Shown: positions 1 through 64,000 of the stretch, piece after piece
How positions within the stretch are numbered: the first letter of the stretch is position 1
Layout: each line of letters starts with the position of its first letter
Assembly: GCF_026151205.1 (NCBI RefSeq)
Contig: NC_087080.1
Span: 5,560,797 to 5,624,796, forward strand
Reading direction: 5' to 3'
Length of the DNA: 64,000 nt
Source: Bolinopsis microptera
Taxonomy: Eukaryota > Ctenophora > Tentaculata > Lobata > Bolinopsidae
Notes under the pieces: generated by a model
The model's input: the letters and a program-made list of their open reading frames with translations, nothing else
Database searches by the model: none
Told to the model about the DNA's origin: nothing
Position numbers and translations under genes: made by a program

Positions 1-309
1 GAACACTATCCTTCCGGCCTTTTGAGAAACTCACGCTCAATGGAGGAAGAAGCACTTTATCAACAAAATCTCGTCTTTCAAGATTCAAGGGGGACGCGTT
101 GCGGATGTTCAACAGTTTTGAAAGCTGGCAGTACAGAAACTCTTAAAGTCTTCAAATCTCAGCAGGAATTTGCAAAAGGAGTGGTTAGATTTATTTCTTA
201 TAAGTCATGCCCGATGAAGTACTACTGCCAGGAGCATAGCCTAATCAATGGATCTCCTAATGTTTGGCTACTCGTCGAAGACAAATACATCAGATGCGTT
301 GTTCCTTGA
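1..309 (+). CDS. 3' end of an unrecognised protein-coding gene
   Basis: The frame is open from the first base of the window to a TGA at 307-309, giving about 102 C-terminal residues. The upstream part lies outside the window. The piece has mixed, coding-like codon use and several cysteines (CGC near the middle, CPMKYYC, then a terminal RCVVP). A secreted or extracellular cysteine-containing domain is therefore possible, but I recognise no family. It could also be a terminal exon whose splice acceptor lies within the first tens of bases. Downstream the sequence becomes AT-rich at once, which fits a 3' UTR. Confidence that it is coding is moderate; the function is unknown. Confidence 0.4.
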   Translation, partial: EHYPSGLLRNSRSMEEEALYQQNLVFQDSRGTRCGCSTVLKAGSTETLKVFKSQQEFAKGVVRFISYKSCPMKYYCQEHSLINGSPNVWLLVEDKYIRCVVP

Positions 310-559
310 TGACATTCAAAATCGTTGTGTTGTCAATGTTTGTATTCTGTACATTTTGAACATCTCACAATTTGCTTTTCTTGAATAGTCAAATGTTTGG
401 TATATGTTTGATATAATACATTTCTATTTTCTTTATTTGTCATACGAATCTTTGACTTTAACGATCATTCCAAGCGTTATAAAGCATGAAACATGTCTCT
501 TATTCAAGTACTAATAATATTTGCGAATTTAAAGTCATCCTAAAGGTCAAATATGAAGA

Positions 560-697
560 CCTAAATTCATGGCATAAATTGGCATAAATGGAGAATTGGC
601 CAAACAAAATTTCCATTTATGCCATGAAATTTCTATGCCATTTGATGAATTTTATGCCATTTGTCTCCATTCTATGCCATTGGTACCCCCCCCCCCG
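560..697. repeat. TATGCCAT-rich inverted repeat ending in a C11 run
   Basis: The word ATGGCATAAAT occurs in one orientation and TATGCCAT occurs several times in the other, so the block can fold back on itself. It ends in an uninterrupted run of eleven C (686-696). It looks like a degraded foldback element. The flanking stretch 310-559 is AT-rich and shows nothing else. Confidence 0.4.
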
Positions 698-739
698 TCT
701 GTAGTCATATCTTACTACTCTAGGTGCATTCTGGCACTT

Positions 740-1222
740 TCGCAGGCTGAGTTTGACTGAACTAACTTCTAGACGGTGGTCCGACTCAAGAGAGTTAAAA
801 GAATTGGAGACAACAGTGTCCTTGACTGAGTTTCGCCACTTCTTCCTTATCAGGATGTAATCAATCTGACTCTTGCTCAGTGTTCCGTCAGAGAGATACG
901 TCCATAGTTTACCGGGGCGTTTCTGAATCGGTGGTTTGTTGCCTCAAGGTTTCCCTCCAACAAAGTATCCCTGAGAAGCGATCTGTTTCTGTTGGATACT
1001 CGATGCCAGTACCAACCTGAATCCTCCTCATTCAATCTGCTAAGATGTAAGATGGGCGTTAAAATCACCAACAACCATTAGCAGATGATGGGCTGGTACC
1101 TCTCCTACTGCAGATCTTAGTCCCTCGTGAAAGTCCTCTGCCTCTTCATTTGATGCTGCTTCAGTGGGACTGTACTTCACATAGCCATGTGTATACGCGT
1201 ACTGCTTAATTGACGATGTCAA
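740..1222 (-). pseudogene. Degraded LINE endonuclease fragment
   Basis: Read on the minus strand, three overlapping frames together give an apurinic-type endonuclease fragment. It contains the block VVGDFNAHL, then a region reading EDSGWYWHRVSNRN, then SQIDYILIRKKWRN and finally SDHRL in a third frame. DFNA and SDHR are the usual metal- and phosphate-binding boxes of the exonuclease/endonuclease/phosphatase fold used by non-LTR retrotransposons. Frame changes and the absence of an RT domain show it is a dead fragment. It is not the same copy as the intact LINE at 14510-17732, since the wording differs. Confidence 0.65.
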
Positions 1223-1229
1223 TTCATGT

Positions 1230-1335
1230 CAGCTCGGCGCGGCACAGTAGCGCATCTCGCCGATCTAGCCGTCGCTGTGAGAAGCCTTATTAAATGCGCG
1301 GCGCGGCACAGTAACGCATCGCGCTACAAGCGTAT
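1230..1335. repeat. GC-rich dispersed repeat, second copy at 35105-35165
   Basis: The words GCATCTCGCCGATCT and GCATCGCGCTACAAG occur here and again at 35105-35165 in the same order, with GCGCGGC and CAGTA between them. Both copies stand out by GC content from AT-rich surroundings. The identity of the element is unknown. Confidence 0.5.
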
Positions 1336-1509
1336 TGCGTGACGCGCTTGTTTCACAAGTTGAATATATATCCAATATCCTTTGCCGCCTTCGGCAGTCG
1401 CGCGCTACTGCAAGCGAGAGGGCTCTGGTTAGAGCAAGGACTGTACATCGTTATTACTGTAAGCCGTGGAATGTTACTCATCTAAATTTCTTCGAAGTAT
1501 AGCTTGTGT

Positions 1510-1602
1510 GTTTATAGCCTACCAAGACGCGCACCGAGTTGGACTCGTCGACGGTCCTGGATTTGGAACAAATATTTTACGAGTATCACTCGTTAAAGTA
1601 TA
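1510..1602 (+). repeat. Dispersed repeat, copy 1 (copy 2 at 3607-3698)
   Basis: Both copies share GAGTTGGACTCGTCGACGG followed by an AT-rich stretch and TTTTACGAGTATCAC. The two copies are colinear over about 90 bp with a few differences. The first 20 or so bases also occur inverted at 2899-2921, directly next to the palindromic modules, so these sequences may be parts of one composite element. Confidence 0.6.
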
Positions 1603-1657
1603 GCGCGCGCCGCGCTATTTTCATCTTCAGGCGCGTCCATAACACATTTTATTTACT

Positions 1658-1864
1658 TGTCATACGTTGTATGACCCGCCGCGCACGAGTGTGCGGCTGA
1701 TCCCCCACCTGCATTTTGTATCACGTTGCGACCCCCACGGTCGTTTCACCATCGTCCTGACATTACAGGGGGAGTGCGCGGCGGGTCATACAACGTATGA
1801 CAACCTGCATCTTAGAAACTCTACAGTGAAACGACGATGTATGGGGGTCACGACGTGATACAAA
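1658..1864. repeat. Modular palindromic repeat, copy A
   Basis: This copy has two inverted-repeat pairs. TTGTCATACGTTGTATGAC plus CCGCCGCGCAC at the left is matched by its complement near 1775-1803. TATCACGTTGCGACCCCCA near 1720 is matched by TGGGGGTCACGACGTGATA near 1840-1860. The pairs interleave rather than nest. The modules recur as copies B and C downstream. Confidence 0.65.
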
Positions 1865-2244
1865 CATTTACAATTTACTGTTTACTATTATTATTATTAT
1901 TATTATTGTACTATAAACTGAAAAACTCTCAAATCGATTTTGGGCATTTTTAACCACTTGTAATGTTTTAATTATTAAATACCTTAATTTATAAATTTTT
2001 AATCAGAACTAATTATAATGATCAATATTTATAATTTCAATTTATTCGATAGTTTAGTCTAGCATTGATATCGATATTGATATTATATTAATATTGTTAT
2101 CATTAAATGAAGCTAACTCCAAACATAAATTGATACATGTTACGTATCCCAAATATCAGCAGCGGCGAGCGCTTCGCGCGCGAAAAGTGGCATGCAACTT
2201 ATGCCAAGACATAAATAATACTTCTTATTTTAACAGAGAGAGTT

Positions 2245-2352
2245 TTGTATCACGTGGTGACCCCCACGGTCGCTTCACTATAGTGTAGCGTCTTCGACGC
2301 TACAGGGGGAGCCGCGCACTTCGTGCGCGGCGGGTCATGCAACGTATGACAA
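2245..2352. repeat. Modular palindromic repeat, copy B (single unit)
   Basis: This is the shortest form of the family. It has a left module TTGTATCACG followed by GACCCCCACGGTCG, an internal stem-loop around AGCGTCTTCGACGCT, a second stem-loop GCCGCGCACTTCGTGCGCGGC, and a right module ending CAACGTATGACAA. Both stem-loops have a tetraloop-like TTCG apex, so this unit could be the basic building block. Confidence 0.65.
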
Positions 2353-2675
2353 AGAGAGTTGGAGTTGCTCTATCCAGAGCCCTTGTGCTTGCAGTGGCGT
2401 GCGCCCGCCTCTTTACTTGTGAAACTTACCTGGGGACCCCAGGCTATTATGTAAATAAAGATTTGGCGGAATGACAGGCTGAGCGCAACCCAGTGGTACA
2501 TTTTGTTGACGGATGTTACTCGTCTAAATTTCTTCGAAGTAGCGCGCGCCGCTTTCTTCTCAAAATATCTCGACGGCAAGTGCAACGAAGGCAAGTGCTA
2601 CGACGGCAAGTGCTACGAAGTAGCGCGCGCCGGGCCAGATCATTAACAATGGTCAATACATTTTGCCGATCTACC

Positions 2676-2899
2676 TTGTCATACGTTGTATGACCCGCCG
2701 CGCACGATAGCGAGGCTCCCCTGTATTATATCGTAGAAACTCTACATAATGAAACGACCGTGGGGGTCACTTGTATCACGTTGCGACCCCACGGTCGTTT
2801 CACTATCGTCCTTTATCGTCCTGACGATACAGGGGAGCCGCGCACTCCGTGCGCGGCGGGTCATACAACGTATGACAAGGGGTCACGACGTGATACAAC
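2676..2899. repeat. Modular palindromic repeat, copy C (two units head to head)
   Basis: A unit in reverse orientation (TTGTCATACG to about 2775, ending GTGGGGGTCAC) is followed by one in forward orientation (TTGTATCACG from about 2780 to TATGACAAGG at 2880). A further reverse end follows (GGTCACGACGTGATACAAC). The arrangement forms a large imperfect hairpin. A clear insertion boundary is not visible. Confidence 0.6.
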
Positions 2900-3727
2900 G
2901 TCCTGGTAGGTTATAAACCTACAATGAACTAACTCATAAATGTAGATCTCATTTAATAATTTACAGTGTAAAGATATTTTATTCAAACTAAAGGAGTTAA
3001 GTGTGATCCTCAATCCGGTCCCCTGATGTCAACGAATAGTCTTTAAAGCAGCATGCAGTCGAACTGCATATGGGTGATGGGTATTCATTTTAGCGAGGAG
3101 TAAAATTGGTTGGACAGCAAATAGGAGGAGAAGAGCTTTTATTTTTGTATCCTTTCACTTTGATTCCACTTCCAGCCAAGTGGGTGGTTGATGCTGTCCA
3201 TATTGAGAGCTTGTATTCCTTCCATAGCGTAGACATATGCGGCCTTGAAACTCTTGCACGTTTAGAACGTAGTTGAGATTGTATGAGGCTTCATTGTTCA
3301 TGATGATGTTGAAAATCTTAAAATAATCGGTTACAATGAAGGCTTCAGTGGTAGTTCTGAAAGCCATGGCAAGGCCCTTCATTCGCTCTTGCTTGGTCTA
3401 TGTGGTTCTTCAGTTTATGATCCGACTCATGGTAGAGTAAGTTGGATCTTTGAGAAAGAAATTCCTATTTCTGTTTCCTCAGTTTTTCTTTTCTTTGTCT
3501 TGATAAAACTCTGGTTGATGATTTTAATTGGTCTAAATGTGCAATAAGACACAGAATAATAGTAAGGGTCTTGTATCTTTCTCAGACTCACGTGTTATTT
3601 GTTGTAGGTTTACAACCTACCAGGACGCGCGCCGAGTTGGACTCGTCGACGGAATATTATATGGAACAGATATTTTACGAGTATCACCCGTTAAGTTATT
3701 TGTCGACCACCAGTGAGTTTTGATATT

Positions 3728-3893
3728 GGGTCGTTCACATATTACGTAATCAGCTGAGGGGGGGGGGGGGGGGTTTCCGAATGGTTACGCTAGTCTAATT
3801 TTGACACAATAGCTATGCGTAAAACTGTTTACGGAGGGGGGGGGGGGGTAAAAATGTTCCAAAAAATAATTACGTAATATATGTGAACGACCC
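3728..3893. mobile_element. Short MITE with 23-25 bp TIRs and internal poly-G
   Basis: The ends are inverted repeats: GGGTCGTTCACATATTACG at 3728 and its complement ending at 3893, differing by a 2-bp insertion. The interior carries two G runs, 16 G (3758-3773) and 13 G (3836-3848). There is no coding capacity. Target-site duplications are not clear. The region 2900-3606 to its left holds only one short degraded frame and AT-rich sequence. Confidence 0.65.
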
Positions 3894-4217
3894 CTATTCA
3901 CAGGACACTATCCTGCAGCGCGGGGATGATCATCGATCATGTTCATCACATTAAACAGAAAATTCAAGGATATTTTTTTTAACGAACGCATTCAATGAAC
4001 CCATTCTTGGTTGAACGCATTCAAGTATAATACTTGAACGCATTCAGCTATAAGAGTATATTACCACCCACTTCTAGGGGTTGGACAATATTTAATCGTT
4101 AATAATATTATAAAACATCGAAGGTTTAAAAGTAATTTTTGTCATTGCTGTAGAGTTATTGTAACTTCTTTCTAGTCTTATTTCTGTTATAAATAACATA
4201 CTTCAGAACTTGATTTC
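3894..4217 (+). promoter_or_regulatory. Upstream region of the ciliary gene cluster
   Basis: This 324-bp stretch lies directly before TMEM107. It contains three copies of GAACGCATTCA (about 3982, 4013 and 4037), two of them arranged around TTCAAGTATAATACTTGAA as a palindrome. No TATA box or other core promoter element can be assigned with confidence. By position it should hold the promoter of the cluster. Confidence 0.3.
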
Positions 4218-4219
4218 AG
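4218..4219 (+). promoter_or_regulatory. Splice acceptor 2 nt before the TMEM107 start
   Basis: The sequence reads TTGATTTCAG, then CT, then ATG at 4222. An acceptor this close to the start codon implies either a 5' UTR intron or, more likely given the same layout at DYNC2H1, a spliced-leader trans-splice site. Confidence 0.5.
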
Positions 4220-4221
4220 CT

Positions 4222-4641
4222 ATGGCGATTGCGGAAAGAATTCTCCCGCCAAGATTCCTTTCACTCATCATTCAGATCATCATCACTATGAACCTGTTCT
4301 GGTTTCAAGAGCCAACAGTAAATGCATCCTTACCACTTGGAGCCTCAGAAGATGTCAGAAAAGCTACAGAGACAGAAGTGCTTGTTGCTTTGTCTCTCAG
4401 TATCACTTGCAATGTTCTGGAAATGTTCAGTCTGTTTATAGGTTTAAGCATCTTCAGTTACTCTACAGGGATGATCTCTACTTGCTGCCATGTCATAGGT
4501 TCAATAGTTTTGGCATTCATTCTCTTAGAATCTCTCTCAGTCACTTCCCTCTGGTATTGCTTTACCTTTACCTGCATACTTCCAGCTCTTGTTGAGTTAC
4601 TGACTGTTATTGTTATATCCCGTGTTCAGGGCGGTAGATAG
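4222..4641 (+). CDS. TMEM107: TMEM107, ciliary transition-zone membrane protein
   Basis: The product is a 139-residue four-pass membrane protein from a single exon, matching the roughly 140 residues of the vertebrate protein. Recognisable blocks are LPPRFLSL in the first membrane helix, NLFW, ASLPL in the first loop, LVALSLSIT in helix 2, GLSIFS and STGMISTCCH in helix 3, and LWYCFTFTCILPALVEL in helix 4. In other animals TMEM107 sits in the ciliary transition zone and recruits MKS-module proteins. The start is the ATG at 4222, two bases after an AG acceptor; an in-frame TTG upstream lies in the intron-like stretch. It is first of three ciliary genes in tandem. Identification rests on family resemblance and correct length. 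Confidence 0.9.
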   Translation: MAIAERILPPRFLSLIIQIIITMNLFWFQEPTVNASLPLGASEDVRKATETEVLVALSLSITCNVLEMFSLFIGLSIFSYSTGMISTCCHVIGSIVLAFILLESLSVTSLWYCFTFTCILPALVELLTVIVISRVQGGR

Positions 4642-5216
4642 ATTTATATTATGGTGATGAATTATGAAATGAACACAATTCGATTTAAATTGCAGCTGTT
4701 TATTAATCATATTTAAATGTATTTGACCTGTTGACTGGTGGTATTCTTAGGGTGATTATTGATTTAGCCATGTATGAACAGCAATCAATGAAAACATGGC
4801 AGACTTAGTTGTGAGATAGTTGTGAGATATTGACCTTATATCTATAAAATGTTTAACTTAATTTACCATACTGGAATGATTATGAACAGATATTTTATTT
4901 TATTGACATGGCAATATTTCTATTTATCTTAACTATTCATCATTTTCTAGTAAAAATGTATTTTTTACTTTTTGGTACCAAGCAAATGATGGGAAATTTA
5001 TTGCATTTGAATGTTTTCCAATCAAGATCATATACTAATAGAAATTCCCTGCTTTGCCAGGTGTTTTTGGAGAGAAATTTGACTAGATTCGAAATTCATG
5101 TTTTTCTTCTTGTTAAATACAAAAGAAATTGTGGTCAATACTTCAAAAGGTTACTAGATTTTTATAATATGGAGATATTATTGCCTGATCAGTGATCATT
5201 AATCTATAGCAAGGAA
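4642..5216 (+). promoter_or_regulatory. TMEM107-IFT22 intercistronic region
   Basis: These 575 AT-rich bases hold no convincing gene. An open stretch at 4908-5195 lacks family features and reads as AT-rich filler. The region ends with an AG at 5208-5209, seven bases before the IFT22 ATG. It should contain the TMEM107 3' end and, if the cluster is an operon, the trans-splice signal for IFT22. Confidence 0.4.
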
Positions 5217-6086
5217 ATGGCAACAAAAGTAGTAATGATAGGACCACCGCACAGCGGGAAAACGACATTAGCAAATTACTTGGCTGATGCCACAGACTCT
5301 ACCAGTGGAGAATACCACCCAACATCAGGTGTTCGGATTTTGGAATTCTCTTGCAATCTTCCTGATTCCAAAGCTGTTGATGTAAGTTGCAATGCATTTC
5401 TTTCAGTTTCATACATTTAAACAATGTAGCTAAGATGATCAATTACTAAAATATACTTGTTTTAGCTCTAGACAGAACCACATGATATGAAAAGGGGGGT
5501 TTTATAACAAGTACTTTAAGTATTTATACATTTATAAATCTCCTGCTCTCCCAGATAGAGTTGTGGGACTGTGGAGGTAATCCCCAAAATGAATCTTGCT
5601 GGCCCGCTATTGCAAGGGGAGCAGCAGCTCTTGTACTGGTATCAAATGTAGATATACCGGACTCAGAGGGCCAGTTCCTGGAAATGCTGTACTTGAGGTT
5701 TGCTGCTCAACATGGTCTCAAGGAGTCTCAATGTGCTGTATTCCTGAATAAAGTCGGAGGTGGGTTGAACATGACTTGATTGTTTCTTATTAACATTTAA
5801 CTGGCATTGAAGTTTAAGTAACAATCACTCTTTTAATTTACTTTATAATTCAACTCTGTGCTACTGGTACATTTAAAACGTTTTGTTTCTACATATCGTG
5901 ATGTCCTCAGAAACAGAAAAAGTTGGGAAAGTTCCGGCAATGCTGACCAAGGTGCCCCACGAAATTGTATCAATGGAGAATGGAAGTAATGTGCACGCAG
6001 CATTTTGTCGAGTTATATCTTCAGCATTAACGGCACAGTCAGAAGAGTGGCGGAAGGGAGAAAATCAAATTTTATCCGTTCAATGA
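5217..6086 (+). CDS. IFT22: IFT22 (RABL5), intraflagellar transport small GTPase-like protein
   Basis: Three exons (5217-5381, 5555-5759, 5911-6086) join in phase to 181 residues; the vertebrate protein has 185. The N-terminus carries the P-loop GPPHSGKTT (about residues 9-17), then GEYHPTSGVRILEF in the switch region, and exon 2 starts with the WDCGGN motif that replaces the usual DTAGQ of small GTPases, followed by ESCWPA. These are hallmarks of IFT22, a peripheral IFT-B subunit. Introns have GTAAGT and GTGGGT donors and CCCAG and CTCAG acceptors. A canonical G4 NKxD motif is not obvious, as in the family. The gene lies between TMEM107 and DYNC2H1 on the same strand. Confidence 0.92.
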
Positions 6087-6442
6087 CTTGTTTTGTTGAG
6101 ATATTTCTTATCATGAAATTGAAATGAAAAAGTTTTCACAGAGTCAACAGATATGTTGCTGCAGGTATTATGCATTGTTAAATTATATTGGAGCTATTAC
6201 AGTCGATTATGTTTAAAGAGTTGTATTGGAGTTGTATTGGACCAACACTATTTGAATTTGTATATTATTTATGGTTGTTGATCAATCTACAGTCGATAAG
6301 TTTTTTCTTGGGTGTTACCTCATGCTGAAGAAAATGTCATCTCAGTTACCAAAAGTTGTGTATAATAATTCAATTCAAAATAATATGAATAAATAAACCT
6401 AAGAATTTCCGCGATTTCTGAGCCTTGTACTCTTACTCAGCT
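6087..6442 (+). promoter_or_regulatory. IFT22-DYNC2H1 intercistronic region with poly(A) signal and acceptor
   Basis: This gap is 356 bp. Overlapping AATAAA signals occur at 6388-6393 and 6392-6397. About 42 bases later a pyrimidine-rich run ends in CTTACTCAG (AG at 6439-6440), then CT and ATG. A poly(A) signal followed at short range by an acceptor is the layout of intercistronic regions in trans-splicing operons. A stand-alone promoter has little room here. Confidence 0.55.
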
Positions 6443-9400
6443 ATGTCAGAAGATGATGAGAGATACAGGTTCATCTTCGACACAGTTTCTAAATATTGTC
6501 CTACCGAAACCGGATGGGACGAATTCAAATCCTCAGTAGAACTTGCTAAGTTTTGTGATGATGCAGCTACACCTCTTCTTTCGTGTGTCTTTGCTAAGCA
6601 AGGTAATTTCTCATTCCCCTTCAAATATTCCACTAAAAGACTTTTCTGATGGGATTTGTATTAAGGATTAAAATGATAGTTGTACATTCATGTGTTTTCA
6701 CTAAACTTCTCATTTCTAAATATCCACCATATGTTCCGGTATTGGATCCCCAAATGTATATTATTTTGATTTTTATTTACCGTACATAAAATTTGCAGGA
6801 GTGTCATTGCAGCTCCAAGTGGCAGAAAACGACGCTCAACAGATTGTCTTCTTGAAAAACAAACCATGCCTCCTGGATGACAAGAACATGAATTCCGCTC
6901 TAGCTGTCACGACCATCACAGAGACTCCTTCTCAAGCTCTTTATCTTGCTCTTAGCAAGGTATGTTAAATATTTGATATTTTAATTCTATCCATCCGGGG
7001 CAACATTTAAAATTAATTATTCTGTTCAGAAACAATGTTTGGACTACTCGTGCGTTTAAGTCTAGATCCATTTGGTTATCATTCACGTTCACAATTTTAG
7101 ATTTACTATCCGATGGTACGAAATACAGTTGATGCTAAGTTAGAGAAGCAGCTGTCTCAACTTGCAGCCTCTCTTGGACATGTCTCCAAAAAACTCGCCC
7201 CATCTTCTGACAATTTAGAGGATATCCAGGTTTGTATTTTGATCTTTGAACTTTGATTTTTTTAAAAAGATTTAAAAGCAAGTTTTCCAAAAAGTTGGTA
7301 TCTATGGCTTTACCAACTGTTTCCAGTTTTTGTTTGTGTAAACAATATAAAAAAATTCGTAGAGTGTAAAGGAGGAAGTGACATACTGGGAGAACTTGGC
7401 TAACAGGAGTAACAAACTGAGAGACCGAGAGAGGGCACAGTCGGTATTGGAGTTCCTGCAGCCAATCAGCAACGACATAACATCTCTCGGTAATTCTCAA
7501 ACTACCATTCCTAGAGTATCACCAGTGTTTTTTTTTGTATATTTTCAGTTCTTATATTCTAAACCCTTTAGTCTCATCTTATTCTATCAATAGCATAAGT
7601 CTGAGGTCTCTTTATTTCACCTTAACAAAGAATATAAATTAACGAAAACCCCGCCCCAGAGTCGACCCCGCTAGATAGGTGCCATGATAACATGGAGAAG
7701 ATACAGGACTATCTGGATGACTTGTGGAAGATGGTGCCGGATAGTGGAGCTCCATATGGCGAGGCCAGGATGAGGAACCTGCTTAGGGTTCTGGGTGACA
7801 CGTGGACAAGGTTAATATTATCCCACTTTCACTTTTAGAAATTCACATTTGTGATTTAGTCAGTGGTATGATATTATTGTCCTCTATGATAAGGTCACAA
7901 ATAATGACATACCGTGGACCCAATATTCCATATTCGATCATCTTGAGCCTGTAAGAGTCTGTTAGAGTCTTTAAGAGTCTGTTAGAACTTAGAGTACGGT
8001 AAAGTCTGTTAATTTACTATTTCTTTACTAATACTTAATACTTATACTTAACTAATACTTTACCAACACTTTACTAACTTTTTATCACCTTTCAGGTATA
8101 TACAACGGGAACTGAGTGCTTTGTCAGTTTGGGAAGACAAGTACCACGACATCAGAGACACTCTTGGCGGAGCAATATCAGTGTGTGATAGGTTCCACAG
8201 GACTACCGATATGCTTACTGTACAGTTCTGGAAACGGTAATTCTTTAATTATTATTTTTGTTTGAAGTTTTAAGACGTTTATTAATTTATAATAATGTGT
8301 GCACTGTATAATTCAAACTATCCGAAGAGTCAAACACGAACTAAGGTAGCTTTTAAGTCGGTATTGTAACTTACAAATGGTAAACAAGGCTGTGATTCCT
8401 GTGACATATTGATAAACTAACCCCTACATCGTGTCCAGGTACAGCGCACAGCCATGGCTGGGAGACAAGTTCGTCAGCAAGAGTGTCCAGGACCTGTCAG
8501 TTCGGTTGGAGGAGATACTGAACATTAGAGTTGTTCACGAGCAGCTCACCAGGTCTGTCTTCAAGCTCTAGACTTGTTTTTATTCTAGTAGATGATTTAA
8601 CAACTTTTCACTTTGAAATGTGTAAATTATTCCTTTAAATTTCCTGATAACTTAGGATCAGGGTACAGATTGCTTAATAAGCAATGCTTATGTCGGGATA
8701 TATAATTATATGAAGTAACTGTTATGATACCCAGGTTACTGTCAGAAACAGAACAAGGACAACTGAACACCGCCACCGCTTTCACCCCTTTCTCCCAGCT
8801 CAACTCTCTTTACAACACTCCCTATACCTTGACAAAGTGGCGTGCTGCTGTATCTCAATACGAGAGAGGTACGTACTAATTAATAATCATTATCTAATTT
8901 TCAATTAATAATTAGTAATTGTTCATCTTGTGCAGTGCTTCTAGCAGGGTTATTTAAAACCTTTACAACGGTATAAAGTTGTAAAGTTAATTAGGCTGCC
9001 TGATACTAGCTAGAGATGATGATGTTTCTTCAAACAAGCAAGATGACGTTATTATATTAGTTACACGTAAAAAGCAAGCTGGCGATACGTTACACATGCT
9101 TGTTGTGCACTTACACACACAACATCTCGACAATTCAGCGTCATTGAGACCACTGTGAGATCATGTTATAGTGCACGGTAGTCGCTACACATTGGGACCT
9201 GAAACAACAAGTTTATAAGACCCCAGCTAGATGGTAAGTAACGCGTTACGTAACGCTTTACGTGTTACTTACCATCTAGCTGGGGTTTAAGAAATCCTCT
9301 GGAGCACTATACTAGCGGTTACCTCTTATAGCTGAAGATGCAAGAGAATAACTTACAGTATATATCCAATACAAATAATGAAGTAATGACCTGATTGCTA

Positions 9401-12207
9401 CTGTGTCCCTTTCAGGTATGGTTCCAGCAGAGAAGAAGATCTCCGGAAAACTAAAGAAGCATTTCCATGAGATCGGAGCTCAGCCTCATCAACTTCTCAG
9501 AGAGTTTCAGAGGTTTGTGGATCATGTTTGTGAACGACAAAAGTTAAATTGTTACTGCTTATTCTTGGATACTGTTGATCGTATTCTGGAGAAAGATTGG
9601 ATGGTAAATCCTTTAAACCAGTCGTTTATCTCCTAGTACAACTATTACAGATCCAACTCACTACATAACTACCCTGAATATGTAACTAAACTATGTATGA
9701 TATGTTAAATATGTAAACTATGTAACCCCCACTCTCTCAGGTACAGAGAGCTCGTAATGAGACCAGCTGTACGAGATGAACTTGTAGCGGAGCGGGAAAC
9801 TCTGCTCGCACAGCTTCTCACCTACGTCCGCTCCCTCAAGGACGAGTTCAGCAAGCGCACGTCTGGTAATTAACTAATTAATTAATTATGTCGCTAAGTT
9901 CCGAAGTTAACATTATAAAATGCGAACAATAAAATATAATGGTCCGATCTGGAAATCACACCCACGATAGAGTTACAAGGCGCTCTACACAATTACTTTT
10001 GCCCCAATAACATGTCCTCTATAACATGTCCTCTATAACATGTCCTCAATAACATGTCCTCTATAACATGTCCTCTATAACATGTCCTCTATAACATGTC
10101 CTCTATAACATGTCCTCTATAACATGTCCTCTATAACATGTCCTCTATAACATGTCCTCTATAACATGTCCTCAATAACATGTCCTCTATAACATGTCCT
10201 CAATAACATGTCCCCAATAACATGTCCTCTATAACATGTCCTCAATAACATGTCCCCAATTACATGTCCTCTATAATATTAACCAGGGTACGGTAAAGAT
10301 AAGAGCACACTACAGACTGGTAAGAACCTGCCCGAACTGATTAACGTTGTGGTGTGGGTCCGACAGCTGATAGGGAGAGTCTCTGACACGAACAGCACTG
10401 CAGTGAATATCTTGGGAGATCTTCAGGGGTTCCAGAGCTTTACTGGGGAGTGCGGCGCGTTACAGCAGGAGATGTCTGCTTACATGAACGAACAGGTTAC
10501 ATATTTGAACACGTCCGGACGTTTTGGAACTTGTTTGAAATTCTCCTAAAATTTGCCCTTTTTGTCACAACATCCATAAGTGTTTTCGTTTACCTATTTC
10601 GTATACATATTTAAAGTCAAGTATCTGGTAACAATTTCATCGAAGGTTGAGATATGGGTGAGTGAAGTTGAGAACCTTCTGGAAGACACAGAGAACCCAC
10701 TAGCCCTTCAGATGGGTGGTAAACTCATGGACTTATCACATTCTGATGGTCAGTAGTTGTTAAATAATAATCACATTTCCATTTTAAAATTTTTACAGAG
10801 CTTGTTACCTTAAGTTATCAAGGTATGAGAGTAGTATCACTTCTTCATTAAAATTTGAATACGATACATATTTAATTGAATAAAATACATATTTAATTGA
10901 ATACAATACATATTTTATTTTAATTTGAATACACATAATATAACTGTTCCCAGGAAAGCTACGTGTATTCTACAGCGAGAGGCTAGTCTCCTTACTAAGA
11001 GAAGTAAGACAGCTCACTGCACTAGGATTTGTAATTCCCACTAAGATTCAGAGAGTAGCAGCTACTGCTCAGAAGTTCTACCGACATGGGGTGGTTTTGA
11101 AACAGGTGAGTTTGAGGTGGAGTTAAAGTGGTAAAAGTGGAGATAAATTGTTACAATCTGTTGCACGTGAAAACAAGTTTGAAATGTATCTGCGGATCTA
11201 GTTCTGTGATGGAAGTAGCCAAATAATGAGCTTTAAACGAACCAAGCAAGTTTTCATCCTTATTATTGAACTCAATTTAAAATTGAATTTTAAAAATCGC
11301 TAAAATACAAGCCAACCAGGTTGAGAATTTCTACAACTCGATAGACGAACAGATGCTGGAATGTCAGAAGCTGATGATGCTGGACAGTGCTGTTAGCTTT
11401 GAGGAGACTATTAAGAACCCTAAACCAGGAGTCAAGGGTAAAGGGAGTAAAGTTCAGGTAAGATTTGTGGACTGAATTATTGATATAATTAGTTGTATTA
11501 TTGATTTAAATTATCAATTTCGATTTTTCATTATAACATTCTCCATGAAATAAATTTTAGCATATAGTCATTGCTTCTTACTAGTCATGATCGGCGTTTG
11601 ATGTATAAAAACGATAAGAGCATGGCATTATTTTTTGTTCCATTGATTTGGAACTTTGATCAAATTATAATGATCTGGCAATGAATTGAAGCATGTTCTC
11701 ACAAGCTTAATTTGACATGTTATTATGAATAGAATAAATTTAATTTGGTAATTTAATTATTTAATTGTTTATTTAATGATTATTAATTAACTGACACACA
11801 GGTCACGTGGGATAATCCATCAGAGTTAGAGTCCTACATCAACAGACTGCAGGGTGCAGCTGACAGACTCACTATTGAGAACAGGAAACTTAGGAAATGT
11901 CATTTTGACATTGCTGACAAGGTCAGTTGAACTAAACACGGCCGTTTGTATTAAGATTTGAAAATTGTAAACATTTGCTCAAACTCGGTTAAATAATGAT
12001 ATTAGAAAAATCAAATTATTTACAAACTGTTGCCTCGTTAACGGTTCAAACGATTATGTTATATTACTGAAACTTTCTTCCATTTGACCGAGATACTTAT
12101 GTTTTAGGTGGTTAACCTGATGAGTATAGAATTGTTAAGACAACAGATGAGATGGAAGGAAAGTCTGAATGAGATAAGAGGAATCATGACCACACTTCAC
12201 CAACAAG
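6443..12207 (+). CDS. DYNC2H1: DYNC2H1 exons 1-16 (tail, residues 1-720)
   Basis: Exons: 6443-6602, 6799-6959, 7101-7229, 7363-7489, 7660-7810, 8096-8236, 8439-8552, 8735-8868, 9416-9512, 9741-9865, 10287-10495, 10646-10748, 10954-11105, 11320-11457, 11802-11921, 12108-12207. They encode the dimerisation and subunit-binding tail, with family words such as [15 protein letters not shown] and [10 protein letters not shown]. All donors are GT and all acceptors AG. The start is the ATG at 6443, followed by SEDDERYRF. Intron 10 is mostly a 14-bp minisatellite; intron 8 holds a 22-bp-arm hairpin at 9221-9285. Confidence 0.92.
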
Positions 12208-15200
12208 GTAATAAACTACAGTAAATCAGACAGTTCAAATACAATGTATATTTTATTTATCACTGTTCAGTAGTTCACTATTTTGCAAAACCCCAACTCA
12301 GTTTTACTATTTAAACCACTACTATAATTATAGTACCCGAGATCAGAATATACGTTTTTGCGATAAATTCCTTAGATATTAGAATAGACAAAACTAGCGA
12401 ACAACATCATAAGCAGTACAACAACGCACTACTATCAACCGTGTAGCTCAGATAACAATGCATGTTAGTTCACAAGATATAATAATATGGTAGAAATTAT
12501 AAATGAGTCTCTAAAATTGCGGCTGCAAGTCCTCTCTCTTGCTGGTTAACAATGTTTGGGGACTTGTAGCCGCAATTTTTATTTCCTCTCTTCAGTCTCA
12601 ATATCCCTCTAATGAATTTTCTCAGCCTGAGCATTCTCCAAAAGTAAAGGATTGGGTTGGCTGCTGAGTTTACTGCTAGGAGAACAGTGAATATGGCGTT
12701 ATTGTAGTACAACTGTGTATCAAACTGGTACACATTAAGGTACCACTCCCAGTTATCAGTGTACCTTGCGTATGTTTTTAAGATATAATCAACGACAAGG
12801 GGAACATTGCATACTCCATACACAAGAGCGAACAGTAAAATAGTTACTGTTGCCGTGTTTCTGGATTGCTGTAGCTCCTGTCCCTGTGCTATTTTATTTC
12901 TTCTTGTTAGCAACACAACAGCTGATATGATACAGCTTGTTGCAACTACGAACGCTGGAACTATGCACAATAAGTTACTGATGATCTCCAGGATAAGGAT
13001 AACAGTCCCGCCTGATTTGATAGACAATGCACAGCGTGCCAACCAAGGGGAGAATTCCGTATCCAGTTGAATATGAAATCCTATTCTCATAGCTGAAATT
13101 AGCGTTAAGTATACCACTATAGCTTTAAGTAGATTTCTTATTTTCTGCGGTTGGAAGGGTCTTATCAGTGACAATGTCCTAATTATAGACAAGCATAGCA
13201 CTAAGAAGACAATATGTAACACTGCTATTTGCCATAAGTAAAACCAGGCGTTACAGCTCAGGATCGTACCGAATACGATACCTCGACTTCTTTCTGACAA
13301 AGAAATTCCAACGGGGACTACTATCACACTGACGACTACATCATTTGCAGTTATCACCATGTAGATGACGCTGGAGATGTTTCTTTTCTTAGCCTTAAAA
13401 TACAGAAAGCTGACAATGTTTCCCACCGTCCCGAGAAGGAAGCACAGACAACAGATAGTCCCGTAGGTCACATCAGCTGCGTGGTTTCAGTAGTCCTCAT
13501 CATACCAATCTGGTTTTGTTGCTGTAATCCAGGTCGTTGAATATTCCATCCTGTGTACTGATATTATATGAATTAAATCGGGTGTAGGACACTAGGGTGG
13601 TACTTTCCTAATATACGAGGGCGAATCACATGACTCACTCAGATAAGCAAATAAAAGCCTAAATCAGTTTGACAATCGTTCACTCAACGGTTTGGTAATT
13701 TTTATGAATATAATAAAATACGTCAAATAAAATGACTAACATGATCTGGCTTAAGTTAAAAGTGATAACTTATTATCAGCAGGCCTATTTAGCAGTTTAC
13801 AAAGTTATTGAAACGAAAATAAGTACTAGTGATCGATTTAACTGAGAGGATTGATGGTTTGAAACTGAGTGAACACACCTCAGTTAAATTCGTCAGCCCA
13901 AAGTAAATACCCGTCCTGGTACGTGCTACTGTACCCCTGATCTAAACCTGGGTAACTGTAGCGTCAGCGACTGCGATATTTTGGAGACCAAGTTTGTCAC
14001 ATGAACATCTAGGCAGTGTGTGATTGGTCTAAGCACGTTACCAAACACCAAAATCTGCTGCTGAGTTGGCTGAGATATTTAAGGAAAATCTCTCAATTTC
14101 TGGCTGGTTTAAATCTGGGAGATTATTTGTCACATCAGTAAGTTTTGTTTCCAATTTACAGGTGAGTAGATCCAATTCTTCGAGCTAAGCTTTACCTCAG
14201 AACATCACAAACCCGTTTAATCGTATGTTTTGCTAGTAAAGTCAGATGTAAATAAATTATGGCGGGTAAAAAAATGATAAAATAAATTTGATCAATTAAC
14301 TTAATCTTATATCTGCTCACAGGTGTCTCTAAAGATAACATGAGACCATGGAGAATACACTGGGATAGACAGCTGTACAAGGCACTGGAACATCAGTATC
14401 AGATGGGCTTAGAGAACCTCAACAACAACCTATCTGAAATAAAGATTGAGGTTAGGATCCAGGATGATCTTATTTAATCTATGAATAAATCTCAGAAATA
14501 ACTTCTTAATTATTATTATTATATAACTTTATTCAAATCAAAAATAGAACATAAAGAACATCTTGATGACCTGATAAGTCACCAAGAGAAAAATAACACA
14601 GAATAAACTAAATCATGCTTAACTCTCTCCATGCTTTTCTATCTGTCGCTAAAAATCTTAAATGGTATAAATCGTCTGTATTTACAAGTCTAAAGTTTCT
14701 ATCACTTAAATCGTTCAAAATAGTTTTTAACAAGTTTGACTGGTGTCGTCCGACTCTACCTCTCATCAAACTCTGACTCTCTACAGCAAAATGTAAGGCA
14801 AGCTGGGCAGGTGAGTTATTATCACTGCGGAGGATGTGACCGAGCATTCTCCACCGTGCACGAGCAACACGCTCACTTAGTGGTACAACTTCGCAGCGTT
14901 TGTATAGAGTCACATTTCGTATGACATTAGGGTAGGTCATGCCGATGATCGTACGGAGATGATTCCTGTGGCAGACATCAAGTTTTTGAAGGAGTTGTTT
15001 AGATGTTGCCCAACTGTTGCAATTATACATCAGTATTGAAACAACTTGTGCTTCATATATCTTGAGTCGAATCTTCAAGGGTATACGTCTACCTTGTTCC
15101 CAGACTTTTTTGTAGTTCTGAAAAGCAATGTTAGCAAGTATACATCGTCTCTTGACATCTTCGATGCTACACAACTTAGAGCCTAAAGAGATAGATGACC

Positions 15201-18200
15201 TCCAAGGTTCTCTACCTCTGAGTGTTTCTCCTTTGTTATCAACCTCGTTCTTGCCGGCCAGATAGAAGTGGGTGAACTCGGTTTTTGACTCATTGACAAA
15301 AAGATTCCACTCTTCCAATATCTCTTTACATATTGGCAACAAAGACTCCAAATTGCTTTTATCCTCATCAGTAAAATCAACATCATCTGCGTACTCCCAC
15401 TCGAGGGGTAACAGATTCTCAGCTATGGGAGGGTTAGGTCTTAGATAGGACATAACAGCACGCAGGTGGTAAAGTGCTGCTGCCAGATATAGAGTGAACA
15501 AGTTTCCAGACAAACTGTCGCCTTGAAAAGCTCCAATCATGACAATAAACTCTCCCGATATTGTTGAGTTCACTTTGATCTTCAGGTCAGTATTTGCGAG
15601 CAAATACCTTACCAGTCGAATGTCATCCTCACTACAACCAGCATCAGCTAAAATGTCAAGTAATACCGACCTCTTTATGGTATCAAAAGCAGAGGACATG
15701 TCAATGCCCATCTTATGAAGAGACCAGCGTTTTTCCTTGACAACTGATACTAGTATTCGCTGGGTCCAAACGATATTTGCACAACTATGGCCAGGTTTAT
15801 AGGCATTCTGCCAAGGACCAGTGTACTGAGATACTTGCCTTTGGATGCGCTTTAAGACTATCATGGACAATATCTTTCTAGTACCGTTAAGTAGGCAAAG
15901 TGGGCGCAAACTCTTAGGGGGGCCTAGTGGCTTTCCAGGTTTTTGGAGCGGAGTAAGGTATCCCTCTGTGAAAGAAGGTACATGTTCATGGAGCTCAAAA
16001 GATCGATTAGTAAGTTGTGCAAATGTGGAATAAAAGATTTCAGGAGAGTGTTTGAGGAACTCGTTTGGGATCCCATCTGGTCCAACAGCTTTACCGTTCT
16101 TGAGTTTCTTGGCCGCAAGCTCAACTTCAAACGCTGTAATGGGGTTTTGAAGGGGCCTAGGGTTACCTGTGAACGGTTGTAGTGGTGGTTCACTGTCAGG
16201 TCCAGTGTAGTGTTCTTCAAAGTACTGGCGAATGATTTCAGCCTTGTCTCGTTCATTATCTACCAGTTGGTTGTCAGTGTTGAAAACAGACACAGAGCCT
16301 GCACCCATTTTCTGTTTGCCTGATAGTTGACGAGCAGCTTCAAACATTCTCCGTCCTTCGTCTATGGTGGCTATAGAGTCAGCTAGGCTGTTTGCTAACT
16401 CAACTCTCAATGTTTTCAACCGTTTAGTAATGTCATTAGAGAGCCTGTTGATTTTAGCTCTGAGAGCTGTCCTGTCTCTGTATTCGTTGTTGTTCAGTTG
16501 TTGTAAAAGTTGTTTCCTTTCTTCAGACATGCTAAACAACTTGACTGTCAGAGGAATGATTCCTCTTTCGCTGTGGCTCGCGAAAACCCACAGTGGAAAC
16601 AGCAGCTTCTTTAACTACACCAAAAAGCATATCAAATTGCTGTTCCGTGTTGTTGGAGCTAAAGTCAGGATCTGATACAGTTTGCTCAAGTATCTGATGA
16701 AGTTCTTGCTGATATTCTTGTTGAGCTTGTTTGCTTCCAATCAAGGTTGTTGTGTTATAACTCTTCTGAAATGCTCTGCTCTCCCTGTACAAATTGAAGC
16801 GCTGCGAAAAATCTGCCTTGGCAACAACAAGTTTGTGGTCACTGCGGTGCTTTGTACCTGCATATGACCTGGCATCAGTTAGCAGTGCCTTGCTTCTGGA
16901 CTTGCAGAGTATGAAGTCAATCTGTTGGAAATAAGGTTTACTTTTCCTGGTTGCTCGATCCCGAATCCAACCAGTCCGTGTGGTAATGTGTCTGCTTCTA
17001 TGGGAGAATGAAGTGTTGGCAGCAAACAGGCCATTAGCAGTGAGAAAGTGTAGCAACCTTTCACCGTTTTCATTCCTCCTCCCAACACCATGTCTACCAA
17101 TATTCACTTGTAAACCATTTTCTACATCAACAGGGCTTCTTTTGCCAAGTTTGGCATTAAAGTCACCTAACATCCATACTTCAAATCTAGCAGGAACACT
17201 GATAGCCTCGAGTAGCTCATCATAAAATTGGGTCGCTAATCGGGGATTCTGAACTGATTTGGGATTCGTAGGGCTGTAACAATTAACAATTCTGATATGA
17301 CAAGGTGGTTGATCCACCCTTTTAGCACTTAATTTAAAGTCCATATAAACAACTCTGTCACTGATCTGATGATGAGATACTATACATTCCAAAAAACGCT
17401 TGTTAACAATAAACCCAAGTCCACCGTGTCTATCGTGTCTCTGATCAAACAAAAACAATCGATGATGTCCGGGGAGTGTTGTTTCCAAGTATTCACGTGT
17501 CTTGGTCTCCTGAAGTGCTAAAATGTCTAAGTTATATCTGTCAATGTCCTCTGCAACGAAGTGTTGCCTGTATGTGGTCGATAGACCGCAAACATTCCAT
17601 GTCCCAAAATTGAGTGTCGTAGCCATGATGAAAAGAGTAGCGTAGACTAAGAATCCTGCGATCTTCCTCGAGGCGTTAAACGTACTGACTTTTGCAGTCA
17701 TGCGGACCCGTTACAGTCACACACCATCCTAAAACTTCTTAAACTGCTCAAAATTGTCACTTATCTACTGAAAACGAAATCACAAGTTAATTCTGATGTT
17801 TGTCTCCACAGATAGTGTACCGGCAAGGCCAGCTCGGGTTCAGACCACCACTAGAAGAAGTAAAAGCCAAGTATTATCGGGAGATGAAGAAGTTTCTTTG
17901 TATCCCCAACCACTTCAAAGGACTGGACGCTCCGATTAGGTAATGTTTCATAGGTTCAAATTGCGGCAACGCTCACTATTGTATGTTTTAAACTGCTAGT
18001 TAATCTATCTTACAAAAGGTTACTAAATCGAAAAAGAAAGTGACGTGATTTTGTTGCCAAGTTCAGCTGAAACTTCAAAATACTCCGTATAATTAACTGA
18101 ATTTTACAGTAACGAGGAAGGGAAGGTGATTTTCCCTGCTATAATCGACAGAAATGCAACTCATTTCTTCACTGTATACTCTAAAGCTGAATTCTTATTC

Positions 18201-21200
18201 CAGGTATTCCTCTCTTCCTGATTATTTAATTAAATAAACTAAGCCAAAACTCGAACGAAATATTTGCGTAGTTAATCAAAGATAAACGCTAGTATACGCG
18301 GATATAGTAATAATATATCCTATTACATGGCTTATTTCCTCAACCATTGCCGCGAAATAAAAACCAGACTTACCCCAGAGGCTGGCTAAAGTGCTGGATC
18401 AGTTCAAACCGTGGGTAGTGTTGGGTAATATTGATATAGAGATGATGATAGGAGAGACCCTCACAACTACCACTGACTGGGAACTGAACTTCAAGGCTCT
18501 GAAACAGAAGGGAAGAGAAGCTGAGCGACTGCCCAGGTAAGGAAACTAAATAATTTGTTTATATAGGGTCTAACGGCTAACAGAAGCATAATTCTTTGAT
18601 AGTCGACTGTCGAGTAACTTCGATAAGTTTTTTTTGTCAACCTTGAATTAATTAGTTTTTTGTTGACAAACAAAGGCTGCTACTGAGGATTTTCTTGCTC
18701 AAAGTACCTAATTAAAGAAGGTAAATCTAAACCGGCCGGGTGGTGTAGTGGTAACACGATCGCCTCCCAAGCAGAAGACCCGGGTTCAAATCCGGTCGGA
18801 TGCAAGTCGGCCAGTTACCAAGCTGTGATTTGGTACAGCTTCGGCTGGTGATACACACCCTCTGGCTCGTAGGATAATCCCCTTACAGCTAGTATAGTGC
18901 CTCGGCACAGAGTGGCTTAGGGTTACTGAAAATGAGATAAGCACCTCAGGCCATCCCAACGTTCGGGAGAGACCTGCCCTTGTATCTTGTTGTGTAAATC
19001 TAAACCCCACCTATAACTCAACTCATCTCCCCCAGTGAGATAAAGGTAGACTGCCTGACAGTCAGCACAGCTCCAGTTAAAGCCACTATAGATGACCACA
19101 TTCAGACTCTAATGGACACTCTGCTGTTGACTCTGAGACGCAGTGCCATGTCTGACATCAACACTATTGACAAGTTCATTATTGATGGCATGGACATTCT
19201 CACCACACGTCCTCAAACCGTAAGATATCTTTTTTAAACTTGGAGGTTGTGATTTTTCCTTGGTCTTCTCTGGAGAAGATAAAGTAGCATAGGTCGTAGA
19301 TTCGATTCTTGTTTACGTTAATTAACATCATCTGAATCATTATATATTAAGTAATTGTTCTTGTTATAAGATGTGTTGTTTACAGTTATATTGCAGGTTG
19401 AAGAAGTGGGAGCAGCTAACAAAGAACACGCAGCACTAACCGCTAATAAACCTTCTGTACAGCCCCTTTTCAAGGTTAGTAGTAATTTGCCTGAGGAAAT
19501 TACCAGTTTTTGTTTACAAAGTTTCTTAATTCCTTATTTAATTCCACAGCTAACAAATTGTCAAAGATACTGAAGCAGCGCCAATTGAAAATGTCCTTTA
19601 CAATTTTGAGTGAAATCACAAGATGTTAACCTGTGTTTGAAATGACCAGGAAGCGGATACGAAGAACAGGCTGCTCCGGAGCGTAGCAGGAAGTGGGGTG
19701 GAACAAATAACAGAGCTCCAGACGAAGTGGGACAAGCTGGAGCTCTTGATGGAAAGTCACGAACTTATGATCAAGGAACAGGTAACTTAAGGCTAAGCAT
19801 TCTGTATAAAAACCTTTAAATTATCAGGTCACGTGTTTCTGTTTTAGTGAAGTGTTGTCCTACATTCTGGTTCTAGTTGTTCTAGTTGAACAAGTTATCG
19901 AACTAGAGGAAGCACAGAGAAATAATTATCTGAATTAGATAATTACTGATTAATTAATTACTCACAATTTCTAGGTGGAGGTTATGAGAGGCAACACGAA
20001 GGCCCACGTTAAGAAGTTTGCAAGTCAGCTCTCTAAGTTCACTGCTCGGTGGAATCAACTGAAACCCAAGAATATAGACCTTGAAGGCGATGCACTTGTG
20101 AGTACTCAGCTGCTTTTATTTTACAGCTTGAACAAAAATTATAAAAATATCATTCCACGTTTAAGGATTGTAAGAGAATCTAAATGTAAATGTGAACTAT
20201 TGTGAAATTTTCAGAAAACAATAGACGGTTTGAAAGAAAGACGATTAGAGTTCCAGGAAGTGAAAGAAGCGTATGGGAAGATAGTGGAAGAGTGTGAACA
20301 CTTTGGTCTCAAACCACCACCATCTGATTCTATTGATCAGCTTGACACCCAACTTACCGAGCATGTAACTAGATTCTTATTATAATTAGAAATCTTTCTA
20401 AATCGTAAGGGACCTTACTCTCAAATTTACAGTTGAATTGACAAAGTAATAAATTGGTTTATTGTTTAACCTCTAACACTTATTTACACCCACGGTCTCA
20501 CGTGTAAGCCAGGGAGAACATGCCTGAACTTTTCATTGACACTGTCTCTCTCAGGAGAAGATGTGGGCGCTATACGAGGAGTATTCCAGTGAAATGAAGA
20601 AACTGGTGCAGGAGGACTGGGTCTCCTTCAGAGGATCACTCCATCAACTTGAGGACCTCATGATATCCTGGTCCGAGAAAATGAGGAATGAGATCAAGGC
20701 TCAGGGTGAACCAACTCCTATGATAGTCAAGATTCAAAAAGAGGTATGGGTGGTCAAATTTGTATAAACTTGTGTATTTGGTCTACTTTTTGCTTACCTT
20801 AAAATTTGTATCTGAAATATTACATCGAAAGAAGAAAAAGCTAAAAACATTCCAAATATTGACTAAAATTATCTGTTCTGGAATAATAAGTATACTGCTT
20901 AGTAAAAACGTATTGTTTAGATAGAGAAGACACAGGACGTTATACCTTACCTAAAGTACGTCAGAGGAGAACATCTTTCAAATAATCACTGGGTCGAACT
21001 CTACAGAATTATTGGTAAGTTAAAGTACATCGTGTACCAACTCTAGAGACCTAGAGAGAGGCTCCAAGTGCTTTAATATTAGCTACATTCACAATAATTT
21101 ATACTGGAATACTGAATCCTAACAAGGACATATTGCACTTAAATTCACCGTTAATATATCTCACTCATTATCACTCATTAAACTTCCATTAAACAGGTCT

Positions 21201-24200
21201 GCCCCGGACTACAGACATTGCCAAATTACGAGTCTCCGAGCTGCTCAACATGTCTGATAAGATAATAGACAATGTGGACGCGCTCAAAGAGCTGAACAGT
21301 CGAGCCCAGGGAGAGGTGTCCATCAGAGACGCCCTTACTGAGTTGGAGGTGAGTGTGGCTAGATATATGTGGGGATTGTTATTTTAAAGGAGGACTTCAG
21401 GGGAACTACATGAGATGTGGTTGAGATAAAAAGACTGAAAACTGGTGTGATATCAATGAAAATTAATTCCTTATTATTAATTAAATACAGGTCTGGGGAG
21501 CAGGAGCCGTGTTCTCACTATCAAAGTATGATGACACCAACGGATTGGAGGTACAGATCATCAAGGATTGGAAGGAAATGCTGACTCAAGTCGGGGACCA
21601 CCAGTCTTTACTGCAGTCCCTGAAAGACAGCCCTTATTTCAAAGGTACTGTGCAGTGTGTTATCAGTGTGTTATCAGTGTGTTATCAGTGTGTTATCAGT
21701 GTGTTATCAGTGTGTTATCAGTGTGTTATCAGTGTGTTATCAGTGTGTTATCAGTGTGTTATCAGTGTGTTATCAGTGTGTTATCAGTGTGTTATCAGTG
21801 TGTTATCAGTGTGTTATCAGTGTGTTATCATTGTGTTATCAGTGTGTTATCAGTGTGTTATCAGTGTGTTATCAGTGTGTTATCAGTGTGTTGTCAGTGT
21901 ATTATCATGATTTTGATAATTAATATCAGGCTATTAAATCATATGCTATTCAATGGTTTTAAAGATTATGCTCACAAGTTAAAACCAGATGAGTCATATG
22001 ATAAAATTATGTAGGATTTGCTGATAAAGCTGGATTGTGGGAGACGAGGCTTGCGTCTCTTGATTCGTATCTACATGACTTGAACCAGATTCAGAGGAAG
22101 TGGGTATTCCTGGAGCCTATATTTGGACGGGGAGCTCTGCCCAGAGAACAGGTAGGAATCTTTAGATTGACAACCTATTTGTTACTCCTGTCACAAAGGG
22201 TACTGGGTAGTGGGTATCGTATGTAAGAAATCTCAAACTTGGCGATTTGATATTATGTATTTTTCTAGAGATAAAAAGATTCTTTGAGTAAAATCAAAAA
22301 TTAACACATATTATACATACATGAACAAATACCAAAAACTCAATACTTAAACGTATCAACAAAATATCGATTAAAAGTTAAAACACCAAGTAAAATTTAC
22401 ATTTTGGTGAAAACATAACCGTTGACGATGTACGAACTTGTAACCACTCCCTTTCCACCTTCTTTAAAAGGAAGAACACTATTGGTAGTGATATCACTAA
22501 AGGAAACAGACTTCTTAATCGTAGTTAGTAAGTTGGGGGAATCCTGAGTTAACAAGGGGTGTTTTCTGGAGGAGACTCCAGGAGTTGGTATTTTTACCGG
22601 AGATGATTGGTTCTTCAAGAACTGAGCAGCTGGTGTAGTGGTAGACTGGGTTTCCGGTTTCCTCTGGACAATATATAAATCATCGCAACTTATTGATCTT
22701 GTTCGTGGCTTCAATACCGAGCTCATTGATTTAGACCGAGGTTTCAGAACAGCTTTCAGACGTTTCTTTGTAATCTTTTGCACCAATTTTCTCCACCAAC
22801 TTCTAATTCTCTTAGCACGTTCATTTTCAGATGACCTGGACGGAGTCTCCATATTGTCTGAGGATCCAGGCGGGGTCTGTGTTTCAGTAGAATTCTTTAA
22901 ATCCGCCCCAGGCCGGGGTAATATGAGGTTATGACAGTAGGCATGTTCGTAGGTAGAATCAAGGTTGGGTGTTTCCTGAGCAAAGTAAGGGAACTGAAAG
23001 ACAAGTGAGTGAGCTGGTGCAATCCTTGCACCCGCCTTGTAGCAGTGGTTTTGTGGAATGTTCTCTTGGTAGGGTGGAGGGGGGACGAATACCTGGTTAA
23101 ACTCTGGAGTCATCGGGGAGGGGGGAGCAGGAGCGTAAAACTGGTACATCCTCTGGTACATCATGGTACTCTGGTCCATTCTGGTATACTGAGAAGTTAT
23201 AACTGATTGATAGAAGAAGAACTGATGATAGCTGGTAGATATGAGAGGTTTATATCTATCCAAGTTTATCGTAAGGTTGTCTCAGGTTACCTCGTTAAAG
23301 ATAAACGAAAATTGGGTCTACTGTCTAGTCATGTGATCAGTGACGTACCAAAGAGTTGTAGAGTCTCTGAAGAGGCACGTGACCCAAAAGACACAGGACC
23401 GACTGACTGCACGTGTCATGTTGCATCGTCACGTGATCCTTCACATGTAATCAGATGTAGCAGTTTTGTGATTGAGTAATTAACCACGACAATAGTGTTA
23501 CTTCGTAGTGATTGATTGATTATTACGAAGGAACGCTATTGTTTGGCTTGGGGGTATATAGAATACATAACTTAATACTTCCTAATTAATCACTTTACCG
23601 GAGACAAAATTCAGTCCGGTAAAATAATGCTGTACACTGTATATTGAATATTCCCCGAATTATTCGGTAACCCTAGGCCCAATCAAGCCTCCCGGATAAC
23701 TTGCATATAATGATATTTAATTTTAAGTATAATAGCTACAATTTGATTTTGGGCCTGGGAGAGTTACCTTTTTTTGTTTGATCTCTAAGCCGAAGCGTTC
23801 CTTAATTTTTCAATGCAATGCACGAGAGAAATGGAAAATTAGAGAGTCTATCCTTGCTCTAAAAAGTTTAATCAGAGGTTGATTCGATATTTAAAAGCTA
23901 ATTTGTATATACAAAAGGGATGCATGAACTGTTTTATAGTGTTTCCGCTCTTAATAATGAAAATGTACATTAACAGTCCAAAACTTCTTAATGCTTCAGC
24001 TAGCTCTAACAAATTTAATTGGAAATTTAATAATCTGGTTCATAGACTCTAAGTCTAACTCCTATGCTGTTCTTTAAGTTCTTCCTGACCTTGAACAAAA
24101 ACGTTATAACTATATCGTGGAAGTAGTTCAACGACATAATATATTTGACCGTTTTGGAGTTCTCTACCATATACGTCTCTACCACGCGGTGTATCTCAAG

Positions 24201-27200
24201 CACAAATATTTCGAAAGTTAGCTTGTGATACACCACGTGACTTCAGTTAAAAACAAATCTCCAACGATGAGTAGTTATGCAGTTTTTTCCGCAAATTTAG
24301 TTAATATATTTATTCTGTTATTATCGCCTGACCTCGCCATCCTACCAGCTATGTTAGAAGTGATCAATTTTCGAGATTATTTACCATCATCATATTCTGA
24401 TTATACTTATAGCCATGGCGTCGAATACTCTGATCTTATATCACGAGAAATTAGGGAAGGTATGTCGAAAGAAATTTGCAGTCATACTTCGGTCTAGTAG
24501 TAAATAAAATAAAATACTTATTTCATATTAAGAATGATATGATAAGAATATTATTGTTCTGTTGAAATAATTACTGTAAAATAAATTCAGGCTGAACACA
24601 AATAAAAAATCTATCGGAATTTACAAATATTATGGATGTCTCATCCCTCAATCTTTCTCGTATAATAATGCTCCTCAAGAATTCATACGCTCAAGAAATT
24701 TATATTTCTCTTTCTCTTTCTCTTTCTCTTTCTCTTTCTCTTTCTCTTTCTCTTTCTCTTTCTCTTTCTCTTTCTATTTCTCTTTCTCTTTCTCTTTCTC
24801 TTTCTCTTTCTCTTTCTCTTTCTCTTTCTCTTTCTCTTTCTCTTTCTCTTTCTCTTTCTCTTTCTCTTTCTCTTTCTTTTCAATATGTGGTTACCATTCA
24901 AGAAGTCTCTGCAGTTCTTTCACTTGAGTCGTCGTCGTCAATCCATTCCTTACGGACGGAAGACGCGGTCTATTCTGATGGTTGGGTATCTGGATTAATT
25001 AATACGTGCTCTCTTGTGTTATTTAGCGAAAAGGAATATGGTTAGGAATAAAGCGAGTAGTAGTAGCGTACTGGAGTAAGCTGCACTGTTACTGTTGTTA
25101 CAATAATCTGAGTAACAAAACCACGTGTTACCTGGGACAGAATTTGTTAAATCACATCGCAGTACTAAAGATTTAATATACAGGCTCTTAGGGAGAATGT
25201 GCAGAATCAAACAAGCTCAATCGCTCAAATGCATTAACTTCAGGTACAATAAAAATGCAACCTTAGTTTTAACATGCAGCAGCAATCTACTGACAAACTC
25301 AGTACAAGCCACATTCTACAATACAATATATATTGTATTGTTATGCATAACCCACTGTCACGTACATATGCCTAGTCGGCTTTGCTGAAGACTGATTTGG
25401 TCGCAGTGCGTGAAGGGATCTATGCGACTATCTACACATTTTCTAACTAGTGTTGCTCCTGTCTCGTTCCTGGGCATTACAAAATTAGCTAAAGAATATA
25501 GGCATTAATCTTATTATCGAGTAAATATTTCGAGTAGATTCTGAATAGAACCATTAACATTTACATTCATTAGCATTAATTACACTGTGCTTTCAGCAAT
25601 ACTCATAAGCATTTTATTAAACATTACTTTAATGTTTCTATTAACATAATATCATTCATAATGATCCTACGTGTAAATTAGAGTAAGACACGTGTCCCCA
25701 TCTGAACAAGTTGAGTACCGTGTATCATTACAACTTCCATGTCCACAGTCTCCTTCTTCTAAACAGCCTGAATTCAACATTGTCAACATTGTCAACATCG
25801 AATTTGGAAAATGTGGAATGAACTACCTTACGCAGTGAGAGAATTTGCATTGTAAAAATCCAATAGTCAAATATATGAATAGTAAAGCCGCCGCACATTT
25901 TCATACAATCTGAATCTCAATATTAACCACGTTGTAAATTTTGTCTACATTGTCAGTATTGTCTACGTTGTAAATAATGTCTACGTCGCGTGGTAAATAG
26001 ACATTGTAAATATAAATATTTTCGAGTTAAGGCATATATATATTTTGTATGCATATATATATATTATATGCGTGAAATATACAAAAGGTGAAACATCGAC
26101 TGTGCTACGCGAGCACCTATTATTGAACCGTGAAAATGATTAGAAAAAGAAAATGTTATTACCTTGCAAATTGAGCTTCTCAGAGGTACAGTGGTGACAG
26201 GACAAAGATGCTGCAGCTGGAAGGAAACAAAAAACAAGGAACACAACTTTTCTCGTCATTTCTGTTTGAAATAATAAAAGTGAACGTATCATGATGGTGA
26301 AGTATACAAATGTATAAATAAAGAATTGTGCTAAACTAAATACATGACTCATCACTCTAAAAGTAAACTTAAAAACCAACCAAAATGTTATTCTGAACAT
26401 GGGTGACATTTGACACATGGGTGACAAATAAATGTTGGTATTGCTGTATATTGGAGCGGCTTTTCTTGAAACTAATCCGATTAAAGGAAAAACCCAACCA
26501 TTAATTAAGGTTAAAACAATTTATACATTGACATCCAGACTATCCAGACTTGATGGTTTGTTCGACACAAAGTGTGCAGGGGAACAAAACGAATGGTGTC
26601 AGTTATTTTCACAACAAAACAGACGGCAACAGAATTCTGCAGAATATTTGTCTATTTCTTCAGAATATTTGTCTATTTCGGGGCGAAAAAAAGCACCACG
26701 TAAAAAAGCCTGCTTCGTCCGGTCGCCTACTCAAAACTTAAATTAAGATTAAAGCAAAGAGACTTGAAATAGGATTGCTCATGTAAGTCAATCAAGCTTA
26801 CCAACGTCCAACAACGTAACAGAGCAAGCGCAACAAATTTTGTGATTCCGGGAAATGAAACTAAGTATATAATGGTAGAAATTGAAGTTCAAACTAAATT
26901 GCGGTGAACCATTTTCCTATGAATAATACATATGACATGCTAATATTAGTCTAGGAAAGTCCAACGACCAGACTATAAATAAGATCATCACAAGCAAATA
27001 CATCAGGGATAAACACTTTCATTAATCTGGAAAGTTGAGTGCAACAAGCCGTGTACCTATCATGAAATATACCACACGCTTATACACCAATAGAAGTAGA
27101 TAACTAAACGCTTTTATTAGGCCCGGCCTATATTGCTCCTGGTAGGTAGGACGGTAGGTACAAGAGCAAATTCATTACATTATGCATGAACTGGAGCTAT

Positions 27201-30200
27201 GAAATCGCGTTACTAAACGTTACATTACACAATATGTAAAATATAAAACTGCTCGGCGCAGTTTCATTTAATAAACTAGTGCCCTCGAACTTATGATTTG
27301 GGGGGACTAATTTGATCAAATCTGTTCCCGGACATGTAAACATATAGTTAACCCACGGGAACTCTGGTGGTTTGATTTGTGCGACTAATGTGCGACTAAT
27401 ATACGACGTATGTGCGACTAATATACGATATGCGGCAAATTTATGTATGCCGGACGGTGGACACAGAGTATACTTGATGAAAATAACACAGCAGAGTTTT
27501 GAAGCATCTCCATTCGACTTTACACGTGATATACTTGTGGTGTGTATTATCGTGTGATCTCCATCGTTTGTCATGCAGAGTTCATGTGGAAATCAACGCT
27601 ATGACCAGCATCACGAAGTAACGTTGTAATAACGTTGAATGTTCAAAAATTGACGTTTCGAATACTCAAAGTCAACGTTCAACACGACAAAAATGTAACA
27701 AATGAATCTGTCATTTTCTGAAAAAGGGTTCACTTTAAAATCCAAGGTTTTTAAACACTTATGTCACATTTTTTGAAGGAGGTTTCTGGAGGCCGGGGAT
27801 TGGTTCTGACGGTTTTTCAATGCTCAGTGAAATTTGGATAAGAGAATCCAAAATTTCATGAAATATGGTCTTTAAGCAGTAAGCACATTTGTCAGAAAAC
27901 GGCAGAAAGGATTCACGCACTGTAGTTCGAACTACAGTGCGTGTCGAAATACAGTACGTGTACCGCAGAGAAACAATGTTCAAAATATCCGAATATTGCA
28001 TTTTATTAACCATTAATCGAGTGCAGCATCGCAAGTTTGGTTCCTTTGTTGAATTTTATGGGGTCTCAATATGATTTTTTACCAATAAGAAGTGGCCCAG
28101 AAGTAACTACCCACACGCAACCCTTTAATAACTCACGTAATTCGTATCAGAATTGCTTACAAATTTCAGATAATATAAATATGGGTCAAACTTAGATTTC
28201 CTGAAAATGTCGTAAAATTTCATCGATTACAGAGGTTGTAGCACGCCACTCCCTCTTTATCTTTATTGTCACCATAAAGTGAGGACGTTTTGAGTTGGGA
28301 TTAGGTGACGAAATTACTGATTAAGTGCAGAGGTCACGTATCAACAAGGGTCATAACTCGTCTTAGTTTTAAACAACCAACTTGAAATTTTAGGAAAGCA
28401 CTTCAAATATCTGGAAATTTTGGAGTTGCATGTGTGTAGTTACTTCTGGGCCACCCTGTATATTCACATATTATACTTTACATATTTGATTATATAAATT
28501 TGGGTCAAACACGTTTAGTCGTGGAGCAGTTGGTTAACGCTTAAAGAACTATGATGAGTCCAGAAACTGTTCAGACGGGAGCTTAGTTTGGTAGTTCGCG
28601 ACTTTTTAGCTAAAGACTGCACAAATTGAACCGCTGATATTTTCTGCGAAAGACGAAAGTAGGACGGGTTATAATAGATGGCATATAAATGATACAGTAG
28701 TTCTATTAGACACTGTGATACAATGTGGTTATTGTAAGGAATTAGGAAAGACACGTAAAGAAACTTGTATACAAGAGAAAACGCCAGACGGTCGATGGGA
28801 ATAGTATATAGAGCGAAAGTTCAGAATAAAATATGAATTGTGAAGCCCGATCAATGTAGAATAGTACACAACTATCATCATACCACAAAAATTCCCCAAG
28901 CATCAAGATACTATACAATCACTCCGATTCAATTGCGCAAAGCAGCGGGATTGAAGCGCTGCCTTGTCATTCCACTTTAACTAATAATAGGTTCATTTTG
29001 AATTGCGGTTAAATTTAAAGGTTAAAATGCCTTATAAGGTAATGAACACCAGAACAATAGTATTATAGCTTTCCTCAGTAAATACTAGTGGTTAAATATT
29101 AATAAAAAATACGGTATATACTGGTGTTCATTACCTTATAAGGCGTCATTGTCATGTGATCCGTAAAACGTGACCTCATACCGTATGAGAGTACAACCAC
29201 TAATACACCAAGACATAGCAAGAAAGATGAACAGGGTATTTTCAGTTTTTGTGAAATTATTTTTTAATGTCACAGAGAAATATAGGAATTAAATCGTATC
29301 AACCTGTAAAGGTAATTCGGATAAATACTCGTTTTTGTGCGTTGAAAATATCTGAATTCAGAGTAAAAATTTAAACCAGCTATAATCAAGTTAAATAAAT
29401 TAAGATACAATTTACACAGCAATACAATGAGAATAAGAAATAATTTAAAGATGACGACTAATTGGTGCTGATAGCCCTAATTGTCTCTACGAATTGTTTG
29501 ACTCATTGATAAGAGACTCGAAAGAAACTCAGTAGTACTTAGAATAGTATCAACAAGCATATCATTAGTCGCGTTTTCATCCTGTTCATCCTCAGCGTCA
29601 TAGATAAGGTAGTTCTCGGAGCGATCATTGTTATTGACGGCTGATTTTAGAACTTTGTTCACAGGGGCCACTGTGGTTGCTGAGTTGTTGTTCACAGTGT
29701 CGCTCCAGCTCTTCTTTTCTTTTTTCTCAGTATCAGCACTCGATAGTTCCTCTTGTAGTTTAATCGATTTTCCCTGATTTTCAACTTGCTTAGTTTTTAG
29801 ATCGTCAATTGTTTCCGCAGCTGATCTACATAGTTCAAGACTTGAGTTGATCATTTTCGTTAGGGATTCCATAAAGGAGACTAGAATATCCTTATCTAGA
29901 TCAATCAACGCGATGGGGTTCATGTCGTGAAAATTTGTAACCTTGGCTTCTTTCAAAGCTTTGCGAATATCGAGGTTATACTTGGTGAACTCTTTTTCTA
30001 GATTGTTTACTGATTTCACTGTAAAATCCATCACATGAAAGGCGAAATTGATCGTTAAAAGCTTTTGTAAATTGTAAATGCTAAACAACCAATTTAACGT
30101 TGCGGAAGGTAGATATATTTATTGTCACTGAAAGCTCTACATACTAATTTCTGGAATTGCGGAGAGTAGTTTCACATGATGATGATAACCAATGCTTTAT

Positions 30201-33200
30201 AGTGTGAACTAAACAATAACACGAACGGTAACTAGAAGCAAAATAGATTTACTTTAAACAAAAGCCAGATAGATTATATACTGTTCGCGAAGGCTCCAAA
30301 AAATGAATCACAGATCAGATATCGTACTTTTATAAGTCCGCCTCATAGAGCTACTGCTAGATCGAAGAAGAACTAACAGAAAACAGATGAAAATAAACAA
30401 GTGAAACAGTGTCGAAGTCGAACGAGTTTTCGAACACTTATTATATTTGCTAATTATTAGTATTAGACGGAGCTTTAGTCGTTCCCACTTACTTCGTGCG
30501 GTCCAGCGGTCTTGTTTATTCGGTGGAATACGATGTTGTGTGTACCTTAAACAAATCATAAAACGCTAAGGTGCAATCTGACAAAAGATAAATGAACTTG
30601 AAACTTTTGAAAACAGTTCTACAATTTACAAAGGGGTTTTAATTTTCATTTGCATACCAGACCATCTGAACAGCAGCATCAGTCTAAATTTCTGAACATT
30701 TTATTGGCTGATCAGTCATCGAGTAAACGTTTTAATAACTAGCTGCGTTTTATTAAAGGGCTGCGCAACTTTATGAAAATCAATGGACATCATTTGTCGA
30801 AAAGTCAGACATTAAAATGGTTGAACTGGTGCACACGATATTTAACAGTAACTCTGCCATTAATCGCCGAAAGTAATTTTTATTAAATACTTTTCAAATT
30901 TTACTGAGTACAGCAATTATAATTAATGATCATAAAACAGAACCGTTCGAAAATATTGCCCCCAGCTGTAAAATATGATGGGTACCCAAACACGGTAAAC
31001 GCATAGTGAACTTTGTCCGCAATTACTTGAACCCATTACATCAAATATAATCTGAATCTAAAACTTTTATGAACAATTAATTGAGTTAACACACACAAAT
31101 CAATGGCAAAGAACTGCAGATATAATACATAAGTCAAACAGAAACATCGGGGAGAGAGCTTGGAATATAATATTAATATGTGGTGAAGTGTTTAAGCAGT
31201 GTTAAATTGTGTTAAATTGTGTTAAATTGTGTTAAATTGTGTTAAATAGTGACCATGTTTCCGGGAGGCAAAGAAAACAATATACACGCCAACTTTGGGT
31301 TAAGGAGACATCTGCTGGAAGTAGGATAGTGGAAATAGCGTAACTTTATCAAGCGAACAAACATCATACAGTAGTAATGACTATCATAATACTGGTATTA
31401 TAAATATGGGGAAATGTTACTGAGAAAAACGCTCGCATAATATACAGAAATCAAGAAGTTTATGTGTTTAAAATTTAAACAATTATCATTTATACCAAGA
31501 AACAGCGAGAAATGCTTAGTGAGTTTTCTTCAGAAGTTTTACCCTTCCAGTATTTTAGCCATAGAAAAATTGAAGAAGACCGCTAAAAGTCCCGATAAAT
31601 GCCACTAATTAATGAACTTAATGACGGTGACCCTTGTCTGGCTCCATTAATTTACGATAAACAAACATTTGTATTCTCAGTAAAATGTGTTCGCCCAAAC
31701 GTGAACACATAACAAGTAACTGTTAAACGGCTGAACTAAGAGTCTCTCGACATGGCAGTGCTAGTGAGTGGCGTTTATTCACGAATCTCTTATCGTCACA
31801 ACATCTAAATTATATTACGACACACTAAACTGCTAAAAGAATGAAACAATTAGTTTTTACTCTTCATGATGAAAGTTTCATCATGAAACTCTGTAATTTT
31901 TTAACTGCAGTACCACAATAGGTACAAGGACAAAGCACTGCAGCTAGTTCAACTCATATAACAATATTATGTATTAATCAGGCGCCCCTTGCTGGGATCA
32001 AACAGGTGTATACTGTAAAGCGAATATTGCAAATTACATTTTAATAGATTTGGAAGCCCGACTTCCGAGGAAGAGCCGCCCGCAATGTATCAAATTTACA
32101 CCAATAATTCAAAGTAATTATCTGCGTTACCGTCTATATGCCTTGCTCACGGTGTTTATGTGTAGTTTGACGTGGTAAGTCAGTTGTGAGCTGTCAGTAT
32201 CTAAGATAGCTACTGTAACCTGCTCTAGACAGAATTAATAAACTAAGATCAGAAGGAATTGCGACAGGTAGAGCTCTGTCAAATCATACTCTGTTTATTG
32301 AGTACACGCCTCGCTACAACGTGGGTATCGTTATATTTACTAGCAGGAACCCGTCTACCCTAAAGTGGTGTCAAGACTCGAGAGAATAAAATGGCACGGA
32401 TATATCCATATATATATATCGTCTCGCTTTATATATAGTAAGATAACATGGTTTTTGAGCAAATCGTTTCCTCCCTCATTTACTGTACCGTATATAATGC
32501 AAACAAAATAGCACGTAAGTGTAAAATTGTACTGTGCAACATGGATTCTAAGCTCTCCAAGTAGTGGTATAAAAGAGCATCAAATGAATGCAATATATGA
32601 GTACCAAACACGACACACGTACATAATATATGCGCATAAACACGACACACAAACATAATATATGCGCATATTACCGCTGCAGAGTGCAGAACTACTTACA
32701 ACAAGTTGAGCGGTTTTGAAATTCTTTCCTCCCTCAGGTCACGAAACTGAGCTAAAATTTTCAATCTAATTTATGTTTGGAGGTGTTTTGCAATTACGCT
32801 GTTACATGTATATTAGAAAATATTACAAGCGTGCCGACCACGCACACCTACAACTCTACAAATAGTACCGAGTGTTGCGAAATTTTCAAACTGCGTAGGA
32901 ATACCTGATCATGAATACCTGATCCTGATTACCTACTCCTGAATACCTACTCGCGTCGAGGGCGTTGTTATAGCGAGGTACAACTGTAGTTACGAATATA
33001 ACAGCATGCACTGAAACTTATAGAATATGTATAAATATAATAACCTAAAAATTAGCCCATATAAAGGTTCTTGGTGGGATATTGGTTAGTCTCGTATTCC
33101 ACGCAGACAACTAGAGTTCAACTAGGGAGATCAATACGGTGGCTGCAAGTCGGCCACCGAATAACAATCAGAACAAAGATTCTACTAGGCCAAGGTGGCC

Positions 33201-36200
33201 AATCATAACAGAGATTCGAAAAGGATTACAAATCAATTTCTTTTATTCGAACAAAATAGTAAATATACCAATTTACGACAGTTCGAAAATGCATATAATA
33301 TAGAAAGGGCCGAAGTGACTAGCACTAGCGGGTAGTATGTAGTCACAGGGATCGTTAAAAAGTGGCAGATTTGAGTGAATTTTATTATGTTGTCAGATTG
33401 TTATGACTTTTTGAGTCAATTTAAAAACGGTTAAACTTCTAGAAACAGAGCTCACAATTATCTGGGTCAGGGGTCTGGGTTTCATCGGGGAGCAAATTGG
33501 ACAAATTACTGGAGGAATTAATGAATTCGATACCTGCTATGGTTTGATCTTTTCGTGAGGAAATGAGCCAGATATTGGACCATTTTAAGTCTTTGTAAAA
33601 GAACCACGCTCTCCTGACCTCTAATGAACTAATTTGTCCGGAGGTCATGCTTCACAACTACTACAAATGATTAATGATGTTATCAGACCGTTCTAAAGTT
33701 ATTAAAACAAAAATCATTTCATCGCTTTTTCTGAGACACCTTCCATTGTCGCAATGAAGATTGAAGATGCTGGGACTTTTTTCTATTAGCTATTTCTTTG
33801 AAGTTGCATATCGAATCTAAATTGCTGGGACTTTTTTCTATTAGCTATTTCTTTGAAGTTGCATATCGAATCTAAATTTAGATTCGATATGCAACTTCAA
33901 AGAAATAGCTAATAGAAAAAAGTCCCAGCAATTCTTACACACTACACACAGATAAAAACGAGACGAAATGTAAAGATGCTGAGGTGCGTGTGGCACGTAC
34001 AGACTACAGATTACAGAACAATTACATGTACAAATAAAACAAAAGCTTTCAAACCAAAAACTCGTACAAACTAAGTGTTCTAGCGAAGCAGTGCTTGTAA
34101 TCGATTATATAATACTTCAAATAGGAAGCTCAAGGAGAAGCTGGGCTGCAGATGAATTTTACTTTTGCGAAGGAAAATGATTTATAATGTTGTCAACTTC
34201 AAGCGGAGGACCGGAGTTGGCCTCATGGTGACTCCTGATTAGAAATTGCAGCAGCTGCATGACGTTTATACTTTTATATTAGAAATACTACTATAATTTG
34301 ACATTTAAAGTTGATGTCTAGACCGTAAAAAACCAGCTCGCAAATTGCAGCTTTACTGTCAAATAGTACTGTAAATAGTACTGTAAATAGTACTTTAAAA
34401 GGTAAATAGTGCTGGCTAAATAGCAGCAGCAATTAATGTGACGGTACTAGATCAAATGAGGTACACAACATAAAAGCTCTATAAAGTTCTGGTAATCTGG
34501 TGGTTATTGGTTAAATAGTTGCTCTTAGTTGAATACACCAGATAGTGATCGTGATCACAGCAAATTTGAAGCGCAATTTGACTTTTTCAATCAAAATTTT
34601 GACATTTTGATAGCTTTTTAATGGTTAAAACTAAAAGATGTTGTTCAAATGAATGTTTTAAGGAGGCCTCACAAACCACACTAGGTAGCTAGATAAATAC
34701 AATTAAATTTCACGTTTGAGGACCCAGACGTCAGACCGTCATTGGAAGATTCCAGCATTGACCAATAAAATCCCAGAATCACTGTCACGTGTAAAGACAA
34801 ATATTTTTAGCACCAGAATTCACATCTATGAGCGTGCCACAACGGCTTATTTTAATATAACCTTAAACGTTAGGCGTTTTGTGTTATTAACTCCTCCCGC
34901 TCCGCGATACAACATCACACAGAAATCGTTCCATTATATAATTCAACTTAATTTAAACGGTCAAAGGTGACCTTGTCGAAAGTCAAGTAAGGAAAGCTCA
35001 CGGTTTCAAACCACGTCTCAAATTTGTATCTCTACCCAGGCTACTTTGAAGGTTAAAGTTGACGTTCTATTTTCAAGTAGTTCCTTTGATTCACGATGTC
35101 AATCCTTCGCATCTCGCCGATCTGCGAGAAGATGCGCGGCCCAGTAGTGCATCGCGCTACAAGTAGTTAAAGTTCCTCAACCCGAACGTTGACACAAGAA
35201 GGTCAAATTCATTTGGGCAAGCATAACAGGTGAAGTCGATATCGCGATCATCTCCTAAATTATAGTCCAACAAAGGATACGACGATACTGATAGACTGCA
35301 GCTCATATCAACAAGATCTACCCGACAACCCAAACTGTAACAGTCTGCAAGTCTGGCACGAGCCAAGCAGATCATAGTTCTTGCGCATGGTTTTAGCCAC
35401 TTCACATAATATTTGACCAATGCGCGTCGTAGCAGTAGCAGAGGTCCTGTGATACGCTTCCTCAGAACACGTGACACATTAGACCAGTGTCCAGTGCGCA
35501 ATCTAATATAATAAGTCAAAGACAAGATATCACTAAAAAAACTACACTTAACTGGGTTGAATGAAATATAAAAGGTGGGATATAAATGAAACTAAAAGGT
35601 GGGATATAAATGAAACTAAAAGGTGGGATTATATAAATAAAACTAAAAGGTGGGATATAAATAAAACTAAAAGGTGGGATATGAATAAAACTAAAAGGTG
35701 GGATACGAATAAAAGGTGGGATTATAAAAAATGTGCAGGGATTATTTACTAAGTGCGAAAAAACAGCGGGAAAATAAGCGGCATGGATCAAAATTACGCT
35801 GCCCCTTTTTTTCTATCCCGTCCCTTAGAAGTAACCGGAGGTGTTTAATGTTTATAACGGAATGATACGCATATATATCTTAAACAAATAGTAAAATTGC
35901 ATCGTCGGGTCTCAACTCAACAAAAAGGTTCAGTAATAAATGAAAGCATATAATATATGCAATATTTTTAATAGGTAATATTTGTTATAATATATTATGT
36001 ATATTGATATACTGCAAAACCTTAAGCAGTTTAGCAGTTCAACTTTAGTTAGCAGTTAAAGTTACGGAGGAAGTACCCAGTTGATCACCGCTAGATAATA
36101 ATTAATAACATCCTGCCTGAAATTACTGTTGCAAAGTGTAAACTACTGATTTAGTAGTTACTAATTACTAATTTAGTAGTTACTAATTACTAATTTAGTA

Positions 36201-39200
36201 GTTACTAATTACTGGTACTAATTAGTAGTTTACAGCAGTTATGACCTTCTGCAGAATCAAGTTTCTAGACAGATGGATACAAATTACAAAGTTATTCAAA
36301 AAGTAAATCGTTAAAAACACCCTTGATACTTCAACAAATTACTAAGTTATTCTAAAAGTAAACCGTTAAAACACCCTTTATATTACATTATACTGTAACA
36401 CGATACATGAGTGCCTGTTAAGTGTTTACTCATACGGCCTGAAAAAGGGAGCAAATATTTAACTCGAATATTAGAGAAGGGTTTTTCTATGACAACAGAA
36501 TTTATCAAAAGTAAAATCAGACGATAGCACACTCTTTTGAGAGTAATTAAGTGACATTGTACAGCTTCACTAGAGTGTCCTAGAACATCTACCAAACACT
36601 AGCATCTACAAAATACATGAAAACGTATGTGTTTAATGATCTAAAGTAATAGTATAGAAACTATAGATCTAATCTATATTATCACTTCTTTGATGCGGTC
36701 TGGTATATAAGAACCGAAAAGGCATAATACCTTCAAGGTATAATACCTTTATATTAAGCCTACAATATCACTTCCGCACTTTCATATAAGACAACGCCCA
36801 AGCATAAACGAACAAATCTTTCGTATGATGATATCACATCAAACGTTGATAGCGACGAGCAAGGACCGAGCAACACAACTTTTACCTCAAAACGAAAAAT
36901 GGCTACCTTCGAGCTTTTTATAATGCTACACACCACCGCTAAATTTCACTGCCATTTACCTGATAAAATATCTGTGCGCATTCTTTCAGACCCTGTGCCA
37001 CTGTTCTAAATTTATGTAAAGAGATTATAAGATTTATTTAAATTTCCTAAATAGTGTTATTACATTTAAATATGTGCGTATATTTCCAAATCGACTGCAA
37101 TCAAACATTTTAAAGTATTATTGTGCTACCCCCGGGTAGTGCTCCTCAATCAATCATATTCTAACTGACAAATTCCGGACAAATTCCGGACGAATCTACG
37201 GACAAAGGGACAAATCTACGGAAACAATGTATAAAAACAATGATCACACAGTCTGGTGGGGTTTGATTATAATTATTCAATATTTTCACTGCCATGTGGT
37301 CAGACACTCGTGTAATGTGGATATTGTGACTCATTATCATCGAACTATAGTTATCTTAGAACTCTAACATTTGCTGTAGGAATGACAGACAGATCTCCTC
37401 TCTGTGGGGTGGTCACACAATGTGATGGCCCTTTTAAAGCTTAACGAATCTCAACATAGGTGTTGTTTGTTTGTTTGTTTATAGAACCCGTCCCAATCTC
37501 GTTGGGAAATGACTAAACTCAATTCTGAGTATGAATACGGGTGGTACCTGCAAGTATATTCAATATTCATTAAGCATTTAGAGTTCTGTAAAACCGCAGT
37601 TACAATTGTGATAGAGTATTTTTAGTATTTACGATCGATATCAGATCCCTACATACTTCCAAAATTTAAATCTTCAACCTTCTGTACAATGTACTGGAAT
37701 GTTTTAAAAAAAGTGGTAATAAAATCAACGATTTAATTTTTAGGAAAGTAAAATTAATTCCCTAGTTTCTTTAGTCAGCTTCAAAGCCGGAAAATCACAG
37801 TATTTTTGAATGTGGTTTTTGTTCTTATTCAGTTCTGTCCATATTTCCTCGTGTAATGTTCAAAGTTCTCAACATACAGGTAACAGTACAATGATGTCGC
37901 AGTATTCGTGAAATTGTTTCTAAAAGTGGCTGTGCCCAGGGTGACCACTAATTTGATATCCATCCAAATTTGTAAACATACTAGCACAATTATATCTGCA
38001 GAATTCTAAGCGCTTAATGAATACCCTCGCAATATTCACTCAAAGCTGAGTTGGATCATTTTCCAATACGAGATTGGGACGGGTCACAAACACACATATA
38101 ACAACAAACAAAGTAGGCCAAAATGTTTACTTCTCGCGACGTAGGCTTTTTAGAGGAACAGAAAAATAATCTGCAGCCAGATAACCAACACTGTCACTAT
38201 GAACACTACAGATTGCCCAAAATCTGCTCACATAAAACAAAGAAATGACATTTCTGATTTCTGAAGAAAATAAAAACAATGAATGATGCACTTGATTAAG
38301 TCACAGTACATTAGGTGCGTGGTTTCCGCAGAAATGCCGTCTGAATAAATTAATGCTACCTTGAATATCAAGGTGTTTCCTCCAACGTGAAATGAGCCAC
38401 AACATATAATTACAACATATAATTACATTATAAAAGATATTGATATAAAAATTATATCAATCCAAAAGGAGAATGACAAACGCGACGGGTTCTGTCATAA
38501 TAAACCACGCAACGTCCTCCAATAATAAAGTCCTTTTTAAATAATATTATTATTAAAGACATATATATTTTAAGACTTTCCCTTCCGAGTTTAGGTATTC
38601 AATCATTGTAATAATCATTGATACAAAGCCAATGTAGAAGCTATTGAAGCAAGCTTCTAAAGTCAAACCTTTCAGTCGGCATTAATAAATACGAACAAAG
38701 CCACAAAGTGAATCACATAGCGAAACTAGAGATTAGGAAGTAGAGACAAGCTTGATATAAGTCGGATTGTGGTATAAAGTTATTTGAATAAGGAATATTT
38801 GGAAGCATAATCACATTAACAATCCGGGTCGAGACATGCAGCGCAATCAGGATGCCACCCAAATGTAGCTACATTGTTGAGATATAAGCTGTACGAGGGG
38901 TCGAGACATGCAGTGCAATCAGGATGCCACCCAAATGTAGCTACATTGTTGAGATATAAGCTGTACGAGGGGTCGAGACATGCAGTTCAATCAGGATGCC
39001 ACCCAAATGTAGCTACATTTTTGAGATGTAAGCTGTACTTAGTGCTTTATAAACGTTATATGCCTCAATAAACTGCTGTCAGCTGTCTCAAAACATCACG
39101 TGGACTATTAGCAAGTAATGATGAGGATAATAAAGTGCAATATGGAATTAGTCAATCTCGCTGCAAGGAATTATTTGGTTGAGATGCGGACGGTACACAA

Positions 39201-42200
39201 ACAAGAATTCAAAGAGTATGAACTCATGCCTTTATGGTCTAACACTCCAAAACCCGAAGACTCTTTATATTGTTATTATATTGTTCAAGAAAAATAATTT
39301 GTCAACTGTTTAAGGAAACAGAGTAACTATGCGGAAATGAAATCGTCACGTTTTTAATTTATGTCCTAATATGGCGTTTATAGTTGCTCTTTACTGTCAA
39401 TCGGCTCGTTTACCCTGCATATATATCCAGGTCAGTGAGGGAGTGGTTCATAATCTGCTGAAAAAAATTGAACGAAGCTAACTCTAGACATAGTTAATAC
39501 TACTTCTTTTAAGAAAGGGACTTGGAGTATAAACGACCAAGTTTGCATAAATTTCTACCCAACCAAGAACTCAGGAAGCAAAGGTGGGTGCGTAAACTTT
39601 TGGTCTGCACTCTCCGATCCTGTATCACCCTGGATTCTTCTCGACGTATCTTTGTAAAAGTTATATACCTTTTAGTCAATCTCTTGCTACTCCAAGTCCC
39701 CTAAAATATCTGATCTAAAGTTCGTGCTAGTTATATATATATGAAATATGTTTTTGTCTGCTTTAATTGATACTAAATAAAATTGTTGTTTTCTTGAAAT
39801 TGTTGTTTTCTTGCTGAAATTACTTAAGGGAGATTTTGTGGACTCTTCAGTTTTCTTAGGGATAGAGGCGGTAGTTGAGTGTGTCCCATATTCTAGCACA
39901 TTGAAACTAATCGTCCGGTATACACTATACAGGGTGTTGATTTACTCTGGGCCACCTTGTGTATATTCTGATTTCGATCTTGGACCTAATATGTGGCAAG
40001 TTTGCTCCCTGAACAAAACAAAAAACAAAACATGTAATATACAATTTGAGAGAACATTAGAATGCCAACATCTACGAGGCTAAGAACTGGAGCACTTGCT
40101 CTTAGACAGGATGAATAGTATTCATAGCTAATGACTGCAATTTAGTACATTTTGTGGCCATTTAGAGGTAGAGTCAGATAGAGAGAGTTCCAATTGCGGG
40201 TGCACTTCTAACGATTTAAAACTGTAAATACTTGCGTCAACAGAAATCTGGTGCCGGTGCTACATTTCTGCTTTTATGTGGCGCAACATGTTATCACGTG
40301 GTTTAATATATTGTCACGTGGTTCACCATGCCGACACGTGGTTCACCATGCCGACACGTGGTTCACCATGACGACACGTGATCTGATATACCATGTTGTT
40401 ACGCGGTGTATCATGTTCCCAGTTCCCACGTGCTTGTTAAATGTTATATCAATAATGAGAATGGCAACAAGAACATTTTCTGTACTACAATTTTCTATTT
40501 TCTAGTTCGTGAACTAGACACAATTTTCGCTTCGAAGTAGAGAAAGATGCTAATCTGAAAAGTCTGAAATAACCGCATTAGTCATCCGTAATATCGTCAA
40601 GGTTTTGCTGTCGTAACTTAGCAAGCTGTTGGGGTACAAGAACTAATGAAAATAAAACTTGAAAAGGGAACAACAACTGTAAATGAACCGTCCAAAAACT
40701 AAAGCTGTACGACGTACGTAAAGCTGTGCTAGAGCGCAACAGCACACATTGTCGAATCGGAAAATACCAATAATTATACTAAGTAAGTAAGTATTAAGTA
40801 AGTACCAATAATTATACTACGGTGAGGGTACAGTGTATAAAAAGCAGTTATATGGAAGTTTCGTGAGGTCGAGTTTTCAAGAGTTCAAATCAATTGTTTC
40901 AATGGGATAAGTGAGGTCTTTATCACAGACCGAATATAAACTAATTACAACACTACAAATCTATTACATTTATTGAGAATTATGTGATGTAAAGTGATGG
41001 AAATATTTTAAACGAGCATATCCTGTGCAAACCCAGGACAAAGAGGTACAAAGAGATGATCAACATTCAACATAGAGTAGAGGGACGTGAAATAATGACT
41101 TTTTGAAGTTCGTTTAGTTTGGAAATATCAATTAATGATACATCACGGGAGGTAAACTGTTGTCATGTTGTTAAACTGTTGTCATGTCGAATGTCGATAA
41201 TGCCGTGGTAAACGTGGGATTTTGAAATTGAGTTCAATTCCCAGGAATTATATTTTAATATAATATATATAACTATATAATTTAACCAATTCAATAGTTT
41301 TGGTTAAAACCAAAACTATTGATATGGTTAGAGCTTAGAAACGGGTACGAATCCAAATTGATAATACCCTAATTTTTACACTATATTAATAACTGTAATG
41401 ACTGGTTGTCGTGTCCAACACTTGTCCAGCACATGTCCGTAAAGATTGGTGCAAGTACCACTATTTGATATCGTTCCAAATTACTAAATATTCTAGACAA
41501 TTGTAACTGCAGTTTTACAGAACTCTAAATGATTAATAAACACACTTGCAGCTTCCACCCGTATTTACACTCAGAGTTGAGTTGTACAATTTTCCGATAC
41601 GAGATTGGGGACGGCTTATATACCCAACCAACCAATAACTGTAATAAATGTGAAGTTATTAACGAAAAAAATAGCCGTGTAGAAATACTGATAGTGCACA
41701 GGGTACAAAAGAAAGCAAACTCATATAGCTGCTGCGATGGCGAAGGAGATTAAGGGGTGCCATAATCTTGTTTTATGGTCATTTAGACCAACTATGGTAT
41801 GGTAAGACAAGTCAAGGGGATTAGGTTCACCAGTCGCCTCTTGTTTAGTTCAGGTTTCTGGTCTGGTCTTTCTATAATACGGGCCATTAAAGTTGCTGAT
41901 GTGGCTGTCCCAAACTCGTATAATAAATAACTGACAGAAATTAAAGACAAAAAACTGGGATTAAATTATAATGATAAAACTTCAGAATCCTTAAAACATT
42001 GTTAAATGATTGAACTATATAGCTATTTATACATGTGTTATCGAATCTGTGCATCAATCGCCATGAATTTGAAAATTCCATTCTTTTGTTCTCAATTGTT
42101 ATTTGTTACTACAAAGAAACACACAATTGAATTGCCGTCAAAGTGAAAATTCCTGGTCTGAAAATATATATGGCTGTGTTTCACCGTCATATACTTCACT

Positions 42201-45200
42201 CAAAGCTTTTCTCTAATGTGCTTTTGGGGGTTTTCTGGCACTCAATTACGAGAAACTGAACAAAATTCTAACAACAAACGTCCAAACACCACAATATTTA
42301 GGCTAGATTTAATAGAGTTAACATTAAATACAACATCACTAACACCAGTAACACCCCACAACAGGCGGTTAACAACTCCAGCACTAACAGCACACTCAAT
42401 ATTCTGCAGGCTAGATTTGACAGAGTTGACGCAGAATACCGTAAGATAATGTACGGAATAGCGGGAGATCATCGCCTTGTTTCCCTCTGTAACCAAACAT
42501 CTCTATCCGATAAACTCGCTAACATCCTCGATCAACTCCAGAGGTTTGAAATTTAGTAGTGCAGACAAGTCAACAAGTGTGTATATAGCTCTACTAACCA
42601 ATCAGGTTGCAGCTTGCAGTATATCTGCTATAGTTGTTGTAATCAGAAATACGGACCGTATGCGGTATATATTATTGTAGTTTTCCTACATATCTAAGCA
42701 ACCTTTTATAGTGAGATATCTCGGTGTACCATATTCATGGTTATCGGCATATTAGGTCTTTATTCATTTTATACAGTACGTGTCCCCTTGGAGTCCCTTT
42801 AGGGGTGAATTAGAAGTGCACTAGCGTTGCGTTAGAAAGTTAGAAGTGCGTTGGACCCGCTTATTTGGGACATCGGTCTTCTTTCATACGACCTAATTTA
42901 TAATTTACTAATTATGCGAACAGCTATTGTGTCAAAATATGATTATCGTCCATTATAATTTTATTGCATTGCAGATGCCAGAAATCACTGAACGAATTCT
43001 TGGAAGAGAAGCGTAGTGCGTTCCCGCGTTTCTACTTTATTGGGGACGATGATCTACTGGAGATTCTGGGGCAGTCCACAAACCCTGTCGTTATTCAGTC
43101 ACATCTCAAGAAACTCTTCGCTGGGATGTACGCTGTCGGCTTCAGGTACACAAACAGCTACGAAAATGTTTATTTCTAGTTCAATAATCAACATTTTTAT
43201 ATTTTATCGGGGGGGGGGGGGGGGGGGGGGGGGGGGTCATTTTACCTCATTCGGGCAGCCAAAAAAGGCAAAATTGGGATGAGGTAAAATGGAGGTAAAA
43301 TGAGGTAAAATGAGGTTGACCCCCCTTTATCTTTCGAGGGGCATCTGGTGCTTAATTTTAATGAGGCAGGCTCCTCAATAAATACAAAATGTATCAATCA
43401 AAGGAGAGCCAACCAGCGTTACGTCAAAACAAATAGTTCTCTTATCTTGAACTAACAGAACATTCCACACACACAGTGAAGATAAGAACACGATAGTGAG
43501 CATGTACTCAGTGGACGGTGAGACGGTGCCCCTTGTCAGTCCTGTAAAGATAGTACCCCAAGTTGAAGCCTGGCTATCTGATCTGACTGAACAAATGAAA
43601 CTTACTCTTCAGCATCTGGTCGTGCAATGCGTTAACGAACACAGGAATGGTACGTGCTTTTAAAATGTTTTAAAGATATTTCTTTCGTCGGGTAGCTGCA
43701 ATTTTCAAGTTCTTACTTTTAATTATATACAATTTTGCTGCAGTTTTCAGTTTTCAATACTGGTCTAGTTTTAAAGTTAACAAATAACAAGATTAAACTT
43801 CAAAGCAAAACAACAAACAATCATACGAAGTTGGAGCAAAGTAAATTGTAAACCAACACTATAATCACATCAGGCTCAGCAAGTCCTACAAAGTACCCAT
43901 GTCAAGTACTAAGTGTGGCTGAACACATCCTCTTTACTGAACGGTGTGAGGAGGCGCTAAAAGGTGGTGATTTAAACGGATATTTACTGGAATTAGAGGG
44001 ACAACTGGACTCTTACACCAGTACTGATATTAACCCTACTGGTCCTGAAGACAGGTGAGAAATTTGTTATACTTAAATATTTAGGGAAAAGATAAGGAAA
44101 AGATATTATGGTGATCATGAGAAAATTCCAGAGAAAAGCTTGCGCCACGTTTTAGTGAGATCACCACACGAAAAAACAAGACCCCCTAATATAAGACTCT
44201 CTCTCTCTCTCGGTTTCTGGCTTCCTACTTTAAGAGGGAAGTCTTCTGATATAAGACACAAATTCAGTGGTCTGAAATAGAAAAGTTTGCATTTCAAGCC
44301 AGGAGTAACTTCAAAGCGATTCAAACGTGTCAATTGAATACAAGTCCAACATGCCGTGACACAAACCGTCCATGATTACGCCAGTTGATGAGCAATTAGC
44401 GAACAATTAATGGGAAATATGTCACAATTATTAAGGGAAATATTCAACGACTTGGGTTTAATTAGTACGGTTGTACGACTTTGAAAAGGGTGTGAAAAGG
44501 GTGGAAATAATGGAAAGGGTGGAAAAGTTGTATTAAAGATAGACTATTCGGATAGCAGTGGCAATTGGCCTGTGTCCGCTTGTTCTTACAAACAGAACAA
44601 GATGAAGAAACAATACGGGCTTTTTTCTCAGTACTGACTGCTACAATTTCAACACTCACTACCAGTTTTCTTTGTGCTGATGACAAACGACAATACTAAA
44701 TTATTACATGAAATGTGGCGCGGAATTTACTTGTACTTCAACCTAGTATAATAGGAGATATCAATTAAACCGCACGGAGGATGGTACCAATAATTGCAAG
44801 AGGCAATTATTCAGTTATTCAGCGTGGCTTCATTGTTCAGTCATCTTTTTTACTTTGCTGTTTTGTGTTCGGTTGTGTCGTAATGGCAAAAACAATTTTC
44901 AAAAGTTATGGTAGTATCCAGAAAGTTAAATATTCGCGTGACGTCTGCAGCTCCCTCGAGTTAGGAAGTGGGCAACATTAATATTTAGTAAACATACCAA
45001 AATATGTTTCGTGCACTGACCACGTGTTATATAGATAACAAAATATTACAAGGTTAAAGTAAAACGAACTATCCAAAAATTGAGGACAAAAATTCTCAAT
45101 TAATAAAAATATGACTTTCAAGCGCAATCTTTTTGGTATAAAACATTCAGATTTATGGGTTAGGTGTATATTAATGCTTTTGAAACAAAGTTACAACGAA

Positions 45201-48200
45201 TTCTTCATGTAGTACATCCTGGGTTTGGACAGGATATGCCCGTTTAAAATATTTCCATCACGATACATTACATAATTCTCAATAAATGTTATAGATTTGT
45301 AGTGTTGTAATTTGTTTAGTATAATCGATTACTCCAGTCGTGCTAATAATATGAAATGAAATGAAATGAGGTATTTATATCCCGCTCATATGATTAACCA
45401 ACAACACAAGGAAGGTGGTTAACCATGTCAGAGCGGCTGACTGTGATTGATGTGAGCAAATGTGTAAAAGTGAACTAAAGTATAACTCATCATAAGGCAA
45501 AGACAAAATTAAAACATCTTTTATTGTAAACCACACTAAACTAAATAGAAGCAGAAACCATACAATACATGTAGGTATAATAAAGGTATGATACACGTCG
45601 AACGAAACAACGTGCGACAAATTTGAAAAACCAGGAGGGTGAATCAGAAGTAACGCAATATATGACGGTTCGGGCGACGACTCTGAAGGGTGTTTACTAA
45701 ATTGAGCAGAAAATGACTAATATACCTGATATAGGGTCGTTTAAACTGTAAATGCGTCAGATTTAAATCATATTAACGCAATACTATTCAGTCGCAGTCC
45801 GCAGCCTGGTGATACAGTCATGGCGATAGAATTACTAAAGCGATTTCGTTATCCACCAAGAATATGCAAATATGGTGTTTTATAATTATGATATTACTTG
45901 ATGCATGTACTTCAGTTGCGTTCAGTTTGGCCAATCAGACATCAGTCTGATGCTTCTTACTGCGCCATTATTTGTCTTTATATCATAGTTAAAATTATTA
46001 GTCATCTCTGAAACTTTATTATTTTCTTCAGAACGGTCGCGGTGTATTGTTACATGGCTTTGGGCTTTTTAAGCCTTTAATCTCTCCACTTTACAGATAC
46101 CTAGCCGTGCTGTATTATTATGACTACAGTTCTGCAGAATAATACTGGTTGTGAAGTGACTCAGTAATGACAATGTTATAATATTATAAGTGTAACAGTA
46201 CAAAGTATATGTCACATTACGATAACACCATATTCGTACACTAAAACTGTGTCAATTTAATTCAAACAATCGAGATTAACATTCAAAATTTTATAATGAA
46301 TTTTCTTCAAATCTTAAAAGTTTTAAAAAGCAAATATGACGGTAAAAAAGTTGTATGAAACTGAAACCTGGCGAAAGGAATTACAACACTCCAAATCTAT
46401 GTAATCCAGTACTACTGGACCAAAATATACGAATTGTATCATTATAGAATATAGAATATAGAATATAGATTATATAGATCTATGTAGTGTACGTGTCGTG
46501 AAGAAGCAGAGGCTTTTGTTGTGGTTTTCTATAGAGTCTAGAACGAGTGATTCTGACTCCATATTAATTAATATCTCCGTGTAAAGGAAAGGAGATCACA
46601 TTGATTATCAAGGCAGTTCACGGTACGTTCATCAAACATTGCCCGATACGAGTATGAACTGGCGCATATTATATATATCTTGTGTGGAATTCTTATACAT
46701 TAGAGGTGACAATTACCCTGTAATGGATGTTATGAGGAATTCTTTGTCACAGGCTGACACTCGCAGAACCTGTCATTCTACCAGACTCTGCCGATATCTT
46801 AGTATTAAAGATTTTGGGTTTGATATATATAATCTTAGAGAATTGTCAATTTATAGAGTAGCGCATTTTTAACACCAAGTGACATATTTGTGTCATCTGA
46901 CATATTTCTAGAGAAGAAGTGACATGTTTGACAGATAGTCAAAACAAATATTCCTATTTTGAAGCCACTACCAGTTAGCAATGACAGTTTTATCCAACTC
47001 AATCTTTAACAAAAACTCTCTACTCAACCTAGCTTTAAAATACAGTTTCCTGCCAGGTCTAATACAAGGCAATCCCTCTGACAATATCTTGTTTCTGATA
47101 ACCCCGCAGTTAGGATCTCTTGGTAGAATACAAACAGTGAAGTTTCTTGTTTTGTCGTAGACCCAAAGTTCCCTGTTTACCTCCGGGTGTCCATCTTCAG
47201 TCCAGGGAACTTGTATCTTTACTATCATCTCCTGCTCCACCCCTTTGTACCTGACATTACGGATATTATGTTGGGATTGTGGAGTAATAGAATGAGGATT
47301 ACTGAAAAGTACAAAAATAAAGCTGTACGGACACTCCGACCGGTCAACAGGGAAGGAAGTAAAATAAACTTTCCAAACGACAGAGGTAAAAAACGAAAAT
47401 GAACCAACCTCCTGATAACTTCCTGTCTATCAAACAAGTAGGTCCTGCCAGTCTGATAGTTAACAAGTTTTCCAGTAGAGGACGGGGAACTGAGAACCCC
47501 AAACCCTGAGTTATCTGGGTCGTCAACAACGGGACACACGCTAACAACATTATCCGTGTCAAAAGATCCGTTATTATAGGAGGGGTCTGTAACTCCTGTC
47601 ACATCAGAGGAGGGGTCTGTAGCCTCAGAGGAGGGGTCTGTAGCCTCAGAGGAGGGGTCTGTAACATCAAAGGTGGATTCGGTTATGGGAGTGCAGGTTA
47701 TTTGATGATCAGACCAGTGCGCTCTCTGACATGTTTCGTTGCAGTATCGTACGGAGAGACATTCTCCACAACGCTTCATGTCGGGATTAGCTGCTCCGCA
47801 GTAATCACAAAATGTCATTTCTGTTACTTTAGTGGGAAGTTGGAACGTAAATTAATCGGAAGAGGGGATAAAGGGGGGGGGGGGGGGGGGGGTGGGGGCT
47901 CAACTTTTAGCGAGAAAGATACTCGAAAATTCGATATTTAGTGTTGCTGAGTCTATGTGAAAAATTCCTTCTTACTACCCCTACTACGTACTAAACATAA
48001 AAACCAGAGAAAAAGTGTGTGGTATGCTGTTTTAAGTTAACAGGTGGACTCAGGTTGTAGGAGGCCACATAGAATACATTGTGAAGTTCAGACTCGTGTG
48101 TTATTAATGAGCTGTAGAGAAAAAGTAAGTAAGTAAGTAAGTAGAGCTGTTACTTTTAATGAGATCTGAACTACTAACTTTTCAGGTCAAGGTTAGATGC

Positions 48201-51200
48201 TGCCGTAAATACTATTAATATCGGTCCACGCTTTCATTGGCAAATGACGCATTAATAGTTGCAAACATATTTGCGAAATAAATATCCACAAAATTTTCAA
48301 CTGATAAGGCACAGCATGCGGAAATAACAATATCTAAAACATAATATAGAGTCGGTCTGAAACCAAATAATTCAGAAATGAGCACTGTAATAAAATCTTG
48401 AATTCTTCAAGAGACAGTCAGTCGAAACAAATGTTGGTAAAATTGATGAAGTTATGAAGTTCATAGTACTTTCAAAATTCATTCTAAGCGGACTTAGAAA
48501 TAGCAGAGTTGTGTTATTTAAAGTTTGCCGATTTTGATGCCGTTTAACACACTAGGTCACTTTACAGCAAAAATGAGATATCTGAAAAAGCTAATCTGTA
48601 TATCGTTTACTTTAAAAGATATAGCGATGGAAAAAAAACGAGCCATCACGGTATTTCGGCTATTACGTCTGAAACAAAGACGTAACGCTAGGATAAAATA
48701 AAAACTGTAACATAAGTTAAAAGCATATGGCCAATACTGTGTGACTCTAACTTTTTTAATGACTTAACGACCCACTCGGTTCACTCAGCAAGTGATTATC
48801 ATCATAAACTGCGAAAAATCGGTTAAACTTTCGATTGGGTTATTATTGACCCAGTTGATCGATTTTAAAAGTTTAATCAACGTACTATACAGGAGCAATG
48901 ACCAAGATATAACATGTTTCTATAATAATATTTGTAAAAGTTTGACAACAATGTATTTTATTAATCAATATTTAAAAATAAATTCTTTATTTAAAAAAAG
49001 TTGGAGTCATAGTTCACAAAGTATTGACCATATGTTTTTAACTTATGCTACAGTTTTTATTTTATCCTAACGTCTTTGTTTCAGAAGTAATAGCCGAAAA
49101 ACCGTGATGGGTCGTTTGCGACCCGGACGAGTGGGCCGTTTGCGATCGCAACAGCGTCTAGCTCTGTTTGTGAACATCTGATTATCACAGGCTTTTCACA
49201 AGTCTCTAGTAAATCGTTGCCCACAACTATTTTGTTTTCAAAAAAATAAGCCTACATAAAGTTTTACTGTCCCAATCAAGGCAAGAAGTTAGGTGAAATA
49301 CTTTCCAACTAATTAGCCTAATTCTTTAATTGTTAGTGATTAATTGGGTCTCGACTGGAAAGTCCATAATGTATCCCAATAAATTTTGAGCATACGTGAT
49401 GAAGATTCGTGGCGTTTAGTATTTTGGTTTGTCCTCTATAGCCTCTAGAAAGGTGGCTCGTAAACGACCCTATCGTCCCTAATGGGTTTTATACAGATCT
49501 CCATAGTTTCCAGTGTCAACAGGGAATTCCGAAATGTTCCAATTTCTAGGAGCTGTCTGATGTTGACGCGGACTCTATGAATCCTCACCGTTGGAAAAAC
49601 CTTTGAAAATATTTCATGAGACATGACATTTCGAAAATGGTTCCACTATGAGGAATCCCTATTCGGTCACAATTTATGAATTCACCTGCGGCCGCGATTT
49701 CCGCATTATATTTTACCTACAAAAGTAAAAGTTGCGCGCAGTCACTGTGCCAGTAAAAATAGTGCGCGTTTTCCGTTTTTCAAATTACTGTTATGTCCTG
49801 CTAGTAACCGCTCGCGCTTTCTATTTTAACCATTTCATACTGTAACGAAAGCTATTAAAGTCTAAACGTCGAAAAATAGCAACCATTTCACAAGATTAAC
49901 TTTTGGCTCGACTTTAAGAGTCTATCCTTAATCATGATTTTACTGCTATTTTTGTTTCAGGGACGCTATAGTTCTGCAGATAAAACTACGATCTCTGATT
50001 CTGGATCTGGTTCATATGTTAGATGTGGTGAGAAAGTTAGCCAATGCTGGTGTTAACAGTATTGGGGACTGGCTCTGGCAGAAGCAACTCCGATTCTACC
50101 TTGTGAAGGATGTAAGTAGCCGAAATTTGATGTTACAGTATTACAATAATCTTAATTGTCAAATACAACCATCAGTTTGGATGCCAATTTTGCACCGTTA
50201 CCTTTAAACTATAATCCGAGAGAGTTGTATCCGTGATATAACCCCCTGATGTTTCAGCAAGTAGTTATGAGAATGTGTGACACGGAGTTTAAGTACACCT
50301 ACGAATACCAGGGAACAGCTCCAAAACTAGTCCACACCCCGCTCACTGACAAGTGCTACCTTACTCTTACTCAAGGTCAAACACAATTCAACTTTAACGG
50401 CAAATATAATGGTCTTTTTTATTGTGCTGTATAGTTTATTGCTTCTCTAAGCTGCAAATATATTACAGATATTCAATATTCATAAATATTAAACCTTTTC
50501 GGAAAATAGACCTTGCACATAATCAACGTGTTCAAACGGAAAGAACAAATACGAATTTCTGAAAGCAATAAAAGCAATATATAAACCTTTACTTTGCATC
50601 AGGAATGCACTTAGGAATGGGTGGCAATCCATACGGCCCAGCTGGTACTGGCAAAACAGAGTCTGTCAAAGCACTGGGTAACATGTTCGGTAGGCAAGTC
50701 CTGGTGTTCAACTGTGATGAGGGTATTGATGTGAAGAGTATGGGCCGAATTTTTGTTGGTTAGTGACTAGTGTATTTCGTTATTGTGGTGTAAATTTCAT
50801 GTAGATCCGGAATGATTTCTTTAAAATATCGTAGACTTTATTTTCGCCTTTTGGTTTACAATTGAAAAAATCAATTATTCAATTACGTTTCCCACACTAG
50901 GTCTGGTGAAGTGTGGAGCCTGGGGTTGTTTTGATGAGTTCAACAGATTGGAAGAGGCCGTGTTGTCAGCAGTTAGTACTCAGATCCAGGTTATCCAGGC
51001 TGGCATCATGAGGAACACTCCAACACTTCAACTCATGGACAAGCAGGTTTGTGATTTGTTTTACAGGAGTTCTATCAGAGGTGAAACGTTTTTAGAACAC
51101 TCTTCAGACTCATTTTTGTCTCGATCATTTTTTTCCATCAAAACTATTTTTGATATCTAAAGACATGATAAAAACTCTGTCTGAAGCACCTTTTCAAACC

Positions 51201-54200
51201 CTCATGATCTCAGGTTAAGTTGGATCCTAACACTGGAATATTTGTGACGATGAACCCGGCTGGAAAAGGATACGGTGGACGCCAGAAGCTTCCTGATAAC
51301 CTGAAACAGCTGTTCAGACCTGTTGCCATGACAAAACCTGACAATGAACTTATCGCCGAGGTTAGCATTCTTTAGATATGTAACTTGGAGATCGGGTACC
51401 TGAAGCACTAGAAGAAAAAAGTTAGGAAACTATTTTCGGAAAACTACCGACTCTAGATCAAATTTAAAACATTTCTTACCGAAACATACTCCCCCCAAAA
51501 AGTAACGAGTCTTTACAGGTAATAATGTGCAGTGTTGGGTTCAAGACATCGGAGGAGCTCTCTGGTAAGCTGGTTGCAGTGTTCTCGCTCAGCAAACAGC
51601 TGCTATCTCCTCAACAGCATTATGATTGGGGTCTCAGAGCTATCAAAACCGTCCTGAGCAGCGCAGGTTAGTTCTGTTCTCCTTGTTGAAGACAATCCTC
51701 TCAAAAGGTAACGTTTTTGCTTACTTTCCTAATTTACAGCTTTAATGAAATAAGGAGCTGAATTCCTAATACGAAATCCCCCCAGGTAACCTCCTCCAGA
51801 TAGCAAAACAAGCAGGAACTGTCACACCAACCATGGAGCAGGAAGTTTCAGTTCAGTCCCTCAGACTCAATACCCTCTCTAAACTTACTTTTGCGGACTC
51901 GAAACGGTTCGATTCTCTTCTCAAAGACGTGTTTCCTGGTATCGATCACAAGGTAACTTACTTTTCACAGACTTGAATATTCCGCTGACTTTTTACATTT
52001 TTGGAGGGGGTTAGATCTGGTAAAACAGAAATACTTCGGTATGACAATTTGCCTAAAAAACGGGAAAATTAAAGGCTCATCAACCAGTCACCATGACAAC
52101 CCTTGTTCAGGATATAGAGAAAGAAGCTCTTCGTCTGGCTATCAAGGAAGTATGTTCTGAACAAGACCTAGTCTCCATGGACACTCAAACAAAGAAAATA
52201 CTGGAACTTCATGAACAGGTTTGTTAATTCTAGGGTTAAAGAGGAAGCTTACGCTTAAATAGTAAGTTTGAACTCATCATAAGTGAATCTCAAAAATCTC
52301 AAATTACAACCACCTCAGCTATCACAACGAATGGGAGTTGTAGTGGTGGGACCCTCTGGTTGTGGTAAGACTGTGCTGTGGAAAACACTTCAAACTGCCA
52401 TGTGTAAGATTGGGAGGGAGGTGAAGGTGTACACTATGAACCCTAAAGCTCTGCCAAGACACAAACTGCTGGGTTCTATTGATATTGATACTAGAGAGTG
52501 GAGTGATGGTATTCTTACTTACGCTGCAAGACAGGTGCGTTAGTATTATTATTGCGGTTCTTCATCATGTTATTTTACAGCACATTATTTACATCACTGA
52601 TCATGAAATGTCTCTAGCATGCCCTACCTTGTTACGCCACTGTTACGCCATTGTTACTCAACTGATTGTGTATTTTGTAGGTAGTAAAAGAGCCAGTTCA
52701 CATACAAAGTTGGATAGTATGTGATGGTGACATTGATCCAGAGTGGATTGAGTCTCTAAACTCCGTATTGGACGACAACAGGTAATTATAATGAGTGAGA
52801 AAGTTTAGAATCGTGAGACAATTCATATCAAAATTCAAAGCTTTCTCATATGAATCATGAATGTTACAGTCTCTTCGATTTCCATTCATTTATAAGCTAA
52901 ATCATCGTGTGTTATTCTAATCTCTGTCCAGTGGAGTGCAAATAACCACTGTCTTACCATGCTATTCCCCACAGACTGCTGACAATGCCTAGTGGAGAGC
53001 GAATACAGTTCGGACCAAACGTCAACTTCCTGTTTGAGAGTCACGATCTTAGCTGTGCTTCTCCTGCAACAATCAGTAGAATGGGTAATTTACTTAATTC
53101 TGTCTACCGAAATTGTGGTATTAATATACCTGGGGGCTTTATTGATATTAAGATTTAAAATAATAATTTTTCTTGTTATTGGCTCTTTGTAATGGTACTT
53201 TTTGTCAAGAATTCATTGCCGTATCGATTGAATGATCAATCAACAAAATATTTAAATTCAGTATTTAAGGCCACAGGGGGGGGGTCCGAGGTCGATTTTG
53301 AGATTTTGAGATATGTTGTAGAGCTCGATCTAAATTTTCAAATGCTTTTGTCCTTACCGAAAACAAAGTTTCCTATTTGAAGATATCGCGCGTTGAATTT
53401 TGAGGTTTACCTGTAATTCTATTGTAAATGAAAACTTTAAATGAAATCGTGTTCAAAATCTATCTTCTTTTTCAGTTTATGACTTAGAACCTTGTAACTT
53501 GGCAACAATGTTCTTCAAGGTATTTTGAGTTTTTGTTATGTAACGATTTATGATATCTTGCTCCAAAGCTGAGATATGAGGTTAACCATGAGTGCGGGTT
53601 ACAAAATTTAAAATGGTTAACCTCATAATAAGAGTTAGGAGCAAAATTACAACAATCGTTACATAACAATCTTTTAAATTTATGTCAGGAACATAAGTTC
53701 CAAATTTGAGGTGAAATGGATAAAAACTCTAGGAGAAGATAGATTTTGAAGTCAAAAATTCGAGGTTTTCAGGAGAGGCAAAAAACTGATTTTTATGTTA
53801 TGTGATTTTTGAGTATTTTGCCTTTATTTGTATATTTTTCAAAGTTTAACTGCTGAAATAACACAAAAACAATAAAAACAAAGCTTATCGTAGTTTTCAG
53901 TTGTAATGGCATCAATATTTCTGCCCTCCATTATCGATTTATCAAAAAAATGAGGTTAAATGAGAATTGGTTAACCTCATTTATAAAAAAAAGTAAAATA
54001 GCTACAGACAAATGAGTGGTGGCAAAGTATCCACCACAAAAATATATATTGATTCAAAGCATAATGTTTTTTTGCATTTTTTAAAGCCTCGACCCCCCCC
54101 TGTGGCCTTAACCCCTCCTGCCCAGGTATGATCTTCTTGAATGACGAAGATATGGATATAAAGGCTATAGTGGGGAGCTGGCTGTCCAAGCAGACTGATA

Positions 54201-57200
54201 ATAACAGCCTGGAGAACTGGATTGAAGACTATTTCTACAAAGGACTCGCCTGGTAAGTACTTTGTTAATTCATTTCCCGATTTGTGAACTATATGAAGTA
54301 TTTTACTTTCTTTTAAAAAACTTAGATAAAATCTCCTCTATCACAAGTTCTTATCCCCTTCTCCACCTTCACCTCCACTTCCACCGCTAACACAAACCAC
54401 AGTTTTCCTGACAACACTTATTACATCTCCACTCCAGGTGTCATCGACACAAAAAGAACTTTGTAGTGAATAGGAGCACTGTTGCAACTGTAAACATGGG
54501 ACTATCTCACCTGACTGGGGCGAGGACCAAGCCCCAGTTTCTGTGTGGTCTTGTCAGAGGATTCGGAGCGAACCTGCCTCTTACTGAACGGGAAAGTCTG
54601 GCTAAAGAGGTGAAGTTTTATGTTTTATTGTTAAGACTTTAGAAATTTCTCAATTTGATAGAGCTGAATATATACGTCGGGGGCGAGAGAGATGTTTTAC
54701 TGGAGTTGACTTGGAATTGTCTTCTAACAAAGACTGGAGTCGTGTAGAAACGATAGAATGTTCCTACTAAGTAACGGCACAAACTCACAAGTAATTTATC
54801 ACAGATATTCAAGCTGGGTAACGAGACTGTACCCGACATGTCAGCTATACTGGATACCTACTACTCCCCCAAGTCCCAGAGACTTGAGACATACCAACTC
54901 CAGGTTCCATATCAATAATTTTACTTTTTTGTTTAAAAAAACTGCGTAATATTTAAAAACTATCTCATTCGGTAAAAACCATGCATGTCGTATGCTATTT
55001 TATGAATCTTTGCCATTTTCTGTTTGCTTTCAAGAGAATTTCTTGCCATTTGCTGTTTGCTAATAATAAAGAAATAAGAAATTATTACCAGTACATTGAC
55101 AGTATATTTATACAGGTACCGGACTGCAACTACAAAGATTTCTCGGAGCAGCCTCCACTAATCAGCACATGTGACACACAACGAGTCAGAGATCTTCTCG
55201 ACCCCTGGATCTCCAAATTGGAACCCTTCGTCCTGGTGGGACCTGAGGGTAGTGGCAAGAGTCTCCTCCTTCAGACCATGTTCAAGTTAGTTGATGATAT
55301 ATTGTATCTTACCACTATTTGTTTCTTAAACCATGGTAATCGATGACTTATTCTCTTTATTCCCAGTTTTAACTCGATAGCTATAGTGTTACTGTTAGTA
55401 TGCGTAAATAAATGAAGTGACCGCTGTTGTGCCAAAAAATAACCGCACTATAATACCGCACTTTATCGCAGGGAGTTGAGCAGTACAGGTATTGCGGTAG
55501 TTCACTGCAGCTCCGAGACCTCCCCCAGACAGGTCTTACAGAAACTCCTCCAATTCTGTAGAACTATGAGCTCCAACGTTGGCCGGGTTCGTGTGAATTG
55601 ATTTCAATAATTAATCGAAATTTTTACTATATTAAAACTGCTACTAAATTTTATTAGTTTCGAAAACATCCTTTTTGGATCTAAATAACTAAATTACCGA
55701 ATAATATTCTCATTAAATTTCTGATCCAGGTACTCCGACCAAAAGAAACAGAGAAACTAGTCCTGTTCCTGAAAGGAATCAACCTGGTGAAGCCTGACTC
55801 CTGGGGCACCTCCATGTTATCCTCCTTCCTACAGCAACTTATAACCTACCGGGGATTCTACGAGGATAACCTAGAATGGGTTAATCTGGAGGGTGTTCAG
55901 ATTGTAGCGACTATGTCTGCAGGAAACACTCTGGGAAGGTACGAGCTGTCTCCACGTCTGACGAGTATTATGCACGTGGCGTATATGAGTTACTCTGGGC
56001 GCGAGGAGCTACACTCCGTGTATAGCGCCTACCTCTACCCTCTCCTTCAAGTCCAGGTTGTTGTTTTTTACTTAACTGTACTACGTTAATTAATTGCTCA
56101 TAATTACCTTATTAAGTTGTTTACTTAACACTTAACATGTGTGATTGTGTGAGTTGTACTGAGACGCGTTCTCGAATTATTTTGGCGGATGAAAGTAATT
56201 GACCTATATATTATTCAAATGAATACTAATTATAAAAACCAATTTTGATCGAATTTAATTGTCGCTAAAGCCTCAATTTCTTCTACTTTTGTTAATCTCA
56301 CCACAATCCAGGTGTCAAATCACCCAGTATGGGTGGCGCCTAAGAGCGTACAGGCTCTAGCCAGCAGTATGATGAGCGTGTACGAGCAGGTCAGGGAGAA
56401 CTTTACCTCAGATATGTACCCTCACTACATCTTCAACCCCCGACATCTCACTATGTGGACACTTAATCTCACCAGGTAATGATTATTGAAAAATAGGAAT
56501 AATTGTTGTCCTGGTTTTTATCTAAAACACGCGCAGGTTATTTTAGTTTCGTAATCGTTTCTTCCTGTTGTAATGCACCTATCTTGCAGATACGATGCAG
56601 TGAGTGGAAGTGAGCACGGAACCTCAGGACCCCTCCTCCTGGCCTGGGCCTACGAGGCCCGAAGACTCTTCAGGGACAAGTTGGCTAGCCAGCAACATGT
56701 GGAGAAGTTCGACGGTATCCTAGCAACTGTGCTGCGCAGCGATTGGGGAGTTGATATCTCCCTGCTGGATAAAAAGTACTTTGTAACGTATGGTGATACG
56801 AGTGGAGTGACTGTTGCCTCCCCACATGGCAAAACTCTGGGTCTGATCTCGAGTAAAGACTACAAGGAGATCATTGCAAAGGGAGCTAAAGTGTACAGCA
56901 GGGAAGTGCGAGATTTGAAGCTTCACTTCTTCCCAGAAGTATTGTCCAGCATGGCACTGGTAGAGAGAGTATTGACGGCTCCCGGTGGTAATCTCCTTCT
57001 AGCAGGACGAAGTGGAGTTGGTAGGAGAACCGCGATATCTGTCATTGCTCACATGCACAGAATGCAGGTCATCTCACCGAAAGTGTCCCGGAACTACTCT
57101 CTCAAACAACTTAAGATTGATCTGAGGAGTTGTGTCCAGGCGGCGGGAGTGGAGGGAGAGCAAGTAGTGCTGTTGTTAGAGGACCATCAGCTCTTAGATC

Positions 57201-60200
57201 CTACCTTTTTGGAGAGCATCAACTCTTTGCTTTGTTCCGGAGAAGTGCCGGGTCTCCTTACACCAGAGGAGCTAGATACTCTCATATCCCCTCTCAAAGA
57301 ACAGCTCGAGACAGATGAGTTTGACGGCACACTAGGCCAGTACTTCATCAGACGGATAATGAGAAATCTGCACATCGTCTTCATCCTAGACAGCTCCAAC
57401 CCTAACTTCAGGCCACAATGTGAAGCCAACCCAGCTCTTTATACTAAGTGTCAGTTTATCTGGCTGGAAAGCTGGGCTCCCAACACCATGGCCCGACTAC
57501 CCAGGATGGTGATACCAGAGATAGAGAAGAGAGAAGCAAGTTCCACCTGATACACAACTCTGTAGCAGACAGCACTCCTCGTCAGTACCTGGCCTCACTG
57601 GACGTTTACAACAAAGTCCTGGATACGAAGAAGAGGGGCATCAAGAAAAAGCAGGAGCATCTGATCGCTGGTGTTAGTAAACTTAACGAAGCAAAAACTC
57701 TGGTGGATGATCTGAAAGCAAAGGCTGCGGTGAAGAGCAAAGTGTTAGCGGAAAAGCAGAAGGAGGCTGACGAGGCGTTGAATGAGATCACAGCAAGAAT
57801 AGGACAAGCTTCTGAAAACAAACAAGAGATGGAGGTACTGAAAGGTAAGCTTGGAGAAGAGACAGTTAAACTTGAACAAAGGAAAGAAGGCTATTGACAT
57901 CGAGCTGGCGGAAATTCAACCGCTTGTTGACGAGGCTAAGGCAGCGGTTGGCAACATCAAATCGGAGGCTCTATCCGAGATCCGCTCCCTAAGAGCTCCT
58001 CCTGACGTGATCAGGGATATCTTGGAAGGAGTTCTACAGCTGATGGGTATATTCGACACCTCCTGGGTAAGTATGAGAAGTTTCCTTGCCAAGAGAGGTG
58101 TGAAAGAGGAGATTATATCATTCGATGCGAGAAAGATTGCTCCAGAGATCAGAAATTCAGTCGAAGCACTCCTTCAAAAGAACAAGAAATCATTCGACCC
58201 TAAGGTAGCCAAGCGAGCAAGTGTTGCATGTGCCCCGCTAGCATCATGGGTGAGAGCTAACGTACAGTTCAGCATCGTTCTGGAGAAGATAGGGCCACTG
58301 GAAGGCGAACAGAGGGGGCTGATGAAGAAGGTGCAGAAGTCACAGATGCGAGTGGAGAATCTCGAGAAGGCTCTGGACGTTGTGGAACAGGAGGTGGCGG
58401 AAATGAGATGTCGTTTCGACAAGAGAACAACTGAGGCTAGTAGGCTTGCCATTGAGCTGGACCAGGCCACGGAGACTATCACTGCTGCTGAAAATTTGGT
58501 TGGGAAACTTGTTGGGGAACACACGAGGTGGACAAGTCAGGTAGAGGTCCTCCAATCAGAACTGGAGGAGTTACCCCTCCTGTCCCAGGTAGCGGCCTCT
58601 TTTATCACCTACCTTGGAGCATATCCTGAGGATGTGAGGGCGGAGCTAGTACGGAAGTGGAGTAAAGAGGTGGGAGTGTCACGTTTTGAACTCAACAGGT
58701 TCCTGTCCACTGAGAGTGAGCAGTTACAGTGGAAAGCGGAAGGGTTACCCTCTGATGCGTTGTCAGTTGAGAACGCCCTGATAATACTGCACGGCACCAG
58801 GACCCCCTTCCTTATTGATCCCTCGTGCAGGGCTTCTTCCTGGTTAAAAGAAAACCTGAAGAACCAAAGACTTGAGGTGATTAATGCTAATGATAATGGG
58901 TTTATGACAGCACTTGAGCTGGCTGTCAGGTTTGGAAAGACTCTTCTGATCCAGGAGATGGACACTATAGATCCTGCACTATTCCCTCTACTCAGAGGTG
59001 ACTTTATATCTAGCGGTCCAAGATCTGTAGTTCAAGTTGGAGAAAAGTTGATGGATTACAATGAAGATTTCAAATTGTTCCTGACCACACGAAACCCTAA
59101 ACCGGACTTACCACCAAGCTCTGTGGCGCTGCTGAGTATCGTGAACTTCTCGACCACCAGAGCTGGACTAACAGGACAGTTATTGGCAGTGACGATACAG
59201 CACGAGAAACCACAGCTGGAGGAAAGGAAGAGCGCCCTCCTGGCGAAAGAGGAATCCCAGAAAGTGGAGCTGAACAAGTTGGAGGAGTCGTTACTTGAGG
59301 AGCTGGCAAACGCTCAGGGCAGTATCTTGGAGAACAAGTCTCTGATTGAGAGCCTAAACCAGACGAAAAAGAACAGCGTGGTGATCATGGAGGCGCTGAC
59401 TGAGTCTCAGAACTTGCAGACGTCTTTGGACGAGGAACGGAACATCTACCTGAAGTTAGCGGAGACCGGAGCTACACTCTATTTCGTGATTAAATCACTG
59501 AGTTCTGTGAACTGCATGTACAGGTTCAGTCTGACTTCTTTCTTGACGGTCTTTAAGGAGGCGCTCCAAGCTAAAACCTCCAGCGGAGACAAAGACAGGA
59601 TCGAGTCGCTTGTGGCCACTCTTAAAGTTCTGTTGTATGAGAGTATCTGCAGGTCGCTGTTCAAAGCGGATCGGCTGATGTTTGCACTGCATCTGGTGCA
59701 TGGCATGCACCCTGAAATGTTCAACGAGAGCGAGTGGGAGCTGCTAACCGGACAGATAGTAACCGATACCATGTTGAGGAGACAAGAGTCTCAGCAAGCC
59801 ATGGCAGAGAAGTACCCCTCCTGGATATCAGCAGAGTTGGTACCAGCAGTCGCTCTCTTGGAGTCAGCAACTCCAGCTCTCTTTAGAGAACTACACTTGG
59901 AGGACGAGAACTTGTGGAGCAACTTCGGAAGTGCTAAGGAGTGCGAAAAGGAGATTCCTAGGAGTGTCAGTAGTCAGGTGTCTGAATTTCAGAAGTTGCT
60001 GATAGTCCAGACTCTCAGACCAGATAGGTTGATCAGCAGCATGCAGCTGTTTGCTCAGAGAGCTCTGGGAGTCCGGGAACTGTCACCGCCGGTTGTCAAC
60101 TTGAAAAGGTTGTACCAGGAGCAGACCAAATGTCATGAACCCATACTCGTCCTCATCTCCCCCGGATCTGACGTGAGTCAGGAGCTTCAGGAACTTGCTC

Positions 60201-61893
60201 ACCAAGTTGTGGGACCCACTAACTACGTTCAAGTTGCTATGGGCCAGGGACAGTCCCTATACGCGCTGCAGCAGCTGAGAGAGTGTGCTGGGAAGGGAAT
60301 GTGGCTGTGCTTGAAGAACCTCCATCTAGTAATAGCTTGGGCGCCAGTGCTTGAAAAAGAGATCAATGCTCTCAAACCACACCAAAACTTCAGACTGTGG
60401 TTGACAGCTGAACCGCACCTGAAGTTCCCTCTAGTCCTACTTGAGAGCTCTCTAAAAGTCACATACGAGTCGCCTCCTGGCGTGAAAAAGAATCTGCTCC
60501 GAACCTACGAGGCGTGGACTCCTCAGTTTATTGAGAAGGGACATCAACCTGTTAGGAGCCAGCCTTGTTCGCTCTTGCTTGGTTCCACGCTATCATCCAG
60601 GAGAGAAGAAACTTCATTCCTCAGGGCTGGACTAAGTTCTACGAGTTCAGTAACGCTGATTTGAGGTCAGGTGCAGATATTATAGATAGACTCTGCACCA
60701 GCACTGGCAGCATTCAATGGGACTTCATACACGGACTGTTTGAGAACGCAGTCTTCGGAGGCAGGGTAGATAACAACTACGATCTGGAGGTTCTCCGAGC
60801 TTATCTTCACCAGTACTTTGACCGGGATGTACTGGGTGGGAAGGGAAGGAAGAAGCTTGCTGGTATCCTGGAACTCCCACTCTCAGTCAACCACAAAGAC
60901 TTCGTGAAAGCAATCACAGCACTCCCTGAAACTGATACACCTGCTATGTTTAACCTACCCCAAAACGTAGACCGATCGCAACAGAGAAGCGTGGCTAAAA
61001 GCGTGCTATCTCAGCTAGTTCTGGTTTCCCGACCTAACCTGGAGGACGAACAGTTCGACAAGGCCCGCTGGACCAAGGATCTGTCCCCATTCCTACACTT
61101 ATGGAAGAGATTAAACCAGGGCAGTGAACTTGTGAAGCTATCTTCAGATCAGATCCCGAACCCTGGGGAGAATGACCCACCTCTACTGGCCTTCCTTCTT
61201 CTGGAGAGACAAGTTGCTATCAAACTCCTGCAACTAGTCCACACTGATTTGTCCAGAATCAGCAAGGTCATACGTGGAACTCTACTCCTGACAACCGATG
61301 TGAAAGACAACGCAACAGCTCTTCTGAAGCACGAGGTTCCTGGTTCCTGGTGTAGGAAGTGGGAAGGACCTGTTGCTCCTATACACTGGCTACGATCTCT
61401 AGTTAGCAAGACTTTAGCGCTTGGAGGCTGGGTGGAGAGATGTCAGGCTGGTGCCTTGCTCACATCCCCTGCCGACTTATCAGAACTATTTAACCCTGCA
61501 GTGTTCCTGAATGCTTTAAGACAGGAATCAGCCCGGAGACTGAATCTACCGATCAACAGTTTAGAGTTTGTTTCTCACTGGGGACCCAGTTCGGGACTAA
61601 GCAAAGCTAAATGCCCGGTAACTATCGAGGGGTTGACTATTGAAGGGGCTCTGTTTGATGGTCACAAGTTGGTGGAATGTGCCCGAGACTCACCCTCCAA
61701 TTCTCCAATCTCCAATTGTAGTGTAGCTTGGGTACCAGCTGGACAGGGTGGCAATAAAGACAACCAGTTGGAGACACCAGTATATTACAACAGTTTGAGG
61801 GAGCAACAAGTTACATCTATCAGGATACCCTGCCCGGGATCACCAGCACTCTGGAAACTTAAATCTGTGGCGCTCATACTCAAGAATCAGTGA
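6443..61893 (+). CDS. DYNC2H1: DYNC2H1, cytoplasmic dynein-2 heavy chain (53 coding exons)
   Basis: This is the motor subunit of dynein-2, which drives retrograde intraflagellar transport. The exons span 55.4 kb and encode about 4,255 residues, against roughly 4,300 in vertebrates, and all 52 junctions keep phase. In order: N-terminal tail (1 to about 1100), linker, AAA1 with GPAGTGKT (1675-1682) and CFDEFNR, AAA2 with GPSGCGKT (1965-1972), AAA3 with GPEGSGKS (2271-2278), AAA4 with GRSGVGRRT (2627-2635), coiled-coil stalk with microtubule-binding domain, AAA5, AAA6 and a C-terminus ending LKNQ. AAA4 lacks the Walker-A lysine, as in other DYNC2H1 proteins. Three one-base frame disruptions lie in the last exon. 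Introns 16, 30 and 34 hold antisense genes. Confidence 0.95.
9221..9285. repeat. Perfect 22-bp inverted repeat in DYNC2H1 intron 8
   Basis: CCCCAGCTAGATGGTAAGTA at 9221 is matched exactly by its complement at 9264-9285, with a 21-base loop that itself contains TTACGTAACG. Each arm includes GGTAAGTA, a good donor match, but it lies deep in the intron. Confidence 0.75.
10002..10276 (+). repeat. 14-bp minisatellite, about 19 copies, in intron 10
   Basis: The unit is TCCTCTATAACATG with occasional CCCCAAT or CTCAAT variants. The array fills most of intron 10 and stops about ten bases before the exon 11 acceptor, so the branch point and pyrimidine tract are either inside the array or squeezed into its last copy. 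Confidence 0.9.
12497..13549 (-). CDS. Intronless rhodopsin-like GPCR with an in-frame TGA near its N-terminus
   Basis: The gene is antisense in DYNC2H1 intron 16. The minus strand opens at ATG 13549, reads [20 protein letters not shown], hits TGA at 13487-13489, then continues open to 12497 with seven hydrophobic segments. TM1 has GTVGN, TM7 has NPILYF (NPxxY-like), and TM3 ends in IRT instead of DRY. The C-tail is short and basic. The sequence after the TGA has no usable ATG before TM1 (the first codon of that part is GTG), so either the TGA is a mutation or sequence error, or a separate 5' exon is spliced to an AG at 13477-13478. The ligand is unknown. Confidence 0.75.
14323..22151 (+). 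CDS. DYNC2H1: DYNC2H1 exons 17-30 (tail to linker, residues 721-1354)
   Basis: Exons: 14323-14450, 17812-17939, 18110-18203, 18379-18536, 19036-19219, 19397-19474, 19650-19781, 19975-20097, 20215-20364, 20555-20743, 20921-21014, 21197-21348, 21491-21644, 22015-22151. Exon 20 uses the acceptor before AGGCTGGCT; an AG 12 bases upstream would break phase. Exon 30 carries the strongly conserved linker block [19 protein letters not shown]. Intron 17 contains the LINE insertion and intron 20 the SINE; intron 29 begins with an 11-bp minisatellite ten bases after its donor. Confidence 0.92.
14608..16530 (-). CDS. LINE reverse transcriptase frame
   Basis: The frame has 640 residues. RT blocks in order: [49 protein letters not shown] and the catalytic YADDVDF, followed by a thumb and a C-terminal region [10 protein letters not shown] with GRVGRHQSN and DRKAWREL. 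It starts at ATG 16530, one base after the endonuclease stop, in a different frame. In related elements the two domains sit in one polyprotein, so a one-base frameshift between about 16535 and 16562 is likely, although termination-reinitiation is possible. Confidence 0.85.
   Translation of the reverse strand: MSEERKQLLQQLNNNEYRDRTALRAKINRLSNDITKRLKTLRVELANSLADSIATIDEGRRMFEAARQLSGKQKMGAGSVSVFNTDNQLVDNERDKAEIIRQYFEEHYTGPDSEPPLQPFTGNPRPLQNPITAFEVELAAKKLKNGKAVGPDGIPNEFLKHSPEIFYSTFAQLTNRSFELHEHVPSFTEGYLTPLQKPGKPLGPPKSLRPLCLLNGTRKILSMIVLKRIQRQVSQYTGPWQNAYKPGHSCANIVWTQRILVSVVKEKRWSLHKMGIDMSSAFDTIKRSVLLDILADAGCSEDDIRLVRYLLANTDLKIKVNSTISGEFIVMIGAFQGDSLSGNLFTLYLAAALYHLRAVMSYLRPNPPIAENLLPLEWEYADDVDFTDEDKSNLESLLPICKEILEEWNLFVNESKTEFTHFYLAGKNEVDNKGETLRGREPWRSSISLGSKLCSIEDVKRRCILANIAFQNYKKVWEQGRRIPLKIRLKIYEAQVVSILMYNCNSWATSKQLLQKLDVCHRNHLRTIIGMTYPNVIRNVTLYKRCEVVPLSERVARARWRMLGHILRSDNNSPAQLALHFAVESQSLMRGRVGRHQSNLLKTILNDLSDRNFRLVNTDDLYHLRFLATDRKAWRELSMI
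16532..17701 (-). CDS. LINE endonuclease frame
   Basis: This 389-residue frame encodes an apurinic-type endonuclease of the exonuclease-endonuclease-phosphatase fold. Visible catalytic boxes are GTWNVCGL (about residue 32), [26 protein letters not shown] and the final SDHKLV. A second in-frame ATG before [11 protein letters not shown] is a good alternative start. The frame ends in TAG at 16534-16532. One base later the reverse transcriptase frame has an ATG, giving TAGCATG. Confidence 0.85.
   Translation of the reverse strand: MTAKVSTFNASRKIAGFLVYATLFIMATTLNFGTWNVCGLSTTYRQHFVAEDIDRYNLDILALQETKTREYLETTLPGHHRLFLFDQRHDRHGGLGFIVNKRFLECIVSHHQISDRVVYMDFKLSAKRVDQPPCHIRIVNCYSPTNPKSVQNPRLATQFYDELLEAISVPARFEVWMLGDFNAKLGKRSPVDVENGLQVNIGRHGVGRRNENGERLLHFLTANGLFAANTSFSHRSRHITTRTGWIRDRATRKSKPYFQQIDFILCKSRSKALLTDARSYAGTKHRSDHKLVVAKADFSQRFNLYRESRAFQKSYNTTTLIGSKQAQQEYQQELHQILEQTVSDPDFSSNNTEQQFDMLFGVVKEAAVSTVGFREPQRKRNHSSDSQVV
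18734..18993 (+). mobile_element. tRNA-derived SINE, 260 bp, 13-bp target-site duplication
   Basis: The head resembles tRNA-Gly(CCC), with A box TGGTGTAGTGG (18741-18751), anticodon-loop CTCCCAA and a perfect B box GGTTCAAATCC (18783-18793). A non-tRNA body of about 190 bases follows and ends in TATCTTGTTGT. The direct repeat GTAAATCTAAACC occurs at 18721-18733 and 18994-19006, which proves insertion. The body family is not one I can name. It lies in DYNC2H1 intron 20, and its end is only about 30 bases from the exon 21 acceptor. Confidence 0.88.
21654..21905 (+). repeat. 11-bp minisatellite (about 23 copies) abutting the exon 29 donor
   Basis: The unit is GTGTGTTATCA, nearly invariant. The array begins ten bases downstream of the exon 29 splice donor (exon end 21644). 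Because 11 is not a multiple of 3, all three frames are open and give cysteine-valine-rich conceptual peptides, but there is no reason to think they are translated. Confidence 0.92.
22397..23179 (-). CDS. Single-exon proline-rich, basic hypothetical protein, antisense in intron 30
   Basis: The ATG at 23179 begins [20 protein letters not shown] and the product has 260 residues; an upstream TTG-led extension is not needed. The N-terminal third is tyrosine-, glutamine- and proline-rich (PPPPYQ, a PY-type motif). The middle is strongly basic ([18 protein letters not shown]) with repeated LKPRSKS and LKPRTRS serine sites. The C-terminal part has KKSVSFSD, which fits the RVxF protein-phosphatase-1 docking pattern. 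There is no signal peptide or membrane helix. I do not recognise the family. The even length and sensible composition argue for a real gene. An AG lies about ten bases before the ATG on this strand. Confidence 0.6.
   Translation of the reverse strand: MDQSTMMYQRMYQFYAPAPPSPMTPEFNQVFVPPPPYQENIPQNHCYKAGARIAPAHSLVFQFPYFAQETPNLDSTYEHAYCHNLILPRPGADLKNSTETQTPPGSSDNMETPSRSSENERAKRIRSWWRKLVQKITKKRLKAVLKPRSKSMSSVLKPRTRSISCDDLYIVQRKPETQSTTTPAAQFLKNQSSPVKIPTPGVSSRKHPLLTQDSPNLLTTIKKSVSFSDITTNSVLPFKEGGKGVVTSSYIVNGYVFTKM
23376..23435 (-). promoter_or_regulatory. Three CACGTG E-boxes upstream of the antisense gene
   Basis: CACGTG occurs at 23376-23381, 23410-23415 and 23430-23435, about 200-260 bases upstream of the ATG at 23179. 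The palindromic E-box binds bHLH-zip factors (USF, MYC/MAX, MITF/TFEB types) in animals. Its use here is inferred from position only. Confidence 0.35.
24267..24459 (+). CDS. Candidate first exon of a secreted or membrane protein in intron 30
   Basis: The ATG at 24267 opens 64 codons with a hydrophobic N-terminal stretch ([16 protein letters not shown]), then a tyrosine-rich acidic part ([14 protein letters not shown]), and ends at a good donor, AGGGAAG/GTATGT. No second exon can be fixed. A CACGTG lies about 30 bases upstream. This may be chance, since the family is unknown and there is only one exon. Confidence 0.25.
24703..24880 (+). repeat. (TTTCTC)n hexamer microsatellite
   Basis: About 29 copies of TTTCTC with one TTTCTA interruption form a pure pyrimidine tract of nearly 180 bases. 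Such mirror-symmetric homopurine-homopyrimidine tracts can form triplex DNA. The apparent Leu-Ser and Lys-Arg frames in it are repeat artefacts. Confidence 0.95.
25019..26259 (-). CDS. Ly6/uPAR-like GPI-anchored protein, antisense in intron 30 (partial model)
   Basis: Three exon candidates lie in order. Exon A (26163-26259) has a start codon and signal peptide ([14 protein letters not shown]), then LSCHHCTS, the LxCxxC opening of the LU domain, and a GTAATA donor. Exon B (25671-25767) is cysteine-rich ([14 protein letters not shown]), follows A in phase and ends at a GTAGGA donor. Exon C (25019-25164 or 25019-25138) has FCYSDYCNN, like the closing CCxxDxCN, then a serine-rich omega-site region and a hydrophobic tail ([14 protein letters not shown]), as in GPI-anchored proteins. 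B and C do not join in phase, so an exon is missing or a boundary is wrong. LU-domain membership is the best reading. Confidence 0.6.
26260..27913. other. AT-rich intron 30 sequence, nothing assigned
   Basis: Open stretches here are short, start at non-ATG codons or have biased composition. A triplet of GTGCGACTAATATACGA-like words at about 27380-27430 is a small tandem repeat. No RNA gene or domain was seen. Confidence 0.5.
27914..27943. repeat. Perfect 30-bp palindrome
   Basis: CACGCACTGTAGTTC is followed directly by its exact complement, with no loop. A third half-copy (CAGTACGTG) follows within 15 bases. Confidence 0.85.
28092..28454. mobile_element. 363-bp MITE with 19-bp perfect TIRs
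   Basis: The left end is GTGGCCCAGAAGTAACTAC and the right end is its exact complement, ending at 28454. The next bases (CCACAC versus ACACAT) are also similar. There is no coding capacity. A related terminus (CTCTGGGCCACCTTG) occurs near 39946, so the family has other members. No clear target-site duplication was found. Confidence 0.8.
29029..29144. repeat. 116-bp hairpin with perfect 24-bp arms
   Basis: GCCTTATAAGGTAATGAACA and four further bases at 29029-29052 are matched exactly by the complement at 29121-29144. The GCCTTATAAGGC-type end is itself palindromic. It is probably a small MITE. Confidence 0.8.
29477..30031 (-). CDS. Putative LINE ORF1-like coiled-coil protein, 184 residues
   Basis: From ATG 30031 the frame reads [15 protein letters not shown] and is rich in K, E, S and L, with a likely coiled coil ([21 protein letters not shown]) followed by [12 protein letters not shown] coiled coil followed by a KSWSD(I/V)V-like motif is typical of the first open frame of some CR1/L2-type LINEs. 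No RNA-recognition or zinc-knuckle domain and no adjoining RT were found. It may therefore be an orphan fragment or an unrelated intronic gene. The identification is tentative. Confidence 0.4.
   Translation of the reverse strand: MDFTVKSVNNLEKEFTKYNLDIRKALKEAKVTNFHDMNPIALIDLDKDILVSFMESLTKMINSSLELCRSAAETIDDLKTKQVENQGKSIKLQEELSSADTEKKEKKSWSDTVNNNSATTVAPVNKVLKSAVNNNDRSENYLIYDAEDEQDENATNDMLVDTILSTTEFLSSLLSMSQTIRRDN
30100..33767. other. AT-rich intron 30 sequence with minor tandem repeats
   Basis: No gene is supported. There is a five-copy 11-bp repeat (GTTAAATTGTG) at about 31196-31248 and a two-copy repeat around 32600-32660 (ACGACACAC...ATATGCGCATA). A 69-codon minus-strand frame at 33439-33648 begins with ATG but has no recognisable feature. 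Confidence 0.5.
33768..33930. repeat. 55-bp sequence present twice direct and once inverted, giving a perfect hairpin
   Basis: Copies at 33768-33822 and 33823-33877 are direct and essentially identical. A third, inverted copy at 33876-33930 overlaps the centre CTAAATTTAG. Copies 2 and 3 form a loopless palindrome with arms of about 54 bases. Each starts TGCTGGGACTTTTTTCTATT. The absence of divergence suggests a very recent rearrangement or an assembly artefact. Confidence 0.92.
33931..35560. other. Intron 30 sequence with a GC-rich repeat copy and a doubtful open frame
   Basis: 35105-35165 is the second copy of the repeat at 1230-1335. Next to it, a minus-strand frame (35525-35157) is open for 122 codons without an early ATG. 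It may belong to the same unknown element. Elsewhere there is only AT-rich sequence with short AAATAGTACTGT repeats near 34365-34400. Confidence 0.4.
35561..35735 (+). repeat. 24-bp minisatellite, about 7 copies
   Basis: The unit is AAAAGGTGGGATATAAATGA plus four bases. Because 24 is divisible by 3, frames on both strands stay open and give repetitive IPPFSFIY or KRWDINKT peptides, which are not credible genes. Confidence 0.9.
36137..36375 (+). repeat. Two adjoining short tandem repeats
   Basis: A 22-bp unit (TTAGTAGTTACTAATTACTA) is repeated about three times at 36137-36215. A block of about 45 bases (ACAAATTAC...AAGTTATTC...AAGTAAA..GTTAAAACACCC) occurs twice in tandem at about 36280-36375. 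Confidence 0.6.
36376..37485. other. AT-rich intron 30 sequence, nothing assigned
   Basis: Only short random open frames. A GAATTCCGGACAAATTCCGGAC-type duplication occurs near 37170-37200. Confidence 0.5.
37486..38084. mobile_element. 600-bp foldback element; third arm copy at 41498-41614
   Basis: The left arm (37486-37611) begins ACCCGTCCCAATCTCG and contains ATTCATTAAGC; the right arm (37985-38084) is its diverged complement and ends GAGATTGGGACGGGT. A further copy in the right-arm orientation lies at 41498-41614. The arms are about 125 bases with substitutions, and the centre is non-coding. Confidence 0.7.
38827..39042 (+). repeat. 72-bp tandem repeat, 3 copies
   Basis: Copies start at 38827, 38899 and 38971 with GGTCGAGACATGCAG. 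The first two are nearly identical and the third diverges at its end. The period is 24 codons, so a frame stays open, but it has no start context or homology. Confidence 0.92.
39043..40280. other. AT-rich intron 30 sequence with a MITE end
   Basis: A terminus resembling the MITE at 28092-28454 occurs near 39930-39960 (GTGTTGATTTACTCTGGGCC). No gene is supported. Confidence 0.4.
40281..40432 (+). repeat. 20-bp tandem repeat with a CACGTG in every unit
   Basis: The unit GTTCACCATGCCGACACGTG and its diverged relatives place CACGTG at 40295, 40315, 40335, 40355 and 40375, exactly 20 bp apart. A sixth lies out of register at 40427. The spacing is close to two helical turns, so bound bHLH factors would sit on one face of the DNA. 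Confidence 0.85.
40938..41040 (+). repeat. Dispersed repeat, inverted copy at 45218-45319
   Basis: AATCTATTACATTTATTGAG and AAATATTTTAAACG are shared with the complement of 45218-45319, together with ACCCAGGA at the end. The copies are in opposite orientation, one in intron 30 and one in intron 34. Confidence 0.65.
41041..42409. other. End of intron 30, no gene seen
   Basis: Apart from the repeat arm at 41498-41614, the sequence is AT-rich. The last bases before exon 31 form the acceptor ATATTCTGCAG. Confidence 0.4.
42410..44054 (+). CDS. DYNC2H1: DYNC2H1 exons 31-34 (linker, residues 1355-1573)
   Basis: Exons: 42410-42543, 42975-43145, 43477-43649, 43874-44054. Exon 31 continues exon 30 without a missing residue ([14 protein letters not shown]), so the 20.3-kb intron 30 hides no coding exon of this gene. 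Exon 32 contains [19 protein letters not shown], a diagnostic dynein linker sequence. Exon 31 ends at an unusual GAG/GTTTGA donor; the next exon starts A/TGCCAG and restores an arginine codon. Confidence 0.93.
43209..43326. repeat. G28 run with GAGGTAAAAT inverted and tandem repeats
   Basis: Twenty-eight consecutive G (43209-43236) are followed by TCATTTTACCTCATT, then ATGAGGTAAAAT repeated about three times, then GACCCCCC. The block can fold as a hairpin with G/C ends. It lies in intron 32 of DYNC2H1. Confidence 0.8.
44055..46967. other. First part of intron 34, no gene seen
   Basis: AT-rich sequence with a short CT run (44204-44220), an inverted dispersed repeat copy at 45218-45319 and an ATAGAATATAGAATATAG run near 46447. 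Open frames lack features. Confidence 0.45.
46968..47818 (-). CDS. MYND zinc-finger protein, two exons, antisense in intron 34
   Basis: Exon 1 (47409-47818) and exon 2 (46968-47250) join in phase across a 158-bp intron (donor AG/GTTGGT, acceptor GTCAG/GTACAA) to give 230 residues. The N-terminus is a complete MYND finger: [24 protein letters not shown]. It is followed by an acidic low-complexity linker with three TDPSSEA-type repeats, then a C-terminal region of about 120 residues ([35 protein letters not shown]) with no family I recognise. MYND fingers usually bind proline-rich peptides of partner proteins. An AG lies two bases before the ATG, as at TMEM107 and DYNC2H1. Confidence 0.8.
47873..47892. 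repeat. G20 run upstream of the MYND gene
   Basis: Twenty G (with five more after one T) lie about 55 bases upstream of the MYND start codon, where they would be a C tract on its coding strand. They could form a G-quadruplex in its promoter or leader. Confidence 0.85.
48637..49116. mobile_element. 480-bp foldback MITE with about 120-bp arms
   Basis: The left arm (48637-48757) starts AAACGAGCCATCACGG and includes TTCGGCTATTACGTCTGAAA and AGGATAAAATAAAAACTG; the right arm (48993-49116) is its complement with few differences. The centre is AT-rich and non-coding. The long, similar arms suggest a fairly young Foldback-type element. It lies in intron 34. Confidence 0.82.
49117..49960. other. End of intron 34, no gene seen
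   Basis: Non-coding sequence, with CGTTTGCG and GTCGTTTGCGACCCG palindromic words near 49112-49145. It ends in the exon 35 acceptor TTTTTGTTTCAG. Confidence 0.45.
49961..56475 (+). CDS. DYNC2H1: DYNC2H1 exons 35-52 (linker end to AAA3/AAA4 start, residues 1574-2487)
   Basis: Exons: 49961-50111, 50258-50375, 50603-50758, 50901-51046, 51214-51360, 51519-51666, 51786-51952, 52111-52218, 52319-52534, 52681-52781, 52975-53084, 54126-54252, 54438-54609, 54805-54903, 55116-55285, 55472-55586, 55730-56056, 56312-56475. AAA1 spans exons 36-41 with Walker A in exon 37, CFDEFNR in exon 38 and [11 protein letters not shown] in exon 39. AAA2 starts in exon 43. AAA3 Walker A is in exon 49. Most introns here are 100-250 bp. 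Exon 46 is separated from exon 45 by a 1-kb intron that is mostly a TTAA-flanked transposon. Confidence 0.93.
53269..54107. mobile_element. Non-autonomous piggyBac-like element, TTAA target duplication, 839 bp
   Basis: TTAA at 53265-53268 and 54108-54111 flanks ends that are inverted repeats: GGCCACAGGGGGGGGGTCCG on the left and the complement of GGCCACAGGGGGGGGTCGAG on the right. Inside are further inverted repeats (GTTACATA/TATGTAAC and GAGGTTAACC blocks near 53540-53665) but no transposase frame. A TTAA duplication is the hallmark of piggyBac; these termini are not the usual CCC type, so the assignment is inferred. Its right end lies 14 bases from the AG of the exon 46 acceptor. Confidence 0.75.
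56590..61893 (+). CDS. DYNC2H1: DYNC2H1 exon 53, a 5.3-kb terminal exon (residues about 2488-4255)
   Basis: One uninterrupted exon encodes AAA4, the full stalk and microtubule-binding domain, AAA5, AAA6 and the C-terminal domain. Landmarks: GRSGVGRRT (57005-57031), [15 protein letters not shown] in the first stalk helix, [20 protein letters not shown] near the microtubule-binding tip, [15 protein letters not shown] in AAA5, [20 protein letters not shown] in AAA6, and the terminal LKNQ. The frame changes three times: minus one base near 57500-57541, plus one near 57881-57890, minus one near 60560-60565. Family alignment continues across each change, so these are one-base indels, from sequence error or real mutation. 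The other 52 exons show none. Confidence 0.92.
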
Positions 61894-62304
61894 TTCATGT
61901 TGGATCAAACCAGTGTATAATAATCTATAAACTGCAAAAAGACGTTTCACTTTTTGTTTAATTTGTGTTTACTGTGTAGGTTTTATTTAAAACGAATCGG
62001 TGTTATTTAAAAGTAATGTATAGTGTATACTCTGTACTCTGTATTGTTTGAAAAATTTGACAAGATGATGTATTTAGAACTTGTTAGACACTATAGTATT
62101 ATAAATAAATATAATAGGGGTCACTCAGCAGATAAAAACATGTGCGATCATTCAGGAAATTGATAATTCGTGGTTAACTTACGGCGCGGTGATCGAATCA
62201 AAATCATGTTAATACGCCTAAGCAGTGACTTCACAGTTCACCGCATGTTTACTGTTGAGTTTACTCGCGAACTCTTAAAAAAGTAAAAAGTTCTTGCCTC
62301 TCTA
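61894..62304 (+). terminator. DYNC2H1 3' end region
   Basis: AT-rich sequence after the stop codon, with an AATAAA at about 62103 (in ATAAATAAATATAATA) as the likely poly(A) signal. No other feature is visible before the minisatellite at 62305. Confidence 0.45.
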
Positions 62305-62490
62305 CTGTCCTCAACTACTTGTCCTAACTATCTGTCCTCAACTACTTGTCCTAACTATCCGTCCTCAACTATTTGTCCTAACTATCTGTCCTCAACTACT
62401 TGTCCTAACTATCTGTCCTCAACTACTTGCCCTAACTATCTGTCCTCAACTACTTGTCCTAACTATCTGTCCTCAACTATTTGTCCTACT
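62305..62490. repeat. 27-bp minisatellite (about 7 copies) abutting the transporter stop codon
   Basis: The unit is CTGTCCTCAACTACTTGTCC plus TAACTAT. The array runs up to and includes the SLC22-type stop codon (TAG, 62491-62489 on the minus strand), so it forms the start of that gene's 3' UTR. TGTCCTCA also occurs inside the final codons, hinting that the array grew out from the gene's end. Confidence 0.88.
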
Positions 62491-63891
62491 AAATGTCCTC
62501 ATCCTCTTCTCGGAGCCTCTTCACTCCTTGCAGATCAGCTGGTGTTTCTGGTATCTCAACACCAGTAGTATCCTCCAACAAGAACCATGTCCCTACTGCA
62601 GCCAGCACAGCACTTCCAGCAAAAATCGCAAGCACGATCCTGCGATCCAGTACGTTGTAAAGAAGACTGAGGTAAGGGCCGAGAAAGGAGCCAATTCTTG
62701 CAACTCCGGAACACGAACTCAATATCATGCCTCGGTGGGAGGTTGGGGACAGCTCAACCGTGTACAGGAACACTGTGATAAACTCGGCCCCGATAAATAT
62801 GATAGCTATGAGACAAGCCACTTGCCGGAGGTGCCATGTTGAAGACAGCGGAACGTCAATCATGGCAATCCCGAAACAGATTGCAATACCAAGACACACC
62901 AGCATCTGTGTTTTCTTTCTTCCTGTTGCACCAATTAGAGCGAAACTTGTGGTACAAGCTACAACCTCGGAAATGCATGCGAACCCTTGACTTGCCATTA
63001 TGTTCTTGCCCATTTTGTGCCACCCGAAGCTGAGCCCGTAGTAAAATAGTGAGACCATGAACCAGCATATCATCAGAAAGAGCGTCCTCCTCAACATCAC
63101 TGGGTATATGATGAAATCTTTCATTTGTTTTAGAAGCCCCTCACTCTTACCTTTCTGTTCAACCTCTCTCTGGAGAACATTACTTTGGAGCGGAGGTGTG
63201 TTGTAGAATTTTGCCATCTTGTTCAGAATCTTCAAAGCCTGTTCCTCTTTGTCTTTGTAAACTAAGAATCTTGGTGACTCAGGGCAAATCAGAAGTTGTA
63301 TGTAGAAAAGGATTGAGATAATGGCTATAATCCCGATGTTGTACCTCCAGTTAGTAACCATGTAGGAGATGAAAATAAGGATTCCAGTACCACTAGGCCA
63401 GGTGATTGACAGTAGGGTGTTGGAAAGATTTCTCAGTCGGAGAGGAGTGAACTCCATTACCCACACATAATGTCCCGTTACGAAACTTAGCATGCCGAGA
63501 CCCTGCATTATCCTTAAGCCACACAAGGTCTGTATGTTTCCTGCGAATGCCATGCCGATGGTTGCAGAGACTGCAATCAAACCAGCCGCTAGTGTAACCT
63601 TCTTCCTCCCGAACATCTCGTATAAAGTAGAACTCCCTATCAACCCCACGAAACCACCTATAAAGTAAAAACTGTTGACATTGGAATTTTGGGATTCTGT
63701 GCCGCAGTAAATTCCAAAGTCAACAGCATAACTGGAGCGTTTTGGTGTCCAGATAAAGTCGACATCAGCTTTAAGTTTGTTGGTACACATAGTATCTCTG
63801 GTGTAAAATGTGTTGTTTTCTCCAGTGTGGTTCTGGAGAAGGGAAAAACACTGTTCTGAGGAGCACTCCCAGTCCGTGTACGGTATGTAGC
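62489..63891 (-). CDS. SLC22-type organic ion transporter, C-terminal exon (5' exons outside the window)
   Basis: This is a large minus-strand exon of a major-facilitator transporter. It begins in the extracellular loop after TM1 (YIPYTDWECS), followed by eleven hydrophobic segments. Diagnostic SLC22 blocks: FGRKK after TM2, PESPRFLVYKDKEEQAL in the central loop, TGRKK after TM8, ELSPTSHRG between TM10 and TM11, and an acidic tail with EIPETPADL. TM1 is missing. On this strand CTTTCTTCAG at the left of 63891 is a good acceptor, so TM1 is probably in an upstream exon beyond 64000; an in-frame ATG at 63937 would give a protein lacking TM1. Substrate cannot be predicted. It converges on DYNC2H1 with about 600 bp between the stops. 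Confidence 0.85.
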
Positions 63892-64000
63892 CTGAAGAAA
63901 GTTTAACATTATCGACCATAGATGTATTTATGATCATAATTTATGCGATATTAAAATAAGACGGACGAAAATGTTAATTTTATGCTAAAAACTAAAATGT
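63892..64000 (-). other. Probable intron or upstream part of the SLC22-type gene
   Basis: AT-rich sequence upstream of the proposed acceptor. If the ATG at 63937 were used instead, 63892-63937 would be coding. Confidence 0.4.

Follow-up and report, generated by a model that had tools for sequence, protein, structure and literature searches.

Three ciliary genes, TMEM107, IFT22 and DYNC2H1, lie head to tail on the + strand of the Bolinopsis microptera DNA analysed here (64,000 bp, the window, to which positions without a contig name refer), with coding gaps of 575 and 356 bp. The best explanation of this arrangement is that the trio forms an operon-like polycistronic unit resolved by spliced leader (SL) trans-splicing, a reading on which we consider the balance to be even. 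One promoter before TMEM107 would give rise to a continuous pre-mRNA spanning the three genes. The pre-mRNA would be cut by 3′-end processing after each coding region, and trans-splicing of the SL RNA just upstream of the IFT22 and DYNC2H1 start codons would generate three capped monocistronic mRNAs. The operon reading is favoured since it unites the common strand, the gene spacing, the features of the second junction and the genome's SL machinery, each sequence clue being modest. TMEM107 is taken to be a transition-zone membrane protein, IFT22 a component of IFT-B, and DYNC2H1 the dynein-2 heavy chain, the motor of retrograde IFT.

The identity and order of the genes, as given in a first-pass annotation of the window, were confirmed by Pfam and PDB matches and by the coordinates. 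TMEM107 (4222..4641, +) is a single coding exon matching the Pfam family TMEM107 (4.2e-28) over profile positions 1-122 of 123. IFT22/RABL5 (5217..6086, +) was modelled by hand splicing as a protein of 181 aa encoded by three exons (5217-5381, 5555-5759 and 5911-6086); when this model was searched against PDB, the best three matches were IFT22/RABL5 chains. DYNC2H1 (6443..61893, +) extends over about 55 kb including introns, its exons from ~9.6 to 56 kb being covered by spot checks. Exons 1-9 are in frame when joined, and the three distinct PDB sequences that they matched at E<=0.001 were all DYNC2H1. DYNC2H1 was the sole match of the frame at 10283 at E<=0.01 and the top match, by a narrow margin, of the frame at 50825 (57.9 bits vs 54.4 for a cytoplasmic dynein). 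A 940-aa frame at 57842 matched human DYNC2H1 with 1142 bits vs 426 for the next dynein, and the Dynein_C domain is located in the frame that ends at 61893. In the spot-checked frames and the first nine exons, the matches along the locus are collinear with the human protein. When 4100-6602 was used as a DNA query, its own place was the only match in the 264.65 Mb assembly.

The IFT22-DYNC2H1 gap (6087..6442, +; 356 bp, GC 0.30) looks like an operon junction. It carries a doubled poly(A)-type signal, AATAAATAAA (6388..6397, +), and 43 nt separate this element, likely to be the IFT22 poly(A) signal, from the acceptor-like AG of DYNC2H1. A doubled signal arose in 0.4% of 2000 resampled gaps; an AATAAA occurred anywhere in 32% of them and was located in the final 50 nt in 5.3%. 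The end of AATAAATAAA is 45 bp from the DYNC2H1 start codon; if the signal is used, the ends of the IFT22 and DYNC2H1 mRNAs would be some tens of nt apart. The short distance argues against the main alternative, in which the three genes are separately promoted, SL-trans-spliced neighbours brought close by happenstance, with their promoters in the gaps or in the preceding 3′ UTRs. This alternative is a substantial possibility, held below even, and much of the evidence described below bears on it.

Acceptor-like sites at the start codons were scored with a matrix derived from 21 introns, against a background of 2011 ATGs in the window. Before the TMEM107 ATG, AGs end at 4206 (15 nt) and 4219 (2 nt) (4205..4219, +; scores 1.0 and -1.1), and the better score was equalled by 16.5% of background ATGs. 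At IFT22 the AGs end at 5192 (24 nt) and 5209 (7 nt) (5191..5209, +; scores 2.8 and -5.5), the former being equalled by 5.6%. At DYNC2H1 the site (6421..6440, +), with its AG 2 nt before the ATG, has a score of 1.9, equalled by 10.2%. None of the three sites is convincing singly, and as a group they are only weakly above background; they had appeared striking by eye, a judgement that was toned down after matrix scoring. The distance of 24 nt between the best site and the ATG at IFT22 counts against the operon.

As a control, 20 small-GTPase starts elsewhere in the genome were collected. An in-frame ATG was present in 16, of which 15 were scored; L074, which differs from L073 at 3/321 bases, was left out. 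These starts also lean to acceptor-like sites (one-sided Kolmogorov-Smirnov p 0.006; 2/15 in the top 10% of background), a lean that may have been favoured at L071 and L073, where there were two possible ATGs and the choice was made after the sites were seen. The sites would therefore mark general use of the SL and not operons, and by themselves they cannot demonstrate an operon. A tandem array of Ras-family genes is located on C1 (C1:12425539-12459122), with at least 22 matches listed, 14 of them near full domain in one frame.

SL trans-splicing is known in ctenophores, and the Hormiphora leader sequence has been given (PMC8527503; this and the other PMC papers are cited here from excerpts). 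The end of that leader followed by GTA occurs 10 times in the Bolinopsis genome vs once for the reversed control. By our own reading, five occurrences are in leader-like copies (L020-L024) and five are apparently unrelated. The remaining SL RNA follows in four of the five copies (L021-L024), L020 being a lone leader-like copy. A similarity search was carried out with one SL RNA and the best 40 of 321 candidates were scored; these fall into tandem arrays on three contigs, C13, C5 and C3. Apart from the query itself, which ranked first among the 40, the matches were 92-94% identical. Six copies displayed share the AATTTGAG leader end, a GTAAG donor, a hairpin, a CATCTTTTGG stretch and a 3′ stem, and represent one leader type. 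The CATCTTTTGG stretch resembles an Sm site, and one copy folds at a z of -3.2. By these features SL RNA genes are present in the genome that carries the trio. The arrays are at 12.78-12.95 and 15.24 Mb on C13, 21.34 Mb on C5 and 13.51 Mb on C3, with repeat periods of ~591 bp on C3 and ~855 bp on C5; in part of the C13 arrays the period is ~880 bp. One glutamate receptor encoded by the genome has Mnemiopsis ML032222a as its top PDB match, and in a second one kainate receptors rank higher. A 119-aa segment of ML032222a has a best match of 81% identity in the genome, so Mnemiopsis leidyi itself appears an unlikely source.

In Hormiphora the SL was found on 56% of Iso-Seq reads (PMC8527503), and SL use seems to be general in ctenophores, a point in favour of separately promoted neighbours. 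Separate capped 5′ ends, which had earlier been put forward among the observations that would refute an operon, are insufficient alone, since in an SL-using animal the operon mRNAs would each carry a capped SL.

The spacing of the genes was compared with that of other genes nearby. A B9-domain search, run as a control, gave a match at C9:5681409-5682513, on the same strand and ~57 kb past the window. It belongs to a second tandem trio, DNALI1, a PARP-domain gene and B9D2, whose coding gaps measure 503 and 632 bp, the end of the PARP-domain gene having been read by eye. The trio occupies C9:5671102-5682558 on the same strand, 46-58 kb past the window; its similar spacing and its two ciliary genes favour the operon. 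Pfam matches were 2.8e-94 for DNALI1, 1.1e-6 for the PARP catalytic domain and 8.2e-56 for B9D2. The acidic N-terminal exons assigned to the PARP-domain gene are without Pfam match; if they and the PARP exons are separate genes, the group would comprise at least four genes, with a different gene on the far side of the 503 bp gap. A GNAT domain noticed by eye in the same gene had no Pfam match and was dropped. Just upstream of DNALI1, a gene was sought by eye and none was recognised. The acceptor-like sites of the second trio are no better than chance, the share of background ATGs with sites as good being 28% for DNALI1, 31% for the PARP-domain gene and 69% for B9D2.

Across the 160 kb scanned, the four tandem pairs with coding ends placed have gaps of 575, 356, 503 and 632 bp, so tight spacing is locally common. 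The tight gaps of the second trio, like the 595 bp that separate DYNC2H1 from a convergent transporter frame, favour separate promoters. The proposal of a possible operon in the first-pass annotation stands in part: it is strengthened by the SL RNA arrays and the operon-like IFT22-DYNC2H1 junction, and weakened by the weak acceptor-like sites and the local frequency of short gaps. The presence of two closely spaced trios containing ciliary genes in a stretch of ~118 kb is, in turn, less readily explained by separately promoted neighbours. Other families that have ciliary members are located elsewhere: Tctex-1 on C2, C7, C8 and C12, DLIC on C4 and C8, Transmemb_17 on C2 and C5, B9 genes other than B9D2 on C1, C5 and C15, and further dynein heavy chains on C1, C3, C6, C9 and C12. 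This dispersal, which is in line with separate promoters, makes the trio a local group and not a general rule. A general regional gathering of ciliary genes was considered and rejected, as only B9D2 of the Tctex-1, DLIC, Transmemb_17 and B9 families is near. Two similar sets of B9-domain matches, B9D1-like by eye, are found at C15:101888-106096 and C5:21015329-21015787, and perhaps represent an unmerged haplotype or a duplicate.

The chance expectation of a same-strand trio under random gene order depends on the class of genes considered. For 70 core ciliogenesis genes it is 1.5e-4 to 4.4e-4 per genome, and for 400-800 ciliary genes 0.03 to 0.65. With the broad list of 800 it is 0.22 to 0.65, and such a trio was seen in 16-46% of simulated orders, a frequency that favours the separately promoted neighbours. 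In all these figures class sizes and gene numbers were assumed, and the class was picked after the genes had been seen.

The TMEM107-IFT22 gap (4642..5216, +; 575 bp, GC 0.28) contains neither AATAAA nor ATTAAA, which counts against an operon of three genes; variants including TATAAA at 4843 and AGTAAA at 4949 are present. That IFT22 and DYNC2H1 alone are co-transcribed, with TMEM107 an independent neighbour, is improbable: it would fit a first gap that is longer, lacks both canonical signals and contains a TATAAA, and a poly(A) signal placed beside an acceptor-like site at the second junction only, but TATAAA 4843 or AGTAAA 4949 could serve as TMEM107 signals.

For the unit of three genes, a weak TATAAA-type motif ~110 bp before the TMEM107 start (4109..4114, +) is a possible promoter; another TATAAA is at 4188. 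A scan for TATA[AT]A gave one match in the TMEM107-IFT22 gap and none in the IFT22-DYNC2H1 gap. X-box-like promoter motifs were not above shuffles in any of the seven regions scanned. In the ~4 kb upstream of TMEM107 no gene was recognised, so TMEM107 is possibly the first gene of the unit. The nearest long + strand frame upstream ends at window position 146 and is without Pfam match. Farther upstream are a reverse-transcriptase frame and a HEAT-type gene with sub-threshold matches only; a transportin-like label given by eye was abandoned, as only sub-threshold matches of HEAT/importin type were obtained. The downstream border of the cluster is an open frame of the MFS/sugar-transporter family (62489..63940, -), convergent with DYNC2H1. 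The labels TMEM94-like and SLC22, also given by eye, were dropped. In the 64-kb window no tRNA was detected, and no Rfam family reached its gathering score.

Operons resolved by an SL have been described in nematodes and also in tunicates, chaetognaths and Hydra (PMC7986045, PMC12460157). The operons of tunicates, chaetognaths and Hydra, in which the SL is not specialised for downstream genes, are similar to the trio in having close genes on one strand in an SL-using animal and, at one trio junction, a short distance from poly(A) signal to acceptor. They differ in being supported by RNA evidence. At 356-575 bp, the coding gaps of the trio are larger than the operon distance cut-offs used in tunicates (60-84 bp, PMC7986045) and chaetognaths (250 bp, PMC12460157), which counts against the operon, though those cut-offs refer to distances between annotated genes and not coding ends. 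Nematode operons have a median intercistronic distance of 99-981 bp, depending on species and assembly (PMC7986045 table), so 356 bp does not fall outside that range. In nematode SL2 operons the genes are likewise head to tail and are resolved by SL trans-splicing; as against SL2, the six SL RNA copies displayed here are of one leader type. Within the same phylum and with the same leader family, clusters of neighbouring genes in Hormiphora and Mnemiopsis share a 5′ leader exon, which has been read as SL trans-splicing, with a mapping artefact possible (PMC8527503).

Operons were not reported in ctenophores as of 2021, according to the excerpt of PMC7986045, and the word operon is absent from the excerpts of PMC8527503, PMC11797021, PMC12221973 and PMC10232365. 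Among the matches listed in literature searches, titles and the starts of abstracts revealed nothing on the trio cluster or on ctenophore operons. SL operons as a kind are already known; as far as these searches show, the ctenophore phylum and the ciliary content would be new.

Locomotion in ctenophores depends on giant compound cilia. A broader proposal, to which we give slightly less than even weight, is that ctenophores have SL operons, that the trio is one of them, co-expressing genes of the transition zone, IFT-B and the retrograde motor, and that DNALI1/PARP/B9D2 is a second, the two making up a ciliary expression neighbourhood. If true, a ctenophore operon would be relevant to the question of whether SL operons originated more than once. 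Its ciliary genes would also set it apart from the operonic genes of chaetognaths, which lean to nitrogen and protein metabolism (PMC12460157).

Several frames lie within DYNC2H1 in antisense orientation. They include a rhodopsin-type GPCR frame (12497-13486, -), a MYND-finger frame (47225-47851, -) and a non-LTR retrotransposon with endonuclease and reverse transcriptase frames (14608-17710, -). Two other long antisense frames are without Pfam match (22397-23281, -) or have sub-threshold Pfam matches only (29477-30118, -). Genes nested in introns have been described in Hormiphora (PMC8527503).
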